Source of the DNA: Microlunatus sagamiharensis | GTDB taxonomy: Bacteria; Actinomycetota; Actinomycetes; Propionibacteriales; Propionibacteriaceae | NCBI RefSeq assembly: GCF_900105785.1 | Contig: NZ_LT629799.1 | Coordinates: forward strand, 4,216,001 to 4,280,000 | Direction: 5' to 3' | Length of the DNA: 64,000 nt | Part shown: one piece after another, positions 1 through 64,000 of the stretch | Numbering within the stretch: the first letter of the stretch is position 1 | How the letters are laid out: each line of letters opens with the position of its first letter | Notes under the pieces: generated by a model | Told to the model about the DNA's origin: nothing | The model's database searches: none | What the model saw: only the letters and a program-made list of their open reading frames with translations | Program-made: the position numbers and the translations under genes

Positions 1-719
1 GTCTCGGCGAAGGTCTTCTCACCGCCGCCCATGGTGATGTCGGCGCGCGTCTTCAGCAGCTGCTCGGTGATCGAGCCGGCGCCGCCGTTCTCGAGGGCGT
101 TGGTCGGGCAGGTCTTGGTGGTGGCGACGGGGCCGTAGCAGGAGCGGGCCGTCACGTGCGCGCCCTCGACGGCGGGCGTCGCGTCCTGGATCTCGGAGGT
201 GGTGATGTTGCCCGTCTTGAGGCCGCGCTTCTTGGCGAGCTCGAGCAGGGAGACCTGCCGCTCACCCTTCACGTCGACGGAGATGGCGCCGTTGTAGGTC
301 TTGGTGCCGGTCGCCCAGCCGCTCCCGCTGGCCGCGGAGTCGGTGACGTAGTCGGGCCGCCCGGTCTCCTGGTCCAGCGAGAACGTCGTGTACTGCCCCG
401 TCAGCGGGAGCCCGTCGATGCCGGGGAAGCGGCCGTCGGCGCCGAACTGGTAGTTGCGCGCCGAGGTGATCTCGGAGTCGCCCATGCCGTCGCCGATCAG
501 CAGGATCACGTTCTTGGCCTTGCCGCCCTCGACGGCGTTGCGCACCTTCTTCGTCTGGTCGCCGTCCAGGCGGGTGGCACCGCCGTGCGTGGCGAGCTGG
601 GCCGGCGACGTCACGGCGGGACCGGCGACGGCGACGCCGGCGGTGAAGGCGAGGCCGGTGGTGGCCAGGCCCACGACGAGCGCGCGTGCGCCCGGCCGCG
701 GGAGGGAGAGCTTGGGCAT
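1..719 (-). CDS. phoA: Secreted alkaline phosphatase, PhoA type (partial, 3' end outside window)
   Basis: Hydrolyses phosphomonoesters outside the cell. About 239 N-terminal codons are present and the gene runs off the left edge. Residues 1 to about 33 form a signal peptide (basic [12 protein letters not shown], hydrophobic core, Ala-rich cleavage region). [12 protein letters not shown] carries the first metal-binding Asp, and [12 protein letters not shown] contains the nucleophilic serine. [17 protein letters not shown] matches the disulfide loop of E. coli PhoA. The ATG has an AAGGGG ribosome site 7 nt upstream. The 5' leader holds a 7-bp hairpin (742-748 with 754-760), and a PHO box lies 74 bp upstream, so PhoP control under phosphate starvation is likely. 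Confidence 0.93.
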
Positions 720-792
720 GAGGTGCCCCTTCGTCTGGACGCTCCTGCCCCGTGCAGGAGACGCATAGCGATCTGATCCACCGGCGCAGAAC

Positions 793-814
793 GCGAGGTG
801 AACGCCGGGTGAAC
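793..814 (-). promoter_or_regulatory. PHO box: two adjacent 11-bp PhoP direct-repeat units
   Basis: On the minus strand the sequence reads GTTCACCCGGC directly followed by GTTCACCTCGC. These are two tandem 11-mers matching the actinobacterial (Streptomyces) PhoP repeat consensus. It lies 74 bp upstream of the phoA ATG in the correct orientation, which makes coincidence unlikely. Confidence 0.85.
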
Positions 815-992
815 CCCCGGGCCCGATCGGCGCAACACTGAGAGCGCGCTGTCACGCGCCTGTGGTGACGCTGTCGATCACCGGGACCGGCCGACCCGGC
901 GCGGGTGATCTTGGGCAGACTCAGATCAACAGGGTTGTCCACAGCCTGAGGACGAGACGCACGTCACCGATCCGGAGACCGGCGGGGAGCGG

Positions 993-2054
993 TCAGCCCG
1001 GGAACTCGCCCCGGCTGCGGAGCTCGTAGCGCCGCTCGGCGTAGTCGCGGTCGTCCACCCAGAGCTGGCGCGCGGTGCGCTTGATCATGGGGATGAGCAG
1101 GGGGGCGGCGAGGTTGGCGATCTTGAAGCCCTTGCGGTCGCTGTACGCGATCGTCGCCTCCGTGATCATGGTCAGCGGCCGGCCCTCGGCGTCGACCCCG
1201 AGCGGGGTCGCGTGCGTCTCCACGACGCTGCCGGCGCCCTCGCCGTCGGTGATCGTCATCACGATCGTGCGCGGGTCGGGGCAGGTGAACTCCGCGCGCA
1301 CCGGCACGCCGAAGGTCTTGTTGATCCGGAACGTCACGTCCACGACGAGGCACGCGGGCGTGCTGGCGGCGTCGTCGACGACGAGGTGGCTGAAGGCGTA
1401 CGGGTGGAACCACGCGCCGTGCCACGGGTCGAGGCGGTTGGCGATCACGTCCTGCGGCTCGCAGACCGCCGGCTCGGAGATCACCGCGGCCACCGAGCCG
1501 TCGGCCGGCGGCCGGACCGGCAGCGTCGGCCGGTCGGTCGCGGCCTCGCCCTCGGTCGGCAGCCCGACCCAGATGAGGACGCCGTCGTCGTGGGTGCGGT
1601 ACGGGCTCCAGGTGCGGTCGCCCTCGCGGGTGAGCGCGAGGCCGTGCCAGCGGCAGTACATCGTCCCGTCGATCACCGGGCAGCGGTCCATCAGGGCGCC
1701 GAGGTGCGGGCAGGAGCCCGGTCCGGCGACCAGTCCGCCGTGCTCGTCGCGCCAGAAGACGACCTCGCGGCCGGCGATCGTGCGCGTGACCGACTCCGTG
1801 CGCCCGACGTCGGCGCTGACGCCGGCGACGAACCAGCCGCCGCCGTTCTGCGTCTGGGAGAGGTCGAGGGACGCCCCGATGCGCGAGGGCCGGGCGAGGC
1901 GCCAGGTCTCGCTCATCTTGTCCTCGCGCGGCTGCGGGACCCGCTCGAGCGGGACGCGGGGCGGCGTGCGGCCGGCCACGGGCACGGCGGGCGGCGACGG
2001 CGGCGTACGGCGGGAGCGGGTCGGCTGGGCGGCGCGCTCGGCCTCGATCGTCAC
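993..2054 (-). CDS. Rieske [2Fe-2S] protein (DUF5914-like) of the carotenoid operon
   Basis: Predicted Rieske-type protein of 353 aa. The cluster motif is complete: C-P-H, 15 residues, then C-R-W-H (about residues 103-123), which binds a 2Fe-2S centre. A C-terminal half of about 200 residues resembles the catalytic or lipid-binding half of ring-hydroxylating enzymes. Actinobacterial carotenoid clusters often end with such a DUF5914 protein of unproven function; a role in oxidising the carotene product is inference. The GTG at 2054 overlaps the crtB stop by 4 bp (GTGA). The ATG at 1916, preceded by GAGGA, is a strong alternative that would remove 46 low-complexity residues. Confidence 0.8.
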   Translation of the reverse strand: MTIEAERAAQPTRSRRTPPSPPAVPVAGRTPPRVPLERVPQPREDKMSETWRLARPSRIGASLDLSQTQNGGGWFVAGVSADVGRTESVTRTIAGREVVFWRDEHGGLVAGPGSCPHLGALMDRCPVIDGTMYCRWHGLALTREGDRTWSPYRTHDDGVLIWVGLPTEGEAATDRPTLPVRPPADGSVAAVISEPAVCEPQDVIANRLDPWHGAWFHPYAFSHLVVDDAASTPACLVVDVTFRINKTFGVPVRAEFTCPDPRTIVMTITDGEGAGSVVETHATPLGVDAEGRPLTMITEATIAYSDRKGFKIANLAAPLLIPMIKRTARQLWVDDRDYAERRYELRSRGEFPG

Positions 2055-3076
2055 GAGAGCTCCTGGACGGGGAGGGTGGTGCGGAGGGACCGGGGCGGCC
2101 CGGCGACCAGCACCCGGCCGGTGGTCAGCGCCTTGCGCCAGGTGGGCACGCGCACGCGCTCGGTGAAGACGTCGTAGCCGGCGCGCTCGATGCGGTCGAG
2201 GATGCGGGCGTAGAGGACGCGGGCGGCCCCGACGCAGCGCGCCGAGCGCGGCGGCAGCAGCGCGATGCCGGCGTCGGCGTGGGCGTACAGCTCGCGGTTG
2301 CGCGCGATCTCGAAGGCGAGGCAGGCCCGCCACTCGGGCGTGACCTCGCGCCCGCGCGGACCGTGCAGGTCCACACCGAAGCGCCGCAGGTCCTCCTGCG
2401 GGACGTAGACCCGGCCGCGGTCGAGGTCCTCGTCGACGTCGCGGAGGAAGTTCGTCAGCTGGAAGGCGAAGCCGAGCGAGCGCGCCGGGTCCTTCGCGGC
2501 GGGCGAGGTCGGCTGGAGGACGGGCAGCATCATCTCGCCGATGACGGCGGCCGAGCCCTCCATGTAGCCGCAGAGGTCCTCCCACGTCTCGTACGAGGTC
2601 GTCGTGAGGTCCATCGCCATCGCCGCGAAGAAGCGGTCGAAGCACTCCGGGTCGATCGCGCAGACCCGCACGCTGTGCACGATGGCGGCCAGCACCGGGT
2701 CGTCGCTCCCGCCCGCGGCGAGCGCGTCGCGGAACGACTGCGCGAAGGCCTCGAGCCGGGCGGCCGTCTCCGGGTAGCCCTCGACGGGCACCGGACGGCG
2801 CGAGGCGGGGTCGGGCCCCTCCTCCTGCGGCAGGTCGACGATGTCGTCGGCCAGCCGGCACAGCGCGTAGACCGCGAAGACGTGGCGGCGCCGCTCCTTG
2901 GGCAGCAGGGCCGCACCCCAGTAGTAGGTCGTGCCGTGGCGCTTGGTCAGCCGGGCGCACTCGGCGTAGCCCTGCGCCAGCTTGGCCGCCTCGGCCGTGC
3001 CGTCGACCGGCACGGCCAGGGTCGGCGGACCTACGGGCGGACCGGCCGGGGAACCGGTGGGCACTGCCGCGCTCAA
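2051..3076 (-). CDS. crtB: Phytoene synthase
   Basis: Joins two geranylgeranyl diphosphates head to head to make phytoene. Both aspartate-rich magnesium-binding motifs are present: DDIVD (about residues 77-81) and RDVDEDLDRGRVYVP near residue 210. Length, about 341 aa, fits the squalene/phytoene synthase family. The TTG start at 3076 overlaps the crtI stop as TTGA; an in-frame GTG at 3064 is the alternative, and neither has a clear ribosome site, consistent with translational coupling. The first ~28 residues are Pro/Gly-rich and probably disordered. Confidence 0.92.
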   Translation of the reverse strand: MSAAVPTGSPAGPPVGPPTLAVPVDGTAEAAKLAQGYAECARLTKRHGTTYYWGAALLPKERRRHVFAVYALCRLADDIVDLPQEEGPDPASRRPVPVEGYPETAARLEAFAQSFRDALAAGGSDDPVLAAIVHSVRVCAIDPECFDRFFAAMAMDLTTTSYETWEDLCGYMEGSAAVIGEMMLPVLQPTSPAAKDPARSLGFAFQLTNFLRDVDEDLDRGRVYVPQEDLRRFGVDLHGPRGREVTPEWRACLAFEIARNRELYAHADAGIALLPPRSARCVGAARVLYARILDRIERAGYDVFTERVRVPTWRKALTTGRVLVAGPPRSLRTTLPVQELS

Positions 3077-4563
3077 CGCGTGGGGCCCGGCAGGTAGTCG
3101 GACACCCGCTTCGCCGCGAGCTTGCCCGAGATCAGGACCATCGGGACCCCGACGCCGGGGACCGTGCCGGAACCGGCGAAGAACATCCCCGGGAGGCGCT
3201 TCTCGACGTTCGGCGGGCGGAACGGACCGGTCTGGGGGAAGGTGTGGGCCAGCGCGAAGGGGGTGCCCGCGGCCATGCCCTGCTCCTTCCAGTCCAGCGG
3301 CGTCAGCAGCTCCTCGACGACCACGTCGTCGGGGTAGCCGTTCGCGCCGAGGAAGCCGTGGAGACGGTCGCGCATCCGCGGCCCCTCCTGGCGCCAGTCG
3401 ATGCGCCCGGTGTCGAGGTTGGGGACCGGCTCGAGGACGTAGAGCGACGAGCAGCCCTCGGGAGCCTGGTCGGGCGCGTCGAGGGAGTGCACCGAGACCA
3501 GCCGCGACGGGTCGGGCATCAGCGTGCCGCGCTCGAGCAGGGCGTCGAAGGACTCGTCCCACTGCTCGCCGAAGTGGATGTTGTGGTGCGCGGCCTCGGG
3601 CTGCGGCATGCCCTTGACGCCGACGTGCCAGACCACGGCGGAGGGGGAGTAGTCGCCCTTGCCCGGGCGGGCGGCGCGCGGCGGGCGCAGGTCGGGCAGC
3701 AGCTGCTCGTACGCGACGGGGGTGTCGAGGGTGCAGACGACGGCGTCGGCGCGGAGGGCCTCGCCGCCGGCCAGCCGGACCCCGGCGACGCGGCCGCTGG
3801 GGGAGCGCAGGACCGACTCGACGGACGCGTCGTAGCGCAGGTTCGCGCCGGCCTTCTCCGCGGCGGCGGCGAGGGCCTGCGGCACCGCGTGCATGCCGCC
3901 CTCGGGGAAGTAGATCCCCTCGATGCTGTCCATGTACGTGATCACGGCGTAGATCGCGAGCGCCTTCTCGGGCGCCAGGCCGGCGTACATGGCCTGGAAG
4001 CTGAAGAGCTTGACCAGGCGCGGGTCGTGGAAGAAGGAGCGGACCGCGTCACCCAGCTTCCGGAACGCGCCCAGGCGCACGAGCTGCGCGGCGGCCCGCG
4101 GGCTGCGGAGCAGGTCGAGCGGGGAGTCGAAGTTCGCGTCGATGAAGTGCGGCATCTCGGCGAGGTAGAGCTTGCGCAGCCAGGTCACGAACTCCTCGAA
4201 CGCGGCCGCGTCGACGCTGCCGCAGGTGTCCGCGATCTCCTGGCGCATCTCCTCGCGCGTGCCGCGGACCATGATCGTGCTGCCGTCGGCGTAGCGGGCG
4301 CGGTACGCGGGGTCGAGCCGCTTGAGCGGGCCGACCGCCGACAGGTCGGACCCGGCGGCGCGCAGGGCGTCGGAGATCAGGTCGGGCATCGTCAGGACCT
4401 TGGGGCCCGTGTCGAAGGCGAAGCCCTCGCGCCGCAGCTGCCCGCTGCGCCCGCCCGGGCCGGAGGACCGCTCGACGACGGTCACCTCGTAGCCGGCACC
4501 GGTGAGGTGGCAGGCCGCGGCCAGGCCGGCGAGGCCCGCCCCGATGACGATGACGGGGCTCAA
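3073..4563 (-). CDS. crtI: Phytoene desaturase
   Basis: FAD-dependent desaturase converting phytoene to lycopene or a partly desaturated carotene. The dinucleotide-binding motif VIVIGAGLAGLAAACHL is at residues 4-20, followed by ERSSGPGGRSG, typical of CrtI. The C-terminal FAD signature PGVGVPMVLISGKLAAKRV matches the family, as does the length of 496 aa. The start codon is TTG, supported by a GGAG ribosome site 6 nt upstream (CTGGAGAACTCG-TTG). The gene lies 43 bp downstream of crtE in the same operon. No lycopene cyclase gene follows it. Confidence 0.93.
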   Translation of the reverse strand: MSPVIVIGAGLAGLAAACHLTGAGYEVTVVERSSGPGGRSGQLRREGFAFDTGPKVLTMPDLISDALRAAGSDLSAVGPLKRLDPAYRARYADGSTIMVRGTREEMRQEIADTCGSVDAAAFEEFVTWLRKLYLAEMPHFIDANFDSPLDLLRSPRAAAQLVRLGAFRKLGDAVRSFFHDPRLVKLFSFQAMYAGLAPEKALAIYAVITYMDSIEGIYFPEGGMHAVPQALAAAAEKAGANLRYDASVESVLRSPSGRVAGVRLAGGEALRADAVVCTLDTPVAYEQLLPDLRPPRAARPGKGDYSPSAVVWHVGVKGMPQPEAAHHNIHFGEQWDESFDALLERGTLMPDPSRLVSVHSLDAPDQAPEGCSSLYVLEPVPNLDTGRIDWRQEGPRMRDRLHGFLGANGYPDDVVVEELLTPLDWKEQGMAAGTPFALAHTFPQTGPFRPPNVEKRLPGMFFAGSGTVPGVGVPMVLISGKLAAKRVSDYLPGPTR

Positions 4564-4606
4564 CGAGTTCTCCAGGTCCTGCCCGGAGCGCCGGTGCGCG
4601 GAGTGC

Positions 4607-5815
4607 TCACCGGTCCCTCCAGGCGATGAGGTGGGCCATGCCGGTCAGGCCGGCCACGCCGGCGGGGTCGAGGTCGACGCTCGCCAGGGCCGCGCTCGCA
4701 GCGCGGACGTGCTCGCTGATGCGCGCCTCGACGGCCTCGACGACACCCTGCTCGGCCAGCGCGGACTGCAGGGCCGTCACGTCGGCCGGGCTCAGCTCGG
4801 GCGTGCCGACCCGGCGCAGGACGCGGCGCGCGCTGCCGTGCAGGCGTTCCTCGGCCAGCGCCATGATCACCGTCGGCTTGCCGCTGATCAGGTCGTCGCC
4901 GGCGGGCTTGCCGGTCGAGCGGGGGTCGCCCCAGACGCCGAGCAGGTCGTCGCGGAGCGCGAAGGCCTCGCCGACCTCCTCGCCGTAGGTGAGCAGCGCG
5001 TCGCGGACCACGTCCGGCGCGCCGGCCGCCGCGGCGCCCAGCTCGAGCGGGCGCTGCACCGTGTAGCGGCCGGACTTCATCCGGGCGACGCGGCGCGCGT
5101 GGTCGAGGTCGCGGCGCCCGGCCGCGCTCCCGGTGAGGTCGCGGCTCTGGCCGTGCACGAGCTCGATGACCAGCAGCCGCCAGATCGCGCGCATCGGCCG
5201 CGGCAGCTCGGTGACCAGGTGGTCGGCCTCGGCGTGCGCGAGGTCGCCCACGAGCACGGCGATCGACTCGCCGAAGTGGCGCGCGTCGCCGCGGGCGCCG
5301 GCGTGCAGGTGGAGCTGGGCGGCGAGGGTGTGCACCGACGGCTGGCCCCGGCGGGAGTCCGACTCGTCCATGACGTCGTCGTGGATGAGGGCGAAGATGT
5401 GCAGCAGCTCGAGCGCCGCCCCGGCACGGACCACGTCGGCGGCGCCGCCGTCCACGCCCCCGTCCTGGCCGAGGTCGGCCCGGCTGCTGCCGCCGCAGGC
5501 GACCCAGCCCCAGTGCGCCATGCTCGGGCGGATCCGCTTGCCCCCGGTGCCGTTCAGCGCCTGGAGCATCTCGGGCAGGTCGTGCTCGAGCAGGATGTCG
5601 GGCGGCGACGCGGCCGGGCCCGACGGCCCGAGGGAGTACGCGAGCTCGACGCGCCAGGTGTGCACCAGGCGGCCGATCGCCTCTCGCAACGTCTGGTCGA
5701 CGCGCTCGAGGTAGTCCTTCGTGAGCGCGGTCGTCGAGGCCGTCGGGAGCGCGAGCACCGTCGCGTCGTCGGGCTGCGCCACGTCGACGGCGGGCTTGCG
5801 GGATGCGGACGTCAC
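4607..5815 (-). CDS. crtE: Geranylgeranyl diphosphate synthase (polyprenyl synthetase)
   Basis: Condenses isopentenyl diphosphate with allylic diphosphates to give C20 geranylgeranyl diphosphate for crtB. It has GGKRIRPSMA near residue 91, the first aspartate-rich motif DDVMD (146-150) and the second, RDDLLGVWGDP, near residue 276. Length is 402 aa. The GTG start lies 7 bp after the idi stop; upstream codons in this frame are antisense-like. Operon position (idi-crtE-crtI-crtB) supports the carotenoid role. Exact chain length cannot be read from sequence alone, and the idsA name would also fit. Confidence 0.88.
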   Translation of the reverse strand: MTSASRKPAVDVAQPDDATVLALPTASTTALTKDYLERVDQTLREAIGRLVHTWRVELAYSLGPSGPAASPPDILLEHDLPEMLQALNGTGGKRIRPSMAHWGWVACGGSSRADLGQDGGVDGGAADVVRAGAALELLHIFALIHDDVMDESDSRRGQPSVHTLAAQLHLHAGARGDARHFGESIAVLVGDLAHAEADHLVTELPRPMRAIWRLLVIELVHGQSRDLTGSAAGRRDLDHARRVARMKSGRYTVQRPLELGAAAAGAPDVVRDALLTYGEEVGEAFALRDDLLGVWGDPRSTGKPAGDDLISGKPTVIMALAEERLHGSARRVLRRVGTPELSPADVTALQSALAEQGVVEAVEARISEHVRAASAALASVDLDPAGVAGLTGMAHLIAWRDR

Positions 5816-5822
5816 GCGGGTC

Positions 5823-6398
5823 TCATACCCACGACGAGGCCTGGGCGTCCAGCAGCGGCACCTGCAGCACCGACCACGGGCTGAAGGCGAAGGGGGTCGC
5901 ACGCACGGCCGCGGCCAGCGACTGCCACTCCACCCACCTCCACTCCATGACCTCGGAGCCGTTCGCGGTCACGGTCGAGCCCGGATGCGTCCGCGCCACG
6001 AAGACCGGGCAGACCTCGTTCTCCACGACCCCGCTGGCGTCGACGGCGCGGTAGGCGAAGTCGGGCAGCACGCAGGTCAGCTCGCCGACCTCGAGGCCCA
6101 GCTCGTCGACCATGCGGCGGCGCACGGCGTCGTCGAAGGACTCGCCCGGCTGCGGGTGCCCGCAGCAGGTGTTGGTCCAGACGCCGGGCCAGGTCCGCTT
6201 GTCCAGGGCGCGGCGGGTCAGGAGGACCCGGCCCTCGCCGTCGCTGACGTAGCTGGAGAAGGCGAGGTGGAGCGCCGTCTCGGAGTCGTGCACCTCGGAC
6301 TTCAGCGCGGTGCCCGAGGGCTGGTGTCCAGCGTCCAGCAGGACGACCCTCTCGGGGCCGGCGGTGCCGGCGGGCCGGCTCGTGGGGGGCGCGGTCAC
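5823..6398 (-). CDS. idi: Isopentenyl-diphosphate delta-isomerase, type I
   Basis: Interconverts isopentenyl and dimethylallyl diphosphate, the starter for crtE. Nudix-fold type I enzyme: the active-site cysteine is in WTNTCCGHP, the Nudix-like helix is RRRMVDELGLEVG, and the catalytic glutamate lies in ENEVCPVF. About 191 aa. I chose the GTG at 6398 because a TACGGT -10-like hexamer lies 6 nt before it, as in several other genes here; a GTG at 6404 would add two residues. First gene of the carotenoid operon. Confidence 0.92.
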   Translation of the reverse strand: MTAPPTSRPAGTAGPERVVLLDAGHQPSGTALKSEVHDSETALHLAFSSYVSDGEGRVLLTRRALDKRTWPGVWTNTCCGHPQPGESFDDAVRRRMVDELGLEVGELTCVLPDFAYRAVDASGVVENEVCPVFVARTHPGSTVTANGSEVMEWRWVEWQSLAAAVRATPFAFSPWSVLQVPLLDAQASSWV

Positions 6399-6404
6399 GG
6401 GCAC

Positions 6405-6410
6405 ACCGTA
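6405..6410 (-). promoter_or_regulatory. Putative -10 element for a leaderless carotenoid operon
   Basis: TACGGT on the minus strand, 6 nt before the GTG at 6398. It fits the TANNNT -10 consensus and would put the transcript start at the start codon. Confidence 0.4.
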
Positions 6411-6499
6411 CCCGGCGCGCCAGCCCCCGGACCGCGCTCAGGAGGCCACGCCAGGCGGCCGCGGGCCCTAGGCTGGTCGCCCCCCATCCTGGAGACGAC

Positions 6500-7546
6500 G
6501 TGCCGATCCGCCGAACGACGCCCCGCCCGCCCGACGGAGGCCGCCCGCTCGTCGTGCAGCAGTCCTTCCCGGACCCGCGACCGACGACGAACCCCTACAT
6601 CGTCATGCTGCGCGACGCGCTCGCGGCGACGCCGGGGGTGGAGGTGCGGACCTTCACCTGGCGCCGCGCGCTGCGGGCCGACTACGACGTCTTCCACGTG
6701 CACTGGCCGGAGATCCTGGTCGAGGGTGCGTCGCCGCTGAAGGCCCTGGTGCGCCAGGCGCTCTTCGCGCTGCTCGTGCTACGGCTGCGCCTCGCGCGCA
6801 TCCCCTGGGTGCGGACCCAGCACAACCTCGAGCTGCCCTCAGGGCTCTCCCGGCGCCAGCGCCTGCTGCTCACCTGGGCCGACCGCTGGACCACGCTGCG
6901 GATCGCCCTGAACTCCGACACCCCGGTCCCGCCGGGCACCCTCGCCGCCGTCGTGCCCCACGGGCACTACCAGGAGTGGTACGCCCGCCACCCCCGCGGC
7001 GAGCGCCGGCCGCGCTCGCTCGGCTTCGTCGGGCTGATCCGTCGCTACAAGAACGTCGAGGGCCTGCTGGCCGCCTTCGCCGGCGTGCCCGGTGAGGCCT
7101 CGCTCCGCGTGGCGGGCAAGCCGTCCACCGAGGAGCTCGCCTCGAGCCTGCGCACCCTCGCCGCCGCCGACCCCCGCGTCGAGCTCTCGCTCGCCTTCCT
7201 CGACGAGCCGGAGCTCGTGGAGGTCGTGTCGTCGTCGGCGCTGCTGGTGCTGCCCTACAGCCACATGCACAACTCCGGCACCGTGCTGGCCGGGCTCTCG
7301 CTGGACACCCCCGTCCTGGTCCCGGCGAACGCCGCGAACGCGGCGCTCTCGGCCGAGGTCGGCCCGGGCTGGGTGCTGCAGTACGAGGGCGACCTCGACG
7401 CGGACGACCTGGTCGCCGCCCTCGACGCCGTGGAGGCGGAGGGCCGCGCGGCCGGGCCCGACCTGTCCGCGCGCGACTGGCCGGCCGGCGCGGCCGCGCA
7501 CGTCGCGGCCTACCGCGAGGCGGTGGAGGCTCGGGGCCGTCGGTAG
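6500..7546 (+). CDS. GT-B fold glycosyltransferase
   Basis: Predicted cytoplasmic glycosyltransferase of 348 aa, probably adding a sugar to a lipid-linked exopolysaccharide intermediate. N-terminal half: PYIVMLRDAL, then DVFHVHWPEILVEG, as in exopolysaccharide GT-B enzymes. C-terminal half: LGFVGLIRRYKNVEGLLAAF, SALLVLPYSHMHNSGT and LSLDTPVLVP, a nucleotide-sugar binding half. The GTG start has GGAG 5 nt upstream; TAGGCT at 6469-6474 may be its -10. It diverges from idi, and its 3' end overlaps the convergent gene at 7510 by 37 bp. Sugar specificity is unknown. Confidence 0.75.
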   Translation: MPIRRTTPRPPDGGRPLVVQQSFPDPRPTTNPYIVMLRDALAATPGVEVRTFTWRRALRADYDVFHVHWPEILVEGASPLKALVRQALFALLVLRLRLARIPWVRTQHNLELPSGLSRRQRLLLTWADRWTTLRIALNSDTPVPPGTLAAVVPHGHYQEWYARHPRGERRPRSLGFVGLIRRYKNVEGLLAAFAGVPGEASLRVAGKPSTEELASSLRTLAAADPRVELSLAFLDEPELVEVVSSSALLVLPYSHMHNSGTVLAGLSLDTPVLVPANAANAALSAEVGPGWVLQYEGDLDADDLVAALDAVEAEGRAAGPDLSARDWPAGAAAHVAAYREAVEARGRR

Positions 7547-8511
7547 GCCTGGTGGCGCACCCCGAGGGCGCCGCCGACCATCCCGGCACCGCGCATCGCC
7601 GTCTTGAGCCCGCGCGCCTGGTCGGTCGCGCTGCGCCGCAGCGCCCCGAGCAGCGCCCGGCCCGCCCCGAGCACGACGCGGGCCGCGCCCTGCACGACCA
7701 GCCGGGCCCGGACGAGGGGCCGGGAGCCCGCGGAGGCCGCCGCGACCGAGGTCAGGCTCCAGGTGTTGCCGTAGCTCATCGCCCGCACCAGGACGAAGCG
7801 GCGGCTGACCCGCTCGGCGGGCACGACGTCGGTCACCACGGCCTCGTCGCACCAGACGATCTGGCCGCCCCGGGCGCGCAGCTGACGGCTGAAGAGCATG
7901 TCCTCCCCGCCGCCGAGCCCGAAGGCGAGGTCGAAGGACAGCCCGAGGCGGCGCACCACGTCCAGGTCGAGGAGCAGGTTGTTCGTCGCCGCGACGTCGA
8001 CGCGCGTCCCCGAGGTGAGGCGGCGACGGGTGAAGAAGCCCCCCGCGCGCACCCAGGCGTCCGGCTCCACGTCGTACGTGCTGACCACCGAGCCGACGAC
8101 GGCGGCGGGCTCGTCGCGCTCGCGCTGGGCGAGCAGCAGCGACAGCCAGCGCTCGGAGGGCCGTTCGTCGTCGTCGATGAACACCAGCAGGCGTGTCCCC
8201 GCCTCGGTCAGGGCTCGGTTGCGGGCGGCCGAGATCCCCGGGACCGGCTCGTGGGCGTAGCGCACCGCGATCCCGCTCGTCCCGCCGCCCGTCGCCGTCC
8301 GGGCGAAGGCCTCGACCTGCGTCCGGGCGCCGCCACCCGGGTCGTTGTCGACCACGAGGACGCCGACCTCGTACGCGTCCCCCTGCGCCGCCGCCTGCTC
8401 GACGAGCAGCGGCAGGACGGCGTCCAGGTCGGTCGGTCGGCGGAAGGTGAGGACGGCGAGGGTGACCGTGAGCGGCCCGGCCGGTGCGGCGGCCCCGTCG
8501 GGGGCGCTCAC
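7510..8511 (-). CDS. Family 2 glycosyltransferase
   Basis: Inverting GT-A glycosyltransferase of 333 aa. It shows LAVLTFRRPTDLDAVLPLL at the nucleotide-binding start, VVDNDPGG, PGISAARNRAL and the metal-binding FIDDDERP (DxD). The C-terminal part is basic and Ala-rich, possibly membrane-associated. The start GTG overlaps the stop of the gene at 8508 as GTGA, so the two are co-translated. Likely adds a sugar to the surface polymer; acceptor and donor are unknown. Confidence 0.82.
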   Translation of the reverse strand: MSAPDGAAAPAGPLTVTLAVLTFRRPTDLDAVLPLLVEQAAAQGDAYEVGVLVVDNDPGGGARTQVEAFARTATGGGTSGIAVRYAHEPVPGISAARNRALTEAGTRLLVFIDDDERPSERWLSLLLAQRERDEPAAVVGSVVSTYDVEPDAWVRAGGFFTRRRLTSGTRVDVAATNNLLLDLDVVRRLGLSFDLAFGLGGGEDMLFSRQLRARGGQIVWCDEAVVTDVVPAERVSRRFVLVRAMSYGNTWSLTSVAAASAGSRPLVRARLVVQGAARVVLGAGRALLGALRRSATDQARGLKTAMRGAGMVGGALGVRHQAYRRPRASTASR

Positions 8512-9677
8512 CGGCGCTTCGAGCGCGCGACGAGCCGCGCGAGCACGGCGACGACCTCGCGCTGGTAGCGCGCGGGGGAGAAGTGGTCGAGGGCGTGGCG
8601 ACGGGCCTGCTCGGCCAGCCGCGTGGCCAGCGCCTCGTCCTCGACCAGGCGTCGCAGCGCCGCGGCCATCGCCGGGGCGTCGTCGGGCTCGACGAGCAGC
8701 CCGGTCTCGCCGTCGGTGATGCTCTCGAGGTGGCCGAGCGCGCGCGACGCCACGACCGGGCGCAGCGACAGCTGGGCCTCGACCACCGCGTTGCCGAAGG
8801 GCTCGCGCAGGGAGGGCGCCAGGACGACGTCGGCCGCGGTCAGGTGCGGCCAGATCGGCTTGCAGTAGCCGGGCAGCTCCACGGCGCCCTCGAGGTCGGG
8901 CTGCCCGGCCCGCTCGCGGAGCTCGGCCTCGTACCACTCGTAGCCGGGGTAGACCGAGCCGGCGAGCTCGACGGAGACGTCGTGGCCCTCGCGGCGCAGC
9001 TCGGCGACGGCCTCGAGGGCCACGTGCGGCGCCTTGCGGGGCGACAGCCGGCCGACGACGATCGTGCGGAGCCTCGCGCCCCGGGTGGCGGGGCGCGGGT
9101 CCTCGTCGGGCTCGGGCACGCCGTTGTAGACGAGGTTGGCCCTGGCCCGCAGCCCCTCGTCCACGTCGGTGAGCGCCGAGAGGGCGGCCCTGCTGATCAC
9201 CAGCAGGGCGTCGGCCAGGCGCAGCGGGGTCACGAGCAGGCGGCGCACGACCATCGAGTCGGTGTTCTCGGCCTCGTGCACGTGGCAGACCGACGGCGTC
9301 CGCGACAGCCGGGCCGCCGCCAGCCACCACGGCAGCGTGACCGTGTTGACGTAGAGCACGTCCGGACGGGTGCGGCGCAGGTAGGTGGTCAGCCGCGCCG
9401 TGGCCGACGCGGCGGACCAGGCGAGCTCGGCGAAGGCGCGGACCGACTGGTTGGCCCGGCGCACCACGGGGAAGTCGACGATCTCCACCTCGGCGCCGCG
9501 CTCGCGGATCATCGCGGCGAGCGGGCCGTCGTGCGGCATCGCGACGACCGCCCGGCCGCCCGCGCCGACGACGGCGGACAGGCTCTCCAGCATCTGCAGG
9601 TCGGACCCGTAGACGTCGGGGGAGGGGTTGGCCACGAGCACCGTGACCCCGGACAGGCTCTGCTCCGCGGTGGGCAC
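8508..9677 (-). CDS. Family 4 glycosyltransferase
   Basis: Retaining GT-B enzyme of 389 aa. N-terminal VLVANPSPDVYGSDLQMLE is the acceptor side. The C-terminal donor side has VVGRLSPRKAPHVALEA, the EX7E-type ADVVLAPSLREPFGNAVVEA segment, and ITDGETGLLVEPDD. The GTG start has a strong GAAGGAG ribosome site 6 nt upstream. First gene of a two-gene unit with 7510-8511. Part of the exopolysaccharide glycosyltransferase set. Confidence 0.87.
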   Translation of the reverse strand: MPTAEQSLSGVTVLVANPSPDVYGSDLQMLESLSAVVGAGGRAVVAMPHDGPLAAMIRERGAEVEIVDFPVVRRANQSVRAFAELAWSAASATARLTTYLRRTRPDVLYVNTVTLPWWLAAARLSRTPSVCHVHEAENTDSMVVRRLLVTPLRLADALLVISRAALSALTDVDEGLRARANLVYNGVPEPDEDPRPATRGARLRTIVVGRLSPRKAPHVALEAVAELRREGHDVSVELAGSVYPGYEWYEAELRERAGQPDLEGAVELPGYCKPIWPHLTAADVVLAPSLREPFGNAVVEAQLSLRPVVASRALGHLESITDGETGLLVEPDDAPAMAAALRRLVEDEALATRLAEQARRHALDHFSPARYQREVVAVLARLVARSKRR

Positions 9678-9925
9678 GGCGGCTCCTTCTCAACGGGTGG
9701 TTCTCTGCGGGTGGCCCCAAGTAGGGGCGGGACCCGCTCCGGCGCGGGCTCGACCGGCGGCCGACGTGGGTCGGCGGCGCCCGGCGAGCATAGGGGAGCC
9801 GGGGATGACTGTCGTCACAACAGGGCAGGAAAGTAGGCGGCCGGGGGCAATTCTCACTACCCTTTGTGGTTCATCCGGGCAACGACGTGCACCGGGACCC
9901 CCGGTACCTGGAGGAGTGACCAGAC
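9678..9925. promoter_or_regulatory. Divergent promoter region between two glycosyltransferase units
   Basis: 248 bp without a gene. On the plus strand TACCCT (9858-9863) is a possible -10 for the operon starting at 9926. On the minus strand TATGCT near 9788-9793 could serve the gene at 9677. No strong -35 is visible. GAGGAG at 9911-9916 is the ribosome site of the plus gene. Confidence 0.35.
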
Positions 9926-11170
9926 GTGCCCCACCCCTCCGCGGCCGCCCCTGCACGCGTGCCGGAGACGACGACGGAAGCGTCGTCCGCCGCGCCGCTG
10001 TGGCGCCGCGTGCTGCTCGACCGCTTCGGTGCGCACCACCCTAGGACGGTTCGGATCCTCGGCACGCACGGGGTCCCCGCGGCGTACGGCGGCTTCGAGA
10101 CCGCGGCCGAGAACGTCGCCCTCTTCCTGCGCGACGCCGGCTGGCGCGTCGTCGTCTACTGCCAGGTGCCCGGCACCGGGCCGGTGACGACCGACACCTG
10201 GCGCGGGCTCGAGCGGGTGCTGGTGCCGGTGGACCGCGACGGCTGGCTGGGCACCTCGCAGTTCGACCTGAAGACGATCGCGCACGCGGCCGCCCACGAC
10301 GACATCTGCCTCACCTTCGGCTACAACACCGCCGTCTTCAACGTGGCGCAGCGCCTGCTCGGCATCCCCAACGTGATCAACATGGACGGCATCGAGTGGT
10401 CGCGTGCCCGCTGGGGCAAGCTGCGGCAGGCCATCCTCTACGTCAACGAGCGGATCGGCTGCTTCGTCGGCAACCACCTCATCGCCGACCACCCGGTGAT
10501 CAACGACTACCTGCGGACGCGGGCACCGGCGCGCAAGATCACCACGGTCACCTACGGGGCGCCCACCGTGACGGAGGCGCCGACCGACGTCGTCGAGGCG
10601 TACGGGCTGGTGCCGGGCCGCTACCTCACGCTCATCGCGCGGCCGATCCCGGAGAACACCATCCTCGAGATCGTCGAGGGCTTCTCGCGGCGCGAGCGCG
10701 GCGTCGAGCTCGTGGTGCTCGGCGGCTACAAGCCCGACGAGGACGACTACCACCGCGCGGTGGTGGAGGCGGCCTCGCCCGAGGTGCGCTTCCTCGGCGG
10801 CATCTACGACCCCGCGGTCACCGCGGCGCTGCGGTTCCACAGCCTGGCCTACGTGCACGGGCACACCGTCGGCGGGACGAACCCCTCGCTGGTCGAGGCC
10901 CTGGGTGCGGGCAACCCGGTGCTGGCGCACGACAACGCCTACAACCGCTGGGTCGCCGGAGAGGCGGCGCTGTTCTTCAGCACCGCCGACGACGTGGACG
11001 CAGCGCTCGAGCGGCTCGTCGCCGACCCGGCCCTCGTGGCGCGGCTCGGCGAGGCCGCCCGCGCACGGCACGCCTCCGAGTTCACCTGGGAGCACGTCGC
11101 CGGTCAGTACGAACAGCTGCTGCTTCCTTACGTGGACCCGGCGGCACTCCCCCGAGAGGAACACCAGTGA
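9926..11170 (+). CDS. Glycosyltransferase with DUF1972 domain (rhamnosyltransferase-like)
   Basis: GT-B glycosyltransferase of 414 aa. Residues about 42-190 match DUF1972: GTHGVPAAYGGFETAAENVA, then VVYCQVPG and NVINMDGIEWSRARWGK. The C-terminal GT1/GT4 half has YLTLIARPIPENTILEIVEGF and HGHTVGGTNPSLVEALGAG. DUF1972 enzymes often act early in polymer assembly, transferring rhamnose or a related deoxysugar, but that specificity is inference. GTG start with GAGGAG 9 nt upstream. First gene of a co-translated run: its TGA overlaps the GTG of the oxidoreductase at 11167. Confidence 0.85.
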   Translation: MPHPSAAAPARVPETTTEASSAAPLWRRVLLDRFGAHHPRTVRILGTHGVPAAYGGFETAAENVALFLRDAGWRVVVYCQVPGTGPVTTDTWRGLERVLVPVDRDGWLGTSQFDLKTIAHAAAHDDICLTFGYNTAVFNVAQRLLGIPNVINMDGIEWSRARWGKLRQAILYVNERIGCFVGNHLIADHPVINDYLRTRAPARKITTVTYGAPTVTEAPTDVVEAYGLVPGRYLTLIARPIPENTILEIVEGFSRRERGVELVVLGGYKPDEDDYHRAVVEAASPEVRFLGGIYDPAVTAALRFHSLAYVHGHTVGGTNPSLVEALGAGNPVLAHDNAYNRWVAGEAALFFSTADDVDAALERLVADPALVARLGEAARARHASEFTWEHVAGQYEQLLLPYVDPAALPREEHQ

Positions 11171-12315
11171 TCAGAGTCGGCCTCGTCGGCCTCGGCAAGA
11201 TGGGCCTGTCCCACGTGTCGATCGTCAACGCGCACCCGGACGTGCAGGTGACCGGCATCTGCGACGCCACCGGCTACCTGCTCTCGGTGCTCGGCAAGTA
11301 CACCGGGCTCCCCACCTACGACGACTTCGACAAGATGATCGCGAAGGCGGACCTCGACGCGGTCGTCATCGCGACGCCGTCGGCCATGCACGGCCCCATG
11401 GTGCGCAAGGCGCTCGAGGCCGGTCTCCACGTCTTCTGCGAGAAGCCCTTCTGCCTCGACCCCGAGGAGTCCGAGGAGCTCGCGGCGCTGGCCCGCTCGC
11501 GCGGCCTCGTGACCCAGGTCGGCTACCACTACCGCTACGTGGGCGCCTTCGCCGAGGTCAAGCGCCTCGTCGACGCCGGCGCGATCGGCAAGGTCACGCA
11601 CCTGCTCGCCGAGGCGTACGGCCCGGTGGTGCTCAAGCCGCAGGGCTCGACGTGGCGCACCAAGAAGACGCTCGGCGGCGGCAGCCTCTACGACTACGCC
11701 GCGCACCCGCTGAACCTCGTGAACTGGTATGCGGGGGAGACCCGCCGCGCCGGGGGCTCGGTGCTCAAGCCGGTCTTCTCCCGCGAGACCGACGACGAGG
11801 TCTTCAGCACGCTGTTCCTCGACGACGACGTGACCGCGCAGCTGTCGATCAACTGGAGCGACGAGTCGCAGCGCAAGATGTCGACCAAGATCACCATCTG
11901 GGGGACCCAGGGCCGGATCTCGGCCGACCGCCAGGAGGTGCAGGCCTACCTGCGCGACGGTGACCTCGCACCGGCGGGCTACACGGCCGGCTGGAACGTC
12001 AAGTACACGACCGAGCTGACCGACGAGGTCTGGTTCTACGTCCGCGGCGAGGAGTACAGCGCCCAGGTCGACGCCTTCGTCTCGCGCGTCGAGGCCGGCA
12101 AGCTCGAGGGCCGCAACAACTTCGACGCCGCCGCGGTGACCGACCGCTCGATCGCCATGATCGTCGCCGACGCCTCCGGCACCCCGGCGACCGCGCGCGC
12201 CGCGGCGCTCGCCCCGTCCGGCGCCGAGCCCGAGGGCCTCGCCGGGGTGGCCGCCGGCGCCCGCACGATCGGACGCAGCGTCCGCTCCCTCTTCCGGAAG
12301 GCAGGCCGTCGGTGA
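11167..12315 (+). CDS. Gfo/Idh/MocA family NAD(P)-dependent oxidoreductase
   Basis: Sugar or cyclitol dehydrogenase of 382 aa. The N-terminal Rossmann fold starts VGLVGLGKMGLSHVSIV (GxGxxG), and the family EKP motif is in FCEKPFCLDPEESEEL, where the lysine is catalytic. GYHYRYVGAF and GGGSLYDYAAHPLNLVNWY are typical of the substrate domain. The final ~50 residues are Ala-rich and basic. GTGA overlaps on both sides place it in one unit with the neighbouring glycosyltransferase and the TIM-barrel gene. The substrate is probably a nucleotide sugar, inositol or polyol precursor (inference). Confidence 0.85.
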   Translation: MIRVGLVGLGKMGLSHVSIVNAHPDVQVTGICDATGYLLSVLGKYTGLPTYDDFDKMIAKADLDAVVIATPSAMHGPMVRKALEAGLHVFCEKPFCLDPEESEELAALARSRGLVTQVGYHYRYVGAFAEVKRLVDAGAIGKVTHLLAEAYGPVVLKPQGSTWRTKKTLGGGSLYDYAAHPLNLVNWYAGETRRAGGSVLKPVFSRETDDEVFSTLFLDDDVTAQLSINWSDESQRKMSTKITIWGTQGRISADRQEVQAYLRDGDLAPAGYTAGWNVKYTTELTDEVWFYVRGEEYSAQVDAFVSRVEAGKLEGRNNFDAAAVTDRSIAMIVADASGTPATARAAALAPSGAEPEGLAGVAAGARTIGRSVRSLFRKAGRR

Positions 12316-13214
12316 CGTCCACGCTCGAGACCCCCAAGCCCTTCACGATGGACCGCCTGCTCTTCGGCGACAACCAGTTCTTCGGCGTCAACCACATGTC
12401 CGAGGAGAAGGCGCGGGCCCAGGCCATGCGCTTCCAGGACATCTCTGCCGTGCAGGCCGTGCTCGACGCCGCGTACGACGAGGGCGTGCACACGTTCATG
12501 TGCACCACGCACGACCGCATCGCGCTGGTCTGCGACCACGTGCGGGCCAACCCGGACCGCTACCCGGAGATGACCTTCTTCCCCGGGATGCCGTACGCGC
12601 ACAAGTACGCCAACGCGATGACCGAGGACGGGCCGCTCGGCGCGATCAAGCGCTTCCTGCCCGACGGCGGCTTCCTCGACGCGGCCATGCGCGGCACCCG
12701 GTCCCTCGCCCGCAAGGACATCGAGGGCATCGTCACGCTGCTCATCGACTCCGAGATGAAGATGTTCGCCGGGCTGCGGACCCCGGTGATCTTCCTGCAG
12801 AACGTGGTCGTCGACCTGCTCCTCGGGCTCGGCTTCGACGACGCCTTCCGCATCTTCGACGAGCACGTCCGGGGCCGCTACGGCGCCGAGCCGGGCTACA
12901 TCACCATGAACACGCCGAAGCTGCTCGACGTGCTCGAGCGCCTCGGCCTGGAGAACCCGGTCATCTGCTCGAACATCAACAAGGTCGGCTTCCGGATGAG
13001 CGGCGGCATCGAGGGCTACCAGCAGCTCCTCGCCACCCGGCAGTTCCGGGCGATCGCGATGTCGGTCTTCGCCTCCGGCGCCATCCCGCCGGCCGAGGCC
13101 ATCGAGTGGGTCTGCGAGCAGCCGAACATCGAGTCGATCGTCTTCGGCGCCTCCAGCCGGGCGAACATCGCGTCGACGAAGCGGCTGGTCGACCAGTACT
13201 GGCCGACGGCCTGA
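12312..13214 (+). CDS. Aldo/keto reductase-like TIM-barrel protein, function unknown
   Basis: Protein of 300 aa. The first strand, RLLFGDNQFFGVNHM, and the end, IESIVFGASSRANIASTKRL, resemble the first and last strands of aldo/keto reductases, where the latter binds the NADPH phosphate. ISAVQAVLDAAYDEGVHTF corresponds to their second strand. The usual Asp-Tyr-Lys-His tetrad is not evident: the region that should read D-T-A-x-x-Y-G is instead CTTHDRIAL. It may be a degenerate or diverged reductase, or an isomerase. Start GTG overlaps the oxidoreductase stop by 4 bp. Confidence 0.6.
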   Translation: MTSTLETPKPFTMDRLLFGDNQFFGVNHMSEEKARAQAMRFQDISAVQAVLDAAYDEGVHTFMCTTHDRIALVCDHVRANPDRYPEMTFFPGMPYAHKYANAMTEDGPLGAIKRFLPDGGFLDAAMRGTRSLARKDIEGIVTLLIDSEMKMFAGLRTPVIFLQNVVVDLLLGLGFDDAFRIFDEHVRGRYGAEPGYITMNTPKLLDVLERLGLENPVICSNINKVGFRMSGGIEGYQQLLATRQFRAIAMSVFASGAIPPAEAIEWVCEQPNIESIVFGASSRANIASTKRLVDQYWPTA

Positions 13215-13236
13215 CCGGGCGGGGGGACCGTCGTGC

Positions 13237-13265
13237 CGCCGGCCCGCGAGGGAGAGCGGCCGGCG
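13237..13265 (+). terminator. Hairpin after the TIM-barrel gene
   Basis: CGCCGGCC and GGCCGGCG pair over 8 bp with a 12-nt loop, 23 bp after the stop at 13214. There is no T tract. A second hairpin, CCGGCCC-A-GGGCCGG, lies at 13295-13309. Either could attenuate read-through into the next block. Confidence 0.4.
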
Positions 13266-13320
13266 CCGCAGGGCCCCTCGCTTCAGTTCCGGATCCGGCC
13301 CAGGGCCGGGTCGCCTCCGC

Positions 13321-13352
13321 TATGATCTTGGACGGATCGACGTGGACGTCGA
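13321..13352 (+). promoter_or_regulatory. Putative internal promoter with a palindromic operator
   Basis: TATGAT at 13321-13326 is a good -10. Just downstream, TCGACGT-GG-ACGTCGA (13337-13352) is a perfect 16-bp palindrome that would cover the transcript start, as a repressor site does. No convincing -35 is seen. It precedes the nucleotidyltransferase/CDP-alcohol block. Confidence 0.4.
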
Positions 13353-13392
13353 CTGTTCCTGCGGGGGAATTTCGTAGTACGGGAGCATCTTC

Positions 13393-13764
13393 GTGAGCGT
13401 TGGCTACCTGCCTCACAGCTTTGACCTCTTCAACGTCGCGCACCTGCACCTGGTCGCGTCGGCGCGCGAGCGCTGCGAGCGCCTGGTCCTCGGGGTCCTC
13501 GACGACGACGAGGTGCGCGCGCGCACCGGCCGGCCGGCTGTCGTGCCCCTCGCCGAGCGCCTCGAGATCGCCTCGGCCGTGCGGGGCGTCGACGAGGTCG
13601 TGGTCCACGCCGCCGGCCAGGTGCCGGACGGCGCCGTCGTCCTGGTCGCCGAGGACGAGGCCGAGGGGTGGCCGGGCAGCACCGCCCTGCCGGCCCCGCG
13701 GCGCAGCGCGAGCGCCGTCCTGGGCCACGCCCTGCGCAGCGTGCAGTCCGAGGCCGTCGCGTGA
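13393..13764 (+). CDS. Degenerate nucleotidyltransferase-like protein
   Basis: Protein of 123 aa, clearly paralogous to the intact gene at 14522 (compare SARERCERLVLGVL with RSRERCDRLVVGVV). The nucleotide-binding HxGH motif is destroyed: FHIGHL of the intact copy is FNVAHL here. The central FKGDDWRG segment is missing, and the C-terminal TSSTLL-type motif has become RRSASAVL. It is therefore unlikely to be catalytic and may act as a regulatory or structural partner. Its frame is intact, and its TGA overlaps the next start as GTGA, arguing for a maintained protein. GTG start with GGGAG upstream. Confidence 0.7.
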   Translation: MSVGYLPHSFDLFNVAHLHLVASARERCERLVLGVLDDDEVRARTGRPAVVPLAERLEIASAVRGVDEVVVHAAGQVPDGAVVLVAEDEAEGWPGSTALPAPRRSASAVLGHALRSVQSEAVA

Positions 13765-14525
13765 CGAGCACCGTCGCCGGCGAGGACACGGGCTTCGCGG
13801 CCTCGTACCGCCGGCTCCGCGACGCGCAGAAGACCTCGTTCGGCGCACCGCTCTACTCGCTGCTGGTCAACCGGCCCCTCGGCCGGGTCTTCGCCGCCGC
13901 CGCGTACCAGGTCGGGGCCACCCCCAACCAGGTCACCGCGGTCGGCTCCGTGTTCACCTACGCCGGCATCCTGCTCGTGGCCCTGCTGGCCCCGGCCTGG
14001 TGGGTCGGCGTCCTGGTCGCCGCCCTGCTGGTCCTGGGCTACGCGCTCGACTCCGCCGACGGCCAGCTCGCCCGCCTGCGCGGCGGCGGCAGCGTGGCCG
14101 GCGAGTGGCTGGACCACATGTTCGACGCCGGCAAGGTCGCGAGCCTGCACCTGGCCGTGCTGATCGGGTGGTACCGCTTCCTGCCCGAGCGTGCCGAGGG
14201 CTGGCTGCTCGTGCCGATCGCCTTCAGCATCGCGGGCGTCGTGCTCTTCTTCGGCCAGCTGCTCAACGAGCAGCTCCTCCGTGTGCACCGCCTCAAGGCC
14301 GGCCTGCCGACCCCGCCGAAGCAGGGCGCGAGCCCGCTGCGGAGCCTCGGCAAGCTGCCGACCGACTACGGCCTGCTCTGCGCCTGCTTCCTGCTGCTCG
14401 GCCTCCCGACCGTATTCGCGGTCGTGTACGGGCTGCTGGCCGCGGCCACCGTGGGCCTCCTCGCGCTCAGCGTCGTGAAGTGGTTCCGCGAGATGAAGGC
14501 CCTCGAGCCGGAGGGCGTCCGATGA
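13761..14525 (+). CDS. CDP-alcohol phosphotransferase (membrane)
   Basis: Integral membrane enzyme of 254 aa that moves a phospho-alcohol from a CDP-activated donor to an acceptor. The full CDP-OH-P signature is present near residues 93-118: D-x2-D-G-x2-A-R, then G-x3-D-x3-D (starting DSADGQLARL, ending GEWLDHMFD). About five or six hydrophobic segments follow. It lies between a dead and a live nucleotidyltransferase with 4-bp overlaps, so the CDP donor is probably made by the gene at 14522. Acceptor unknown: phospholipid, inositol or glycan are all possible. Confidence 0.85.
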   Translation: MTSTVAGEDTGFAASYRRLRDAQKTSFGAPLYSLLVNRPLGRVFAAAAYQVGATPNQVTAVGSVFTYAGILLVALLAPAWWVGVLVAALLVLGYALDSADGQLARLRGGGSVAGEWLDHMFDAGKVASLHLAVLIGWYRFLPERAEGWLLVPIAFSIAGVVLFFGQLLNEQLLRVHRLKAGLPTPPKQGASPLRSLGKLPTDYGLLCACFLLLGLPTVFAVVYGLLAAATVGLLALSVVKWFREMKALEPEGVR

Positions 14526-14947
14526 GCGAGGGACCCGGCGTGCTCGGCTACGTCCCCGGCGCCTGGGACATGTTCCACATCGGGCACCTCAACATCCTCA
14601 AGCGCTCCCGCGAGCGCTGCGACCGGCTGGTCGTCGGCGTCGTCACCGACGAGGCCCTCTTCGCCGCCAAGGGCAAGCACCCGGTCATCCCCTTCGAGGA
14701 GCGCTGCGAGGTCGTCGCGGGCATGGCCATCGTCGACGAGGTCGTGCCGGACTTCTCCAGCGACAAGCTCGAGGTGTGGGGCCGCGTCGGCTTCGACGTC
14801 CTCTTCAAGGGCGACGACTGGCGGGGCACGCCCAAGGGCGACAAGCTCGAGCGCGACATGGCGAGCGTCGGGGTCGAGGTCAGCTACTTCCCCTACACGG
14901 CCCACACCTCGAGCACCCTGCTGAGGCAGCTCCTGGCCGAACGCTAG
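14522..14947 (+). CDS. Cytidylyltransferase-like protein (TagD/glycerol-3-phosphate cytidylyltransferase family)
   Basis: Protein of 141 aa, the size of single-domain cytidylyltransferases. The HxGH motif is in GAWDMFHIGHLNILKRSRE. The basic/acidic loop is FKGDDWRGTPKGDKLE, and the C-terminal HTSSTLLRQLL corresponds to the TSST-type phosphate-binding motif. Expected reaction: CTP plus an alcohol phosphate to a CDP-alcohol, feeding the transferase at 13761. The ATG overlaps that gene's stop as ATGA. Whether the alcohol is glycerol, ribitol or another polyol is not visible. Confidence 0.8.
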   Translation: MSEGPGVLGYVPGAWDMFHIGHLNILKRSRERCDRLVVGVVTDEALFAAKGKHPVIPFEERCEVVAGMAIVDEVVPDFSSDKLEVWGRVGFDVLFKGDDWRGTPKGDKLERDMASVGVEVSYFPYTAHTSSTLLRQLLAER

Positions 14948-15003
14948 GAGCTCGACGGGCCCACGGGGGGCGAGGCAAGCGGAGGCCGCAAGGAAGGGCG
15001 AGG

Positions 15004-17502
15004 GTGACGAGGTTCGGGGCGCGACGGGGCGCCGTGGTCGTGGTGACGCTCGTCGTCGCCGCCCTCCTCGTCGTCGGGCTCGTCGTGCTCGGGCTGCGCA
15101 CCCCGGGCGGGAGCGAGCCGGCGTCGCCGGTCGACCGTGGCACGTCGTCGACCGTGGCCGCCGACTCCTTCTCGCGCGAGGTGAAGGACGGCTGGGGCAC
15201 CGCCGACCAGGGCGGGGAGTGGCGCAGCACGGCCGGCGGCACCTTCTCGGTCGGTGACGGCTCGGGGTCGGTCGCCCTCGCGCCGGGAGCCGGCGCCCGC
15301 GTCAACCTCAGCACCGTGCAGCCGGTCGACCTCCGCGTCTCGGTCGACTTCACCGCCCCGGACCCCGCCGCGACCGGAGGAGGTGCGTACAGCGCCGTGG
15401 AGCTGCGGAGCAGCAGCGGGTTCTTCTACCGCTGCGTGCTGCGACTCTCCGGCGGCACGGCCTTCTTGTCCATCTCCCGTCAGGACGGCGGAGCGAAGCA
15501 GGTCCGCCCGCTGTCTCCGGAGCGCAAGGTCGCGACGAACGTCAAGGCGGGGCAGGTCTTCCACGTCGTCTGCCGCGCGACCGGGTCGGGACCGGTAGAG
15601 GTCGCGGCCGCTGCGGCCCGCGGTGCGGCGCCGCGGGAGTGGCAGGTCCGGGCCACCGACGACTCGGCCTCCGCGCTCGTCGCGGGCGGTCAGACGACCC
15701 TGTGGTCGTACCTGTCCGGGAGCTCTCGCGCGAGACAGGTCTTGCTCTACGACAACCTGGACGTCGTCGCGCTGGCGAAGGGCCAGACCGACGGCCCTCC
15801 GTCCGCTGCCGAATCGTCCCGTGCAGGGTCAACGTCCGGTTCTGCCCCGGCTACGGGGCCCGCGCCCTCGGCGCCCGGAGCGGCTACCGGTTTCGTGCGC
15901 CCAGCGCGGGTGGGGTCGACGAGCGTGGGCGGAACCCGGTACCCGGTTCCCGACGACGCGCTCGTCGTCGCCCCCCGCCCGTCCGGCGGCGTCTACACCA
16001 GCATCGCCCGAGCGGTCGCGGCCGCCCCGGACGGCGCCACCGTGGTGGTGCGCGAGGGCAGCTACCACGAGTCGCTCGTGCTGCCCCGGGAGAAGCGCGT
16101 CACCGTGCAGGCCTGGCCCGGCGAGGAGGTCTGGCTCGACGGCAGCAGCCGGGTCTCCGGCTGGCGCAAGGCCGGCAGCGCGTGGGTGGTCGACGGCTGG
16201 GAGCACCGCTTCGACGCGAGCCCCACCTACACCCAGGGGGCACCCGAGGACCCGCGCCCGGGGTGGACGTTCGTCGACCCGGCGCACCCGATGGCAGCCC
16301 ACCCCGACCAGCTGTGGCTCGACGGCACCGCTCAGCGCCAGGTCGGGTCGCGGGCCGAGGTCACCGGTGGCACCTTCTTCGTCGACCAGCCCGCGCGCCA
16401 GCTCGTCATGGGCTCCAGCCCCACCGGTCGCGCCGTCCGCGCGAGCACCCTGGCGACCGCGGTGACGGTGGTGGGCGAGGGCGACGTCCTGCGCGGCATC
16501 GGCGTCCGCCGCTACGCGACCTCGGTGTGGCAGCTCGGTGCCGTCCTGGTCGCAGCTCGCGACGTTCGCGTCACGGACCTCGTGACCCAGGACAACGCCA
16601 CCACGGGGCTCTCGGTGATCAACGACGACGTCACCCTCCAGAGGGTGACCGCTCAGGGCAACGGCCTGATGGGCATCCACGCCGACGGTGCCGACGGCCT
16701 GCGGGCGTCCGGCCTGCTCGTGAGTGACAACAACGTCGAGCGGTTCAACCGGGCACCTTCCGCAGGAGGCATGAAGGTGACGCAGTCCGCCGACGTCCGG
16801 TTGACCGGAAGTCGGTTCACCAAGAACCTCGGCCACGGTTTCTGGTGCGACATGAGCTGCACCGGGCTCCGGCTCAGCGGGTCGGAGCTCGACTCCAACA
16901 CCGGTTCGGGCGCGGTGGTCGAGATCTCCAGCGACATCGACGTGGTGGGCAACTCCCTTCGGCGCAACCGTTTGGACGGGCTCTGGCTGATCGACAGCGA
17001 CCGCGTCGATGTCGAGGGGAACGTGGTCCTCGACAACGGGCGCTCTGGCTTCCGGCTCGCGATGGACGAACGGTGGCGCACCTCCGACGGGGAGCTGCCA
17101 TGGCTTCTACGAGACATCAGCGTCCGCGCCAACGTGGTGCGGCAGCCCGACGCCGGGTGCGCGGTGTGCCTCGAGGACCAGACCGGCCTCCTGGACCCGT
17201 CGCACACGTCCGTGGCCCTGAGCGGGAACGTGTACCAGCGGAGCCGATCGAACGTGGTGCTCGCGCGGTGGGCGGGCCCGGACCGCGAGCCGATCGACAT
17301 CCCTGACCTACCGGCCTTCCGAGCCGTCGGGCAGGACGGCGGGAGCGTGGAGCTCGACGCCGGCGTCCCCGTCGTCGACGCGAGGGGCAGCGTCTCGAAG
17401 GAAGCCGCTGCCGCGTTGAGCCGAGCCGCGCGACGGGTCGGCGAGGGCGAACGCGAGCACCTGCAGGGCGGGTGCCCTGCGGCGGACCTGCAGAGCTGCT
17501 GA
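15004..17502 (+). CDS. Membrane-anchored right-handed beta-helix protein with GWG/GGxW module
   Basis: Surface protein of 832 aa. One N-terminal membrane anchor or uncleaved signal (about residues 9-31) is followed by the module starting DSFSREVKDGWGTADQGG (about 53-255), a Ser/Gly/Pro linker (about 265-305) and a pectate-lyase-like beta-helix (about 315-770). The helix part shares SPTYTQGAP, MAAHPDQLWLDG and APSAGGMKVT blocks with the proteins at 29981 and 34826. Possible roles are polymer lyase, epimerase or scaffold; no catalytic residues can be assigned. GTG start preceded by a purine-rich AAGGAAGG site. It lies 56 bp after the cytidylyltransferase and is probably co-transcribed. Confidence 0.8.
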   Translation: MTRFGARRGAVVVVTLVVAALLVVGLVVLGLRTPGGSEPASPVDRGTSSTVAADSFSREVKDGWGTADQGGEWRSTAGGTFSVGDGSGSVALAPGAGARVNLSTVQPVDLRVSVDFTAPDPAATGGGAYSAVELRSSSGFFYRCVLRLSGGTAFLSISRQDGGAKQVRPLSPERKVATNVKAGQVFHVVCRATGSGPVEVAAAAARGAAPREWQVRATDDSASALVAGGQTTLWSYLSGSSRARQVLLYDNLDVVALAKGQTDGPPSAAESSRAGSTSGSAPATGPAPSAPGAATGFVRPARVGSTSVGGTRYPVPDDALVVAPRPSGGVYTSIARAVAAAPDGATVVVREGSYHESLVLPREKRVTVQAWPGEEVWLDGSSRVSGWRKAGSAWVVDGWEHRFDASPTYTQGAPEDPRPGWTFVDPAHPMAAHPDQLWLDGTAQRQVGSRAEVTGGTFFVDQPARQLVMGSSPTGRAVRASTLATAVTVVGEGDVLRGIGVRRYATSVWQLGAVLVAARDVRVTDLVTQDNATTGLSVINDDVTLQRVTAQGNGLMGIHADGADGLRASGLLVSDNNVERFNRAPSAGGMKVTQSADVRLTGSRFTKNLGHGFWCDMSCTGLRLSGSELDSNTGSGAVVEISSDIDVVGNSLRRNRLDGLWLIDSDRVDVEGNVVLDNGRSGFRLAMDERWRTSDGELPWLLRDISVRANVVRQPDAGCAVCLEDQTGLLDPSHTSVALSGNVYQRSRSNVVLARWAGPDREPIDIPDLPAFRAVGQDGGSVELDAGVPVVDARGSVSKEAAAALSRAARRVGEGEREHLQGGCPAADLQSC

Positions 17503-17670
17503 GCTCCGGGTCGGACAGGTAGTCCGGCACCGGAATCTGCGGCGGTGACGCAGCCTCCCCGGCGAGCGTGAGCAGCGCCCCCTCGTGGCCGCCGGGACGA
17601 GCGCCGCGGAGCGTGGCTCACGTCTCGCGACGGAGATCCGCAGCGTGACGCGGCCCCGCCGCGCAGATGG

Positions 17671-17676
17671 GATCAT
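17671..17676 (+). promoter_or_regulatory. Putative -10 of leaderless flippase gene
   Basis: GATCAT, 6 nt before the GTG at 17683. The same arrangement (GATGAT, 6 nt) precedes the gene at 27783. No ribosome site is present, consistent with leaderless transcription. Confidence 0.35.
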
Positions 17677-17682
17677 CGAGCG

Positions 17683-19221
17683 GTGTCTGCTCCGCCCCCC
17701 GTGACCCCGCCTGACCCCGAGGTCGAGGTGATCACCGAGTCGATCACGTCGACCCCGGTCGACCGAGGTCAGCTCGGACGTCGGGCGGCGCGTGGAGCAC
17801 TGGTGACCGTCGGGGCGCAGGGCGTCAAGATCGTCCTCCAGGTCCTCGGCGTCGTCGTCCTCGCCCGGCTGCTGAGCCCGGGGGACTACGGGCTGGTCGC
17901 CATGGTGACGGCGATCATCGGCGTGGCGGAGATCTTCCGAGACTTCGGCCTCTCCTCGGCGGCGGTCCAGGCGAAGACGTTGTCGAAGGCGCAGCGCGAC
18001 AACCTCTTCTGGATCAACACCGGCGCCGGCGGGTTCCTCACGGTGGTCGTGTTCTTCGGGGCGCCCCTCGTTGCGCTGCTCTACGGCCGGGACGAGCTCG
18101 TCGGGCTCACCCAGGTCCTCGCGTTCATCTTCGTGCTCAACGGGATGGGCACGCAGTTCCGGGCGGACCTCGACCGGCGCATGAAGTTCGGCAACCTGGC
18201 TGTCGTCGACGTGGTGGCCCCTGCCCTGGCGCTCGGCGTAGCGATCGTGGCGGCGCTGGAAGGAGCCGGGTTCTGGGCACTGGCCGTCCAGCAGATCGCG
18301 ACGGCCGTCGTGCTGCTCACAGGGAACGCCATCTCGGCCGGGTGGCTGCCCGGGCGACCCAGGCGAGCGCCGATGAAGCCGCTCTTCAACTTCGGGTGGC
18401 AGCTCGCCGGGTCGCAGTTCATCGGCTACCTGGGCAACAACATCGACTCCCTGACCATCGGGCTCCGTTTCGACGCGACCGCCCTCGGGCTCTACAACCG
18501 AGCCTTCCAGCTGCTGATGACACCCCTGGGCCAGCTCCGGGCTCCGACGACGAAGGTCGCGCTCCCCGTCCTCTCCCGGCTGCGTGAGGACAAGTCGGCC
18601 TCCGACCGCTACATCCAACGTGGTCAGGCGGCCCTGGGACTCACCCTGGTGGCCGGCCTGGGACTGGTCATCGGCGCCGCCCAGCCCATCGCCGAGGTGT
18701 TCCTGGGGTCGCAGTGGACCGACGTGGTCCCCATCCTGCGGTTGCTGGCGGCGGCGGGCGCCTTCCAGTCGCTCGCGTACGTCGGCCTGTGGATCTACAT
18801 GTCGCACGGTCTGACGAAGGAGCTTCTGCAGTACACCCTCATCTCCGTCACGATCAAGGTGGCGTGCATCCTCACCGGCAGTCTCTGGGGCGTGGTCGGC
18901 GTCGCGTGGGGCTACGCGCTGGCTCCGGCGCTCGCCTGGCCGTTGTCGTTCTGGTGGCTGTCCCGCAAGTCCTTCGTGGACGTGAAGCCCCTGTTCATCG
19001 GGGCGGGACGGGTGATGCTCCTGACGACGCTCCTGGCGGCCGGATCATGGTGGGCGACGTGGCTGTCCCGCGACCTCCCGGCCTGGGCCCAGCTGCTGGT
19101 GGCGACGGGGGCTGCGGGCGTCGTCTACGCCCTCGTGGTCCTCGTGCTGGCTCCGTTGCGCCGAGACGTGCTCAGCGTGGTCGCCATCGCCCGTACCGCG
19201 TCTCGTCGCTCCGCCCGCTGA
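17683..19221 (+). CDS. wzx: Polysaccharide flippase (Wzx/oligosaccharide translocase family)
   Basis: Moves lipid-linked repeat units across the membrane. 512 aa with about 12-14 hydrophobic helices. The N-terminal block GVVVLARLLSPGDYGLVAMV and FRDFGLSSAAVQ is typical of WzxC/Polysacc_synt_3 proteins. FNFGWQLAGSQFIGYLGNNI and ALGLYNRAFQLLMTPLGQL are the matching middle blocks. A hydrophilic N-terminus of about 35 residues precedes the first helix. Convergent with the Wzz-type gene across a strong hairpin. Confidence 0.88.
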   Translation: MSAPPPVTPPDPEVEVITESITSTPVDRGQLGRRAARGALVTVGAQGVKIVLQVLGVVVLARLLSPGDYGLVAMVTAIIGVAEIFRDFGLSSAAVQAKTLSKAQRDNLFWINTGAGGFLTVVVFFGAPLVALLYGRDELVGLTQVLAFIFVLNGMGTQFRADLDRRMKFGNLAVVDVVAPALALGVAIVAALEGAGFWALAVQQIATAVVLLTGNAISAGWLPGRPRRAPMKPLFNFGWQLAGSQFIGYLGNNIDSLTIGLRFDATALGLYNRAFQLLMTPLGQLRAPTTKVALPVLSRLREDKSASDRYIQRGQAALGLTLVAGLGLVIGAAQPIAEVFLGSQWTDVVPILRLLAAAGAFQSLAYVGLWIYMSHGLTKELLQYTLISVTIKVACILTGSLWGVVGVAWGYALAPALAWPLSFWWLSRKSFVDVKPLFIGAGRVMLLTTLLAAGSWWATWLSRDLPAWAQLLVATGAAGVVYALVVLVLAPLRRDVLSVVAIARTASRRSAR

Positions 19222-19264
19222 TCGCCGTACTCCTGCTGCGACCGGTGCACGAGGGCGGGAGGCA

Positions 19265-19303
19265 CCCAGGGCGTCCGACGACCGAGTCGTCGGACGCCCT
19301 GGG
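19265..19303. terminator. Bidirectional terminator hairpin between wzx and wzz
   Basis: Perfect 18-bp inverted repeat (arms 19265-19282 and 19286-19303, CCCAGGGCGTCCGACGAC) with a 3-nt spacer, between two convergent stop codons (19221 and 19312). It is the longest perfect stem I saw in the window. There is no T tract, as is common in high-GC actinobacteria. Confidence 0.85.
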
Positions 19304-19311
19304 GAGAACGA

Positions 19312-20757
19312 TCAGGAGGCGGTCTGCTCGGCGGCCGGGCGGGGTTCCCAGTTCACGGCGGGGGCGACACGCTTTCCCGCCGGCTTGGCCTCAGGACCGG
19401 TACCGGTGCTCGGCAGGTCGCGGCCCTTCACGTCGTTGAGCACCACCCCGAGGACCCGCATCCCGGCCAGGTCGGCCGAGGAGAGAGCGGCGTCGAGCTG
19501 CTGCCGCTGAACCCTTCCGGCGCCGGCGACGACCAGGAAGCCGTCCACCAGGTCAGCGAGGTCGGTGGGATCGGCCGACGTCAGGATGGCGGGCGTGTCC
19601 AGGACGACGAACTCGTACTCGGCGCGCAGGCGCTGCAGCAGCTCGCCGAACTCCCGCGACCCGAGAACCGTGGTCGGGCTGGCCACGGGCGTCGCCGGGA
19701 TCACGGCCAGCCTTCCGTTGTGCTGGACCTCGGTCAGGACGGTGGGGTTGTCGAGCGCCGCGACGAGGCCGTCGTCCGCCTTGGTCCCGGTGAGACGGTC
19801 GACGATCGGGCTTCGCAGGTCGAGGTCGACGAGCACCGTGCGGTGCCCGATCTCGGCGAGCGCCGCTGCCAGGTTCGCGGCGACGGTCGAGCGGCCCTCG
19901 CGGCGCACGGCAGAGGTGACACCAAGGACAGTGCCGCTCGCGGCCGTCGTCTGGACCCGCTGCTCCACGGCGGCGCGGAGACGCCGGATCTCATCGGCGC
20001 TGAGGTGGGCCGCGGGGGAGGCTTCGGGGATCACCATCCCGCCACCGATCGCCTTCGTGGTCCGCAGGGTCCCGAGCAGGGGCTGGTCGGTGACCTCGGC
20101 AAGCGCAGCGGGCGTACGGACCTTCCGGTCGAGCCGGTCGGCGGCGAGCACCAGGACGCAGGCGACCAGCAGCCCGGCGAGCAGGCCCAGGGCCGCGTCC
20201 CGGCGCTTGTTCGGCGATGACTGCACGTTCGGCGCGGTCGCCGCCTGGATGGACTGCACGGCGACGAGCGCAGAACCGTCGGAGAGCTTGGGCGCGACGT
20301 TGCCGACCGACACCGAGAGCTGGCGGGCGATGGCGTTCGCGATGGTGGCCGCGCGAGCCGGGTCGGAGGAGTCCACGTCGATGGTCATGACGACCGTGTT
20401 CCGAGGCGTGGTGACCGTCACGCTGCGCGCCAGCTGGCGGGCGTTCACCCCGAGCCCGAGCGAGTCGATGACCGGGTTGAGCACGGCCGGCGAGGTGGCG
20501 AGCTCGCCGTAGGACGCCATCTGGTCCTGCAGGTAGTTGGACCCCAGCGAGAGCTCCGAGGCCGAGCGTCCGGTGGTGATGGCGAAGTACTCGGTCGCCG
20601 TCGCCGTGTACAGGGGCGTGGCGCGGGACGACACCGCGAATGCTGCCGCTCCACCGAGGAGCGTCAGGACGACGATGAAGACCGCGGCGCGGATCAGCAG
20701 CTTGCCGATGTCCCGGAGCGTCAGCTGCGCGCGTTCGTGGCTGGACTGGTCAGGCAT
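19312..20757 (-). CDS. wzz: Polysaccharide chain-length determinant with BY-kinase-like domain (Walker A Lys to Arg)
   Basis: 481 aa. Wzz domain with two membrane helices (about 19-45 and about 187-207) around an extracytoplasmic loop, then a cytoplasmic tyrosine-autokinase-like ATPase domain. Walker A reads TSAVRREGRSTVAANLA (about residues 281-297), so the conserved lysine of EGKST is an arginine (codon CGC). Walker A' is VLVDLDLRSP and Walker B FVVLDTPAI. No C-terminal tyrosine cluster is visible. The protein probably still sets chain length, but kinase activity is doubtful. The ATG overlaps the end of the polymerase gene by 8 bp. Confidence 0.87.
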   Translation of the reverse strand: MPDQSSHERAQLTLRDIGKLLIRAAVFIVVLTLLGGAAAFAVSSRATPLYTATATEYFAITTGRSASELSLGSNYLQDQMASYGELATSPAVLNPVIDSLGLGVNARQLARSVTVTTPRNTVVMTIDVDSSDPARAATIANAIARQLSVSVGNVAPKLSDGSALVAVQSIQAATAPNVQSSPNKRRDAALGLLAGLLVACVLVLAADRLDRKVRTPAALAEVTDQPLLGTLRTTKAIGGGMVIPEASPAAHLSADEIRRLRAAVEQRVQTTAASGTVLGVTSAVRREGRSTVAANLAAALAEIGHRTVLVDLDLRSPIVDRLTGTKADDGLVAALDNPTVLTEVQHNGRLAVIPATPVASPTTVLGSREFGELLQRLRAEYEFVVLDTPAILTSADPTDLADLVDGFLVVAGAGRVQRQQLDAALSSADLAGMRVLGVVLNDVKGRDLPSTGTGPEAKPAGKRVAPAVNWEPRPAAEQTAS

Positions 20758-22045
20758 GAGCTCTTTCTTCTCTCGCTACAGGGACGTGATGGTCGAGATC
20801 GGCACCCGGGCCCGGGCGAGCGGTGGCGCTCTTCAGCGCCTGGCTGCCCACCGCCAGGCCGACGGTGAACCAGGCGACCGCGGCGTACTGGGTGATGAAG
20901 GCGACCGTGAGGAGGGCAGGGATCTGCGCGACCGCGACGATGGTGGCGATGGAGGCGCGGCCTCGCAGGATCGTGACGACACCACCGATCGCGACCAGGA
21001 GGACGACTCCCAGCACGACCCAGCCGAAGATCAGCCCGATCAGGAGCAGTGCGTTGTCGACCGACCCGAACTCGCCCACGGAGACCTCGCTCGTTGTCGA
21101 GACCGAGAAGCTCCCGCTCAGGCCCAGCGGCTTCATCGTCCTGACGAGCTGGAGCAGGTCCGCGCGGTAGAGCGCGCTGCCTTCCGCCTCGTTCGAGGTG
21201 TCGAACACCCCGATGATCGGGCCGGCGGCGAGAGCCGCTGTCGCGGAGAGGAGCACGAGGACGACCACGCGGTACGTGCGGCTCAGCGGTCCTCGCAGGA
21301 ACAGGCAGACGAGCACGATCGACACGAGCGCCGTGAGCATCGCGCTGCGGCTGAAGCTCACCACGACGCCCGCCAGGCACAGGCCGGCCAGAGCCGTCTT
21401 GAGCGCCGGCCGGAAGCGGCTGCCGAGCACGAGGCAGGCTGCGACCGCGAGGGTGATCCCGAGCGCGATGGCATGGCCGAAGGCACCCTCGGCCCGGATG
21501 ACGTCGCCTCGAGCCTGCAACGAGCCCCAGCGGGCGAAGGTCGCGGAGTTGTTGCCGAGGAAGGTGATGAAGAGGTTCCGCCCGGTGGCGAACTCGACCA
21601 GCGCGACCACGCTGGCTGCGGCCCCGAAGACGCCGAAGGCTCCGTAGATCCAGGCCTGGTCGACCACGTGGACGATCAGGCGGCCGAGCGCGTACGCGAC
21701 CCCCCAGACGACCAGGAGGTCGAAGGTCGCGCTCCGAGTCGTCAGCTTGAGGGCGTAGAGACTGACGACGGCGACCACCACGCCGAGGAGCACGACGTCG
21801 GCCACCGTCGGTCGGATGGCGAGAGGCGTCGGCAGCAGGCTGAGCGTGGCCAGGAGCCCGACGATGACGAACGCCGGGAAGTAGGCGAACACGGTCTGCC
21901 CGATCCACACCGGGATGAAGAAGATCCCGATGAGCCACGCCACCATCGCCACCTTCGGCGAACGACGCAGGAAGGCGAAGAGCAGGATCAGCAGCATGCC
22001 GCCGACCACGGCGAGGAGGAGGCCGTCGAGGCTGAGCTCACCCAT
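20750..22045 (-). CDS. wzy: O-antigen polymerase/ligase-like membrane protein
   Basis: Predicted polymerase of the repeat units, 431 aa with about 10-12 hydrophobic helices and a long extracytoplasmic loop (FATGRNLFITFLGN, EGAFGHAIALGITLAVAACL). VVSFSRSAMLTALVSIVL is the SxSR-type helix common in O-antigen ligase/polymerase (Wzy_C) proteins. The ATG at 22045 has GGAAGGGG about 9 nt upstream. In one unit with the Wzz-type gene. Wzy versus ligase cannot be settled by sequence, but the neighbouring flippase and chain-length gene favour Wzy. Confidence 0.78.
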   Translation of the reverse strand: MGELSLDGLLLAVVGGMLLILLFAFLRRSPKVAMVAWLIGIFFIPVWIGQTVFAYFPAFVIVGLLATLSLLPTPLAIRPTVADVVLLGVVVAVVSLYALKLTTRSATFDLLVVWGVAYALGRLIVHVVDQAWIYGAFGVFGAAASVVALVEFATGRNLFITFLGNNSATFARWGSLQARGDVIRAEGAFGHAIALGITLAVAACLVLGSRFRPALKTALAGLCLAGVVVSFSRSAMLTALVSIVLVCLFLRGPLSRTYRVVVLVLLSATAALAAGPIIGVFDTSNEAEGSALYRADLLQLVRTMKPLGLSGSFSVSTTSEVSVGEFGSVDNALLLIGLIFGWVVLGVVLLVAIGGVVTILRGRASIATIVAVAQIPALLTVAFITQYAAVAWFTVGLAVGSQALKSATARPGPGADLDHHVPVAREERAHA

Positions 22046-22345
22046 GGCGCACTGCCCCTTCCGGACGGACGTCGAACCCCGTGGTCCGGGCCTGCGCGGC
22101 AGTGGTCGAGCCCGGCTGGCTCGTGGTCGTCGCTGGGCGCTTGCGAGCCGTTCAGGGCCACACAGTAGTTCAAGCGGGCCCCGGAGAGGCGAATTCAGCG
22201 GTTCCCCCGGGGCCGGTCCCCGTGCCACGTAGTTACGCGCTTTGGCTGAAGACTCGTCGAACGTCACGTATATTTTTCACCGAGTCTCCGGGGATGGGGC
22301 TCGGGGGAGGCCCCAGGGGTGGGGCCATTAGTTTTCGGGGAACAC
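22046..22345. promoter_or_regulatory. Divergent regulatory region between wzy and the large modular protein
   Basis: 300 bp without a gene. It holds an 8-bp perfect inverted repeat GGCCCCGG/CCGGGGCC (22177-22184 and 22207-22214) and an AT-rich TATATT (22269-22274), the best -10 for the plus gene. In the leader, GGCCCC-AGGGGT-GGGGCC (22309-22326) is followed by ATTAGTTTT, which looks like a terminator stem. The upstream GGGGC (22296-22300) can pair with the same GCCCC (22310-22314), so two exclusive folds are possible. ATG follows 20 nt later. Confidence 0.5.
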
Positions 22346-25300
22346 ATGACTGTCACGTCATCTCGTCCTGCCCGCTTGCTCGCGGGCCTGGTCTCGTCGG
22401 CGCTGCTGGCCGCAGGCCTCGTCGTCGCCGGAGGCGCCGCGCCAGCCGCCGCCGCCACCGCCGCGACCGATCCGACCTACAACGTGGTCGACCGGCCGGA
22501 CGCCGGCGTCACCGCCGACGCACTGCCCACGGTGCAGATCGACGGCGTCGTCTGGGACACCGCGATCGCCGGGGACACCGTCTACGCGGGCGGCCAGTTC
22601 GCCAACGCGCGTCCCGCCGGCTCGGCCGCAGGCACCAACCAGACCCCGCGCAGCAACCTGCTGTCCTTCAACATCCGCACGGGCGTGATGGACGCCGGCT
22701 TCGCGCCGACGGTGAACGGGCGCATCCGGGCCATGGCGCTGTCGCCTGACAAGTCGCGCCTCTACATCGCCGGCGCCTTCACCGAGGTGAACGGCAAGAC
22801 GCGCAGCCGGGTCGCCGCCTTCAACACCGCGGACGGCTCGCTCGTCTCGACCTTCGCCCCGACCATGGGCTCCGACGTCTTCTCGGTCGTCGTCACCAAG
22901 TCGGCGGTCTACCTGGGCGGCTGGTTCACCAGCGCCAACGGGGTGGCCCGCAACCGTCTCGCCGCGGTCGACCCCACGACCGGGGCCACGCTCGGTTGGG
23001 CGCCGACGGCTGACTCGACGGTCAACACCATGGCGCTCAGCCCCGACGGCACCCGCGTGATCGTCGGAGGCATCTTCAGCAAGCTCAACGGCGCGACCGC
23101 CCCCGGCATCGGCTCGATCGACGCGGCGAACGGCAGCTCGTACCCGTTCGCGGTCAACCAGACCGTGCAGAACTACGGGAACTCGGCAGGCATCTACTCG
23201 GTCAAGACCGACAGCACCAACGTGTACGCGTCCGCCTACTGGTTCGGCGGGACCGGCAACTTCGAGGGCCAGCTCGTCGCCGACCCGTACACGGGGGCGA
23301 TCAAGTCCATGGCCGACTGCCACGGCGACACCTACGACTCCACGGTGTCCAACGGCATCCTCTACACCGTCAGCCACCACCACGACTGCAGCAACATCAA
23401 CGCCTTCCCCGACACGAACCCACGTAACCGCTGGAAGCGGGCGAACGCCTTCACGCTCGACGCCACGACGACGGTCGGGCACAACACGGCGGGCGGTTAC
23501 TACGACTTCTACGGCCAGCCGGCCCCGTCGGTGATCAACTGGTTCCCCGACGTCGCGGCCGGCTCCTACACCGGCCAGGCGCAGGGCGGCTGGACCACGG
23601 AGTCGACGAACGAGTACGTCGTCGAGGGCGGTGAGTTCCCCTCGGTGAACAACGTCGCGCAGCAGGGCCTCGTCCGGTTCGCGATCCCGAGCCTGGCGAC
23701 GAACAAGCAGGGCCCGCGCGTCAGCGCGACCGACTCCGCCCCCAAGCTCCGCGGGCTGTCGGGCACCAGCGTCCGCGTCTCCTGGCCGTCCAACTGGGAC
23801 CGCGACGACATGTCGCTGACCTACAAGCTCTACCGCTCCGACAAGGGCTCGGCGCCGGTCTTCACGCAGACGAAGCCGGCAGAGTTCTGGAACCTCCCGA
23901 CCCAGGTCTTCACCGACACCGGGCTCACGCCGGGCGCGACCTACGGCTACTACGTCACCGCGACCGACCCCAAGGGCAACACCCTCAAGAGCGCGACGAC
24001 CACCATCACGACCGGTACCGACGTCGTCGACCAGAGCGCGTACGCCCAGGCCGTCGTGAACGACGGGGCCAACCACTACTGGCGCCTCGACGAGAAGGCC
24101 GGCCAGACCGTGAGCACCGACTGGGCGGGCGGCAACGACCTCCTGCTCGGGAGCGGCGTGGCCAACGGCACCGCGGGTGCCGTGAACGGCTCCCCGGACA
24201 CCGCGGCCACCTTCGACGGGACCGCCAACGGCACCGCCGGCCAGACCTCCAGCGAGGTCGCCCCGCAGGTCTTCAGCGCGGAGGCGTGGTTCAAGACCAC
24301 GTCGACCTCCGGCGGCAAGATCCTCGGCTTCGGCGACAGCCAGCTGGGCAACAGCGGCGGCTACGACCGGCACGTGTACCTCGACAACGCCGGTCACCTG
24401 ACCTTCGGCGTCTACCCGGGCTCCGTGCGCAGCGTCACCAGCGGCGGGACCTACAACGACGGGGCCTGGCACCAGGTCGTGGTGTCGCTCTCCGACGGGG
24501 GCATGAAGCTCTACGTCGACGGCCTCCTGGAGGGCGCCGACCAGGGGACCACGAGCGGCCAGGCCTTCAACGGCTACTGGCGCGTGGGCGGTGACAACCT
24601 CGGCGGCTGGCCGTCGACGGGGTCGAGCCAGAACGTCGCCGGCGCGATCGACGACGTGTCGACCTACCCGACGGCGCTGACCGCGGCGCAGGTGCGCAAC
24701 CATTACACCTCGACCGGTCGGACGCTGAACCTGCCGTCCTCGCCCGACGACGCGTACGGCCAGAAGGTCTACGCCGACAACCCGACGCTGTTCTGGCGGC
24801 TCAACGAGCAGCCGGGCTCGACGACCGTCGCCGACTCCTCGCAGGGGCGCACCCCGGGCGTGGCCTCGAACGGCGTGACCTTCGGCGCGGCAACCACGGT
24901 GGCGCCGGGCACCGCCGGGGCCTTCGACGGCAACGACGACACGCTCGCCTCCTCGCGGCAGTTCACCAACCCGCGCAGCTACTCCGAGGAGGTCTGGTTC
25001 AACACCACGACCACCCGCGGCGGCAAGCTCATCGGGTTCGGTGACCTGCAGTCCGGGGGCTCGAACAACTACGACCGGCACGTCTACATGGAGAACTCGG
25101 GCCAGCTGACCTTCGGGGTGTGGACCGGGCAGACGAACCTCGTCACCTCCCCGAAGTCGTACAACGACGGTGCCTGGCACCAGATGGTGGCGACGCAGAA
25201 CACCACCGACGGCATGAAGCTCTACGTCGACGGTGCCCTGGTCGGGACCAACGGCCAGACCGACGCCCAGAGCTACACCGGCTACTGGCGGGTGGGTGGC

Positions 25301-27748
25301 GACACCGCCTGGGGCGGCGACAGCTCGTTCTTCAACGGTCGCCTCGACGAGGCGGCGGTCTACCCCTACGCCCTGAGCCTGACGCAGGTGCAGAGCCACT
25401 ACTTCGCCTCCGACGCCTCGGCCAACGCGGCTCCGACCGCGGCCTTCACCTCGTCGTGCACCCAGCTCGCGTGCTACTTCGACGGCTCGGGCAGCAGCGA
25501 CCCCGACGGCACGGTCGCGTCGTGGGCCTGGGACTTCGGCGACGGCAAGACCGCGACCGGCGCGACGGCCCCGCACGACTACATGGACGCCGGCACCTAC
25601 ACCGTCAAGCTGACGGTGACGGACAACAACGGCAAGAGCACCTCGACCAGCCAGCCGGTCCTGGTGACTGCGCCGCCGCCCAACCAGGCGCCCGTCGCGG
25701 CCTTCACGAGCAGCTGCACCGAGCGCGCCTGCGCCTTCGACTCGACGACCAGCTCCGACCCGGACGGCACCGTCTCGGGCTGGGCCTGGGACTTCGGGGA
25801 CGGCTCGGTCTCGACCGACCAGAACCCGAACCACACCTACGCGACCAACGGCACGTTCACGGTCAGCCTGACCGTCAGCGACGACCTCGGCGCCTCGAAC
25901 AAGGTCACGCACACCGTGACGGTGTCGGCGACCAATGCGGCCCCGGTGGCGAAGATCAGCACCAAGGTGACTGACCTCTCGGTGGCGGTGGACGGCAGCG
26001 GCTCGTCCGACGCGGACGGCACGGTGGCCTCGTACGGCTGGGACTACGGGGACGGCAAGACCGGCTCCGGCAAGACCGACAGCCACACGTACGCGGCGGC
26101 GGGCACCTACACGGTGACGCTGACGGTGACCGACGACCAGGGCGCGACGGGTTCGGTGACCGCGTCGGTCACGGTGACGGCGCCGCCGGCGGACAGCTCG
26201 GTGGTGGCCGCGGACGGCTTCGGTCGGACGGGTTCTCGTTGGGGGACCGCGGACACCGGTGGCGCTTGGACCGACTCGGGCGCGTCGTTCTTCTCGACCG
26301 ACGGCAGCAAGGGAGTCATCACGACCAAGAGCGGTTCGGGTCCGGTGGCGTCGCTGAACTCGGTGTCGGTCCTCGACAGCTCGACGACGGTGCAGTTCTC
26401 GCTCGACAAGCTGCCGAACGGCACGTCCAGCGGTGGGTACTACTTCACCCTCGGGTCGCGCAAGCAGGGCACGTCGATGTACCGGCTGAAGACTCGTGTC
26501 ACGCCGGCGGGCGGGGTGCAGCTGATCACCTACGAGGTGGTCTCCGGTACTGAGACGACGTTGAAGACCCAGACGATCAGCGGTCTGACCTACACGCCGG
26601 GCGATGTGCTCAACATGCGCTTCGACATCAGTGGTACCGGCACGACGACGCTCGCGGGCAAGGTGTGGCGCGCCGGGACGCAGGAGCCGGCGAGTGCGCA
26701 GCTGACTGGGACCAGCACCCGCTCGGAGCTGCAGTCGGCGGGTAGCCCGGAGGTCAAGGGTTACCTGGCCTCCAGCTCGACCGCGGTGCCGGTGGCCTCG
26801 GTCGACAACTACAAGGTCACCAGCGGCACCACGACGACGCCTCCGGTGGCGAACGTGAAGCCGGTGGCGAAGATCAGCACCAAGGTGACTGACCTCTCGG
26901 TGGCGGTGGACGGCAGCGGCTCGTCCGACGCGGACGGCACGGTGGCCTCGTACGGCTGGGACTACGGGGACGGCAAGACCGGCTCCGGCAAGACCGACAG
27001 CCACACGTACGCGGCGGCGGGCACCTACACGGTGACGCTGACGGTGACCGACGACCAGGGCGCGACGGGTTCGGTGACCGCGTCGGTCACGGTGACGGCG
27101 CCGCCGGCGGACAGCTCGGTGGTGGCCGCGGACGGCTTCGGTCGGACGGGTTCTCGTTGGGGGACCGCGGACACCGGTGGCGCTTGGACCGACTCGGGCG
27201 CGTCGTTCTTCTCGACCGACGGCAGCAAGGGAGTCATCACGACCAAGAGCGGTTCGGGTCCGGTGGCGTCGCTGAACTCGGTGTCGGTCCTCGACAGCTC
27301 GACGACGGTGCAGTTCTCGCTCGACAAGCTGCCGAACGGCACGTCCAGCGGTGGGTACTACTTCACCCTCGGGTCGCGCAAGCAGGGCACGTCGATGTAC
27401 CGGCTGAAGACTCGTGTCACGCCGGCGGGCGGGGTGCAGCTGATCACCTACGAGGTGGTCTCCGGTACTGAGACGACGTTGAAGACCCAGACGATCAGCG
27501 GTCTGACCTACACGCCGGGCGATGTGCTCAACATGCGCTTCGACATCAGTGGTACCGGCACGACGACGCTCGCGGGCAAGGTGTGGCGCGCCGGGACGCA
27601 GGAGCCGGCGAGTGCGCAGCTGACTGGGACCAGCACCCGCTCGGAGCTGCAGTCGGCGGGTAGCCCGGAGGTCAAGGGTTACCTGGCCTCCAGCTCGACC
27701 GCGGTGCCGGTGGCCTCGGTCGACAACTACAAGGTCACGCGCAACTGA
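22346..27748 (+). CDS. Large secreted modular protein: DUF5122-like propeller, FN3, 2 LamG, 4 PKD, 2 GWG/GGxW modules
   Basis: 1800 aa. Signal peptide residues 1 to about 40. Then a propeller of DUF5122/delta-60-like repeats (about 45-450; AGAFTEVNGKTRSRVAAFNT type), an FN3-like domain (about 452-560) and two LamG/ConA-like lectin domains (about 562-790 and 800-1020, each with HYWRL or FWRL starts). Two PKD domains follow (about 1027, 1112; WDFGDG), then a PKD plus module pair present twice (1199-1491 and 1505-1797). It probably binds polysaccharide or cells at the surface. No LPXTG or membrane anchor is seen. ATG at 22346 with GGGGA upstream. Followed 34 bp later by a lipoprotein gene. Confidence 0.85.
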   Translation: MTVTSSRPARLLAGLVSSALLAAGLVVAGGAAPAAAATAATDPTYNVVDRPDAGVTADALPTVQIDGVVWDTAIAGDTVYAGGQFANARPAGSAAGTNQTPRSNLLSFNIRTGVMDAGFAPTVNGRIRAMALSPDKSRLYIAGAFTEVNGKTRSRVAAFNTADGSLVSTFAPTMGSDVFSVVVTKSAVYLGGWFTSANGVARNRLAAVDPTTGATLGWAPTADSTVNTMALSPDGTRVIVGGIFSKLNGATAPGIGSIDAANGSSYPFAVNQTVQNYGNSAGIYSVKTDSTNVYASAYWFGGTGNFEGQLVADPYTGAIKSMADCHGDTYDSTVSNGILYTVSHHHDCSNINAFPDTNPRNRWKRANAFTLDATTTVGHNTAGGYYDFYGQPAPSVINWFPDVAAGSYTGQAQGGWTTESTNEYVVEGGEFPSVNNVAQQGLVRFAIPSLATNKQGPRVSATDSAPKLRGLSGTSVRVSWPSNWDRDDMSLTYKLYRSDKGSAPVFTQTKPAEFWNLPTQVFTDTGLTPGATYGYYVTATDPKGNTLKSATTTITTGTDVVDQSAYAQAVVNDGANHYWRLDEKAGQTVSTDWAGGNDLLLGSGVANGTAGAVNGSPDTAATFDGTANGTAGQTSSEVAPQVFSAEAWFKTTSTSGGKILGFGDSQLGNSGGYDRHVYLDNAGHLTFGVYPGSVRSVTSGGTYNDGAWHQVVVSLSDGGMKLYVDGLLEGADQGTTSGQAFNGYWRVGGDNLGGWPSTGSSQNVAGAIDDVSTYPTALTAAQVRNHYTSTGRTLNLPSSPDDAYGQKVYADNPTLFWRLNEQPGSTTVADSSQGRTPGVASNGVTFGAATTVAPGTAGAFDGNDDTLASSRQFTNPRSYSEEVWFNTTTTRGGKLIGFGDLQSGGSNNYDRHVYMENSGQLTFGVWTGQTNLVTSPKSYNDGAWHQMVATQNTTDGMKLYVDGALVGTNGQTDAQSYTGYWRVGGDTAWGGDSSFFNGRLDEAAVYPYALSLTQVQSHYFASDASANAAPTAAFTSSCTQLACYFDGSGSSDPDGTVASWAWDFGDGKTATGATAPHDYMDAGTYTVKLTVTDNNGKSTSTSQPVLVTAPPPNQAPVAAFTSSCTERACAFDSTTSSDPDGTVSGWAWDFGDGSVSTDQNPNHTYATNGTFTVSLTVSDDLGASNKVTHTVTVSATNAAPVAKISTKVTDLSVAVDGSGSSDADGTVASYGWDYGDGKTGSGKTDSHTYAAAGTYTVTLTVTDDQGATGSVTASVTVTAPPADSSVVAADGFGRTGSRWGTADTGGAWTDSGASFFSTDGSKGVITTKSGSGPVASLNSVSVLDSSTTVQFSLDKLPNGTSSGGYYFTLGSRKQGTSMYRLKTRVTPAGGVQLITYEVVSGTETTLKTQTISGLTYTPGDVLNMRFDISGTGTTTLAGKVWRAGTQEPASAQLTGTSTRSELQSAGSPEVKGYLASSSTAVPVASVDNYKVTSGTTTTPPVANVKPVAKISTKVTDLSVAVDGSGSSDADGTVASYGWDYGDGKTGSGKTDSHTYAAAGTYTVTLTVTDDQGATGSVTASVTVTAPPADSSVVAADGFGRTGSRWGTADTGGAWTDSGASFFSTDGSKGVITTKSGSGPVASLNSVSVLDSSTTVQFSLDKLPNGTSSGGYYFTLGSRKQGTSMYRLKTRVTPAGGVQLITYEVVSGTETTLKTQTISGLTYTPGDVLNMRFDISGTGTTTLAGKVWRAGTQEPASAQLTGTSTRSELQSAGSPEVKGYLASSSTAVPVASVDNYKVTRN
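25943..26820 (+). repeat. Tandem 878-bp repeat, copy 1 (PKD + module)
   Basis: Matches 26861-27738 base for base as far as I compared by eye, at an in-frame period of 918 bp (306 codons). It encodes one PKD domain and one GWG/GGxW module. Confidence 0.9.
26861..27738 (+). repeat. Tandem 878-bp repeat, copy 2 (PKD + module)
   Basis: Second copy, ending 10 bp before the gene's stop. The 40-bp joiner between copies encodes a Thr/Pro/Val-rich linker. No silent differences were found, so the duplication is recent or kept identical by recombination. Confidence 0.9.
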
Positions 27749-27782
27749 CGCACGGACGCCAGGACCCAGGGATGATGGAGCG

Positions 27783-28412
27783 GTGACGACACCTCTCCGC
27801 GCCCTGGGTCCTGCCGTCCTGCTGGCGGTCGTGATCACCGGCGGCCTCGCGGGCTGCAGCGGCGACCCGGACCCGGCGGCCAGCTCGCCGGCGCCGCAGC
27901 CGACGCTGTCCGGCTCGACGCCCGGCACGGCCCCGCTGCCCCCGGCAGCCACCACCCCGGTCCCTCCGCCCACCGCCGGGAGCACCTCGCAGACCGTCGC
28001 GCCCCGCCCGGTCCGCAGCAAGAAGCCGGTCAAGATCGACCAGACGGCCCAGCCGGAGCAGGACGTCACCGTCACCGTCCCCGAGCTGAAGAGCGTCGAG
28101 GCCAAGGCGCAGGGGCCGGGCGAGGTCTCCGGGCCCGCCCTCGAGGTGCACGTCGAGGTGCAGAACGCCACCGACCGCGAGCTCGACCTGTCCGGGGCCG
28201 CCGTCACCCTCACCGCCGCCGACGACAGCCCGGGCCAGATCATGACGGGCCCGCCGACGGCCCTCTTCCCGGCCTCCGTCGCCGCCGGGGCCAAGGCGGA
28301 GGGTGTCTTCGTCTTCACGGTCGCCAAGGACCAGCGCGACCCGGTGCGCGTCGACGTCCTCGTCGACCCGGACCACGACGTCGTCGCCTTCCGCGGGCGC
28401 GCTCCCCGCTGA
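27783..28412 (+). CDS. Lipoprotein with DUF4352-like C-terminal domain
   Basis: 209 aa. Lipoprotein signal with lipobox LAGC (cysteine near residue 25), a Pro/Ser/Thr-rich linker (to about residue 85) and an Ig-like beta-sandwich resembling the DUF4352/Telomere-like family (ALEVHVEVQNATDRELDLSG). It is anchored outside the membrane. The same fold and layout are seen in the lipoprotein at 48709, which also neighbours a large PKD protein. The GTG start has GATGAT 6 nt upstream and no ribosome site, suggesting a leaderless message. Role unknown; attachment or export of the adjacent secreted protein is a guess. Confidence 0.72.
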   Translation: MTTPLRALGPAVLLAVVITGGLAGCSGDPDPAASSPAPQPTLSGSTPGTAPLPPAATTPVPPPTAGSTSQTVAPRPVRSKKPVKIDQTAQPEQDVTVTVPELKSVEAKAQGPGEVSGPALEVHVEVQNATDRELDLSGAAVTLTAADDSPGQIMTGPPTALFPASVAAGAKAEGVFVFTVAKDQRDPVRVDVLVDPDHDVVAFRGRAPR

Positions 28413-28471
28413 CGGTCCGGGTCAGGTACGCCGATCTGGTCAGCAGTAACGCGTCGTTCACCTGCTCCTCC

Positions 28472-28477
28472 TAGGAT
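28472..28477 (+). promoter_or_regulatory. Putative -10 of leaderless mannosyltransferase gene
   Basis: TAGGAT, 7 nt before the ATG at 28485. The AGGA inside it could also act as a ribosome site. Confidence 0.35.
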
Positions 28478-28484
28478 CTCGGCC

Positions 28485-29735
28485 ATGCCGGCCGGCCTCC
28501 TCGCCCTGACCGACACCGTCACGAGCGGCTTCGACCGCGGCGTCGAGGGGGTCGGACGGGCCCTGCGGCGCTTCAGCGGGCTCCGGTGGTGGGTGCAGGT
28601 CCTCCTGCTCTGGGTCGCGACCCGGCTCTTCTCGGTCGTCGTGGTCCTCGTGGTGGCCCGCCAGCAGGGGCCCAACCCCTGGTCGCCGTCGAGGCCCGGC
28701 TACTTCGCCTACATCGACGGGTGGGACGCCGGCTACTACAACCAGATCTTCGACTCGGGCTACCCGTCGGTCCTCCCGCGCGGTGCCGACGGCATCGTGG
28801 AGCCCAACCGCTGGGCGTTCTACCCGGTCTTCCCGGGGCTGGCGCGAGCCGTGTCGGCGGTGACCGGGCTCGGGTGGGTCCACGTCGCACCCCTGGTGGC
28901 GAGCCTCGCCTCGCTCGGCCTCGCCCTGGTGCTCTACCGGCTCTTCCTCGTCAGGACCTCGCCGGGCACCGCGCTCTTCGCGGTGGGCCTCTACCTGGTG
29001 CAGGCCGCGGCGCCCGTCCTCGGCTTCGGCTACGCGGAGTCGCTGGGGCTGCTGCTGGTCGCGTCCGTGCTGCTGTGCGTGGAGCGGGGTCGCTACCTGA
29101 CCGCCCTGCCGCTCGTCCTCGTCGCCTCGCTGACCAGGCCGACGGCGGCGCCGCTGGCCCTCGCCCTCGGCCTGCTGCTGGTCGTCCAGCTGCTGACCCG
29201 CGTGCCACGCGTCGACGGCGCGCGCGTCCGGCTCCTGGTCCTGGTCGTCGTCAGCGGGCTCTGCGTGGCGATCTGGCCGGTGGCGGTCGCGGTCGGGACG
29301 GGGGACCCGGACGCCTACCTCGAGACCGAGTCGGGCTGGCACGGCGGCACCCACGTCCTCCCGGGCGAGCTCTGGGCCCGGGTGGCCCGACGGCTGTTCG
29401 GCGACCTCCCGGGACTCGCCGTCGTCGTGCTGGTCGTGCTCGCGCTCGTCGCGGTGCTCCTCAGCCGACCGGGCCGTCGGCTGGGCCTGCCGATGTGGCT
29501 CTGGACCGGGAGCTACCTGCTCTACCTCATCGGCGTCGCCGTCCCGAACGGCAGCAGCTTTCGCTTCGCCCTGGGTGCCTTCCCGCTCTTCCTGGCGGTG
29601 GCGTCCGCCTCCGCCGTCCGGTCGTCCCGGGTGGTGCTGGTGGTGCTGGGGCTGGTGCTCCAGGTCGTCTGGGTGGCCTGGTTGTGGCACTGGTCGGGCA
29701 CCGGCCTCTTCGGGGCTCTCGAAGCCAACCCCTGA
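28485..29735 (+). CDS. PIG-V-like membrane mannosyltransferase
   Basis: 416 aa, about 9-11 membrane helices. The first outer loop has DGWDAGYYNQIFDSGYP and NRWAFYPVFPGLARAV, the pattern of the GPI mannosyltransferase II (PIG-V/GT76) relatives that actinobacteria carry and that use polyprenyl-phosphate sugars outside the membrane. The acidic residue in DGWDAG is the likely catalytic one. Predicted to add mannose to a lipid, glycan or protein at the outer face; the acceptor may be the secreted proteins of this locus (inference). Confidence 0.7.
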   Translation: MPAGLLALTDTVTSGFDRGVEGVGRALRRFSGLRWWVQVLLLWVATRLFSVVVVLVVARQQGPNPWSPSRPGYFAYIDGWDAGYYNQIFDSGYPSVLPRGADGIVEPNRWAFYPVFPGLARAVSAVTGLGWVHVAPLVASLASLGLALVLYRLFLVRTSPGTALFAVGLYLVQAAAPVLGFGYAESLGLLLVASVLLCVERGRYLTALPLVLVASLTRPTAAPLALALGLLLVVQLLTRVPRVDGARVRLLVLVVVSGLCVAIWPVAVAVGTGDPDAYLETESGWHGGTHVLPGELWARVARRLFGDLPGLAVVVLVVLALVAVLLSRPGRRLGLPMWLWTGSYLLYLIGVAVPNGSSFRFALGAFPLFLAVASASAVRSSRVVLVVLGLVLQVVWVAWLWHWSGTGLFGALEANP

Positions 29736-29745
29736 CGTTACCGTT

Positions 29746-29761
29746 TGTGAGTCATCTCACA
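29746..29761. promoter_or_regulatory. CRP-type palindrome TGTGA-N6-TCACA
   Basis: TGTGAGTCATCTCACA is a perfect match to the CRP/FNR-family consensus used by actinobacterial Crp and GlxR. It lies 10 bp after the mannosyltransferase stop and 220 bp before the beta-helix gene at 29981. A short stem-loop role for the upstream gene is possible but weak (6-bp stem, no T tract). Confidence 0.55.
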
Positions 29762-29980
29762 GGGCGATTTTTCGACTTCGCCGGTGCGATTCGTCCTCCT
29801 CTGATGAGGGAGAACTTGGTGCAACCGGCGCGTGACCAGGGGTTGAACTGACAACCACAGGCGTCACGGGAGGTTGTTTCGAGACCAAATCTTAACTTTT
29901 ACATCGGTAAACCTCAGTGGGTACGTTGTCGCCGCCAACGATTGCGTAACACTTTGCCCCCACCCAGAGGACTACGCCCG
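29762..29980 (+). promoter_or_regulatory. Leader/promoter region of beta-helix gene
   Basis: AT-richer than its surroundings around 29870-29950. It contains CCTCAGTGG (29912-29920), part of a motif repeated before the paralogous gene at 34826. AGAGGA at 29966-29971 is the ribosome site. No unambiguous -35/-10 pair was found. Confidence 0.4.
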
Positions 29981-32464
29981 ATGCCCTTCTTCTCGCTCCG
30001 ACACGCACGCTCCGCGATGGCCCTGGGCCTCGCGGCGCTGGCCCTGCCGACCACCTGGATGCTGGCGGCCCCGACCGCAGCCCAGGCGGACACCGCCGTC
30101 GCCTCCGACGGCTTCGACCGCACCACCGCCTCCGGCTGGGGGAACGCCCCCAGCGGCGGCACCTGGTCCGTCGTCGGCGGCACGGCCTCGTCGACGGGGT
30201 CGAGCGCCGCGAAGGTCAGTGGCATCGCCGCCGGCCGCTCGATGCGCGCGAGCCTGCCGCTCTCGACGTCCGACGTCCTCGTGCGAGCCGCGTTCGTCGC
30301 CCCCTCGACCGGCGGCGAGCTGTACTACGCCACCGAGGCGCGGCGTCAGTCCGACGGCTCCGCCTACCGGGCGCGGGCTCGGGTCGACGCGAACCACAAG
30401 CTCTCCGTGCAGCTGGTCCGGGTGAACGGCAGCACCGAGCGCACGCTGAGTCAGTACTCAGCCGGCGTGACCGTCGGAAGCGGACAGCCCGTCACCGTCG
30501 AGCTGTCCGTCTCGGGGACGTCACCGGTGGCCGTCAGGGCGAAGACGTACGTGAGCAGCAGCGGGGCTCCCGACTGGCAGGCGAAGGGCAGCGACTCCGA
30601 GAGCAGCCGCCTGACCAAGGCCGGTGCCGTGGGTGTCTGGGCCTACAACCCGGTCGGCTCCACCAGCGGCAGGACGGTCTCGACCACAGCCTTCTCCGCG
30701 TGGTCGGCCTCGGGCTCGACGACGACCCCGACCACCCCGACCACCCCGACGACGCCGACGACCCCGACCGCACTCCCGGTGACGACGACGGCGCGCGGGT
30801 CGGTGCCGATCGGCACCGCGTCGTACTCGATCCCGTCGGGTGCGGTCTTCGTCTCGCCCTCGGGCAACGACGCCGGCACCGGGGCCATCGGCTCGCCCTT
30901 CAAGACGGTGACGAAGGCGCTGAGCAAGGTGCAGGCCGGCGGCGCGGTCGTGCTGCGCGGCGGGACCTACCACGAGTACTTCATCGTGCCCCCGGGCAAG
31001 AACGTGCCGATCCAGAACTACCCGAAGGAGGCCGTCTGGTTCGACGGCTCCAGCGCGGTCACCGGTTTCCAGCAGTCCGGCAGCGCGTGGGTGAAGACGG
31101 GGTGGACGACCAAGTTCGACTCGAGCCCCACCTACACCAAGGGCGCCCCTGACGGCACCGCCGCCGGTTGGCAGTTCCTGAACGCGAGCTACCCCCTCGC
31201 GGCGCACCCGGACGCCGTCTGGATCGACGGTGTCGAGCAGACCCAGGTCGGCAGCGTCAGCGCCCTCAAGGCCGGCACCTTCTACGTCGACTACAACGCG
31301 AGCAAGCTCTACGTGGGCTCCAACCCCTCGGGCCGCTCGGTCGCCGCCAGCACGCTGCAGCAGGCCGTCTCCCTTCGCGCACCGGGCACCGTCCTGCGCG
31401 GCATCGGCTTCCGCCGCTACGCCGACTCGGTCTGGCAGCAGGGCGTCATCACCGCGTACTACCCGAGCATGACGCTGGAGAACGTCGTGGTGGCCGACGC
31501 GGCCACGGCGGGCATCGGGTTCTTCAAGGAGAACTCGACGCTGCGCAACGTCACCGTGACCGGCGCGGGCCAGATCGGCGTGCAGGCCAGCTACGCCGAC
31601 GGCCTCGTGCTCGACAACGTCTCGATCCGCAACAGCAACGACCAGAACTTCAACCCGACGCCCAGCGCGGGCGGGTTCAAGGTCACCACGACCCGCGGGG
31701 TCGACCTGCGCAACAGCGAGATCATCGGCACCAACGGCAACCAGTTCTGGGCCGACCAGTCGACGTACGACATCGACCTGATCGGAAACAACATCACCGG
31801 CGGGACCCGCTGGGGCGTCGTCCTGGAGATCTCCTCGACCGGCACCATCGCGGACAACGTGATCGCGAACAATGCCTTCGACGGGATGGTCGTGTCGGAC
31901 ACCGACAAGATGAACATCTGGAACAACACCATCGTGGGCAACAAGCGCGCAGCGATCCGGATCGTGCAGGACACCCGCCGAATCGAGCAGCTGAACGTGT
32001 CAGGTCACGACAAGCGGCGCGCGCAGCCCGACCTGTCCATGCCCTGGGTGGTACGGAACACCGTCATCGGGAACAACATCCTGACCGGCGGTGCGACAGA
32101 CACCTCGGAGCCGATCCTCCGGGTGCAGTCGTGGGAGCGAGCGTTCGCGGCCAGTGAGATGCTCGCATCCTCGAACGGCAACGTCTTCAGCCAGACCCGA
32201 GCCGGAGCGCCCTCGTACGTGACCATCTGGGGCCGCAAGGACGCGTGGCCGGTGAACTACACCTCGCTGTCCGACTACGCCGCCGGCACCGGCTACGACC
32301 GCTCGAGCATCAGCGTGATCGGGACGAGCGCCGTCAGCAGCACCTACGGGCCTTCCTCCGAGGTGGCCGCCAAGACGAGCACGACCGCCCAAGGCCTGCC
32401 CTCGGCCGTGGCGGCGAAGACCGGTCAGCCGGCCGGAGCCAAGCACCTTGGTGCCTGGCGCTGA
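29981..32464 (+). CDS. Secreted right-handed beta-helix protein with GWG/GGxW module
   Basis: 827 aa. Signal peptide to about residue 37 (AAPTAAQA), module starting DGFDRTTASGWGNAPSGG (about 43-245), a Thr/Pro linker of TPT repeats (about 246-265) and a beta-helix (about 285-780). The helix has the ladder IGNNITGG, ISSTGTIADNVIANNAFDGM and MNIWNNTIVGNKRAAI. The protein ends LGAWR, as does its paralogue at 34826. The fold is that of pectate lyases, epimerases and phage tailspikes; no catalytic set is assigned. ATG at 29981, ribosome site AGAGGA. Confidence 0.82.
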   Translation: MPFFSLRHARSAMALGLAALALPTTWMLAAPTAAQADTAVASDGFDRTTASGWGNAPSGGTWSVVGGTASSTGSSAAKVSGIAAGRSMRASLPLSTSDVLVRAAFVAPSTGGELYYATEARRQSDGSAYRARARVDANHKLSVQLVRVNGSTERTLSQYSAGVTVGSGQPVTVELSVSGTSPVAVRAKTYVSSSGAPDWQAKGSDSESSRLTKAGAVGVWAYNPVGSTSGRTVSTTAFSAWSASGSTTTPTTPTTPTTPTTPTALPVTTTARGSVPIGTASYSIPSGAVFVSPSGNDAGTGAIGSPFKTVTKALSKVQAGGAVVLRGGTYHEYFIVPPGKNVPIQNYPKEAVWFDGSSAVTGFQQSGSAWVKTGWTTKFDSSPTYTKGAPDGTAAGWQFLNASYPLAAHPDAVWIDGVEQTQVGSVSALKAGTFYVDYNASKLYVGSNPSGRSVAASTLQQAVSLRAPGTVLRGIGFRRYADSVWQQGVITAYYPSMTLENVVVADAATAGIGFFKENSTLRNVTVTGAGQIGVQASYADGLVLDNVSIRNSNDQNFNPTPSAGGFKVTTTRGVDLRNSEIIGTNGNQFWADQSTYDIDLIGNNITGGTRWGVVLEISSTGTIADNVIANNAFDGMVVSDTDKMNIWNNTIVGNKRAAIRIVQDTRRIEQLNVSGHDKRRAQPDLSMPWVVRNTVIGNNILTGGATDTSEPILRVQSWERAFAASEMLASSNGNVFSQTRAGAPSYVTIWGRKDAWPVNYTSLSDYAAGTGYDRSSISVIGTSAVSSTYGPSSEVAAKTSTTAQGLPSAVAAKTGQPAGAKHLGAWR

Positions 32465-32817
32465 CCTTCGGCGGTCCGGCGAGGAGCTCCGGTTCCGAGA
32501 TCGGGCTGAACACCGGGTCCCTGCCTTCGGGTAGCGGCTGTTCCCTGGTTGATGACGTGGCCTCCACCGCTGTCGCGGTGGGGGCCACGGCCGTCCACGG
32601 GTCTGCGGCCCCGAGTCCGCCCCGACGTTCGGCGCAGACCCCGCTCGGGTGGCTCGGGTCAGAGGCCCGAGATCCTCGACGGAGTGGTGACGCGGGACGG
32701 ACGGTGACGCTCCTCGACGACCGGCCCTGGTGCTCACGTGTGACCGCGCCGATCACGCACTCACTGAGCTGAGTAGGCGGGGCCGCGCTACGCCGGCGCA
32801 CGCGCGGCGGTCGTCGG
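32465..32817. other. Gene-free stretch between convergent genes
   Basis: 353 bp with no supportable reading frame. It contains the terminator at 32557-32588 and a smaller 6-bp inverted repeat CTCGGG/CCCGAG (32653-32671). Nothing else is recognisable. Confidence 0.6.
32557..32588. terminator. Bidirectional terminator hairpin
   Basis: 14-bp stem with one T-G wobble (arms 32557-32570 and 32575-32588, GTGGCCTCCACCGC) and a 4-nt loop, between the convergent beta-helix and acyltransferase genes. No T tract. Confidence 0.75.
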
Positions 32818-33924
32818 TCAGTGCACAGCGGGGGGTGCGGGCACCGCCTGCCGGACGGAGCCGCTCGGCTCCGTGGCGGGGACGTACCGGCGTCGGACCC
32901 AAGCCGTGAGCACGGCCGGAGCCTCGAACAACCACGTCACCGGGCGGTAAGGCCTGAGCAGCACGAGAACGGTGCAGACGAGACCCGCGACGGCCAGGTC
33001 CACCAGGGCTACGACGACCTGACTGCGGACGTCGAAGGCGTACAGCGCATGCATGGTCAGCACCATCACCGGGAAGTGGGCGACGTAGTACACGATGGAG
33101 TTCCGCCCGACCTTGGTGAGCCAAGGGAGCTGTCGGCCGCGCCGCTCGATGCGCTGGGCGATGCCGACGAGCACCAGGATGCCCGCGAGGCTCAGCGGCG
33201 CCAACCAGACCTTGTACGCCAGGGCGAGGCCCCAGTACGCGGATGCGAGGCCGAAGGCAGCGGAAGGCAGCGCCAGCAGGACCAGCGCGCGGGTGCGCGT
33301 GAGCCGTTCGAAGACATCGCCCCGCAGCGCAGCCCAGCGCCCCAGGAAGAAGAAGATCGCGAAGTAGGCGAGTCGTTCCTCGACTCCGGACTCGAGGACC
33401 AGACCGATCACCGCCGCCGCGACGATCGGCGCCCAGGGAGGCAGCCGACGGAGGAGGGGTGCGAGCACGTAGTAGACGCCGATGAAGAACAGGAACCACA
33501 GATAGCTGGTCGCGTAATAGGCCCGCCAGTGCCACCAGGGGTTGTCGTTGCCCTGCAGAAGACGGTCCAGCAGGACGAAGATCAGGTACGGCCACCCGAT
33601 CGCCGCGAACTTGCCGGCGTAGTACACCGGCAGCGGCTTGCGGAGCGAAGCCGGGAGGAGCAGGCCCGACAGGAACATCAGGGTCGGCATCCGGAAGGGC
33701 AGGAAGAACATGTTCACAGCTCGCACCGGTGCCGGCATGCTCGCGCCGTAGAGCACAGGGATCGCCGAGCTGTGCCAGATCATGACGAGCACGATGGCGC
33801 TGCCGCGCAGCATGTCCATCCAGTGCAGGCGCGCCTTGCTTGGCGTGCCCGTACGGACGGCTCCGGCGTCAGCGCTCACGAATCCCACCCTCTCTGCGAC
33901 CAGCAGACCCTGCGGGGCCATCAT
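32818..33924 (-). CDS. Membrane acyltransferase, family 3 (O-acetyltransferase-like)
   Basis: 368 aa with about 10 membrane helices. Near the N-terminus it has RLHWMDMLRGSAIVLVMIWH, the Acyl_transf_3 entry motif with the conserved Arg and His. Helices such as TSYLWFLFFIGVYYVLAPLL and VGRNSIVYYVAHFPVMVLT follow, as in OatA/NolL/WecH-type enzymes. Likely acetylates a sugar of the surface polymer. I chose the ATG at 33924 because GGAGAG lies 7 nt upstream; a GTG at 33942 or at 33879 is possible. A PHO-box-like pair lies about 70 bp upstream. Confidence 0.85.
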   Translation of the reverse strand: MMAPQGLLVAERVGFVSADAGAVRTGTPSKARLHWMDMLRGSAIVLVMIWHSSAIPVLYGASMPAPVRAVNMFFLPFRMPTLMFLSGLLLPASLRKPLPVYYAGKFAAIGWPYLIFVLLDRLLQGNDNPWWHWRAYYATSYLWFLFFIGVYYVLAPLLRRLPPWAPIVAAAVIGLVLESGVEERLAYFAIFFFLGRWAALRGDVFERLTRTRALVLLALPSAAFGLASAYWGLALAYKVWLAPLSLAGILVLVGIAQRIERRGRQLPWLTKVGRNSIVYYVAHFPVMVLTMHALYAFDVRSQVVVALVDLAVAGLVCTVLVLLRPYRPVTWLFEAPAVLTAWVRRRYVPATEPSGSVRQAVPAPPAVH

Positions 33925-33993
33925 CACCAGGCTCTCCAGCACTTCGTGAGGCGCCTGGGTCCTGCCATCGTCAGCACCGGCCCTTGCCCGTAG

Positions 33994-34016
33994 GCCGTGT
34001 GAACAGCCGGGTGAGA
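33994..34016 (-). promoter_or_regulatory. Possible imperfect PHO box before the acyltransferase
   Basis: On the minus strand, TCTCACCCGGC, one base, then GTTCACACGGC. The second unit is one mismatch from the phoA unit and the first two mismatches, but spacing is 12 rather than 11. Distance to the start (70 bp) is nearly the same as at phoA (74 bp). Confidence 0.4.
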
Positions 34017-34582
34017 ACTCGGAGCACGTTTGCGAAGCGGTGACATCTTCTCACCTGAGGACGCCCCCTTGCTCGGCTTGGAGCGCATCGGTCCCTTCCA
34101 GGAGCTCGTGCCAGACCGCTGTCCGCCGCCGGAGGCGGACCACTCGATCCGACGGGTCGACCCGGCGCTGCGTCAGACGTGGTGGGGACCGAGTCGCCTC
34201 CTGAGCCCGGTCACCGACGGAACCTGTCACTGTGCGTGCGCGCCCCGGGAGCGCCGTGCTCAGCGAGCGCTCGCCCGGTAGGCGTCGAGGTGCTCACCGG
34301 CGCTGCTTGACGCCGCTGAGTCGTGCCGCTCGGGCGCCGGGCTCCACCGACGGTCGCGAGACCTCGGCCGCATCCAGACGGTGCCAGCCCCGTGGACTGC
34401 CTCGCTTTCCTCGACCCACGCTGCTGATGCATCTTTCAACTAGTCACCCGATGTTCTGGTCGTCCGACGGTAGGAAGACCCATCGGTCGTCCTTTCCTAT
34501 GAGCTAGGTAAAGGAGACACAGGGGATATGGCGCTTCTCCTGAAACTTGGTCTCAGGTCGAGCGGTCCTTACCTGAGTTATT

Positions 34583-34599
34583 ACTGAGTCAATCTCAGT
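34583..34599. promoter_or_regulatory. ACTGAG-N5-CTCAGT palindrome, putative operator
   Basis: Perfect 6-bp inverted repeat with 5-bp spacer. A further TCTCAGTG occurs at 34679-34686 and CCTCAGTGG at 29912-29920, before the paralogous gene. Possibly a shared regulator site of the two beta-helix genes. Confidence 0.4.
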
Positions 34600-34825
34600 G
34601 GACATGCGTGCCCCACGTTCGGTCTGAGAAACACTTCAACTTTCTTGGACCGGTCTTCGCGTTGATTACCTGACGAAATCTCAGTGATCTGATCGTAATA
34701 ATGAGGATGTCGCATCGCTGGAATTCAGGCGATTACCCAGGAGTCCAACGGCCGCCTCGGGGGCGCCAAGGCCGGACAGACCAGGACATTCCCCTCCCTG
34801 AGTCCCTCTTCCGCAGGAGCCCCCC

Positions 34826-37390
34826 ATGAACACGCTGGTCACGCACGCCCAGACGCAGTCGCGCCGCATCGTCGCCGCCGCGGTCTCCGCCGCCCTCCTC
34901 GCCATCGCGGCGCCGGTCGCCGCGCAGGCCGCCGACACCGCCCCGCTGGCCCAGGACGGCTTCGACCGCACCACCAGCTCCGGCTGGGGGACCGCCCCCA
35001 CCGGCGGTTCCTGGTCGGTGATCGGGGGCTCCGGCTCCTCGACCGCGGGCAGCGCCGCGACGGTCAAGGACATCCAGGCGGGCCGCTCCCTGCGCGCCAA
35101 CCTCGCCGGGGTCAAGGCTGGTGACGTCGACGTGAGCAGCGCCTTCAGGGTGCCGAGCGCCAAGGAGTTCTACTTCAGCGTCGAGGGGCGTCGGCAGGCG
35201 GACGGGGCGGCCTACCGCGGCCGGGCCCGCATCGCGGCCAACGGCGAGCTGAAGACCGACGTCGTGCGGGTCACGGCGGCCGGCGAGAAGGTCCTCGCGA
35301 TGGACACCACCGGAATGGAGGTCGCCCCGGGACAGGACGTCTCGGTCGAGCTCGAGGTCACCGGCACCTCCCCGGTCACCGTGAAGACCCGCACCTGGCT
35401 CAGCGGCGGCACCGTGCCGGCCTGGGCGGTCGCCTACACCGACACCGCCGACAACCGCATCACCGGCGCCGGCTCCGTCGGTCTCTGGGCGTACAACACC
35501 CCGGGCAACAACCCGATCTCGGTGAGCGCCACGGAGTTCTCGAGCTCGGCGGTCGACACGACCCCGCCTCCGACCCCGACGCCGACCCCGACGCCGACCG
35601 GTACTCCCACCGCGCCGACGGACCCGACGACCTCGCCGTCCCCGACCGGCAGCCCCAGCACCCCGACGAACGGCACCGAGGGCTCCGGCGAGCCCGAGGC
35701 CCCGCTGCCCATGCCCACGCGCGGCTCGCTCCCGATCGGCCAGGCCTCCTACCCCGTCGCCGCCGGCGCCGTCTTCGTCTCCCCCTCGGGCAGTGACACG
35801 GCCGCTGGCACCCAGGCGGCTCCCCTGGCCACCGTGACGAAGGCCCTCAGCAAGGTGAAGTCCGGCGGCCAGGTCGTGCTGCGCGGCGGCACCTACCGCG
35901 AGTACTTCATCGTCCCGCCGGGCAAGGACGTCGCCATCCAGAACTACCCGGGCGAGGCCGTCTGGTTCGACGGGTCGAGCCCCGTCACCGGGTTCAAGGC
36001 CTCCGGCTCGCACTGGGCCGTCAGCGGCTGGACCGCGCAGTTCGACTCCAGCCCGACCTACACCAAGGGCGAGCCGGACGGCACCACCGCCGGCTGGCAG
36101 TTCATCAACCCAGCGAAGCCCATGGCCGCGCACCCCGACGCCGTCTGGGTCGACGGTGTCGAGCAGGCCCAGGTCGGCAGCACCAGCGCGCTCAAGCCGG
36201 GCACCTTCTACGTCGACTACGCAACCAAGAAGCTCTACCTCGGCTCCGACCCGGCCGGCAAGAAGGTCGAGGCCAGCACCATGGCCCAGGCCGTCTCCCT
36301 CCGGGCCCCCGGCACCGTGCTGCGCGGCCTCGGCTTCCGCCGCTTCGCCGACTCGGTCTGGATGCAGGGCGTGATCACCTCGTACTACACCAACCAGACC
36401 ATCGAGAACGTGGTCGTGCAGGACCCGGCCACGGCGGGGATCGGGCTCTTCAAGGAGGGCTCCACGATCCGGAACGTGACCATCACCGGCGCCGGGCAGA
36501 TCGCCCTGCAGGCCAGCTACGCCGACGGCCTCATGGTCGACAACGTCCTCATCGACCACGCCAACGACGAGGGCTTCAACCCGGCGCCCAGCGCGGGAGG
36601 CTTCAAGGTCACGACGACGCGTGGCATCACGCTCAAGAACAGCGAGATCCGCAACACCACGGGCAACCAGTTCTGGACCGACCAGTCGACCTACGACATC
36701 AACGTGCTGAACAACTACCTGCACGACGGGTCGCGCTGGGGCATCGTCCTCGAGATCTCCTCCACCGCCACGGTCGCCGGGAACGTCATCGCCAACAACG
36801 CCCACGACGGCGTCATGGTCTCCGACACCGACAAGGTGAACATCTGGAACAACACCATCGTCGGCAACAAGCGGGCTGCCATCGCCCTGGTCCAGGACTC
36901 CCGCCGGATCGAGCAGCTCTCCGTCTCCGGCCACGACAAGCGTCGCCCGCAGCCTGACCTGACCATGCCCTGGATCACCCGGGGCACCACGGTCGGCAAC
37001 AACATCATGACCGGCGGCTCGACCGACGGTGCCGACCCGATCCTGCGGGTCTCCTCGTGGGAGAAGGTGTTCGACGGCAACGAGATGCTCGCCTCGTCCA
37101 ACGGCAACGTCTTCAGCCAGACCGCGGTCGGCGCCCCGAAGTACGTCACCATCTGGAGCCGCAAGGGCGCCAACGCCCCGAGCTACGCCACGATGTTCAA
37201 CTACACGACGGCCACGGGCCAGGACAAGGCCAGCTACAACCACATCGGTGCCAGCCCGGTCGACTCCTCCTACCGCCCGGTCGCCGACGTCAAGGCCCAG
37301 CTCGCCGCGGTCGCCCAGCCGCTGCCGGCCGGTGTCGCCAGCAAGCTCGGGGACGCCCCGAGCACCCAGGCGCTCGGCGCCTGGCGCTGA
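34826..37390 (+). CDS. Secreted right-handed beta-helix protein with GWG/GGxW module (paralogue of 29981)
   Basis: 854 aa. Signal peptide to about residue 36 (APVAAQA), module starting DGFDRTTSSGWGTAPTGG (about 44-245), a long Thr/Pro/Ser linker (about 250-305), then a beta-helix (about 310-810) that closely follows the paralogue at 29981 (YADGLMVDNVLIDHANDEGF, STYDINVLNNYLHDGSRWGI). The C-terminus is again LGAWR. ATG with GGAG about 9 nt upstream. The upstream region is unusually long. Same candidate roles as for 29981; the pair arose by duplication. Confidence 0.83.
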   Translation: MNTLVTHAQTQSRRIVAAAVSAALLAIAAPVAAQAADTAPLAQDGFDRTTSSGWGTAPTGGSWSVIGGSGSSTAGSAATVKDIQAGRSLRANLAGVKAGDVDVSSAFRVPSAKEFYFSVEGRRQADGAAYRGRARIAANGELKTDVVRVTAAGEKVLAMDTTGMEVAPGQDVSVELEVTGTSPVTVKTRTWLSGGTVPAWAVAYTDTADNRITGAGSVGLWAYNTPGNNPISVSATEFSSSAVDTTPPPTPTPTPTPTGTPTAPTDPTTSPSPTGSPSTPTNGTEGSGEPEAPLPMPTRGSLPIGQASYPVAAGAVFVSPSGSDTAAGTQAAPLATVTKALSKVKSGGQVVLRGGTYREYFIVPPGKDVAIQNYPGEAVWFDGSSPVTGFKASGSHWAVSGWTAQFDSSPTYTKGEPDGTTAGWQFINPAKPMAAHPDAVWVDGVEQAQVGSTSALKPGTFYVDYATKKLYLGSDPAGKKVEASTMAQAVSLRAPGTVLRGLGFRRFADSVWMQGVITSYYTNQTIENVVVQDPATAGIGLFKEGSTIRNVTITGAGQIALQASYADGLMVDNVLIDHANDEGFNPAPSAGGFKVTTTRGITLKNSEIRNTTGNQFWTDQSTYDINVLNNYLHDGSRWGIVLEISSTATVAGNVIANNAHDGVMVSDTDKVNIWNNTIVGNKRAAIALVQDSRRIEQLSVSGHDKRRPQPDLTMPWITRGTTVGNNIMTGGSTDGADPILRVSSWEKVFDGNEMLASSNGNVFSQTAVGAPKYVTIWSRKGANAPSYATMFNYTTATGQDKASYNHIGASPVDSSYRPVADVKAQLAAVAQPLPAGVASKLGDAPSTQALGAWR

Positions 37391-37417
37391 GCCAGGGGAT
37401 CCCCCGGGGGACGTCCC

Positions 37418-38365
37418 CTACGGCTGCTGCCCGTGACCGCCTCGGCGGTCGCGGGCAGCGGCACGTCCTCCGACGAGCGCGCGGAGGCCGGCGAAGGTGC
37501 CGGTCACCGCCGCGCGCCAGGGGTCGGGGGAGTGCACCAGCTGACGGCGGCCCCCGCGCAGCAGCACGGCCCAGGCCTCCGACGGGGCGGTCAGCGCCCA
37601 GCGCAGGCGGTCGCGGGTCGGCAGGTGGTGCGCCGCGAAGACCAGGCGGTTGCGAATGTTGAAGTAGTAGTACGTCGTCGAGAGCGCCCGCTCCGAGCTG
37701 CGGACCTGGGTCCCGCCCTCGTCGTGGACCGCCACCGCGTCGCGCACGACCCGGAGCCGGCCGCCCGCCTCGAGCACGCGCCAGCTCAGGTCGACGTCCT
37801 CCCAGTACAGGAAGTAGCGGTCGTCGAAGCCACCCACGCGCTGCCACAGCGTGGTGCTGAGGACGAGGCACGCGCCGGTCAGCCACTCCGCCACCCGCGG
37901 AGACCCCTCGCGCTTGCGGGTCGCCCGCATCCGGCCGCGGTCGAGGTAGAGGTCGTGGCCGTCGGACCAGAGGGCCCCCGACGCCGTGCGGAGGACCGGG
38001 CCGACCATCGTCAGCGGCTCGGCGCGGACCGCGTCCACCAGGAGCCCGAGGCTCGCGGCGTCGATGCGGGCGTCGGGGTTGAGCAGCAGCAGCTGCTCCG
38101 CCCCCGCCCCGATCGCGACCTCGACGCCGGCGTTCATCCCCGAGCCGAAGCCCAGGTTGGTCGGCGAGGCGACCAGGTGCCAGCGGCGCCGATCGCACAG
38201 CGCCCGAACGGCGTCCTGCTCGGCGGTGCTGGTGAAGTTGTCGACGACGACCACGACCAGGCCGGCCACCTCGTCGTCGACCTGGACCAGGTTGGTCTCC
38301 AGGAGCGCCGACGCCCCGTAGTTCACGACGACGACGGCGGTCGGGCCTTCCGCGGTGACGTTCAC
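37418..38365 (-). CDS. Family 2 glycosyltransferase, rhamnosyltransferase-like
   Basis: 315 aa. GT-A fold: VVVVNYGASALLETNL, VVVVDNFTS, NLGFGSGMNAGV and LLLLNPDARI (the DxD-type motif is NPD, as in WbbL/RfbN-like rhamnosyltransferases). WLTGACLVLSTTLWQRVGGF, DDRYFLYWEDVDLSWRV and VHDEGGTQ are the family's C-terminal blocks. Last gene of a three-gene unit after the pyruvyl transferase and FrhB-like genes; GTGA overlap with the latter. Probably adds a deoxysugar to the repeat unit. Confidence 0.85.
   Translation of the reverse strand: MNVTAEGPTAVVVVNYGASALLETNLVQVDDEVAGLVVVVVDNFTSTAEQDAVRALCDRRRWHLVASPTNLGFGSGMNAGVEVAIGAGAEQLLLLNPDARIDAASLGLLVDAVRAEPLTMVGPVLRTASGALWSDGHDLYLDRGRMRATRKREGSPRVAEWLTGACLVLSTTLWQRVGGFDDRYFLYWEDVDLSWRVLEAGGRLRVVRDAVAVHDEGGTQVRSSERALSTTYYYFNIRNRLVFAAHHLPTRDRLRWALTAPSEAWAVLLRGGRRQLVHSPDPWRAAVTGTFAGLRALVGGRAAARDRRGGHGQQP
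37426..37459. terminator. Bidirectional hairpin overlapping the 3' end of the GT2 gene
   Basis: 16-bp stem with one wobble (37426-37441 with 37444-37459, GCTGCCCGTGACCGCC). It lies 35 bp after the plus-strand stop and inside the last codons of the convergent gene ending at 37418. A GGGGACGTCCCC palindrome sits at 37407-37418. Confidence 0.7.
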
Positions 38366-39591
38366 CGCCCGGCCTTGCGGGCGGTCCGGACGCGACGGAA
38401 GCTCGCGCGGCCGGTCCGTAGCGTCTCACGCCAGTCCCGCGCGGCGAAGCGCGTCAGCCCGAAGCCCACGTAGCGGGGCACGGTGCGTCCCGCTGCCCGC
38501 GCGCCCAGCAGCCGGCCGGCCAGGGTCCGCCGGCGCGAGGTCTGCAGCGGCTGGACCCCGGCCACGGCGTCCGGCTCCAGCGGCTGCCCGACGAGCACAC
38601 CGGCGGCGAAGGCCTCGACGAGCAGGTCGTGGCCGCGACGGGTGCGGGCGATCAGGGCGCTGCAGCCGTCGTTCTCGACGAAGACCGGGTAGCCGCGCTC
38701 GTCGGTGTCCCAGAAGTCGGCGGCGCTGATGTCGCTGCTCTCGCCGACGCCGTCGGGGCAGATCTTGCAGCGCCACTGCGTCGCGCGGCCGAGGTGCGCT
38801 CCCCAGGACTCCTCGTAGCTCGTGGAGACGCGACGCCCGTCGGCGGCGACGGCGGTGAAGGAACCGGGCCACCCGCGGCCGCGGTACCAGAGGTCGTCGA
38901 GCCCGGTGCCCTCGGGCAGGCCGAGGTCGGCCACCAACGTGTCGGTGGCCTGCTGGCTGGGGGTGCCGGCGCAGAAGAAGGACAGCAGCAGCGGCTCCTG
39001 CTCGGGGCCGGCGCCCTCCAGGTCGAGCAGCTGGCGGGCGGCGGTCGCCTCGCACGGCTTGCCCACGACCGCCCCGTCCGGGGCCAGGGCACCCGGGCCG
39101 AGGACCGCGACCGGCCCGTAGCGCGAGCCCGCGCTGGCGAGGGCCTCCTCGCGGGTGGTCAGGGTGACGGGCACGGTGCGGCGCGGCTCCTCGCGGTCAG
39201 TCCGCGCGGTGCGTACCGCGCTCACCCGCCCCGTCTCGACCAGCCAGGTGCTCAGGGCCGTGAGCGTGCCGCCGCTGCTGCCGCGGTGACGCAGCTCGTC
39301 ATCCGCCGCCCAGGCGCGCCAGCAGCTGACGACCGGGCCGAGCAGCGGGTGCCGCGTCGAGCCCTCCGGCGTGCGCGCCTCGGTGCGGCGTCCCGGGCAG
39401 ACCCGGGCGAAGCGGGCGTCCGCCCCCGCCGGTGTGGGGCCCGCGCCCTCACGCACGGGGCGACGGAACCCGTCGTCCTGCAGCCGCATGGAGAGGCCGG
39501 GGTCGAGCAGGGTGCACGCCCCGCACCCGCTGCAGTTGCCCTCCGCGACGACCTTCCTGACGGCTCGGTCGAGCCGGGCCTGCTCGCTCAC
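38362..39591 (-). CDS. FrhB/FdhB-like iron-sulfur protein of polysaccharide loci
   Basis: 409 aa. The N-terminal ferredoxin-like cysteines CSGCGACTLLDPG are followed by the coenzyme F420 hydrogenase/dehydrogenase beta-subunit N and C domains (HRGSSGGTLTALSTWL, GKPCEATAARQLLD, CKICPDGVGESSDISAADFW). Such proteins recur next to polysaccharide pyruvyl transferases, as here, but their reaction is not established; a reductive or flavin-dependent step is inference. GTGA overlaps join it to both neighbours, so the three proteins are made together. Confidence 0.8.
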   Translation of the reverse strand: MSEQARLDRAVRKVVAEGNCSGCGACTLLDPGLSMRLQDDGFRRPVREGAGPTPAGADARFARVCPGRRTEARTPEGSTRHPLLGPVVSCWRAWAADDELRHRGSSGGTLTALSTWLVETGRVSAVRTARTDREEPRRTVPVTLTTREEALASAGSRYGPVAVLGPGALAPDGAVVGKPCEATAARQLLDLEGAGPEQEPLLLSFFCAGTPSQQATDTLVADLGLPEGTGLDDLWYRGRGWPGSFTAVAADGRRVSTSYEESWGAHLGRATQWRCKICPDGVGESSDISAADFWDTDERGYPVFVENDGCSALIARTRRGHDLLVEAFAAGVLVGQPLEPDAVAGVQPLQTSRRRTLAGRLLGARAAGRTVPRYVGFGLTRFAARDWRETLRTGRASFRRVRTARKAGR

Positions 39592-40691
39592 GCGGCGGTG
39601 CCCGGGCCGCCGAACCGCGTACGCAGGGCGGCGGCCGCCTCGTCGAGCCGTGCCCCGGCGCGGGCGGCGACCTCGGCGGCCTCGCCGCGCAGGTCCTCGC
39701 TGCGCCGGGCGACGTCGACGACGGTGGTCGGGACGTCCTCGCGGTCCTCGCGCAGGTCGACCACGTGCGACCAGCCGAGGTCGCCCAGCAGCGGGGCGAA
39801 CTTGCGCGAGTACGCCAGCGGCAGGGCCGGGGTGCCGACCGAGAGCGCGTTCAGGCAGGCGTGCATGCGCGAGCCGACGACGAGGTTGGCGCCCGCGAGC
39901 ACCTCGCGGACGTCGTCGAGCGAGCGGGGACGGTAGACCTCGGCGTCCGGCGCGTGCGTCGCGGCGAACTCCTCGACGGCCGGGACGTCGTCGTCGGAGT
40001 TGTCGGCCGGGAGCACGTGGGGCAGCAGCGTCACGGTGCGGCCGGCGGCCACGAGCGCGTCGTGCACCTGTGCGACGGTGCGACGGTAGCGCGCGTGGTC
40101 GACGTGCGGGTTGGGCTGCCAGAGCAGGCCCGAGACGTTCAGCACCACGTCGCGCCGGGCGTCGCGCGCGGGGACGTCGAGGGCGAAGACGACGTCGCTG
40201 GTGAGCAGGTCGACCGGGCGGCCCAGGCCGGCGGCCGCCTCGGCGCTCGTCGAGTCGCGCGCCATCACCAGCGCCGCCGTCCGCAGCGACCGACGGGCCA
40301 TCGTCTTCGCGCGCCGGCCGCCGAACGGGCCGATCGTCTGCGGGGTCAGCACCACCGGCACGCCGGCGCGGTAGGCGAGCTCGGTGGCGAGCGTCATCGA
40401 GGTGAGGCGTGGGAGGCCGTAGATGTCGGCGAAGGAGTCACCCGCCCGGGTGTCCAGGACGAGGTCGAAGCCCGCGAACCACCGGTTCAGCCCGACCCGG
40501 CGCGTCACGGCCTCCTTGAGCAGGTCGGTCGTGGAACCCAGCCGGACGGGCGCGGTCCGGGAGCCGTAGTTGGAGAACACGAACTCCGCGTCGGGCCAGA
40601 CCCGGCGCGCGAGCGCGGCCGTGCCCGCCCCCAGCACGCGGACCCCGAGGTTGGGCGAGCGGTCGTCGGCCCAGAGGACCAGGATCTTCAT
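39588..40691 (-). CDS. Polysaccharide pyruvyl transferase family protein
   Basis: 367 aa. Transfers pyruvate from phosphoenolpyruvate to a sugar, forming a ketal that adds negative charge. Family features: LGVRVLGAGTAAL at the start, LDTRAGDSFADIYG (the G-D-S/F block), PVVLTPQTIGPF, the donor-side VVGSRMHACLNALSVGTPAL and YSRKFAPLLGDLG. ATG at 40691 with an AAGGAC site upstream. First gene of the unit 40691-37418. Confidence 0.87.
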   Translation of the reverse strand: MKILVLWADDRSPNLGVRVLGAGTAALARRVWPDAEFVFSNYGSRTAPVRLGSTTDLLKEAVTRRVGLNRWFAGFDLVLDTRAGDSFADIYGLPRLTSMTLATELAYRAGVPVVLTPQTIGPFGGRRAKTMARRSLRTAALVMARDSTSAEAAAGLGRPVDLLTSDVVFALDVPARDARRDVVLNVSGLLWQPNPHVDHARYRRTVAQVHDALVAAGRTVTLLPHVLPADNSDDDVPAVEEFAATHAPDAEVYRPRSLDDVREVLAGANLVVGSRMHACLNALSVGTPALPLAYSRKFAPLLGDLGWSHVVDLREDREDVPTTVVDVARRSEDLRGEAAEVAARAGARLDEAAAALRTRFGGPGTAA

Positions 40692-40837
40692 CGTGCGTCG
40701 TCCTTGCGGTTGCGGGTGCGGCGCCGTGCGACGTGCCGCCGGGGAGCAGGGCCGGACGACTGCCACGGCGTCCAGGCTCTCATCCTCTCATCAGGTGCTC
40801 CCGCGACCGGCCTCGTCGGCGGCCGGCGGGACCGGGA

Positions 40838-43399
40838 TCACCCGCTGGTGGGACGGACCAGCAGCTTGTCCACCGACAGCGTCAGCGGGGCGTTGGTGAC
40901 GCCGGCCGACGCGTAGCCGCCGACGGCGATGCCGGTCCTGGTCTGCAGCGCGGCCGTGGCGTCGGTGGCGCTTGCCTGCCAGGTGGTGGGCTCGGGGCTT
41001 CCCTCGGCCCAGACCCGGGCCCGGACGAGCGTGGGTGCCGCGCCCACCGCCTGGGTGCGGATCGTCCAGCGCTTGCCGGCGGTCAGCGTCTCGGGCAGCA
41101 CGAAGGCCTTGAGGTCGGTCTGGGCGTTCCCCTGCACCCGCACCAGGTAGAGGACCATCTTGCCGCCGGCCGGGGCGTACACCTTGGCGAAGTAGCCGTC
41201 GGCGACGCTGCCGCGGGGGACCGCGCGCACGAAGACGCTGCTGGCTGCGGCTGCCTTGTCGACGGCGAAGGTGAGCTGCAGGTCGGCGTCGCGCGAGCCG
41301 GTCGCGAGCTGGGCGTAGGGACCTGACCCGGCCCCGAGCCGGATCAACCCGGCCCCGCCCGCGGTGGAGAGCGAGCCGGCCGACGGCGTCGTCCAGGTCC
41401 CGCCCAGGTCGGCGGAGCCCCAGCCGGAAGCTGTGGCGCGCTCGAAGTCGTCCCGGGCCAGCGGCTTCGGCTCGCCCGTCACGACGACGGTCTGCCGGAC
41501 GCTCGCGGTGGTGCCGTCGTCGTCGGTGACGGTCAGCGTGACCGGATAGCTGCCGGCGGCCGCGTAGGTGTGGCTGGTCGTCTCGCCGCTGCCGGTCCGG
41601 CCGTCGCCGAAGGCCCACGACCAGGACACGACCCTGCCGTCCTCGTCGCTGGACGACGCGCCCGAGAAGCTGACGGCGAGCCGGTCGGCGACGTTGGTGA
41701 AGCGGGCGACGGGCGCGAAGTTCGTGCCGACGCCCACCCGCGGCGACACGGGGCTCTCGAGCAGGTTGCCGAACGGGTCGCTCACCACGACCTGGTAGGT
41801 GTGCTCGCCGTTCGGCACGCCGAGGTCGGTGACCGAGAGCGTGGGGACCGACCAGAAGGAGCTGTCCGCCGTCCTCGTGGCGACGAGCTTCTCCGCCGAC
41901 GTGCCGCGGTCGCGGTAGACGCGGTAGGTGAGGCGCTGGTTGTCCTCGTCCCAGGCCGAGCCGAACTCGACCTGCACCGAGCTGCCGGTGGCGGTCGCCG
42001 TGGTGGGGGGAGCGGTGGTCCGCACGGGCGCGGTCCCGTCGTAGCGCGGGCCCGACCGGTTCGGTGCGACGGGGGCCGTGGCGTAGCGGGTCAGACCCTG
42101 CTGCGGCTTGCCGGCGACCGTCGGGAACTCGCCCCCGAGCGCGACGTAGCCCGCCGCGCTGGTGATGCTCCACACCGACTGGTACTGCCCGCTCGCGAGG
42201 CCGATCCCGAGCGAGGGGTACCAGTGCAGCTGAGCAGCCGCTGGCTGGCCCTTGAAGCTCCGCCCCACGGCGTTCGGGCCGCCGTTGGTGCCCATCGGCA
42301 CGGTGGTGTACGCCGTCCCGTACTGCCACCGCGTGCGCGGGCTGGTGTCGGTGAAGCCGCCGATCATCGTGCAGTCGTGCGGGTGCCCGGCCACGTACAG
42401 CACAGGCCCGACGGGCTCGACGTCGTAGGTGTCGCCGAGGCAGTCGACCAGCCAGCGGATCGACCCGTCGGCCGGGTCGAGGGCGAAGCTGCCCTCGAAG
42501 GTGCCGCCCGCGCCGAAGGCGAACCCGCCGCCGTAGACGAGCGTGCCGTCGGTGGTGAGGGTGTCGATCGCGCCCTGGTTGTAGTCCTTGATCACCGTGT
42601 TGGCGCGCCAGGTGAGCGTCGCGCCCGTGGTCGCGTCCAGGGCGCCCATGCCGTTCACGGTGGTCCCGTTGAGGGTCGAGAACTGCCCGCCCGCGACCAC
42701 CTTCGTCCGGTCCGGCGTCATGGTGAGGGCCCAGGTGTAGCCGCCGGAGGCCACCGGCGCCCAGCTCGTCAGGGCCCCGGTGCCGGCCGAGAAGGAGGCG
42801 AGGAAGTAGCGACGCTCGTCGTCCGGTCCGGCACCGGTGAACCCGCCGCCCGCGTACAGGGTGCTGTTGGTCGCGGTCAGCGCCTTGACCTGGCCGTTCA
42901 CCGAGGCGGCGAAACCCGGGACGAGCGCTCCGCTGCGGGTGTCGAAGGCCGCGAGGTGCGGGCGCGAGACGCCGTCGACGGTGGTGAAGTCGCCGCCGAC
43001 GTAGACGCGGCTGCCGTCCGGGGACGCGGTGATCGCGAGGCCCTGGGCGTCGAGGGTGTGGTTGAACGAGGCGATTCGCTGGCCGGTGGTGATGTCGTAG
43101 GCGATGAGGTGCGCGACGTCGATCTCGGTGGGTCCGCCCTTCCACATGCCCGGCGGGCGGGCCTTGGTGAAGCTGCCCGTCGCGTAGACGGTGGTGCCGA
43201 CGGTGACCTGGCTCCAGACGACGCCGGTCACCTGCCAGGTGGGCAGCGGGTCGGCCGACACGGTGGCCGGCCGGTCCGTCGCGGGCGGGACCGTGTCCGC
43301 CCAGGCCGCGTCGCCGCTCACCGGGACCGTGAGGGCTGCGCCCACGACCGCCGTGACGAGCGCGAGCACGCTCCAACGCCATGTGTGCTTGGTCCGCAC
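40838..43399 (-). CDS. Secreted propeller/FN3/PKD protein with GWG/GGxW module
   Basis: 853 aa. Signal peptide to about residue 34, DUF5122-like propeller (about 40-440; VYVGGDFTTVDGVSRPHLAA), FN3-like domain (about 450-555; LTYRVYRDRGTSAEKL), one PKD (about 560-645; WSWAFGDGRTGSG) and the module (about 650-853; DDFERATASGWGSADLGG). It is a shorter relative of the protein at 43640, lacking LamG domains and four PKDs. GTG start with GGGGGGA upstream. The first propeller blades are nearly identical at DNA level to those of 43640. Confidence 0.85.
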   Translation of the reverse strand: MRTKHTWRWSVLALVTAVVGAALTVPVSGDAAWADTVPPATDRPATVSADPLPTWQVTGVVWSQVTVGTTVYATGSFTKARPPGMWKGGPTEIDVAHLIAYDITTGQRIASFNHTLDAQGLAITASPDGSRVYVGGDFTTVDGVSRPHLAAFDTRSGALVPGFAASVNGQVKALTATNSTLYAGGGFTGAGPDDERRYFLASFSAGTGALTSWAPVASGGYTWALTMTPDRTKVVAGGQFSTLNGTTVNGMGALDATTGATLTWRANTVIKDYNQGAIDTLTTDGTLVYGGGFAFGAGGTFEGSFALDPADGSIRWLVDCLGDTYDVEPVGPVLYVAGHPHDCTMIGGFTDTSPRTRWQYGTAYTTVPMGTNGGPNAVGRSFKGQPAAAQLHWYPSLGIGLASGQYQSVWSITSAAGYVALGGEFPTVAGKPQQGLTRYATAPVAPNRSGPRYDGTAPVRTTAPPTTATATGSSVQVEFGSAWDEDNQRLTYRVYRDRGTSAEKLVATRTADSSFWSVPTLSVTDLGVPNGEHTYQVVVSDPFGNLLESPVSPRVGVGTNFAPVARFTNVADRLAVSFSGASSSDEDGRVVSWSWAFGDGRTGSGETTSHTYAAAGSYPVTLTVTDDDGTTASVRQTVVVTGEPKPLARDDFERATASGWGSADLGGTWTTPSAGSLSTAGGAGLIRLGAGSGPYAQLATGSRDADLQLTFAVDKAAAASSVFVRAVPRGSVADGYFAKVYAPAGGKMVLYLVRVQGNAQTDLKAFVLPETLTAGKRWTIRTQAVGAAPTLVRARVWAEGSPEPTTWQASATDATAALQTRTGIAVGGYASAGVTNAPLTLSVDKLLVRPTSG
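42973..43260 (-). repeat. Near-identical propeller segment shared with 48181-48468
   Basis: 288 bp of about 95% identity at a 5,208-bp offset, including perfect runs of 93 bp (42983-43075) and 74 bp (43077-43150). The flanking parts of the two genes are much less alike, so this looks like gene conversion rather than simple duplication. Confidence 0.75.
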
Positions 43400-43577
43400 C
43401 GTGTCCCCCCAGACGGTTCGTCGGCCGGGCCGACGTGCGGGCCTCCCTCGCGTGAGGCCCCGCAGCCCCTCGCACCCGCGGGGCCCAATTTAGCGTCATC
43501 TCAGATGAATTGCCCCATCCTCAGGGGTGCGCAGCGACACCTGGGCGTCCGGCACGAGCCGGGGCGCCCGGACGCGA

Positions 43578-43611
43578 CGGACCCGCCGCCCCTCGGGGGA
43601 CGGCGGGTCCG
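43578..43611 (-). terminator. Hairpin terminator after the large PKD gene
   Basis: Perfect 11-bp inverted repeat CGGACCCGCCG/CGGCGGGTCCG with a 12-nt loop, 28 bp beyond the minus-strand stop at 43640. Confidence 0.75.
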
Positions 43612-43639
43612 GTGCTGCGTACGGGTGCGGTGCCGGAGG

Positions 43640-46600
43640 TCAGTTCCCGGTCGGCCGCGCCGAGAGCGAGCTCACCGACAGCACGAACGGCGTGGTCGCG
43701 CTCGCCGAGAGGTACGACCGCACGGCCAGGCCGCCGGGGGCCTGCAGGGCGCTGGTGGTGTCCGTACCGGTCAGCAGCCAGGCGCTCGGCTCGGTCGTCG
43801 ACGCGGCCCACACCTTCGCCTGGAGCTGGGTGGTCCCGGTGCCCCAGGCCTGCACCCGCAGGGAGTACGTGGTCTGCGGTGCAACGGTCCCGGAGAGGAC
43901 CTTCGGGGAGCCCACCGTCGTCTCCGTGCCGCCCACCACCTTGGTCAGGTAGACCGTCGCCGTCCCGCTCGCCGACACGAGCACCTTCGCCCCGTAGCCG
44001 TTGGTCTCGTCGCCACGAACGATCGTGCGGAGGTAGGCCGAGCCCACGTCCGGCAGCCGGTCGAAGGCGAAGCCGAGGCGCAGGTCGGTGTCGGTCGAGC
44101 TGACCCCGCGCAGGCGCGCCGTCGGCTGCGAGGAGGGCGACGTCTTGATCGTGCCCGCCCCGTTCGCCGTGGCGAAGAGCGACGTCGATCCGGAGAGGGT
44201 CCACGCCCCGCCGCGGTCGGCCGTGCCCCAGCCACCGGTGGTCGTCCGGTTGAAGGCGTCGCGCGCGAGCACCCCGGCGATCGTCACGTCCCTGCTGGTC
44301 GAGGTGCTCGCACCCCGGTCGTCGGTGACGGTCAGCGTGACGGTGTAGGTGCCGTTCGCGGCGTACGTGTGCTGGACGGTGCGCCCGGAGTCGGTCGAGC
44401 CGTCCCCGAGGTCCCACGCGTACGACGCGACCGTGCCGTCCGTGTCGGCCGAGCCCGAGCCGTCGAGCGCGACGGTGGTGTCGTCGGTCGTCGCGGTGAA
44501 CGCGGCGGTCGGGGCCACGTTGCCGGCCCGGGCGGTGACGGACACCGTCTTCGTGCCGGTGGCGCCCGCGTCGTCGGTCACCGTGAGGCGCACCGTGTAG
44601 GTGCCCGCGGCGGCGTAGGTGTGGCTCGGGTCGGCGTCGGTGGAGGAGGTGCCGTCGCCGAAGTCCCACGCCCAGCCGACGACGGTGCCGTCGGCGTCGG
44701 TCGAGCGGGAGCCCTTGAAGGCCAGGGTCAGCGCGTCGCCGCTGCTGGTGACCACCGCGGTCGGGGCCGCGTTGGCGACGGAGACCGAGGTGGTGGCGCT
44801 GCCCGTCGCACCCTTGTCGTCGGTCACGGTGAGCGTGACCGTGTACGAGCCGGGCGCGGCGTAGGTGTGGCTCGGGCTGACGTCGGCGCTGCCGGTGCCG
44901 TCGCCGAAGCTCCACGCGTACGCGACCACGGTGCCGTCCGGGTCGCTGGAGCCCGACCCGTCGAAGGCGACCTTGGTCCCCGTCGCGCTCGAGGCGATCG
45001 AGGCGAGCGGGTCCTTCGTCTTCGCGACGGTCACCGTCTGGCTCGTGGTGGCGGTCCCGCCGGCGTTGTCGGTCACGGTCAGCGTGACGGTGTAGGTGCC
45101 GTCGGCGGCGTAGGCGTGGCTCGCCGTCGCTCCGGTGCCCGTGCTGCCGTCGCCGAAGCTCCAGCTCCAGGCTGCGACGGTGCCGTCGTCGTCGCGCGAG
45201 GCGGACCCGTCGGTCGTCACCGTGCGCTGGTCCGAGGCCAGCGAGAAGGCCGCGGTCGGTGCACCGTTGGCCACGGTCACGACCTGCGACGCGGCCGCGG
45301 TCGCGCCCTGGTCGTCGGTGACGGTCAGCACGACGGTGTAGGAGCCCGCCTTCGGGAACGTGTGCGTGACCTGCGCCCCGGTGCTCGTCGTGCCGTCGCC
45401 CCAGCTCCAGCCGTAGCCGGTGACCGAGCCGTCGGTGTCGCTGGATCCGGCGCCGCTGAAGGAGGCCTTCAGCGAGCCGGCGTCGACGGTGAAGCTCGCC
45501 GTCGGCGGGGTGTTGGCGACGGTGCCGCCGCCCAGGCGGTAGCGGTTCTTGACCTCGGTGAGGCCGAGCGCCCGCGGGTAGACGGCGACGTCGTCGATCC
45601 AGCCGTTGAAGGCGCTGGACGTGCTGCCGCTCCAGACCCGGTCGTAGCCGACGCGCCAGTAGCCCGTGAGGGTGCTGGAGGCGTTGACCGCGTTGGCGGC
45701 CACCTGCACGCCGTCGACGTAGAGCTGCATCCCGGTGGGCGACTGGGCCGTGACGACGTAGTGCCACTTGCCGTCGTTGTAGGACTTCGGCGAGTCGAGC
45801 GCGACCTGCGTGGTGCCGTTCAGCGTGGCGAAGCGCACCTTGCCCGCGTCGGTCATGGTCAGGTTGCGGTCGACCGTGGCGCTGAAACCGGTGGCCGAGC
45901 TGCCGAGGCCGAGGAGCTTGCCGCCCTGGCTGCCCGTGCTCTTGAACCACAGCTCCTGGCTGTACGAGGCGTCCGGGGCGGCGTTGCCCGCCGACCCGAC
46001 GGTCGCGTTGCCGGTGCCGAACTTGACGCTCGTCCCGCCGGTCGGGTTGAGCGCCCCCGGCTGGCCGAAGGTGGGCGTGCCGGAGTAGAGCCCCCGGTTG
46101 TCGTTGGCCGTGGTGTCGGCGGCGACGGGGCCCGCGGCCTCACCGAGGCGCCAGTAGAAGTTCGGCTTGTTCTTCCACACGTCGGCGCCGTAGCCGTCCG
46201 CCGGTGCGGCGGAGGGCACGGTCGAGGTGCGGCCGCTCTTGGTGAAGTGGTCGTTGACCTGCGCCTGGCTGAGGACCAGCGGGTAGGTCGCGACGTCGTC
46301 GACCGTGCCGTTCAGGTAACCGGTGGTCGGGGCGTTCGTCCAGGTGGACGACGCGACCGAGTCGCCGCCGACGCGCCAGTAGCCCGAGACGGCCTGCCCG
46401 CCGGTCGCACCCCGGTCGCGGCCGATCAGGCGGCCGTCGAGGTAGAGGGCCATGCCGTCGGGCCCGACCGAGGCGTCGAACTGGTGCCACTGGCCGTCGT
46501 TGTACGCCGTCGGGGTGGTGATCGTCTTGGCCGCGCCCTGGTAGACGCCGAAGGTCACCTTGCCGGACGGGCCGAGGTAGAGGTGGCGGTCGTAGTTGCT

Positions 46601-48634
46601 GCTCGCGCCGGTCTTGGCCGAGCCGAAGCCGGCGACCTTGCCGCCCGTGGTCGAGGTGGTCTTGAACCAGCCCTCGAGGGTGAAGGTGTTCGGCGCCGCG
46701 GTGGCGCTGGAGCCCAGGCCGACGGTGGCGGTGCTGGTGCCGTCGAAGGAGGTCGCGGTGTTCGCGTCGCCGCTCAGTGCGCCCGCCGCGCCCCGGGTGA
46801 CCCCGGTGCCGGTCGTGCCGTCCGCGCTGCCGACGGAGTCGTAGACCGTCGTGCCGGTCTCGCCGAGGCGCCAGTAGTGGTCGGCGCCGTCGAGCTGGAC
46901 CTGCGCGGCGTACGCCCCGGTCGTCGTGTCCGCGGTGACCGGGTCGGAGACCGGGCTCAGCAGCTCGTTGCCGAAGGGGTCGGTGATGCGCACCTGGTAG
47001 GTGTGGCTGCCCGAGGGCACCCCGGTGTCGGTCACGGTCTGCTGCGGCAGCGTCCAGAAGGTGCTGTCGACGGTGAGCGTCTTGACCAGCTTCTCGGCCG
47101 CCGTGCCGCGGTCGCGGTAGAGCTGGTAGGTCAGGCGCTGGTTGTCCTGGTCCCAGGCCGCGCCGAAGCTCACCCGGATGGAGCCCGGGGCCACGGAGAC
47201 GGCGGTCGTCGGCGGGACGGTGCTGCGGACCGGCACGGTGTCGGTGTACTGCGGGCCGATCTTGTTGGGGACTGTGTTCTTCAGCGCGTAGCGGACGAGG
47301 CCCTGCTGCTTGGCGCCCGAGACGGTCGGGAACTCGCCGCCGAGCGCGATGTAGCCGGCGCCGCTGGTGACGGACCAGGCGGCCTGCGCCTGCCCGCTCG
47401 CCGTGCCCAGACCGAGGTCGGGGTACCACTGCAGCATCGTCGGGGCGGGCTGGCCCTTGTAGTTCCAGCCGTAGTAGTCGGGGCCGCCGTTCACGCCCGT
47501 GGGGTAGCTCGTGTACGCGCCCGCGTGCTGCCAGCGGGTGCGCGGGTTGGTGTCGCCGAAGGCGCCGACCATCTGGCAGTTGTGGGTGTGGCTCACGGTG
47601 TAGACGACGTCGCCGACCGGCTCCACGTCGTAGGTGTCGCCGAGGCAGTCGACCATCCAGCGGATCGACCCGTCGGCCGGGTTGAGGGCGAAGCTGCCCT
47701 CGAACTTGCCGCCCGTGCCGAAGGCGTAGCCGCCGCCGTAGATGTAGGTGCCGTCCGTGGTCAGCGCGTCGATCGCGCCCTTGCCGTAGTCCTGGATGAC
47801 CGAGCTGGCGGCCCAGGGGAGCGTCCGGCCGGTGACCGGGTCCACCGCGGTCATGCCGTTGGCGGTCACCGCGTTCATCGTCGAGAACTGCCCGCCGACG
47901 ACGACCTTGTCCTTGTTCGGGCTCATCGTGAGGGCCCAGACGTAGCCGTCGTCCGCCGTCGGGTTCCAGCTGGTGAGGGCGCCGTTGGTGGCGGAGAAGG
48001 AGGCGAGGAACTTGCGCTTGGTCGTGTTGCCCGCGCCTGCGCCGGTGAAGCTGCCGCCCGCGTAGACGGTGCTGCTCGTCGCGGTGAGGGCCTTGACCTG
48101 CCCGCTGACCGACGGCGTGAAGCCCGGCACGAGGGCGCCGGTGAGGGTGTCGAAGGCGGCGATGTGGCCGCGGGCCTGGCCGTCGACGCTGGTGAAGTCG
48201 CCGCCGACGTAGACGCGGCTGCCGTCCGGGGACGCGGTGATCGCGAGGCCCTGGGCGTCGAGGGTGTGGTTGAACGAGGCGATGCGCTGGCCGGTGGTGA
48301 TGTCGTAGGCGATGAGGTGCGCGACGTCGATCTCGGTGGGTCCGCCCTTCCACATGCCGGCCGGGCGCGCCTTGGTGAAGTTGCCGGTCGCGTAGACGGT
48401 GGTGCCGACGGTGACCTGGCTCCACACGATGCCGGTGACCTGCCAGGTGGGCAGCGGGTCGGCGGAGACGGTCTGCGGCTCGCTCGTCCCGACGGGGACG
48501 GTGTCGGCCTGCGCGGCCGGGGCCACGAGGGAGACGCCGAGCAGCGTCGTCGCGAGGGCGAGCACGCCCGCGACGCCGCGGCGCAGGCGCCGGGTCGCGG
48601 GGCTGGTGGTCTGGTCGTTCGTCGAGCTGGTCAC
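43640..48634 (-). CDS. Large secreted modular protein: propeller, FN3, 2 LamG, 5 PKD, 1 GWG/GGxW module
   Basis: 1664 aa. Signal peptide to about residue 43 (VAPAAQA), DUF5122-like propeller (about 45-455), FN3-like (about 460-570), two LamG/ConA-like domains (about 575-800 and 810-1035), five PKD repeats (about 1040-1452; each with a WGDG or FGDG core) and the C-terminal module DAFNRTTTGGWGTADRGG (about 1456-1664). Architecture parallels the 22346 protein. No anchor motif. GTG at 48634 with GAGGA 7 nt upstream. A lipoprotein gene lies 74 bp upstream on the same strand, so the two are probably one unit. Confidence 0.87.
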   Translation of the reverse strand: MTSSTNDQTTSPATRRLRRGVAGVLALATTLLGVSLVAPAAQADTVPVGTSEPQTVSADPLPTWQVTGIVWSQVTVGTTVYATGNFTKARPAGMWKGGPTEIDVAHLIAYDITTGQRIASFNHTLDAQGLAITASPDGSRVYVGGDFTSVDGQARGHIAAFDTLTGALVPGFTPSVSGQVKALTATSSTVYAGGSFTGAGAGNTTKRKFLASFSATNGALTSWNPTADDGYVWALTMSPNKDKVVVGGQFSTMNAVTANGMTAVDPVTGRTLPWAASSVIQDYGKGAIDALTTDGTYIYGGGYAFGTGGKFEGSFALNPADGSIRWMVDCLGDTYDVEPVGDVVYTVSHTHNCQMVGAFGDTNPRTRWQHAGAYTSYPTGVNGGPDYYGWNYKGQPAPTMLQWYPDLGLGTASGQAQAAWSVTSGAGYIALGGEFPTVSGAKQQGLVRYALKNTVPNKIGPQYTDTVPVRSTVPPTTAVSVAPGSIRVSFGAAWDQDNQRLTYQLYRDRGTAAEKLVKTLTVDSTFWTLPQQTVTDTGVPSGSHTYQVRITDPFGNELLSPVSDPVTADTTTGAYAAQVQLDGADHYWRLGETGTTVYDSVGSADGTTGTGVTRGAAGALSGDANTATSFDGTSTATVGLGSSATAAPNTFTLEGWFKTTSTTGGKVAGFGSAKTGASSNYDRHLYLGPSGKVTFGVYQGAAKTITTPTAYNDGQWHQFDASVGPDGMALYLDGRLIGRDRGATGGQAVSGYWRVGGDSVASSTWTNAPTTGYLNGTVDDVATYPLVLSQAQVNDHFTKSGRTSTVPSAAPADGYGADVWKNKPNFYWRLGEAAGPVAADTTANDNRGLYSGTPTFGQPGALNPTGGTSVKFGTGNATVGSAGNAAPDASYSQELWFKSTGSQGGKLLGLGSSATGFSATVDRNLTMTDAGKVRFATLNGTTQVALDSPKSYNDGKWHYVVTAQSPTGMQLYVDGVQVAANAVNASSTLTGYWRVGYDRVWSGSTSSAFNGWIDDVAVYPRALGLTEVKNRYRLGGGTVANTPPTASFTVDAGSLKASFSGAGSSDTDGSVTGYGWSWGDGTTSTGAQVTHTFPKAGSYTVVLTVTDDQGATAAASQVVTVANGAPTAAFSLASDQRTVTTDGSASRDDDGTVAAWSWSFGDGSTGTGATASHAYAADGTYTVTLTVTDNAGGTATTSQTVTVAKTKDPLASIASSATGTKVAFDGSGSSDPDGTVVAYAWSFGDGTGSADVSPSHTYAAPGSYTVTLTVTDDKGATGSATTSVSVANAAPTAVVTSSGDALTLAFKGSRSTDADGTVVGWAWDFGDGTSSTDADPSHTYAAAGTYTVRLTVTDDAGATGTKTVSVTARAGNVAPTAAFTATTDDTTVALDGSGSADTDGTVASYAWDLGDGSTDSGRTVQHTYAANGTYTVTLTVTDDRGASTSTSRDVTIAGVLARDAFNRTTTGGWGTADRGGAWTLSGSTSLFATANGAGTIKTSPSSQPTARLRGVSSTDTDLRLGFAFDRLPDVGSAYLRTIVRGDETNGYGAKVLVSASGTATVYLTKVVGGTETTVGSPKVLSGTVAPQTTYSLRVQAWGTGTTQLQAKVWAASTTEPSAWLLTGTDTTSALQAPGGLAVRSYLSASATTPFVLSVSSLSARPTGN

Positions 48635-48708
48635 GGGCTGTTCCTCGTCCCACAGGGGCTGCTGGTCGGTCGTCGAGATCGGTGCGTGCTGGCGGCGGGG
48701 CCCTGGTC

Positions 48709-49437
48709 TCACCGGGCCACCCCCTTCAGCGTGGCCAGCGCGTGGACCCCGTCGAGGTCGACCACCAGGTCGGCGCTCGAGCGCTGCGTGCGGGGGAGGG
48801 TGAAGGCGTAGGTCGCGCGCCCCGAGGCCCCGGGCTCCAGGCGTCCGGAGAAGTCCTGGGCGCCGTCGGGGTAGACGCGGGGGGCGAGGAGGCGGGTGCC
48901 GCGGCCGTAGGGCATCGAGAGCACGGCGCCGGAGACGTCGACCGTGCTCTTCGAGGCGTTCACCAGGCGGAGCCCGAGCACCGTCTGCGGCGAGCCGGGC
49001 GTGCTGCCCGGTCCGCTCCCGGTCGCGGTCGTCTGCTTGGCGGAGACGACCTCGAGGCGCAGGCCGTCGGACCAGCGGGCCTGGCGCGAGGAGGCGCTCG
49101 CGACCGCGACGGAGACCTCGGAGCCGCCCTCCCGCTCGACGGGCTTGAAGGTCTTCGGTGCCGCGGGGTCGGGAGGGCCGGACGGGGTCGCGCTCGGCGA
49201 CGGACCTTCCTGCGGGTCGGCGCTCGGCGCGGCCGGGCTGACCGACGCCGAGGGCTCGGAGGCCGAGGGACCGGACACCGAGGGCTGGTTGGGCGTCGGG
49301 ACCGGGCTCGGGGAGGGCACCTCGGCGCTGCACGCCGAGCACACGAGCAGGGCCGCGACGGCCACCAGCGCAGCCCGCGCGGGCGTCGTGCGGCCGGCGG
49401 CCCGCAGACGTGCGGGCGCGAAGGCGCGAGCGTTCAT
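48709..49437 (-). CDS. Lipoprotein with DUF4352-like domain, paired with the large PKD protein
   Basis: 242 aa. Signal sequence ending LLVCSAC (cysteine near residue 37; the -3 Cys is atypical for a lipobox), Pro/Ser linker to about residue 90, then a beta-sandwich domain (LGLRLVNASKSTVDVSGAVL; YAFTLPRTQRSSADLVVDLD). It resembles the lipoprotein at 27783 in layout, and both adjoin a large propeller/PKD protein. ATG at 49437. Role unknown. Confidence 0.7.
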   Translation of the reverse strand: MNARAFAPARLRAAGRTTPARAALVAVAALLVCSACSAEVPSPSPVPTPNQPSVSGPSASEPSASVSPAAPSADPQEGPSPSATPSGPPDPAAPKTFKPVEREGGSEVSVAVASASSRQARWSDGLRLEVVSAKQTTATGSGPGSTPGSPQTVLGLRLVNASKSTVDVSGAVLSMPYGRGTRLLAPRVYPDGAQDFSGRLEPGASGRATYAFTLPRTQRSSADLVVDLDGVHALATLKGVAR

Positions 49438-49553
49438 GGCAAGATCCCCGAGTTGGTGCGACCACACCCCTATGGCCGTCGTGCCCGGCCCGACGTCCAT
49501 CGGGTCCGAACAAGAAGATCTTAAACCAGGAACCTCCTGAGAAAAGGCTGAAT

Positions 49554-49575
49554 CGAGGGAATATTCTGGCCCTCG
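49554..49575 (-). terminator. Possible terminator after the GDPD gene
   Basis: CGAGGG/CCCTCG, 6-bp stem with a 10-nt loop, 7 bp past the minus-strand stop at 49582 and followed by a TTTT run 8 nt on. The AT-rich stretch to 49500 may also hold the promoter of the lipoprotein/PKD unit. Confidence 0.45.
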
Positions 49576-49581
49576 GTCAGG

Positions 49582-50436
49582 TCAGCGGGGCAGCAGCTCG
49601 CGGATCCTCGAGGTCATCAACCCGGTGCACCCCAGCCGCAGCGCGCGCTCGCGCTGCTCCGGCGTGGAGAGCGGGTAGGCCATGGTCTGCTTGCCGTGCC
49701 GGGCACCCGCGGCGACGACCGCGGAGACGAGCTCGTCGCTCTCGGAGAGCGCGATGCCCAGCATGTCGATGGTGTCCGAGGCGGCGAAGCGCTCGAGGTT
49801 GTCGCCGAGGTGGCTGGGCTGGTCGAGCACGTAGCCCCAGGTCGTGAAGCCCCGCGCCTTGGCCTCGGTGAAGGCGGCCGCGTTCACGTACGACTTCCAC
49901 ACCGTGCGCTCCGGCTGGGCGAGGGCGCTCAGCGCGGTCAGCAGCGGCTGGGTGGCCTCCTGGACCTTCGGCTCGGCGAACAGGACGAAGCGGTCCGCGA
50001 ACGGCGCGACCTCCTCGAAGCGGCTGAGCGGCTGCGCCGGCTGGGAAGGGTCGACGGTCCCCGCCGCGCTCACCCGGAGCGTGGACAGCGCGGACCAGGG
50101 CTGCTCGGCGATGGTCCAGCCGACGCCGGTCGTCCGCGTCGTCGTCGCGTCGTGGCTGCAGACGAGGACGCCGTCCGCGCTCAGGCAGAGCGAGACCTCG
50201 AGCGCGGCCAGCCCCGGCAGGGCGGCGGCCTGGCCGTACGCGTACGTGGTCATCTCCGGCCAGTCGCCGCCGCCCCCGCGGTGCGCGACGTAGAAGGGGC
50301 GCCCGGCCAGCAGGGACGCGACGGTAGGTGCCGGCGCCGGCGCCGGATCGGCCGGGCCGCAGGCGGCGACGGCCCCGGACGCGGCCGCGGCGCCCCCCGC
50401 GAGGAGGGCGCCGCGGAGGAGACCGCGCCGGGTCAG
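49582..50436 (-). CDS. Glycerophosphodiester phosphodiesterase-like Tat lipoprotein
   Basis: 284 aa if it starts at a CTG that overlaps the preceding stop as CTGA. This gives a complete Tat lipoprotein signal (MTRRGLLRGALLAGG... ending AVAAC). The only nearby standard start in frame is a GTG at 50511, which would overlap the upstream gene by 79 bp. GDPD motifs: FYVAHRGGGGDWPEMTT (catalytic His, PE), LEVSLCLSADGVLVCSHD (second His) and FAEPKV. The metal-binding E-x-D is E-x-S here and PEN is PEM, so activity may be altered. Expected substrates: glycerophosphodiesters or teichoic-acid-like polymers. Confidence 0.75.
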   Translation of the reverse strand: MTRRGLLRGALLAGGAAAASGAVAACGPADPAPAPAPTVASLLAGRPFYVAHRGGGGDWPEMTTYAYGQAAALPGLAALEVSLCLSADGVLVCSHDATTTRTTGVGWTIAEQPWSALSTLRVSAAGTVDPSQPAQPLSRFEEVAPFADRFVLFAEPKVQEATQPLLTALSALAQPERTVWKSYVNAAAFTEAKARGFTTWGYVLDQPSHLGDNLERFAASDTIDMLGIALSESDELVSAVVAAGARHGKQTMAYPLSTPEQRERALRLGCTGLMTSRIRELLPR

Positions 50437-51956
50437 CCGACGAACTTCAGACCCTTGGTCGTCTCGTCGAACTGCTTCCAGCTCTCGTTCGTGTACGGCG
50501 CGTAGACCCACGTCTTCATGGTCCCCGCCTTGGTGTCGATCTGGACCAGGCGCACCGGGTTGGTCGTCATGCTGTGGAAGCACTGGAGCATCGAGGCGAC
50601 CGTGGTGCCCTTGCTCGTGACGTCGGTGCGCGTCGCGCCCTTGCCGGTGTGGCCGGACAGGACCAGCTTGACGTTGCCGAAGGGCTTGACGACCTGGTCG
50701 TACAGGTAGGCCGGCGTGGTGGAGCCGTAGCCGCCGTTGGAGGTGCTGATCTTGCCGTTCGACTCCAGGTAGGAGTGCGTCACGATGATCACGTTCTTCT
50801 TCGGGTTGTCCTTGACCAGGTCGGCGGCCCAGGCCACGACCTCCTTGCGCGGCCACAGCTCGAGGTTGATGACCATCCAGTCCTTCCCGCCGGCGCGGAA
50901 CTGGTGGTAGGCGTTGTCGGTCTTGCCCTTCTCGTAGGTGCCGGCCAGGGCGCCGAAGCGGCTCGCCGGGAAGTAGCCGTTGTAGGTCTTGGTGTCGCGC
51001 ACGGTGATCCAGGTCTTCGCCCCGGGGCAGGCCGACCCGCCCGCGCAGACCGCGGCGGTGTCGTGGTTGCCCGGCGCGGCCGCCATCGGCACCGCCGCCT
51101 GCAGGGGGAGCAGGCCCTGCGCGGCGTTGGCGTAGAGGTCGTGGTCGGGGGAGTCCCAGTCGGCGATGTCGCCGACGACCGCGGCGAAGCGCAGGTCGAG
51201 CTTGTCCTTGTTGTCGGCGAGCCACTGCGAGCGGTTGGCGATGCGGGGGTCGCTCGCCTTGTGGGTCTCGCGCTGGATGTCGGGCAGGACGGCGATGGTG
51301 AAGGTGGTGTCGCTGTCCTTGGCGGGCAGCGGGCCGGCGGTCGGGCCCTTCGGCACGGGACGTCCCGACTGCGGGGGCGCCGGGGGCGCCGGCGGCTCGG
51401 AGGGGTCGGGCGAGGTGGGCGTCCCGGTCGTCGGCTCGGAGGACCCGGCGGCGTAGAAGAGGACCCCCGCGTCGGACCAGCCCTGGGAGACGAGCGTGTC
51501 ACGCGCGGCCGTGCCCGAGGCGAGGCGGTGCTTGCCCTTGGACGTCAGCTGGTGCACGGGCGTGCTGCAGCCCGGTGCGGAGGCCGCGGCGCCGTAGAAG
51601 GGCACGGACTCCTCGGCGTAGCCCGCCGAGCGGGCGGCGGAGACGTCGGAGCCCGCGACGTACTCGTAGTCCGCCCCCTTGCGCAGGCGGTGCACGTCGA
51701 CGAGGCCGGTGCCCTTGCGGTCGGCGACCTCGGCGACCACGCCGCGGTCGGTGTAGCCGTACTTGGACACCGCCTTGGACGCCTCGCCGCTGTACACGGT
51801 GACGAGGCTCGCGCCGGTCTTGGCGTGCACGAGCTGGTGGAGCCCGGTCGAGAAGCCCGAGCAGGCGCCGGCGGCCGAGGCCGGGGCCGTGGTGGCGGTG
51901 ATGCTGGTGAGGACGACGAGGGCGGACGCGGGCAGGGCGAGAGAACGGAAGCGCAT
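50433..51956 (-). CDS. Secreted metallophosphoesterase with N-terminal repeat domain
   Basis: 507 aa. Signal peptide to about residue 29; a repeat region (about 30-175) that looks like DUF5648-type repeats (TGLHQLVHAKTG, STPVHQLTSKGKH, each followed by a GYxxxGV segment); a Pro-rich linker (about 175-210); then a calcineurin-like phosphoesterase (about 215-500). Metal motifs: LPDIQ (in place of DxH, as in the LPDTQ subgroup), GDIADWD, GNHD, THSYL and SGHTG. ATG with strong AGGAGGAA. Paralogous to the gene at 52115. The substrate, perhaps a phosphodiester in surface polymers, is unknown. Confidence 0.82.
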   Translation of the reverse strand: MRFRSLALPASALVVLTSITATTAPASAAGACSGFSTGLHQLVHAKTGASLVTVYSGEASKAVSKYGYTDRGVVAEVADRKGTGLVDVHRLRKGADYEYVAGSDVSAARSAGYAEESVPFYGAAASAPGCSTPVHQLTSKGKHRLASGTAARDTLVSQGWSDAGVLFYAAGSSEPTTGTPTSPDPSEPPAPPAPPQSGRPVPKGPTAGPLPAKDSDTTFTIAVLPDIQRETHKASDPRIANRSQWLADNKDKLDLRFAAVVGDIADWDSPDHDLYANAAQGLLPLQAAVPMAAAPGNHDTAAVCAGGSACPGAKTWITVRDTKTYNGYFPASRFGALAGTYEKGKTDNAYHQFRAGGKDWMVINLELWPRKEVVAWAADLVKDNPKKNVIIVTHSYLESNGKISTSNGGYGSTTPAYLYDQVVKPFGNVKLVLSGHTGKGATRTDVTSKGTTVASMLQCFHSMTTNPVRLVQIDTKAGTMKTWVYAPYTNESWKQFDETTKGLKFVG

Positions 51957-52114
51957 CGGGGGGGTTCCTCCTGGGACGCCTGGCGTCCCCGCTCAGGGCT
52001 CTGACGAGCCCGGATCTTCTCCCCCGAGAGGTGGCCTTCGTCGGCCGTGGCTGGATACTTTCAGGCCGCGCACGGGTGCACGGCCAACTCAGGAACTCTT
52101 TAGGTTCCTGCTCG

Positions 52115-53143
52115 TCACCGGACGAACTTCATGCCGGTGACCGCCTTGGTCTTGTCCTTCTTGCCCGTCGAGGGCCAGTGGATGTCGCTGTAGACCTTGC
52201 CGGAGTCCGTGTGGATGGAGACGGTGCGCACCGGGTTGGAGGTGTTGCTGTGGAAGCACTGGAGGTAGGACACGATCTTGTTGCCCTTGACCCCCTTGTC
52301 GGTGCGGGTCCGGGCCTTGCCGGTGTGGCCGGAGAAGACGAACTTGACGTTCGGGTAGAGCTTGACCAGGTTGTCGAACAGGTACTTCGGCGAGGTCGCG
52401 CCGTAGCCGCCGTTGCTCTTCGAGATCGAGCCGCCGGCGGTCAGGTACGAGTGCGTGACGATGATGACGTTCTTGTCCGGGTGGGCCTTGACCACGCCGT
52501 TCGCCCACGCGATCACCGACTTGCGGGGCCACAGCTCGAGGTTGAGCACCATCCAGTCGACGTCGCCGGCGCGGAACGAGTGGTACGCGTTGTCGATCTT
52601 GCCGGGCTCGAACTCACCGTCGAGCGCGGCGAAGCGGCTCGCCGGGAAGTAGGTGTTGAAGACGCTCGTGTCGCGCACGGTCTCCCAGGTCTTCTTCCCC
52701 GGGCAGGCAGACCCACCGGGGCAGACCGCCGCCGTGTCGTGGTTGCCGACGGCCGTCGCCCAGGGCATCGACGCCTGCAGGGGCAGCAGCGAGCGGGCGG
52801 CGTTCGCGTACTGGTCGTGGTCGGGGGTGTCCCAGTCGGCCACGTCGCCCACGGAGAGCGCGAAGCGCAGGTCCCAGCTCTTCTGACGCGCGGCCAGCCA
52901 GTCGGAGCGCTGCTCCATCCGGGGGTCGGACGCGGTGTGCGTCTCGCGCTGCGTGTCGGGCAGCACCGCGATGCCGAAGGTGCGGTCGGCGTCACGGGCC
53001 GGCAGCGGTCCCGCGGTGGGACCGGACGGGACGGGTTGGACGACGACGGCGGGGGAGGGCACGGCGGAGGCCGTGGTCAGCCCGGTGGTGGCGCTGGCGA
53101 GGGCGAGGAGTGCTGCGGAGGCAGCGAGGAGTCGAGCACGCAT
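52115..53143 (-). CDS. Secreted metallophosphoesterase
   Basis: 342 aa. Signal peptide to about residue 29, short linker, then a calcineurin-like phosphoesterase with LPDTQ, GDVADWD, GNHD, THSYL and SGHTG motifs. It is strongly similar to the catalytic part of 50433 (TAGPLPA, NAYHSFRAG, LNLELWPRKSV, LQCFHS) but lacks the repeat domain. ATG at 53143. A 7-bp hairpin CAGGAAC/GTTCCTG (52090-52110) follows the stop. Probably a duplication pair with 50433. Confidence 0.82.
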   Translation of the reverse strand: MRARLLAASAALLALASATTGLTTASAVPSPAVVVQPVPSGPTAGPLPARDADRTFGIAVLPDTQRETHTASDPRMEQRSDWLAARQKSWDLRFALSVGDVADWDTPDHDQYANAARSLLPLQASMPWATAVGNHDTAAVCPGGSACPGKKTWETVRDTSVFNTYFPASRFAALDGEFEPGKIDNAYHSFRAGDVDWMVLNLELWPRKSVIAWANGVVKAHPDKNVIIVTHSYLTAGGSISKSNGGYGATSPKYLFDNLVKLYPNVKFVFSGHTGKARTRTDKGVKGNKIVSYLQCFHSNTSNPVRTVSIHTDSGKVYSDIHWPSTGKKDKTKAVTGMKFVR

Positions 53144-53349
53144 GGAGGCGGTCCTGTTCGGGCGGGGGGTCCCTGGGGCCGTCGGCGGAGGGCGACGGTG
53201 GTTGGCGGATCTCGGCCGACCGACGCTGGGCGGTTCCGATGCTGAGAGTTCGGTGTGCGTCACGCTACGTAGTGGATTCTTCGAGGTCAATGCTTCCCCG
53301 GATGCTGAGGACGCGGTCGGTCCACGCCCGGCGCCCCTCGGACAGCACG

Positions 53350-53379
53350 ACGGCCCGCCTGCCGGAGCAGACGGGCCGT
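53350..53379 (-). terminator. Terminator of the sugar transferase gene
   Basis: Nested hairpin: ACGGCCCG/CGGGCCGT (8 bp) plus CTGC/GCAG (4 bp) separated by one mismatch, loop CGGA. It begins 15 nt beyond the minus-strand stop at 53394. Confidence 0.75.
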
Positions 53380-53393
53380 GCGTCAGGAGCGGA

Positions 53394-54962
53394 TCAGTAG
53401 GCGCCGCGCCGCGCCAGGACGGCGAAGACGGTCTTCCAGATGATCAGCAGGTCGAGCGTGAGGGTCCAGTTCTCGACGTAGCGCAGGTCGAGCCGGACGC
53501 TCTCGTCCCAGCTCAGCAGCGAGCGGCCGCTGACCTGCCACAGCCCGGTCAGGCCCGGCGTGACGAGGAGGCGGCGGTGCGTGTAGTTCTCGTAGCCGTC
53601 CACCTCCGAGGGCAGCGGCGGACGCGGTCCGACCAGCGACATGGAGCCGCCGAGCACGTTGAACAGCTGCGGGAGCTCGTCGAGAGAGAACTTGCGCAGG
53701 AACTTGCCGACCCGGCTGACCCGGGGGTCGTCCTCCATCTTGAACAGGAAGCCCATCGACGGGTTCTCCCGGCGCAGCTCGGCCAGCCGCTCCTCGGCGT
53801 CGACGTGCATCGACCGGAACTTCCACATGGTGAAAGTCGAGCCCTCGAGCCCGACGCGCACCTGGCGGAAGAAGACCGGGCCGCCGCCGTCGAGCTTGAT
53901 CGCCACGGCGATCGCCAGCAGCAGCGGCGAGAACACCACGAGGAACGGCAGCGTCAGGGCGATGTCGGTGCCGCGCTTGACGAAGCGGCGCCACCCGGTG
54001 AAGTGCGGCTGCTCGACGTGCAGGAGCGGCAGCCCGACGTGCGGGCGGATGTGCATGCGCGGACCGGCGACCTCGACGAGGCCGGGGTGGACGAGCAGCT
54101 CGACCTCGGTGCCCTCGAGGGCCCACGCGAGCCGCTTGAGGTAGAGGTGGCGCGTGGCCTCGCCGCCGGTGACGGCGACCGAGTCGGCGCCGATCGCCCG
54201 CACGACGGCCGCGGCGTCGTCGAGCGAGCCGAGGACCTGGAGCCCGGCGCGCTCCGCCAGCTCGCGCTCGCGGTCCGGGACGCACACGCCCAGCACGTGC
54301 ATGCCGTGCTGCTCGCGGTCGAGGACCTCGCCGAGCTCGGTGACCGTCGACGCGCTGCCCACGAGCACGACGCGCCGCACGGTGCGACCGAGGCGCTGCT
54401 GGCGGCGCAGGTAGCGCCGGCCCGCGAGCCGGACCAGGAGGCTCGCGGCTCCGGCGAGCGGGATGGCGGTGACGGAGAGGGCCACGACGCCGTACTTGTC
54501 GACGACGGCCGACGGGACGGCGGCCGCGGCGATGGCGAGCACCGCCGCGTGGATGACGGCCCGGAACTCGTCGTCGCCCACCCCGATGTTGCGCTGGTCG
54601 TACCCGTGGCACACCGCCACGGCGAGCGGCCAGGCGAGCGCGGCCCCCAGCGCCAGGACGAGCGACTTCTCGTCGTTGAACTGGCCGGCGGAGTTGAAGA
54701 ACTCCATGGCGGCGACCACGGCGAGCAGGCCGAGGCAGGCGTCGAGGAGGAGGACGACGAGGCCGTAACGGCGTCGCCACTCGTGGAAGCGTCGCGGCGG
54801 CCGCGGCACGCGTGGCGTGGCCGAGCGGTCCTGCGGGCGGGGTCCGACCACGGCCACCGCGTCGGCGGCCGCAGGTGGCTTGAAGTAGCCACGGTCGTCC
54901 GTGGTGGCGGACTGCGGGGGCGCCCCCAACGCCTCCGCAGTCGGTGCAACGTCTGTCGACAC
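53394..54962 (-). CDS. Exopolysaccharide polyprenyl glycosylphosphotransferase
   Basis: Initiating enzyme that moves sugar-1-phosphate from a UDP-sugar to undecaprenyl phosphate. 522 aa from the GTG at 54962 (GGGGAG just upstream); an ATG at 55088 would add 42 low-complexity residues. N-terminal membrane helices, a CoA-binding-like Rossmann region (VRRVVLVGSASTVTELGEVL) and the catalytic bacterial sugar transferase domain at the C-terminus: KRGTDIALTLPFLVVFSPLL, GPVFFRQVRVG, MWKFRSMHVDAE, DELPQLFNVLGGSMSLVGPR and PGLTGLWQVSGRS. Family WbaP/CpsE/WcaJ; which sugar is unknown. Confidence 0.92.
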   Translation of the reverse strand: MSTDVAPTAEALGAPPQSATTDDRGYFKPPAAADAVAVVGPRPQDRSATPRVPRPPRRFHEWRRRYGLVVLLLDACLGLLAVVAAMEFFNSAGQFNDEKSLVLALGAALAWPLAVAVCHGYDQRNIGVGDDEFRAVIHAAVLAIAAAAVPSAVVDKYGVVALSVTAIPLAGAASLLVRLAGRRYLRRQQRLGRTVRRVVLVGSASTVTELGEVLDREQHGMHVLGVCVPDRERELAERAGLQVLGSLDDAAAVVRAIGADSVAVTGGEATRHLYLKRLAWALEGTEVELLVHPGLVEVAGPRMHIRPHVGLPLLHVEQPHFTGWRRFVKRGTDIALTLPFLVVFSPLLLAIAVAIKLDGGGPVFFRQVRVGLEGSTFTMWKFRSMHVDAEERLAELRRENPSMGFLFKMEDDPRVSRVGKFLRKFSLDELPQLFNVLGGSMSLVGPRPPLPSEVDGYENYTHRRLLVTPGLTGLWQVSGRSLLSWDESVRLDLRYVENWTLTLDLLIIWKTVFAVLARRGAY

Positions 54963-55226
54963 GATCTCCCCGACTTCCCCGAGCAAGCGATCGGCACCCC
55001 CCTTGGCGCCGACGAGTCCTGGGTGCGCGGGAGCATGACGAGGACCGACGGGAATCTCGTTCGGACGCGTGCCAGAGCGGCGACGCATGGCCTTGCTATG
55101 AGCTCCCCGTGCTCGTCCTCGCCGTGCCTGACGCACGACCAGGAGCCCTGACGCTACCCAACGAGAACGGATGGCGCAGGTCGTGTGACGTGATCGTGAC
55201 ATTTTCTCAGCGGACTCACGGCAAGG

Positions 55227-55242
55227 TGTGAACGAGGTCACC
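55227..55242. promoter_or_regulatory. CRP-type site TGTGA-N6-TCACC
   Basis: One mismatch from the perfect palindrome seen at 29746. About 265 bp before the sugar transferase GTG and 104 bp before crcB. Confidence 0.35.
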
Positions 55243-55332
55243 CGGAGATTCGTACGGACTCGGACCTGTTTCGCCGCTCCTGCCGGGCCGACCCGCCTTC
55301 CACGCCGCCGGGGGAGGGCGCAGGCTGCGTCG

Positions 55333-55338
55333 TAACCT
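55333..55338 (+). promoter_or_regulatory. Putative -10 of leaderless crcB gene
   Basis: TAACCT, 7 nt before the GTG at 55346. Confidence 0.35.
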
Positions 55339-55345
55339 GCGCGTC

Positions 55346-55768
55346 GTGCCCGCCCGTCCTGCGTACCGGCAGCCGCTCCTGCTCCTCCTGGTGCTCCTCG
55401 GCGGCGCGACCGGGACGCTCGCCCGCTGGGCCACGGGGCTGGCGGTCCCGCACGTGGACCGGGTGCCGCTCGGGACGCTCGCGGTGAACGTCGTCGGGGC
55501 CTTCGTGCTCGGGGCGCTGCTGGAGCACCTGGCGGGCCGCGGTCCCGACGAGGGGCGCCGCCGGGCGCTGCGGGTGACGCTCGGCACCGGCTTCTGCGGC
55601 GGGTTCACCACCTACAGCGCGCTGGCCAACGACACCGACGCCCTGCTGCGCCAGGGGCTGGTCGGCCACGCCCTCGGTTACGTCGGGTCGACGCTCGTGC
55701 TGGGGCTGGTGGCCTCGGCGCTCGGGATCGCCACCGTCCGCCGCGGGGCGCGGGGGAGGACGGCGTGA
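55346..55768 (+). CDS. crcB: Fluoride channel subunit CrcB/Fluc (first of a pair)
   Basis: 140 aa, four membrane helices. Fluc motifs: GGATGTLARW, LAVNVVGAFVLG (pore Asn), GTGFCGGFTTYSAL (the central Na-site/Phe-box region). Exports fluoride passively as a dimer; here the two dissimilar genes overlap (GTGA), as in actinobacteria with heteromeric Fluc. The C-terminus is Arg-rich. GTG start, leaderless-type promoter. Confidence 0.9.
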   Translation: MPARPAYRQPLLLLLVLLGGATGTLARWATGLAVPHVDRVPLGTLAVNVVGAFVLGALLEHLAGRGPDEGRRRALRVTLGTGFCGGFTTYSALANDTDALLRQGLVGHALGYVGSTLVLGLVASALGIATVRRGARGRTA

Positions 55769-56127
55769 GCGTCCTGCTGCTCGCCCTGGCCGGGGGCCTC
55801 GGCGCCGTGGCCCGGTTCGTCCTCGACGGGGCGCTCACCGCGGCGCGCGCGTGGCGGTACCCGGTCGGCACGACCGTGGTCAACCTGTCCGGCTCGTTCC
55901 TGCTCGGGCTGCTGGCCGGGCTCGCCGCGGGCCGGCTGCTCCCGCCGGCCGGTCTGCTCGTGCTCGGCACCGGCTTCCTCGGCGGCTACACGACCTTCAG
56001 CACGTCCGCGTACGAGACCGTCCGCCTGGCCGAGCAGCGCCGCTGGGGCGCGGCCGCCGCCCACGGCGTCGGGCAGGTCGTGCTGGCCACCGCACTCGCG
56101 GCGCTGGGCTACCTCGCCGGGTCGTGA
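55765..56127 (+). CDS. crcB: Fluoride channel subunit CrcB/Fluc (second of a pair)
   Basis: 120 aa, four membrane helices. GGLGAVARFVLDG, TTVVNLSGSFLLGLL and GTGFLGGYTTFSTSAYE are the canonical Fluc blocks. Partner of the gene at 55346, whose stop it overlaps by 4 bp. Confidence 0.92.
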   Translation: MSVLLLALAGGLGAVARFVLDGALTAARAWRYPVGTTVVNLSGSFLLGLLAGLAAGRLLPPAGLLVLGTGFLGGYTTFSTSAYETVRLAEQRRWGAAAAHGVGQVVLATALAALGYLAGS

Positions 56128-56156
56128 CGCGACGGCAGGGGTGCGAGCCTGGGGAG

Positions 56157-56999
56157 ATGAGCGCCCGGCTGAGCGAGTACTCCCACGACGGGCTGACCTT
56201 CGACGTGCGTGACTCCGGGCCGCTCGACGGCCCGGTCGTCGTCGCGCTGCACGGGTTCCCCCAGACGTCACGCTCCTGGGCGGGCGTGACGCCGCACCTG
56301 ACCAGGGCCGGGCGCCGCGTGCTCGCCCCCGACCAGCGCGGCTACTCCCCACGGGCGCGACCGCGCGCCGTGGCCGCGTACGCGCTGCCGCACCTCGTCG
56401 GCGACGTGCTCGCGCTGGCCGACGCGGCCGGGGCGGAGCGGTTCGACGTGCTGGGCCACGACTGGGGCGGCGGGGTGGCCTGGGCCCTCGCCGCCGCCCA
56501 CCCCGACCGGGTGCGTTCGCTGACCGTCGCCTCGACGCCGCACCCGCGTGCGCTGGTCGCCGCGATGCCGCACGGTCAGGCGCTGCGCTCCTGGTACATG
56601 GCGGTCTTCCAGCTGCCGTGGCTCCCAGAGCGGCTGCTCGGCGAGCCGCGGGTGGTCCGCCGGCTGCTGGGCTCGATGGGCACCCCCGACGTCGACGCCG
56701 TCCAGGCCCTGCTCGCCGACCGTGACGCGGCCCGCGCGACGCTGGGCTGGTACCGCGCCGCGGCCCGGAGCGTCGTGCGCGGCGGGGGACCGGGCGCGGT
56801 GGCGGTGCCGACGACCTACGTGTGGAGCGACGGGGACCCGGCCCTCGGACGCTGGGCGGCCGAGCGCACCGGGGCGTGGGTGTCCGCCGACTACCGCTTC
56901 GAGGTCCTCGACGGCGTCTCCCACTGGATCCCCGACGAGCGCCCCGAGGAGCTCGCCCGCCTGGCGCTGGACCGGATGACCTCCGTCGAGGTTCCCTAA
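56157..56999 (+). CDS. Alpha/beta hydrolase, epoxide hydrolase-like
   Basis: 280 aa. HGFPQTSRSW forms the oxyanion hole, and GHDWGGG carries an aspartate nucleophile, as in epoxide hydrolases and haloalkane dehalogenases. The acid is likely in WSDGDPALG and the base is the His of GVSHWIPDE. A GTG at 56124, overlapping the crcB stop as GTGA, would add 11 residues; I prefer the ATG because homologues normally begin near it. Substrate unknown. Confidence 0.8.
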   Translation: MSARLSEYSHDGLTFDVRDSGPLDGPVVVALHGFPQTSRSWAGVTPHLTRAGRRVLAPDQRGYSPRARPRAVAAYALPHLVGDVLALADAAGAERFDVLGHDWGGGVAWALAAAHPDRVRSLTVASTPHPRALVAAMPHGQALRSWYMAVFQLPWLPERLLGEPRVVRRLLGSMGTPDVDAVQALLADRDAARATLGWYRAAARSVVRGGGPGAVAVPTTYVWSDGDPALGRWAAERTGAWVSADYRFEVLDGVSHWIPDERPEELARLALDRMTSVEVP

Positions 57000-57040
57000 A
57001 GTCTCGGGTGGGAAGGTCCGACTCGCCGTACGGCCCGGTC

Positions 57041-57046
57041 TAGGGT
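57041..57046 (+). promoter_or_regulatory. Leaderless promoter of the propeller glycosidase gene
   Basis: TAGGGT, 6 nt before the ATG at 57053, with CCGACT 17 bp further upstream as a -35-like element. The clearest example of this pattern in the window. Confidence 0.5.
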
Positions 57047-57052
57047 GGCGCG

Positions 57053-57946
57053 ATGAGCACGCTGGTCGACGTGGGTCTGCCCCGCTACGAGGGCGCCGAG
57101 GTGGTGGTGCCCGCCCCGGCGACCGGGGCCGGCAACTGGGCGGGTGCGGCGAGCGTCGTGCTCGCCGACGGGGTCGTCTGGATGGCCCACCGCGTACGCC
57201 GTCCGCTCGACGCCGGTCGCGGCGTCAGCGTCGTCGTGTCGCGCTCGACCGACGGGGTGCGCTTCGAGCCGGTCGCGAGCGTCGAGCGGGACGCGTTCGC
57301 CGCCGCCTCCTTCGAACGACCGGTGATCATGCCGGTGCCGGGCGTCGGCTGGCGGCTCTACCTCAGCTGCGCCACCCCCGGCTCCAAGCACTGGTGGATC
57401 GAGGCCGTCGACGCCCCGACCCCGCAGGAGCTGGGCCGCGGGCGCCGCACCGTCGTGCTGCCGGGGGACCGCGCGTGGGGCGTCAAGGATCCGGTCGTCA
57501 CGCGGGACGAGGACGGCCGGTGGGACATGTGGGTCTGCTGCCACCCGCTGGACGAGGCCGGGGCCGAGGACCGCATGGTCACCCAGCACGCGACGAGCGC
57601 CGACGGCCTGGTCTGGGAGCTCCGGGGACCCGTGCTCGCGGGCAGCCCGACGGGCTGGGACGCCCGCGGCGCCCGCGTGACCGCGGTGCTGTCGCGCACG
57701 CCGCTGCGCGTGCTCTACGACGGCCGTGCCGACGCGGCCTCGAACTGGTTCGAGCAGACCGGCCTCGCCGAGGAGGTCGACGGGCGCCTGGTCGGCTCGC
57801 CCGCCCCCGTCGCCGCCTCGCCCGACGGCGACGGCGCCCTGCGCTACGTCAGCGTCGTCGCGCTGCCCGACGGCCGCAGCCGCTTCTACTTCGAGTCCGC
57901 CCGAGCCGACGGCTCCCACGACCTCATGACGAGCGTGAGCGCCTAG
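57053..57946 (+). CDS. Five-bladed propeller protein, GH43/GH130-like glycosidase
   Basis: 297 aa, no signal peptide, so cytoplasmic. Beta-propeller pattern with blades such as [20 protein letters not shown] and [20 protein letters not shown], the latter resembling the KDP-type acidic motif of GH43 and phosphorylase-related GH130 families. Hydrolase or phosphorylase activity is inferred from fold only. Ends convergent with the sulfotransferase gene. Confidence 0.55.
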
Positions 57947-57999
57947 CCCGGACCATGGCCCGACCAGCGCCGGACCAGGCGCCGGTGCCTGGACGAGGA

Positions 58000-58032
58000 G
58001 AGCGTGACGACATGCTTTTCGTCGTCACGCTC
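58000..58032. terminator. Bidirectional terminator hairpin
   Basis: Perfect 12-bp stem GAGCGTGACGAC/GTCGTCACGCTC with a 9-nt loop containing TTTT, between convergent stops at 57946 and 58088. Confidence 0.8.
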
Positions 58033-58087
58033 GACGAGGAAGGCAGCGGACCAGAGCCTGGTCCGCGTCGGAGCGGAGCGGAGACAA

Positions 58088-59053
58088 TCAGACACGCGTG
58101 CGTTCGGTGAACGAACCGCGACCCTCGACCGAGCGCCAGTCGTCGAACGACTGACCCAGAACCTCTTCGAGCAGGCCGATGTCGTCGGTGCAGCCGTCGA
58201 GGAGCTCGCCGCGCTGCGCCGGGGTGAGGCGCGGTCGGCGGTCGGGCCCGCCGGCCTGGAGCGCGCGAATCAGCGGGCGGCTCGCCCGGCGCCAGACCTG
58301 GGGCGGGGCGTACGCGCCGGCGGCGGCGCCCAGCCGGACCGCCCGGGCGAGGATCTCGGTCCGCAGGCGGGGGCGCACGAAGCCGCGCGAGTTGTCGGGC
58401 TGGACGCTGGCGACGCGGCCCTCCTCGACACCGAGGAACCGCGCGACCGTGTTGAGGGTCTCGGCCGGGGCGTCGACGAGCTGGCGGTAGCGCAGGACGA
58501 GCACCCGCTCGCGCTCCACGTGGGCGAAGAGGTCGGCGAGCTGCTCGCCGTAGCGGCCCATGCGGCGGTAGTGCCAGAAGGGCGCCCAGCCGGCGTCGAC
58601 CCGCTCCTCCTCCGCGCGGCAGGCGGCGACGAAGTCGGCCTCCGGCTCGAGGCCGTCGACGTAGAGGTGCGTCCAGTTGGAGTAGGCCCGGTCGACCGGG
58701 TCGCGCACGACCACGATCAGGCGGGCATTCGGCAGCTCCTCGGCGATCCGGCGCCGGGCCGAGCGCGCGTACAGGTAGAAGGGCGTGCTCTCCAGCCGGA
58801 CCGAGCCGGCGGGGGCGGCGTCGAAGAGCGCGGCGTAGTCGGCGGGCCGCCAGACCCACTCCTGCTGGCTGTGCGCGTCGCCGGGCCCGACGTACGCCGG
58901 CGGCGGCGCGTCGGTGCAGAGATAGTGCTTGGGCTCCTTGACCGGGGAGGCGTAGACCTGCGGGTGCCGCGCGAGGGCGGCGTGCAGGGCGCTCGTGCCC
59001 GCCTTCGGCGCGCCGATGACCAGCGCGTCCGGCCGCAATTCCCTAGTGACCAT
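58088..59053 (-). CDS. Sulfotransferase
   Basis: 321 aa. Moves sulfate from PAPS to an acceptor. The 5'-phosphosulfate loop is IGAPKAGTSALHAAL and the 3'-phosphate site is VVVRDPVDRAYSNWTHLY, both complete. RLESTPFYLY and YRQLVDAPAETLNTVARFLG fit the Sulfotransfer_1/3 family. The acceptor is unknown; a sugar of the nearby surface polymer is possible but the gene lies outside the main cluster. ATG with a TACGAT hexamer 6 nt upstream and no ribosome site. Confidence 0.82.
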   Translation of the reverse strand: MVTRELRPDALVIGAPKAGTSALHAALARHPQVYASPVKEPKHYLCTDAPPPAYVGPGDAHSQQEWVWRPADYAALFDAAPAGSVRLESTPFYLYARSARRRIAEELPNARLIVVVRDPVDRAYSNWTHLYVDGLEPEADFVAACRAEEERVDAGWAPFWHYRRMGRYGEQLADLFAHVERERVLVLRYRQLVDAPAETLNTVARFLGVEEGRVASVQPDNSRGFVRPRLRTEILARAVRLGAAAGAYAPPQVWRRASRPLIRALQAGGPDRRPRLTPAQRGELLDGCTDDIGLLEEVLGQSFDDWRSVEGRGSFTERTRV

Positions 59054-59056
59054 GTC

Positions 59057-59073
59057 GGGATCGTAGCGATCCC
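59057..59073 (-). promoter_or_regulatory. Palindrome over the -10 of the sulfotransferase gene
   Basis: GGGATCG-TAG-CGATCCC, perfect 7-bp arms, contains the -10-like TACGAT (59060-59065, minus strand). Possibly a repressor site. Confidence 0.4.
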
Positions 59074-59118
59074 GGCGGTCCCCTGCCGGGTCCGCCCGGC
59101 CCGCGGCCGCCGGTCGGC

Positions 59119-59670
59119 TCAGTGAGCGACGGCCGTGGCCTCGTACGTCGTGCCCCGCGCCCGCTCGAAGCTGGCGCGGACCTCGGCCTCGGCCTCCTCG
59201 ACGCCGACCCAGGTCGCGCCCTCGACCGACTTGCCGGGCTCGAGGTCCTTGTAGACGGTGAAGAAGTGCTCGATCTCGAGCAGCAGGTACTCGCGCACGT
59301 TGGTGATGTCGCGCAGGTGGTCGCGGCGCACGTCCTTGGACGGCACGCAGAGGACCTTGTCGTCGCCGCCCGCCTCGTCGGTCATCCGGAACATCGCGAT
59401 GGCACGGCAGCGGATCAGGCAGCCGGGGAACGTCGGCTCGGAGACCATGACGAGCGCGTCCAGCGGGTCGCCGTCCTGGCCGAGCGTGCCCTCGATGAAG
59501 CCGTAGTCGGCCGGGTAGGCCGTCGAGGTGAAGAGCGTCCGGTCCAGCCGGATGCGGCCGGTCTCGTGGTCGACCTCGTACTTGTTCTTGTTGCCCTTGG
59601 GGATCTCGACGGTGACGTCGAACTCAAGGCCGCTGAGCTCGCGGACGTTCTCGGCGTTGGGTGCGGTCAC
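59119..59670 (-). CDS. ppa: Inorganic pyrophosphatase
   Basis: Family I soluble pyrophosphatase, 183 aa, hydrolysing pyrophosphate to phosphate. The signature DGDPLDALV (D-x-D-P-x-D) and [15 protein letters not shown] are present, with the active-site [16 protein letters not shown] start with strong AAGGAGG upstream. Divergent from dacB, a conserved arrangement in actinobacteria. Confidence 0.96.
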
Positions 59671-59778
59671 GCCGACCTCCTTAGACTGACGGGGCTGCCC
59701 CGTCGTACGGTCCGGGTGCCGCCCCTCGGGGCGGACAGGGCACGGGCGAGCCTAGCGTCCGGGAAGGAGGGGGACCCC

Positions 59779-61260
59779 GTGGGTCTTAAGCGCCTGCTGC
59801 TCCCCCTCGTCGCCCTGGTCGTCGCCGCCGGCCTGGTGATCGGCCTGCTCAGCGGCGTCTTCGCCTCGGCGGCCCGCCAGGGACTGGAGGCCGCGGGCCT
59901 GGAGTCGCGGACGGCGGCGAGCACCCTCACTCCGGGCGCGCTCGACGGCTCCGCCGGCGGTGCCGCGACCGGTGAGGGCCCGCCCACCGCCTCGCCGTCG
60001 AGCCCTGCGCCGACGCCGACGTCGTCGGGCGTGCCGATGCCCGCCTCGGTCCTCGCCGGGACCGAGGGCAAGGGCCGGGTGTCGGCCGCCGCCCTGACGA
60101 AGCGGGTCGAGGCGGTGAAGGTCAAGGGGTCGGGCGGCTACTCCGGCGAGGTGCGTGACCTGCGGACCGGGGACGTGCTCTTCGCGCACCGCGCGAGCAA
60201 GGGGGCGATCCCGGCCTCCACGACCAAGCTCGTCACCTCGGCCGCGGCGCTCGACCTGCTCGGGGCGGAGCACCGCTTCAGCACCACGGTGGTCGCACCC
60301 GGCAATGGCCGGCTCGTGCTCGTCGGCGGCGGCGACCCCTACCTGCTGGAGAAGGCGTCCAAGGCCGAGCCGACGCGCGCCTCTCTGAGCACGCTGGCCC
60401 GTCGGACCGCCACCGCGCTCAAGGCCGACGGCGTGCGGAAGGTCTCGCTCGGCTACGACGCCTCCCTGTTCTCGGGCCCGGCCTGGAACCCCGACTGGCC
60501 GGACTCGTACGCCGACGTCGCCTCCCGCGTCTCCGCGCTCTGGGTGAACGAGGGCCGTACGGTCCCCGGCGGCGGCGTCACGGGCCCGCGGCAGCCGAAC
60601 CCGGCCAAGGAGGCCGGCGCCGCCTTCGCCGCGCAGCTGGAGAAGCAGGGCGTCGACGTCTCGTCGGTGGGCGCGGCCCGGGCGCCGAAGGACGCCCCCC
60701 GCGTCGCCTCGGTCTCCTCGATGACGCTCGAGCGGATCGTCGAGCACGTCCTCATGACCAGCGACAACGACGGCGCCGAGGTGCTGCTGCGCCAGGCCGC
60801 GGTCGCCGACGGGCGACGCGGGACCTTCACCGACGGCACGGCCGTCGTCGCCGAGCGCCTCCGCGCCCTGGGCGCGTGGACGTCGGGCACGCGACTGACG
60901 GACGGCAGCGGCCTGTCGCGCCGGACCCGGATCCCCGCCGCCACCCTCACCAAGCTGCTGCGGGCCGCGGGCGAGGAGAAGCACCCCGACCTGCGGCCCC
61001 TGCTCACCGGCCTGCCGGTCGCCGGGGTCGAGGGCAGCCTCGCGACCAAGTTCGGCGACGACGAGAGCCTGGCCGGTCGCGGGGTCGTGCGGGGCAAGAC
61101 CGGCACGCTGTCGAAGGTCCACGGTCTGGCCGGGACGATCACCACCCGCGACGGGGCGGTCCTCACGTACGCCTTCCTGGTGAACGACCCGGAGAACGAC
61201 TACAACGCCACCGTCTGGCTCCAGCGCGTGACCGCCGCGATCAGCCGCTGCGGTTGTTGA
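59779..61260 (+). CDS. dacB: D-alanyl-D-alanine carboxypeptidase/endopeptidase (PBP4, peptidase S13)
   Basis: 493 aa. N-terminal membrane anchor or signal (about 3-30), a Ser/Pro/Thr linker, then the penicillin-binding domain. Active-site motifs: SxxK in IPASTTKLV, SxN in [11 protein letters not shown] and KTG in [10 protein letters not shown]. Trims peptidoglycan peptides. GTG with AAGGAGG upstream. Followed 27 bp later by the zincin gene, a conserved actinobacterial order. Confidence 0.93.
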
Positions 61261-61275
61261 GGGAACCCCCACAAC

Positions 61276-61281
61276 TACCCT
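61276..61281 (+). promoter_or_regulatory. Putative -10 of leaderless zincin gene
   Basis: TACCCT, 6 nt before the ATG at 61288. Confidence 0.35.
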
Positions 61282-61287
61282 CGGACC

Positions 61288-62370
61288 ATGCCTGTAGCAG
61301 CCCCCTCGGTGGTCGACTGGACGCTCGCCCGCAGCACCGCCACGCGGCTGGTCAAGCCCGGCCCGGTCATCTCGACCGAGGGCGCGGCGGCGGTCGTGGC
61401 CGAGCTGCGCACGGCGGCGGCGCGGGCCGAGCGCTACGTGACCGAGGTGACGGGGCTCGACGCGTCGTCGGGCACCGCGCCGGTGCTCGTCGTGGACCGT
61501 CCCGGCTGGATCCAGGCCAACCTCGACGCCTTCCGCACGCTGCTGACCCCGCTCACGGACAAGGCGAGCAGCCAGCTGTCGTCGAGCCCGCGGGCGGCGA
61601 GCATCGGCTCCCGGGTGACGGGCGCCGAGATGGGCGTCCTGCTCAGCTACCTCGCGCCCAAGGTGCTGGGCCAGTTCGACCCCTTCTGGACCTCCGCCGA
61701 CGGCGCGCAGGGCCGGCTGCTGCTGGTCGCGCCGAACGTCGTCGAGGTCGAGCGGCTGCTCCGCGTGCCGTCCAGCGACTTCCGGCTCTGGGTCTGCCTG
61801 CACGAGGAGACCCACCGGGTGCAGTTCACCGCCGTCCCGTGGCTGCGCGACCACCTGCTCTCGCTGATCTCCCGCCTCGTCGGCACCGCCGACCTGGAGA
61901 ACGGGATGGTCGCCCAGGTGGTGAAGGAGGCCGCGCGCCGCATCGTCGAGGGCATCCGCGACGGCGACGAGCTGTCGGTGATCGACCTCGTCCAGACCCC
62001 GGCGCAGCGGGTCGTCGTCGACGAGATCACCGCGGTCATGTCGCTGCTCGAGGGCCACGCGGACGTCGTCATGGACAGCGTCGGGCCCGAGGTCGTGCCG
62101 AGCGTCGCGCAGATCCGGGAGAAGTTCGACGTCCGCCGCCAGGGTCAGGGGGCCGACAAGATCGTGCGTCGCCTCCTCGGGCTCGACGCCAAGATGCGCC
62201 AGTACCGCGACGGTGCGGCCTTCTGCCGCCACGTCCTCGACGAGGTGGGCATGGCCGGGCTCAACCGGGTCTGGACCTCGCCCGACACCCTCCCGAGCCG
62301 CGCCGAGATCGCCAACCCGCAGCTCTGGGTCATCCGCAACCACCCCGAGCCCGCGGCGCCGCAGGGCTGA
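61288..62370 (+). CDS. Zinc-dependent metalloprotease-like protein (zincin_2, PF10103-type)
   Basis: 360 aa. HExxH zinc motif in [17 protein letters not shown] near residue 171, with a downstream acidic helix [17 protein letters not shown] supplying a third ligand. This belongs to the actinobacterial family described in databases as zinc-dependent metalloprotease or F420-biosynthesis-associated; the cellular role is not established. No signal peptide. Position between dacB and tilS is conserved. Confidence 0.85.
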
Positions 62371-62372
62371 GC

Positions 62373-63332
62373 GTGGCCCGTCGGGCGCTCGGGCCGGCCA
62401 CCTTGGCCGTCGCGCAGGCCGCCGAGGCCGCGCTGGGCCCGGAGGACCGCAGCCTGCTCGTCGCCTGCTCCGGTGGCGCGGACTCGCTCGCCCTCGCCGC
62501 CGGCACGGCTCACGTGGCGCGGCGCTCCGGGCGGGCGTACGCGGCCGTCGTCGTCGACCACGGGCTGCAGGACGGTTCGGCCGAGGTCGCGCAGGCGGCG
62601 GCGGAGGTGCTCGAGGGGCTGGGGCTCGCGGTGAGCGTCGTGGCCGTCGACGTCACCGACGCCGGGTCGGGCCCCGAAGCCGCGGCCCGCGAGGCCCGGT
62701 ACGCGGCGCTGCGACGCGAGGCGACCGCCCGCGACGCGACCCTCCTGCTGGGCCACACCCGCGACGACCAGGCGGAGTCCGTGCTGCTCGGGCTGGCCCG
62801 CGGGTCCGGGGCTCGTTCGTTGAGCGGGATGGCGGTCCGCGCCGACGGTCTCGTCCGCCCGTTGCTCGGGCTGCCCCGCGCGACGACCGAGGCGTGCTGC
62901 GCCGAGCTCGGGCTGACGCCCTGGAGCGACCCGCACAACGCCGACCCCGCGTACGCCCGGGTCCGAGCCCGTTCGCGGGTGCTGCCCGTCCTCGAGGCCG
63001 AGCTCGGGCCGGGCGTGGCCGAGGCGCTGGCCCGCAGCGCCGACCTGCTGCGTTCCGACGCCGACCTGCTCGACGCGCTCGCCATGACGGCCGGCCAGGA
63101 CGTCGCCACGGGGGAGAGCGCGCTGGACTGCGTACGCCTCGCAGCCCTGCCGGACGCGCTGCGCTCCCGGGTCCTGCTCGCGTGGCTCCGTGAGCTCGGC
63201 GCCCACGACCTCACCGCGCGGCACGTGGCTGCCGTCGACGCCCTGGTCACGGCCTGGCGTGGTCAGGGCACGGTCGACCTGCCCGGGGTCCGTGTCGTCC
63301 GCGCCGACGGCCTGCTCAGAGGACCGACCTGA
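62373..63332 (+). CDS. tilS: tRNA(Ile)-lysidine synthase
   Basis: 319 aa. ATP-pyrophosphatase that adds lysine to C34 of tRNA-Ile(CAU). PP-loop SGGADS in [17 protein letters not shown], then [28 protein letters not shown] and [17 protein letters not shown] 2 bp after the zincin stop. Its last 17 bp overlap the convergent vapC. In most relatives hpt and ftsH follow; here vapBC does. Confidence 0.93.
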
Positions 63333-63714
63333 CGTCGGTGTGCGTGAAGTCGTCGCCGACGAAGAGCAGGGGCTCCCGGCGGACCGACGCGAGGGCGTAG
63401 GAGAAGCAGTCCCCGTAGTTCAGACGGGCTGGGTGGCCGCTGCCCCTCCCGTAGTCGCGGTACGCCTGACGAGCCACGCGCGCCTGCTCGGTGTCGAACG
63501 GGACGACCTCGACCTCGAGCCGGTGGAGCGCCTCGTCGAGGTTGCGCGAGAGAGCGGGGTCGCGGCGGCCGTCGATCACCACCCCCAGCTCGACGAGCGT
63601 GGGCGCCGAGAGGCGCGGACGGCCGTCTGCGTGGTCGAGGATCGCGTCGTAGAGCCGATCAGCCCCGGGCTCGTCGAGGAGGATGGCGACGAGCGCGGAG
63701 GTGTCGACGATCAC
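63316..63714 (-). CDS. vapC: VapC-type PIN-domain toxin
   Basis: 132 aa. PIN-domain ribonuclease with acidic residues in [12 protein letters not shown] (Asp4), [10 protein letters not shown] (Glu), [12 protein letters not shown] (Asp) and [10 protein letters not shown] (Asp). Expected to cut an RNA when freed from VapB. GTG start overlaps the antitoxin stop by 4 bp; the 3' end overlaps tilS. Confidence 0.92.
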
Positions 63715-63962
63715 CTGGGCAGACCGTTCTCGTCGTAGAGGTCGTCGTCGGTGAGCAGGGGTGGACCAGGCTTCCGCATCTGGACGCGGATCTCCGCGAG
63801 GATGGCGTCCACGCTGCGCCGTCGCGCCTCCTTGTCGTCGTCGAGACTCGCCAGCAGCTGCTCGATCGCCCGCTCCACGACGCTGGTCTGGCTCAGCCCC
63901 GTGCGCTCGGCGGCCTGGCGCACGAGGTCGTGCACGTGCTCGTTCTTGATGTTCAGGCTCAC
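63711..63962 (-). CDS. vapB: VapB-type antitoxin
   Basis: 83 aa. SLNIKNEHVHDLVRQAAERT is the usual ribbon-helix-helix start of actinobacterial VapB (PSK-type) antitoxins; the acidic C-terminus ([15 protein letters not shown]) would embrace VapC. I chose the GTG at 63962 because the homologous start is M-S-L-N-I and a TAGACT -10 (63970-63975) lies 7 nt upstream; a GTG at 63968 would add two residues. Likely autoregulated. Confidence 0.88.
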   Translation of the reverse strand: MSLNIKNEHVHDLVRQAAERTGLSQTSVVERAIEQLLASLDDDKEARRRSVDAILAEIRVQMRKPGPPLLTDDDLYDENGLPR

Positions 63963-64000
63963 GTCCACCAGTCTACCCAGCGCTTCTACCCTTCTACCCT

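Follow-up and report, generated by a model that had tools for sequence, protein, structure and literature searches.

The adhesins Bap1 and RbmC of Vibrio cholerae have a common polymer-binding propeller, and their gene cluster also encodes the lyase RbmB; the polymer is bound by this propeller and not by the lectin-type part (PMC10102183, PMC11637428). As in the vps/rbm region, exopolysaccharide synthesis genes surround the matrix genes in the locus described here, which lies in a window of 64,000 nucleotides from Microlunatus sagamiharensis (the whole stretch of DNA that was analysed). Unlike in the system of RbmB, RbmC and Bap1, one module is common to scaffold proteins and putative enzymes, and the scaffolds carry LamG and PKD domains, their propellers being assigned by Pfam Rax2 and DUF5122 profiles only.

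Two other described kinds of domain come close to the module. CBM66 binds the ends of fructans, and one member, from a xanthanase, has been found to bind xanthan after lyase treatment, and not levan or inulin (PMC11002231). The glycan-binding domains of mycobacteriophages Douge (BppU and central fibre) and TM4 (gp23) may be alike in fold and give no sequence-profile match; those of Douge bind mycobacterial glycans (lipoarabinomannan fragments) (PMC13033339). Unlike these phage domains, the module is found mainly on exported proteins of bacteria.

Layout of the locus and its module proteins

The earlier note on this DNA had placed seven copies of the module in six large secreted proteins. We recovered the same seven copies of a domain of about 207 residues in the same six proteins, between 15154 and 44269, with agreeing coordinates and at the protein ends that it had named. 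Proteins are called below by the first coordinate of their genes, and E values for modules come from profiles built with that copy held out.

15004..17502, + strand: exported or membrane-anchored protein with module, linker and beta-helix (PF13229, 1.2e-16); N-terminal hydrophobic segment
15154..15777, + strand: module M1, N-terminal part of 15004 (E 7.2e-27)
17683..19221, + strand: Wzx-type flippase (PF13440, 1e-71)
19312..20757, - strand: Wzz-type chain-length protein with a tyrosine-kinase-like P-loop NTPase region (PF02706, PF01656)
20750..22267, - strand: multi-membrane protein, possibly a Wzy polymerase (13 TM-like segments, no Pfam match)
22346..27748, + strand: secreted protein with propeller-like region, two LamG, four PKD and two modules (PF17164, PF13385 and PF18911 over cut-off, PF12768 below cut-off)
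26204..26827, + strand: module M2a, C-terminal part of 22346 (E 2.3e-35 for the 22346 ORF)
27122..27739, + strand: module M2b, C-terminal part of 22346, identical in sequence to M2a
27783..28412, + strand: lipoprotein recurring near module genes (lipobox)
28485: multi-membrane protein (hydrophobic segments)
29981..32464, + strand: secreted protein with module, linker and beta-helix (PF13229, 1.1e-13)
30098..30715, + strand: module M3, N-terminal part of 29981 (E 8.3e-46)
32818..33942, - strand: membrane acyltransferase (PF01757, 3.5e-22)
34826..37390, + strand: secreted protein with module, disordered linker and a beta-helix resembling epimerases, lyases and GH120
34946..35557, + strand: module M4, N-terminal part of 34826 (E 9.8e-46); a separate domain in the model
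37418..38365, - strand: GT2-type glycosyltransferase (PF13632, 5.3e-09)
38362..39591, - strand: FrhB-like protein (PF04432, 4.5e-22)
39588..40766, - strand: polysaccharide pyruvyl transferase (PF04230, 4.2e-25)
40838..43399, - strand: secreted protein with propeller-like region, one PKD and one module (PF12768, 1e-07; PF18911)
40841..41461, - strand: module M5, C-terminal part of 40838 (E 1.2e-37)
43640..48634, - strand: secreted protein with propeller-like region, two LamG, five PKD and one module (PF12768, 4e-08; PF13385, PF18911); start chosen here
43646..44269, - strand: module M6, C-terminal part of 43640 (E 3.8e-43; AlphaFold2 pLDDT 97.6)
53394..55241, - strand: exopolysaccharide-initiating sugar transferase (PF02397, 2.2e-69)

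The Pfam architectures agree with the earlier view that the module is joined to either a beta-helix or a propeller/PKD array. In 15004, 29981 and 34826 an N-terminal module is followed by a right-handed beta-helix, and 22346, 40838 and 43640 have an N-terminal propeller-like region (Rax2 or DUF5122 profiles), PKD domains and one or two C-terminal modules, with LamG domains in two of the three. The description of the proteins as secreted holds for all except 15004, which starts with a membrane-anchor-like segment and has no obvious cleavable signal peptide. The helix of the 34826 type is like AlgE-type epimerases, PL6/PL9 lyases and the GH120 xylosidase XylC in fold and, weakly, in profile. The beta-helix proteins may be polysaccharide-modifying enzymes, whose putative activity could be that of a lyase, an epimerase or a hydrolase, or none.

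The opening signature was found as described: D-x-F-x-R and GG-x-W occur in all seven copies and GWG-x-A in five, with RWGTA in its place in both copies of 22346. The strands reported for the end of the domain stood only in part. The basic K/R-V-W strand is strict in four copies (both of 22346, 40838 and 43640); in its place 29981 has KTY and 34826 has RTW, while 15004 lacks the strand. In the final Y-L/Y-x-S strand the Y is present in all seven copies and is followed by L in four. Copies that are not identical have 26-50% pairwise identity. We consider the module family to be more than chance, because HMMs built with each copy omitted in turn (both 22346 copies together) recovered the omitted copy from the six-frame window with E values of 7.2e-27 to 8.3e-46, and gave no match to reversed sequences or, at E up to 10, to module-free ORFs. 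The whole genome, one contig of 4,405,185 bases, holds only these seven copies at E up to 0.01.

A feature absent from the earlier note is that both copies of 22346 sit inside an exact tandem DNA repeat of 878 bp (25943-26820 and 26861-27738), each unit of which spans one PKD domain and one module. The locus also holds two module-free metallophosphoesterase genes (50433-51956 and 52115-53290), whereas fusions of the module to metallophosphatases are frequent in other places. A protein of 300 residues without a Pfam match (12312-13214) is strongly conserved in the corresponding loci of G002, G007 and G003 (490-558 bits).

Occurrence of the module in relatives and phages

The exopolysaccharide link drawn in the earlier note recurs in other actinobacteria; it is strong within the genus and often seen outside it as well. 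Within the genus, 13 of 20 genomes have the module, at 44 places that form 23 clusters when grouped at 40 kb. Eleven clusters, one per genome in 11 genomes, have a PF02397 transferase no more than 30 kb away, where 0.68 were expected, and the other 12 lie further away. None of 100,000 simulated draws was as high, with clusters placed at random and relatedness ignored (G002 and G007 are close kin). These two genomes share one form of the locus, whose four module genes correspond to 15004, 22346, 29981 and 43640; relative to it the window seems to have doubled a beta-helix gene and the last propeller gene.

We then compared gene content, with the window's own genes as queries, by which other polymer pathways are missed. 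At least two homologues of the exopolysaccharide-type genes were present in 15 of 19 module regions and none in three, these regions being partly chosen near PF02397 and including, for three genomes, adjacent halves of a single locus; no such homologues occurred in 19 hand-picked control regions of the same genomes. Two further regions (G009 and G005:C16) also have exopolysaccharide-type genes. Among 76 public loci, which derive from the best 80 of 348 relatives, lean to the M6 propeller type and include some short contigs, 51 have at least two such homologues and 19 have none; a homologue of the flippase, Wzz, pyruvyl transferase, initiating transferase or 20750 protein was found in 47. PKD domains could not serve as an independent control of linkage, as by inspection their places are mostly in the same proteins. 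The lipoprotein at 27783-28412, which has no Pfam match, has homologues in 44 of the 76 public loci and 13 of the 19 module regions, and is possibly an anchor or assembly partner.

At the level of the class, at least 11 of 118 genomes have the module (counts here are lower bounds, with at most 26 candidates scored per genome). At least three of the 10 other genomes (G120, G033 and G114) have PF02397 within 30 kb among the places listed. Homologues of the Wzz-like protein and of glycosyltransferases surround the module in G108 and G060, and G035 has no exopolysaccharide-type homologues there; surroundings were covered in these six genomes, and the remaining carriers of the module are G026, G059, G081 and G106.

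The copies have a history that follows their partners. In a tree of 44 modules (M2b and matches shorter than 150 residues omitted), all nine copies from beta-helix proteins, across genomes, form one group, apart from the propeller copies, with support of 91/93, and 0 of 500 shuffles scored as low. The main lines are thus separated by partner architecture and not by genome, in two deeply split subfamilies. Of ten tandem pairs within proteins, four are at least 99% identical in DNA (22346, G008, G120 (C3) and G108) and six are 57-75% identical, which points to recurrent duplication or conversion.

Other carriers are also found. The 63 proteins found with M5 include, by Pfam, 17 with a Rax2 propeller, 13 metallophosphatases, four PF04185 proteins, two acid phosphatases, two with a beta-helix, one GH5 and one GH88; the phosphoesterase types make up 19. 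There is one module in 39 of these proteins, two in 22, and five and six in one each; P0002 and P0003 are little more than arrays of six and five modules in tandem. Eight module proteins scanned from unlinked places comprise two metallophosphatases, one acid phosphatase, one PF04185 protein and four without a Pfam match; one metallophosphatase and one unmatched protein are from outside the genus. Beta-helix proteins account for two further copies of the genus at unlinked places. The four phosphoesterase-type copies among the eight lie in regions without exopolysaccharide homologues of the locus, or are unlinked to PF02397.

Sixteen phage records, with 13 distinct names, carry the module, and 15 of them are named as Streptomyces phages. 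The annotations are minor tail protein (six), virion structural protein (two), carbohydrate-binding (one) and hypothetical (six), with one unannotated. The module gene directly follows the tape-measure gene in one of three phage regions and is one gene further in another; the third has no tape-measure label. Relatives of the module are also encoded by 30 viral contigs of IMG/VR (L103-L132). One reference, L031, was truncated where a stop codon occurs.

Proposed ligand of the module

We think that the module is probably a carbohydrate-binding docking part that holds matrix proteins and putative beta-helix enzymes on an extracellular polysaccharide, most simply the polymer of the locus. This reading starts from what was computed for the module, that is its family, fold, distant homology, locus linkage and occurrence in phages; from there we infer sugar binding, the identity of the ligand and the enzyme activity of the module proteins. 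That polymer would be built with the products of the flippase, Wzz, glycosyltransferase and pyruvyl-transferase genes nearby. The module would dock two sorts of exported proteins on it, from the C-terminus of matrix proteins and from the N-terminus of beta-helix proteins, where a flexible linker would join it to a helix like those of epimerases, lyases or glycoside hydrolases. The scaffold proteins, through propeller, LamG and PKD domains, may retain or cross-link the polymer, and the beta-helix enzymes may trim or modify it.

It is possible that all copies have one ligand and that this is the polymer of the locus, as the earlier note had proposed. The helix and propeller lines parted long ago, so that a single ligand is not implied, though possible. 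A pyruvate-specific ligand is unlikely as a general rule, since just five of the 76 public loci list a pyruvyl-transferase homologue. Counted against docking on the locus polymer are the 19 of 63 phosphoesterase-type partners, the 12 of 23 clusters away from PF02397 and the class-level figures (module in at least 11 of 118 genomes; PF02397 within 30 kb in at least three of 10 others).

The ligand could be another surface glycan, because there are two deep subfamilies, phosphoesterase relatives outside such loci and copies in phage tails. The module might then bind a conserved glycan of the actinobacterial envelope and tether exported proteins at the surface, while the exopolysaccharide is acted on by the rest of each protein. 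Such a tether is favoured by the presence of the module on metallophosphatase, acid phosphatase and PF04185 proteins, by its presence in tail genes of phages, 15 of 16 from Streptomyces by name, which need a target on the host surface, and by the lipoarabinomannan fragments bound by Douge domains of apparently the same fold (PMC13033339). Since the polymer of V. cholerae is bound by the adhesin propellers themselves, the module would be left free for another target, and this division of labour is a serious rival. However, a general tether would not need to have its copies in this genome only in the exopolysaccharide locus, and the relatives are strongly enriched at such loci. We regard the envelope glycan as rather unlikely and docking on the exopolysaccharide as the better reading.

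It appears improbable that the module has no sugar ligand and acts in protein structure or protein-protein contacts, being linked to the locus through its propeller and beta-helix partners. Function is not proven by a common fold, non-lectins being found among the ConA-like folds, the conserved residues could be structural, and arrays of five and six modules are consistent with such a role. Nevertheless, the closest profile and fold relatives of the module are sugar-binding, its partners among the 63 proteins include GH5, GH88 and beta-helix domains, and it is carried on phage tails.

Fold, family and meaning of the module

The module is a ConA-like jelly roll and a distant homologue of CBM66, and it makes up a separate, uncatalogued family. 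The AlphaFold2 model of M6 (pLDDT 97.6) compared with known folds bears out the jelly roll guessed in the earlier note and has a CBM66-type beta-sandwich. An hhalign comparison with CBM66 gave 97.2% over 163 columns, in a single comparison whose E-value is not scaled to a database. The CBM66 of the Bacillus subtilis levanase SacC differs from the module in sequence (17% identity) and in length (165 against about 207 residues). The module, unlike CBM66, has the extra D-x-F-x-R/GWG-x-A start and is missed by PF06439, the profile of the CBM66 neighbourhood.

Searches of Pfam and NCBIfam gave no described family, and hence no well-described one of unrelated function; as the relatives do have a link to polysaccharide loci, neither outcome that the earlier note had named as refuting was obtained. 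Among solved structures no relative was found by sequence; the entries listed, for the most part nanobodies and TOM40, were judged to be chance. In PHROGs, phrog_24476, which is named phosphodiesterase, matches 55 of 67 module relatives (two of six in a smaller set); there are further matches to a minor-tail family (two relatives) and to a tail-spike family (one). We read phrog_24476 as a family of module-carrying phage proteins and not as a sign of phosphodiesterase activity; apart from its matches, the module has no direct membership in Pfam, NCBIfam or PHROGs families. The name of phrog_24476 may mislead the annotation of module-only proteins. It is highly improbable that the libraries have simply missed an ordinary LamG or another catalogued domain here: LamG and legume lectins have the same superfold, but hhalign gave only 0.2% against the window's own four LamG domains (PF13385) and no Laminin_G stretch falls on the module, in the six proteins the module lies outside every Pfam or NCBIfam match that exceeds its cut-off, none of the first 25 of 33 Pfam families listed matches more than four of the 67 relatives (best E 0.002, PF06439 not among them), and PF06439 has no match in the genome despite the seven modules.

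Our literature searches found no description of the module or of the matrix locus; they left subscription journals mostly uncovered, and novelty is therefore not proven. The kind of module is known, while its family has no catalogue entry. Tentatively, actinobacteria may own a widespread biofilm-matrix system with a plan like that of vps/rbm and other parts, in which the module is common to cross-linking scaffolds and remodelling beta-helix enzymes, recombination resets its tandem copies, and it also serves tailed phages for docking on their hosts.

The module provides a definable and searchable family for a domain that was blank in the searched libraries, and it connects exopolysaccharide synthesis in many actinobacteria with large, functionally uncharacterised surface proteins. 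It would also offer a ready-made probe for the polymers of such loci. Should the same glycans be bound by the phage copies, these would hint at how some actinophages recognise their hosts.
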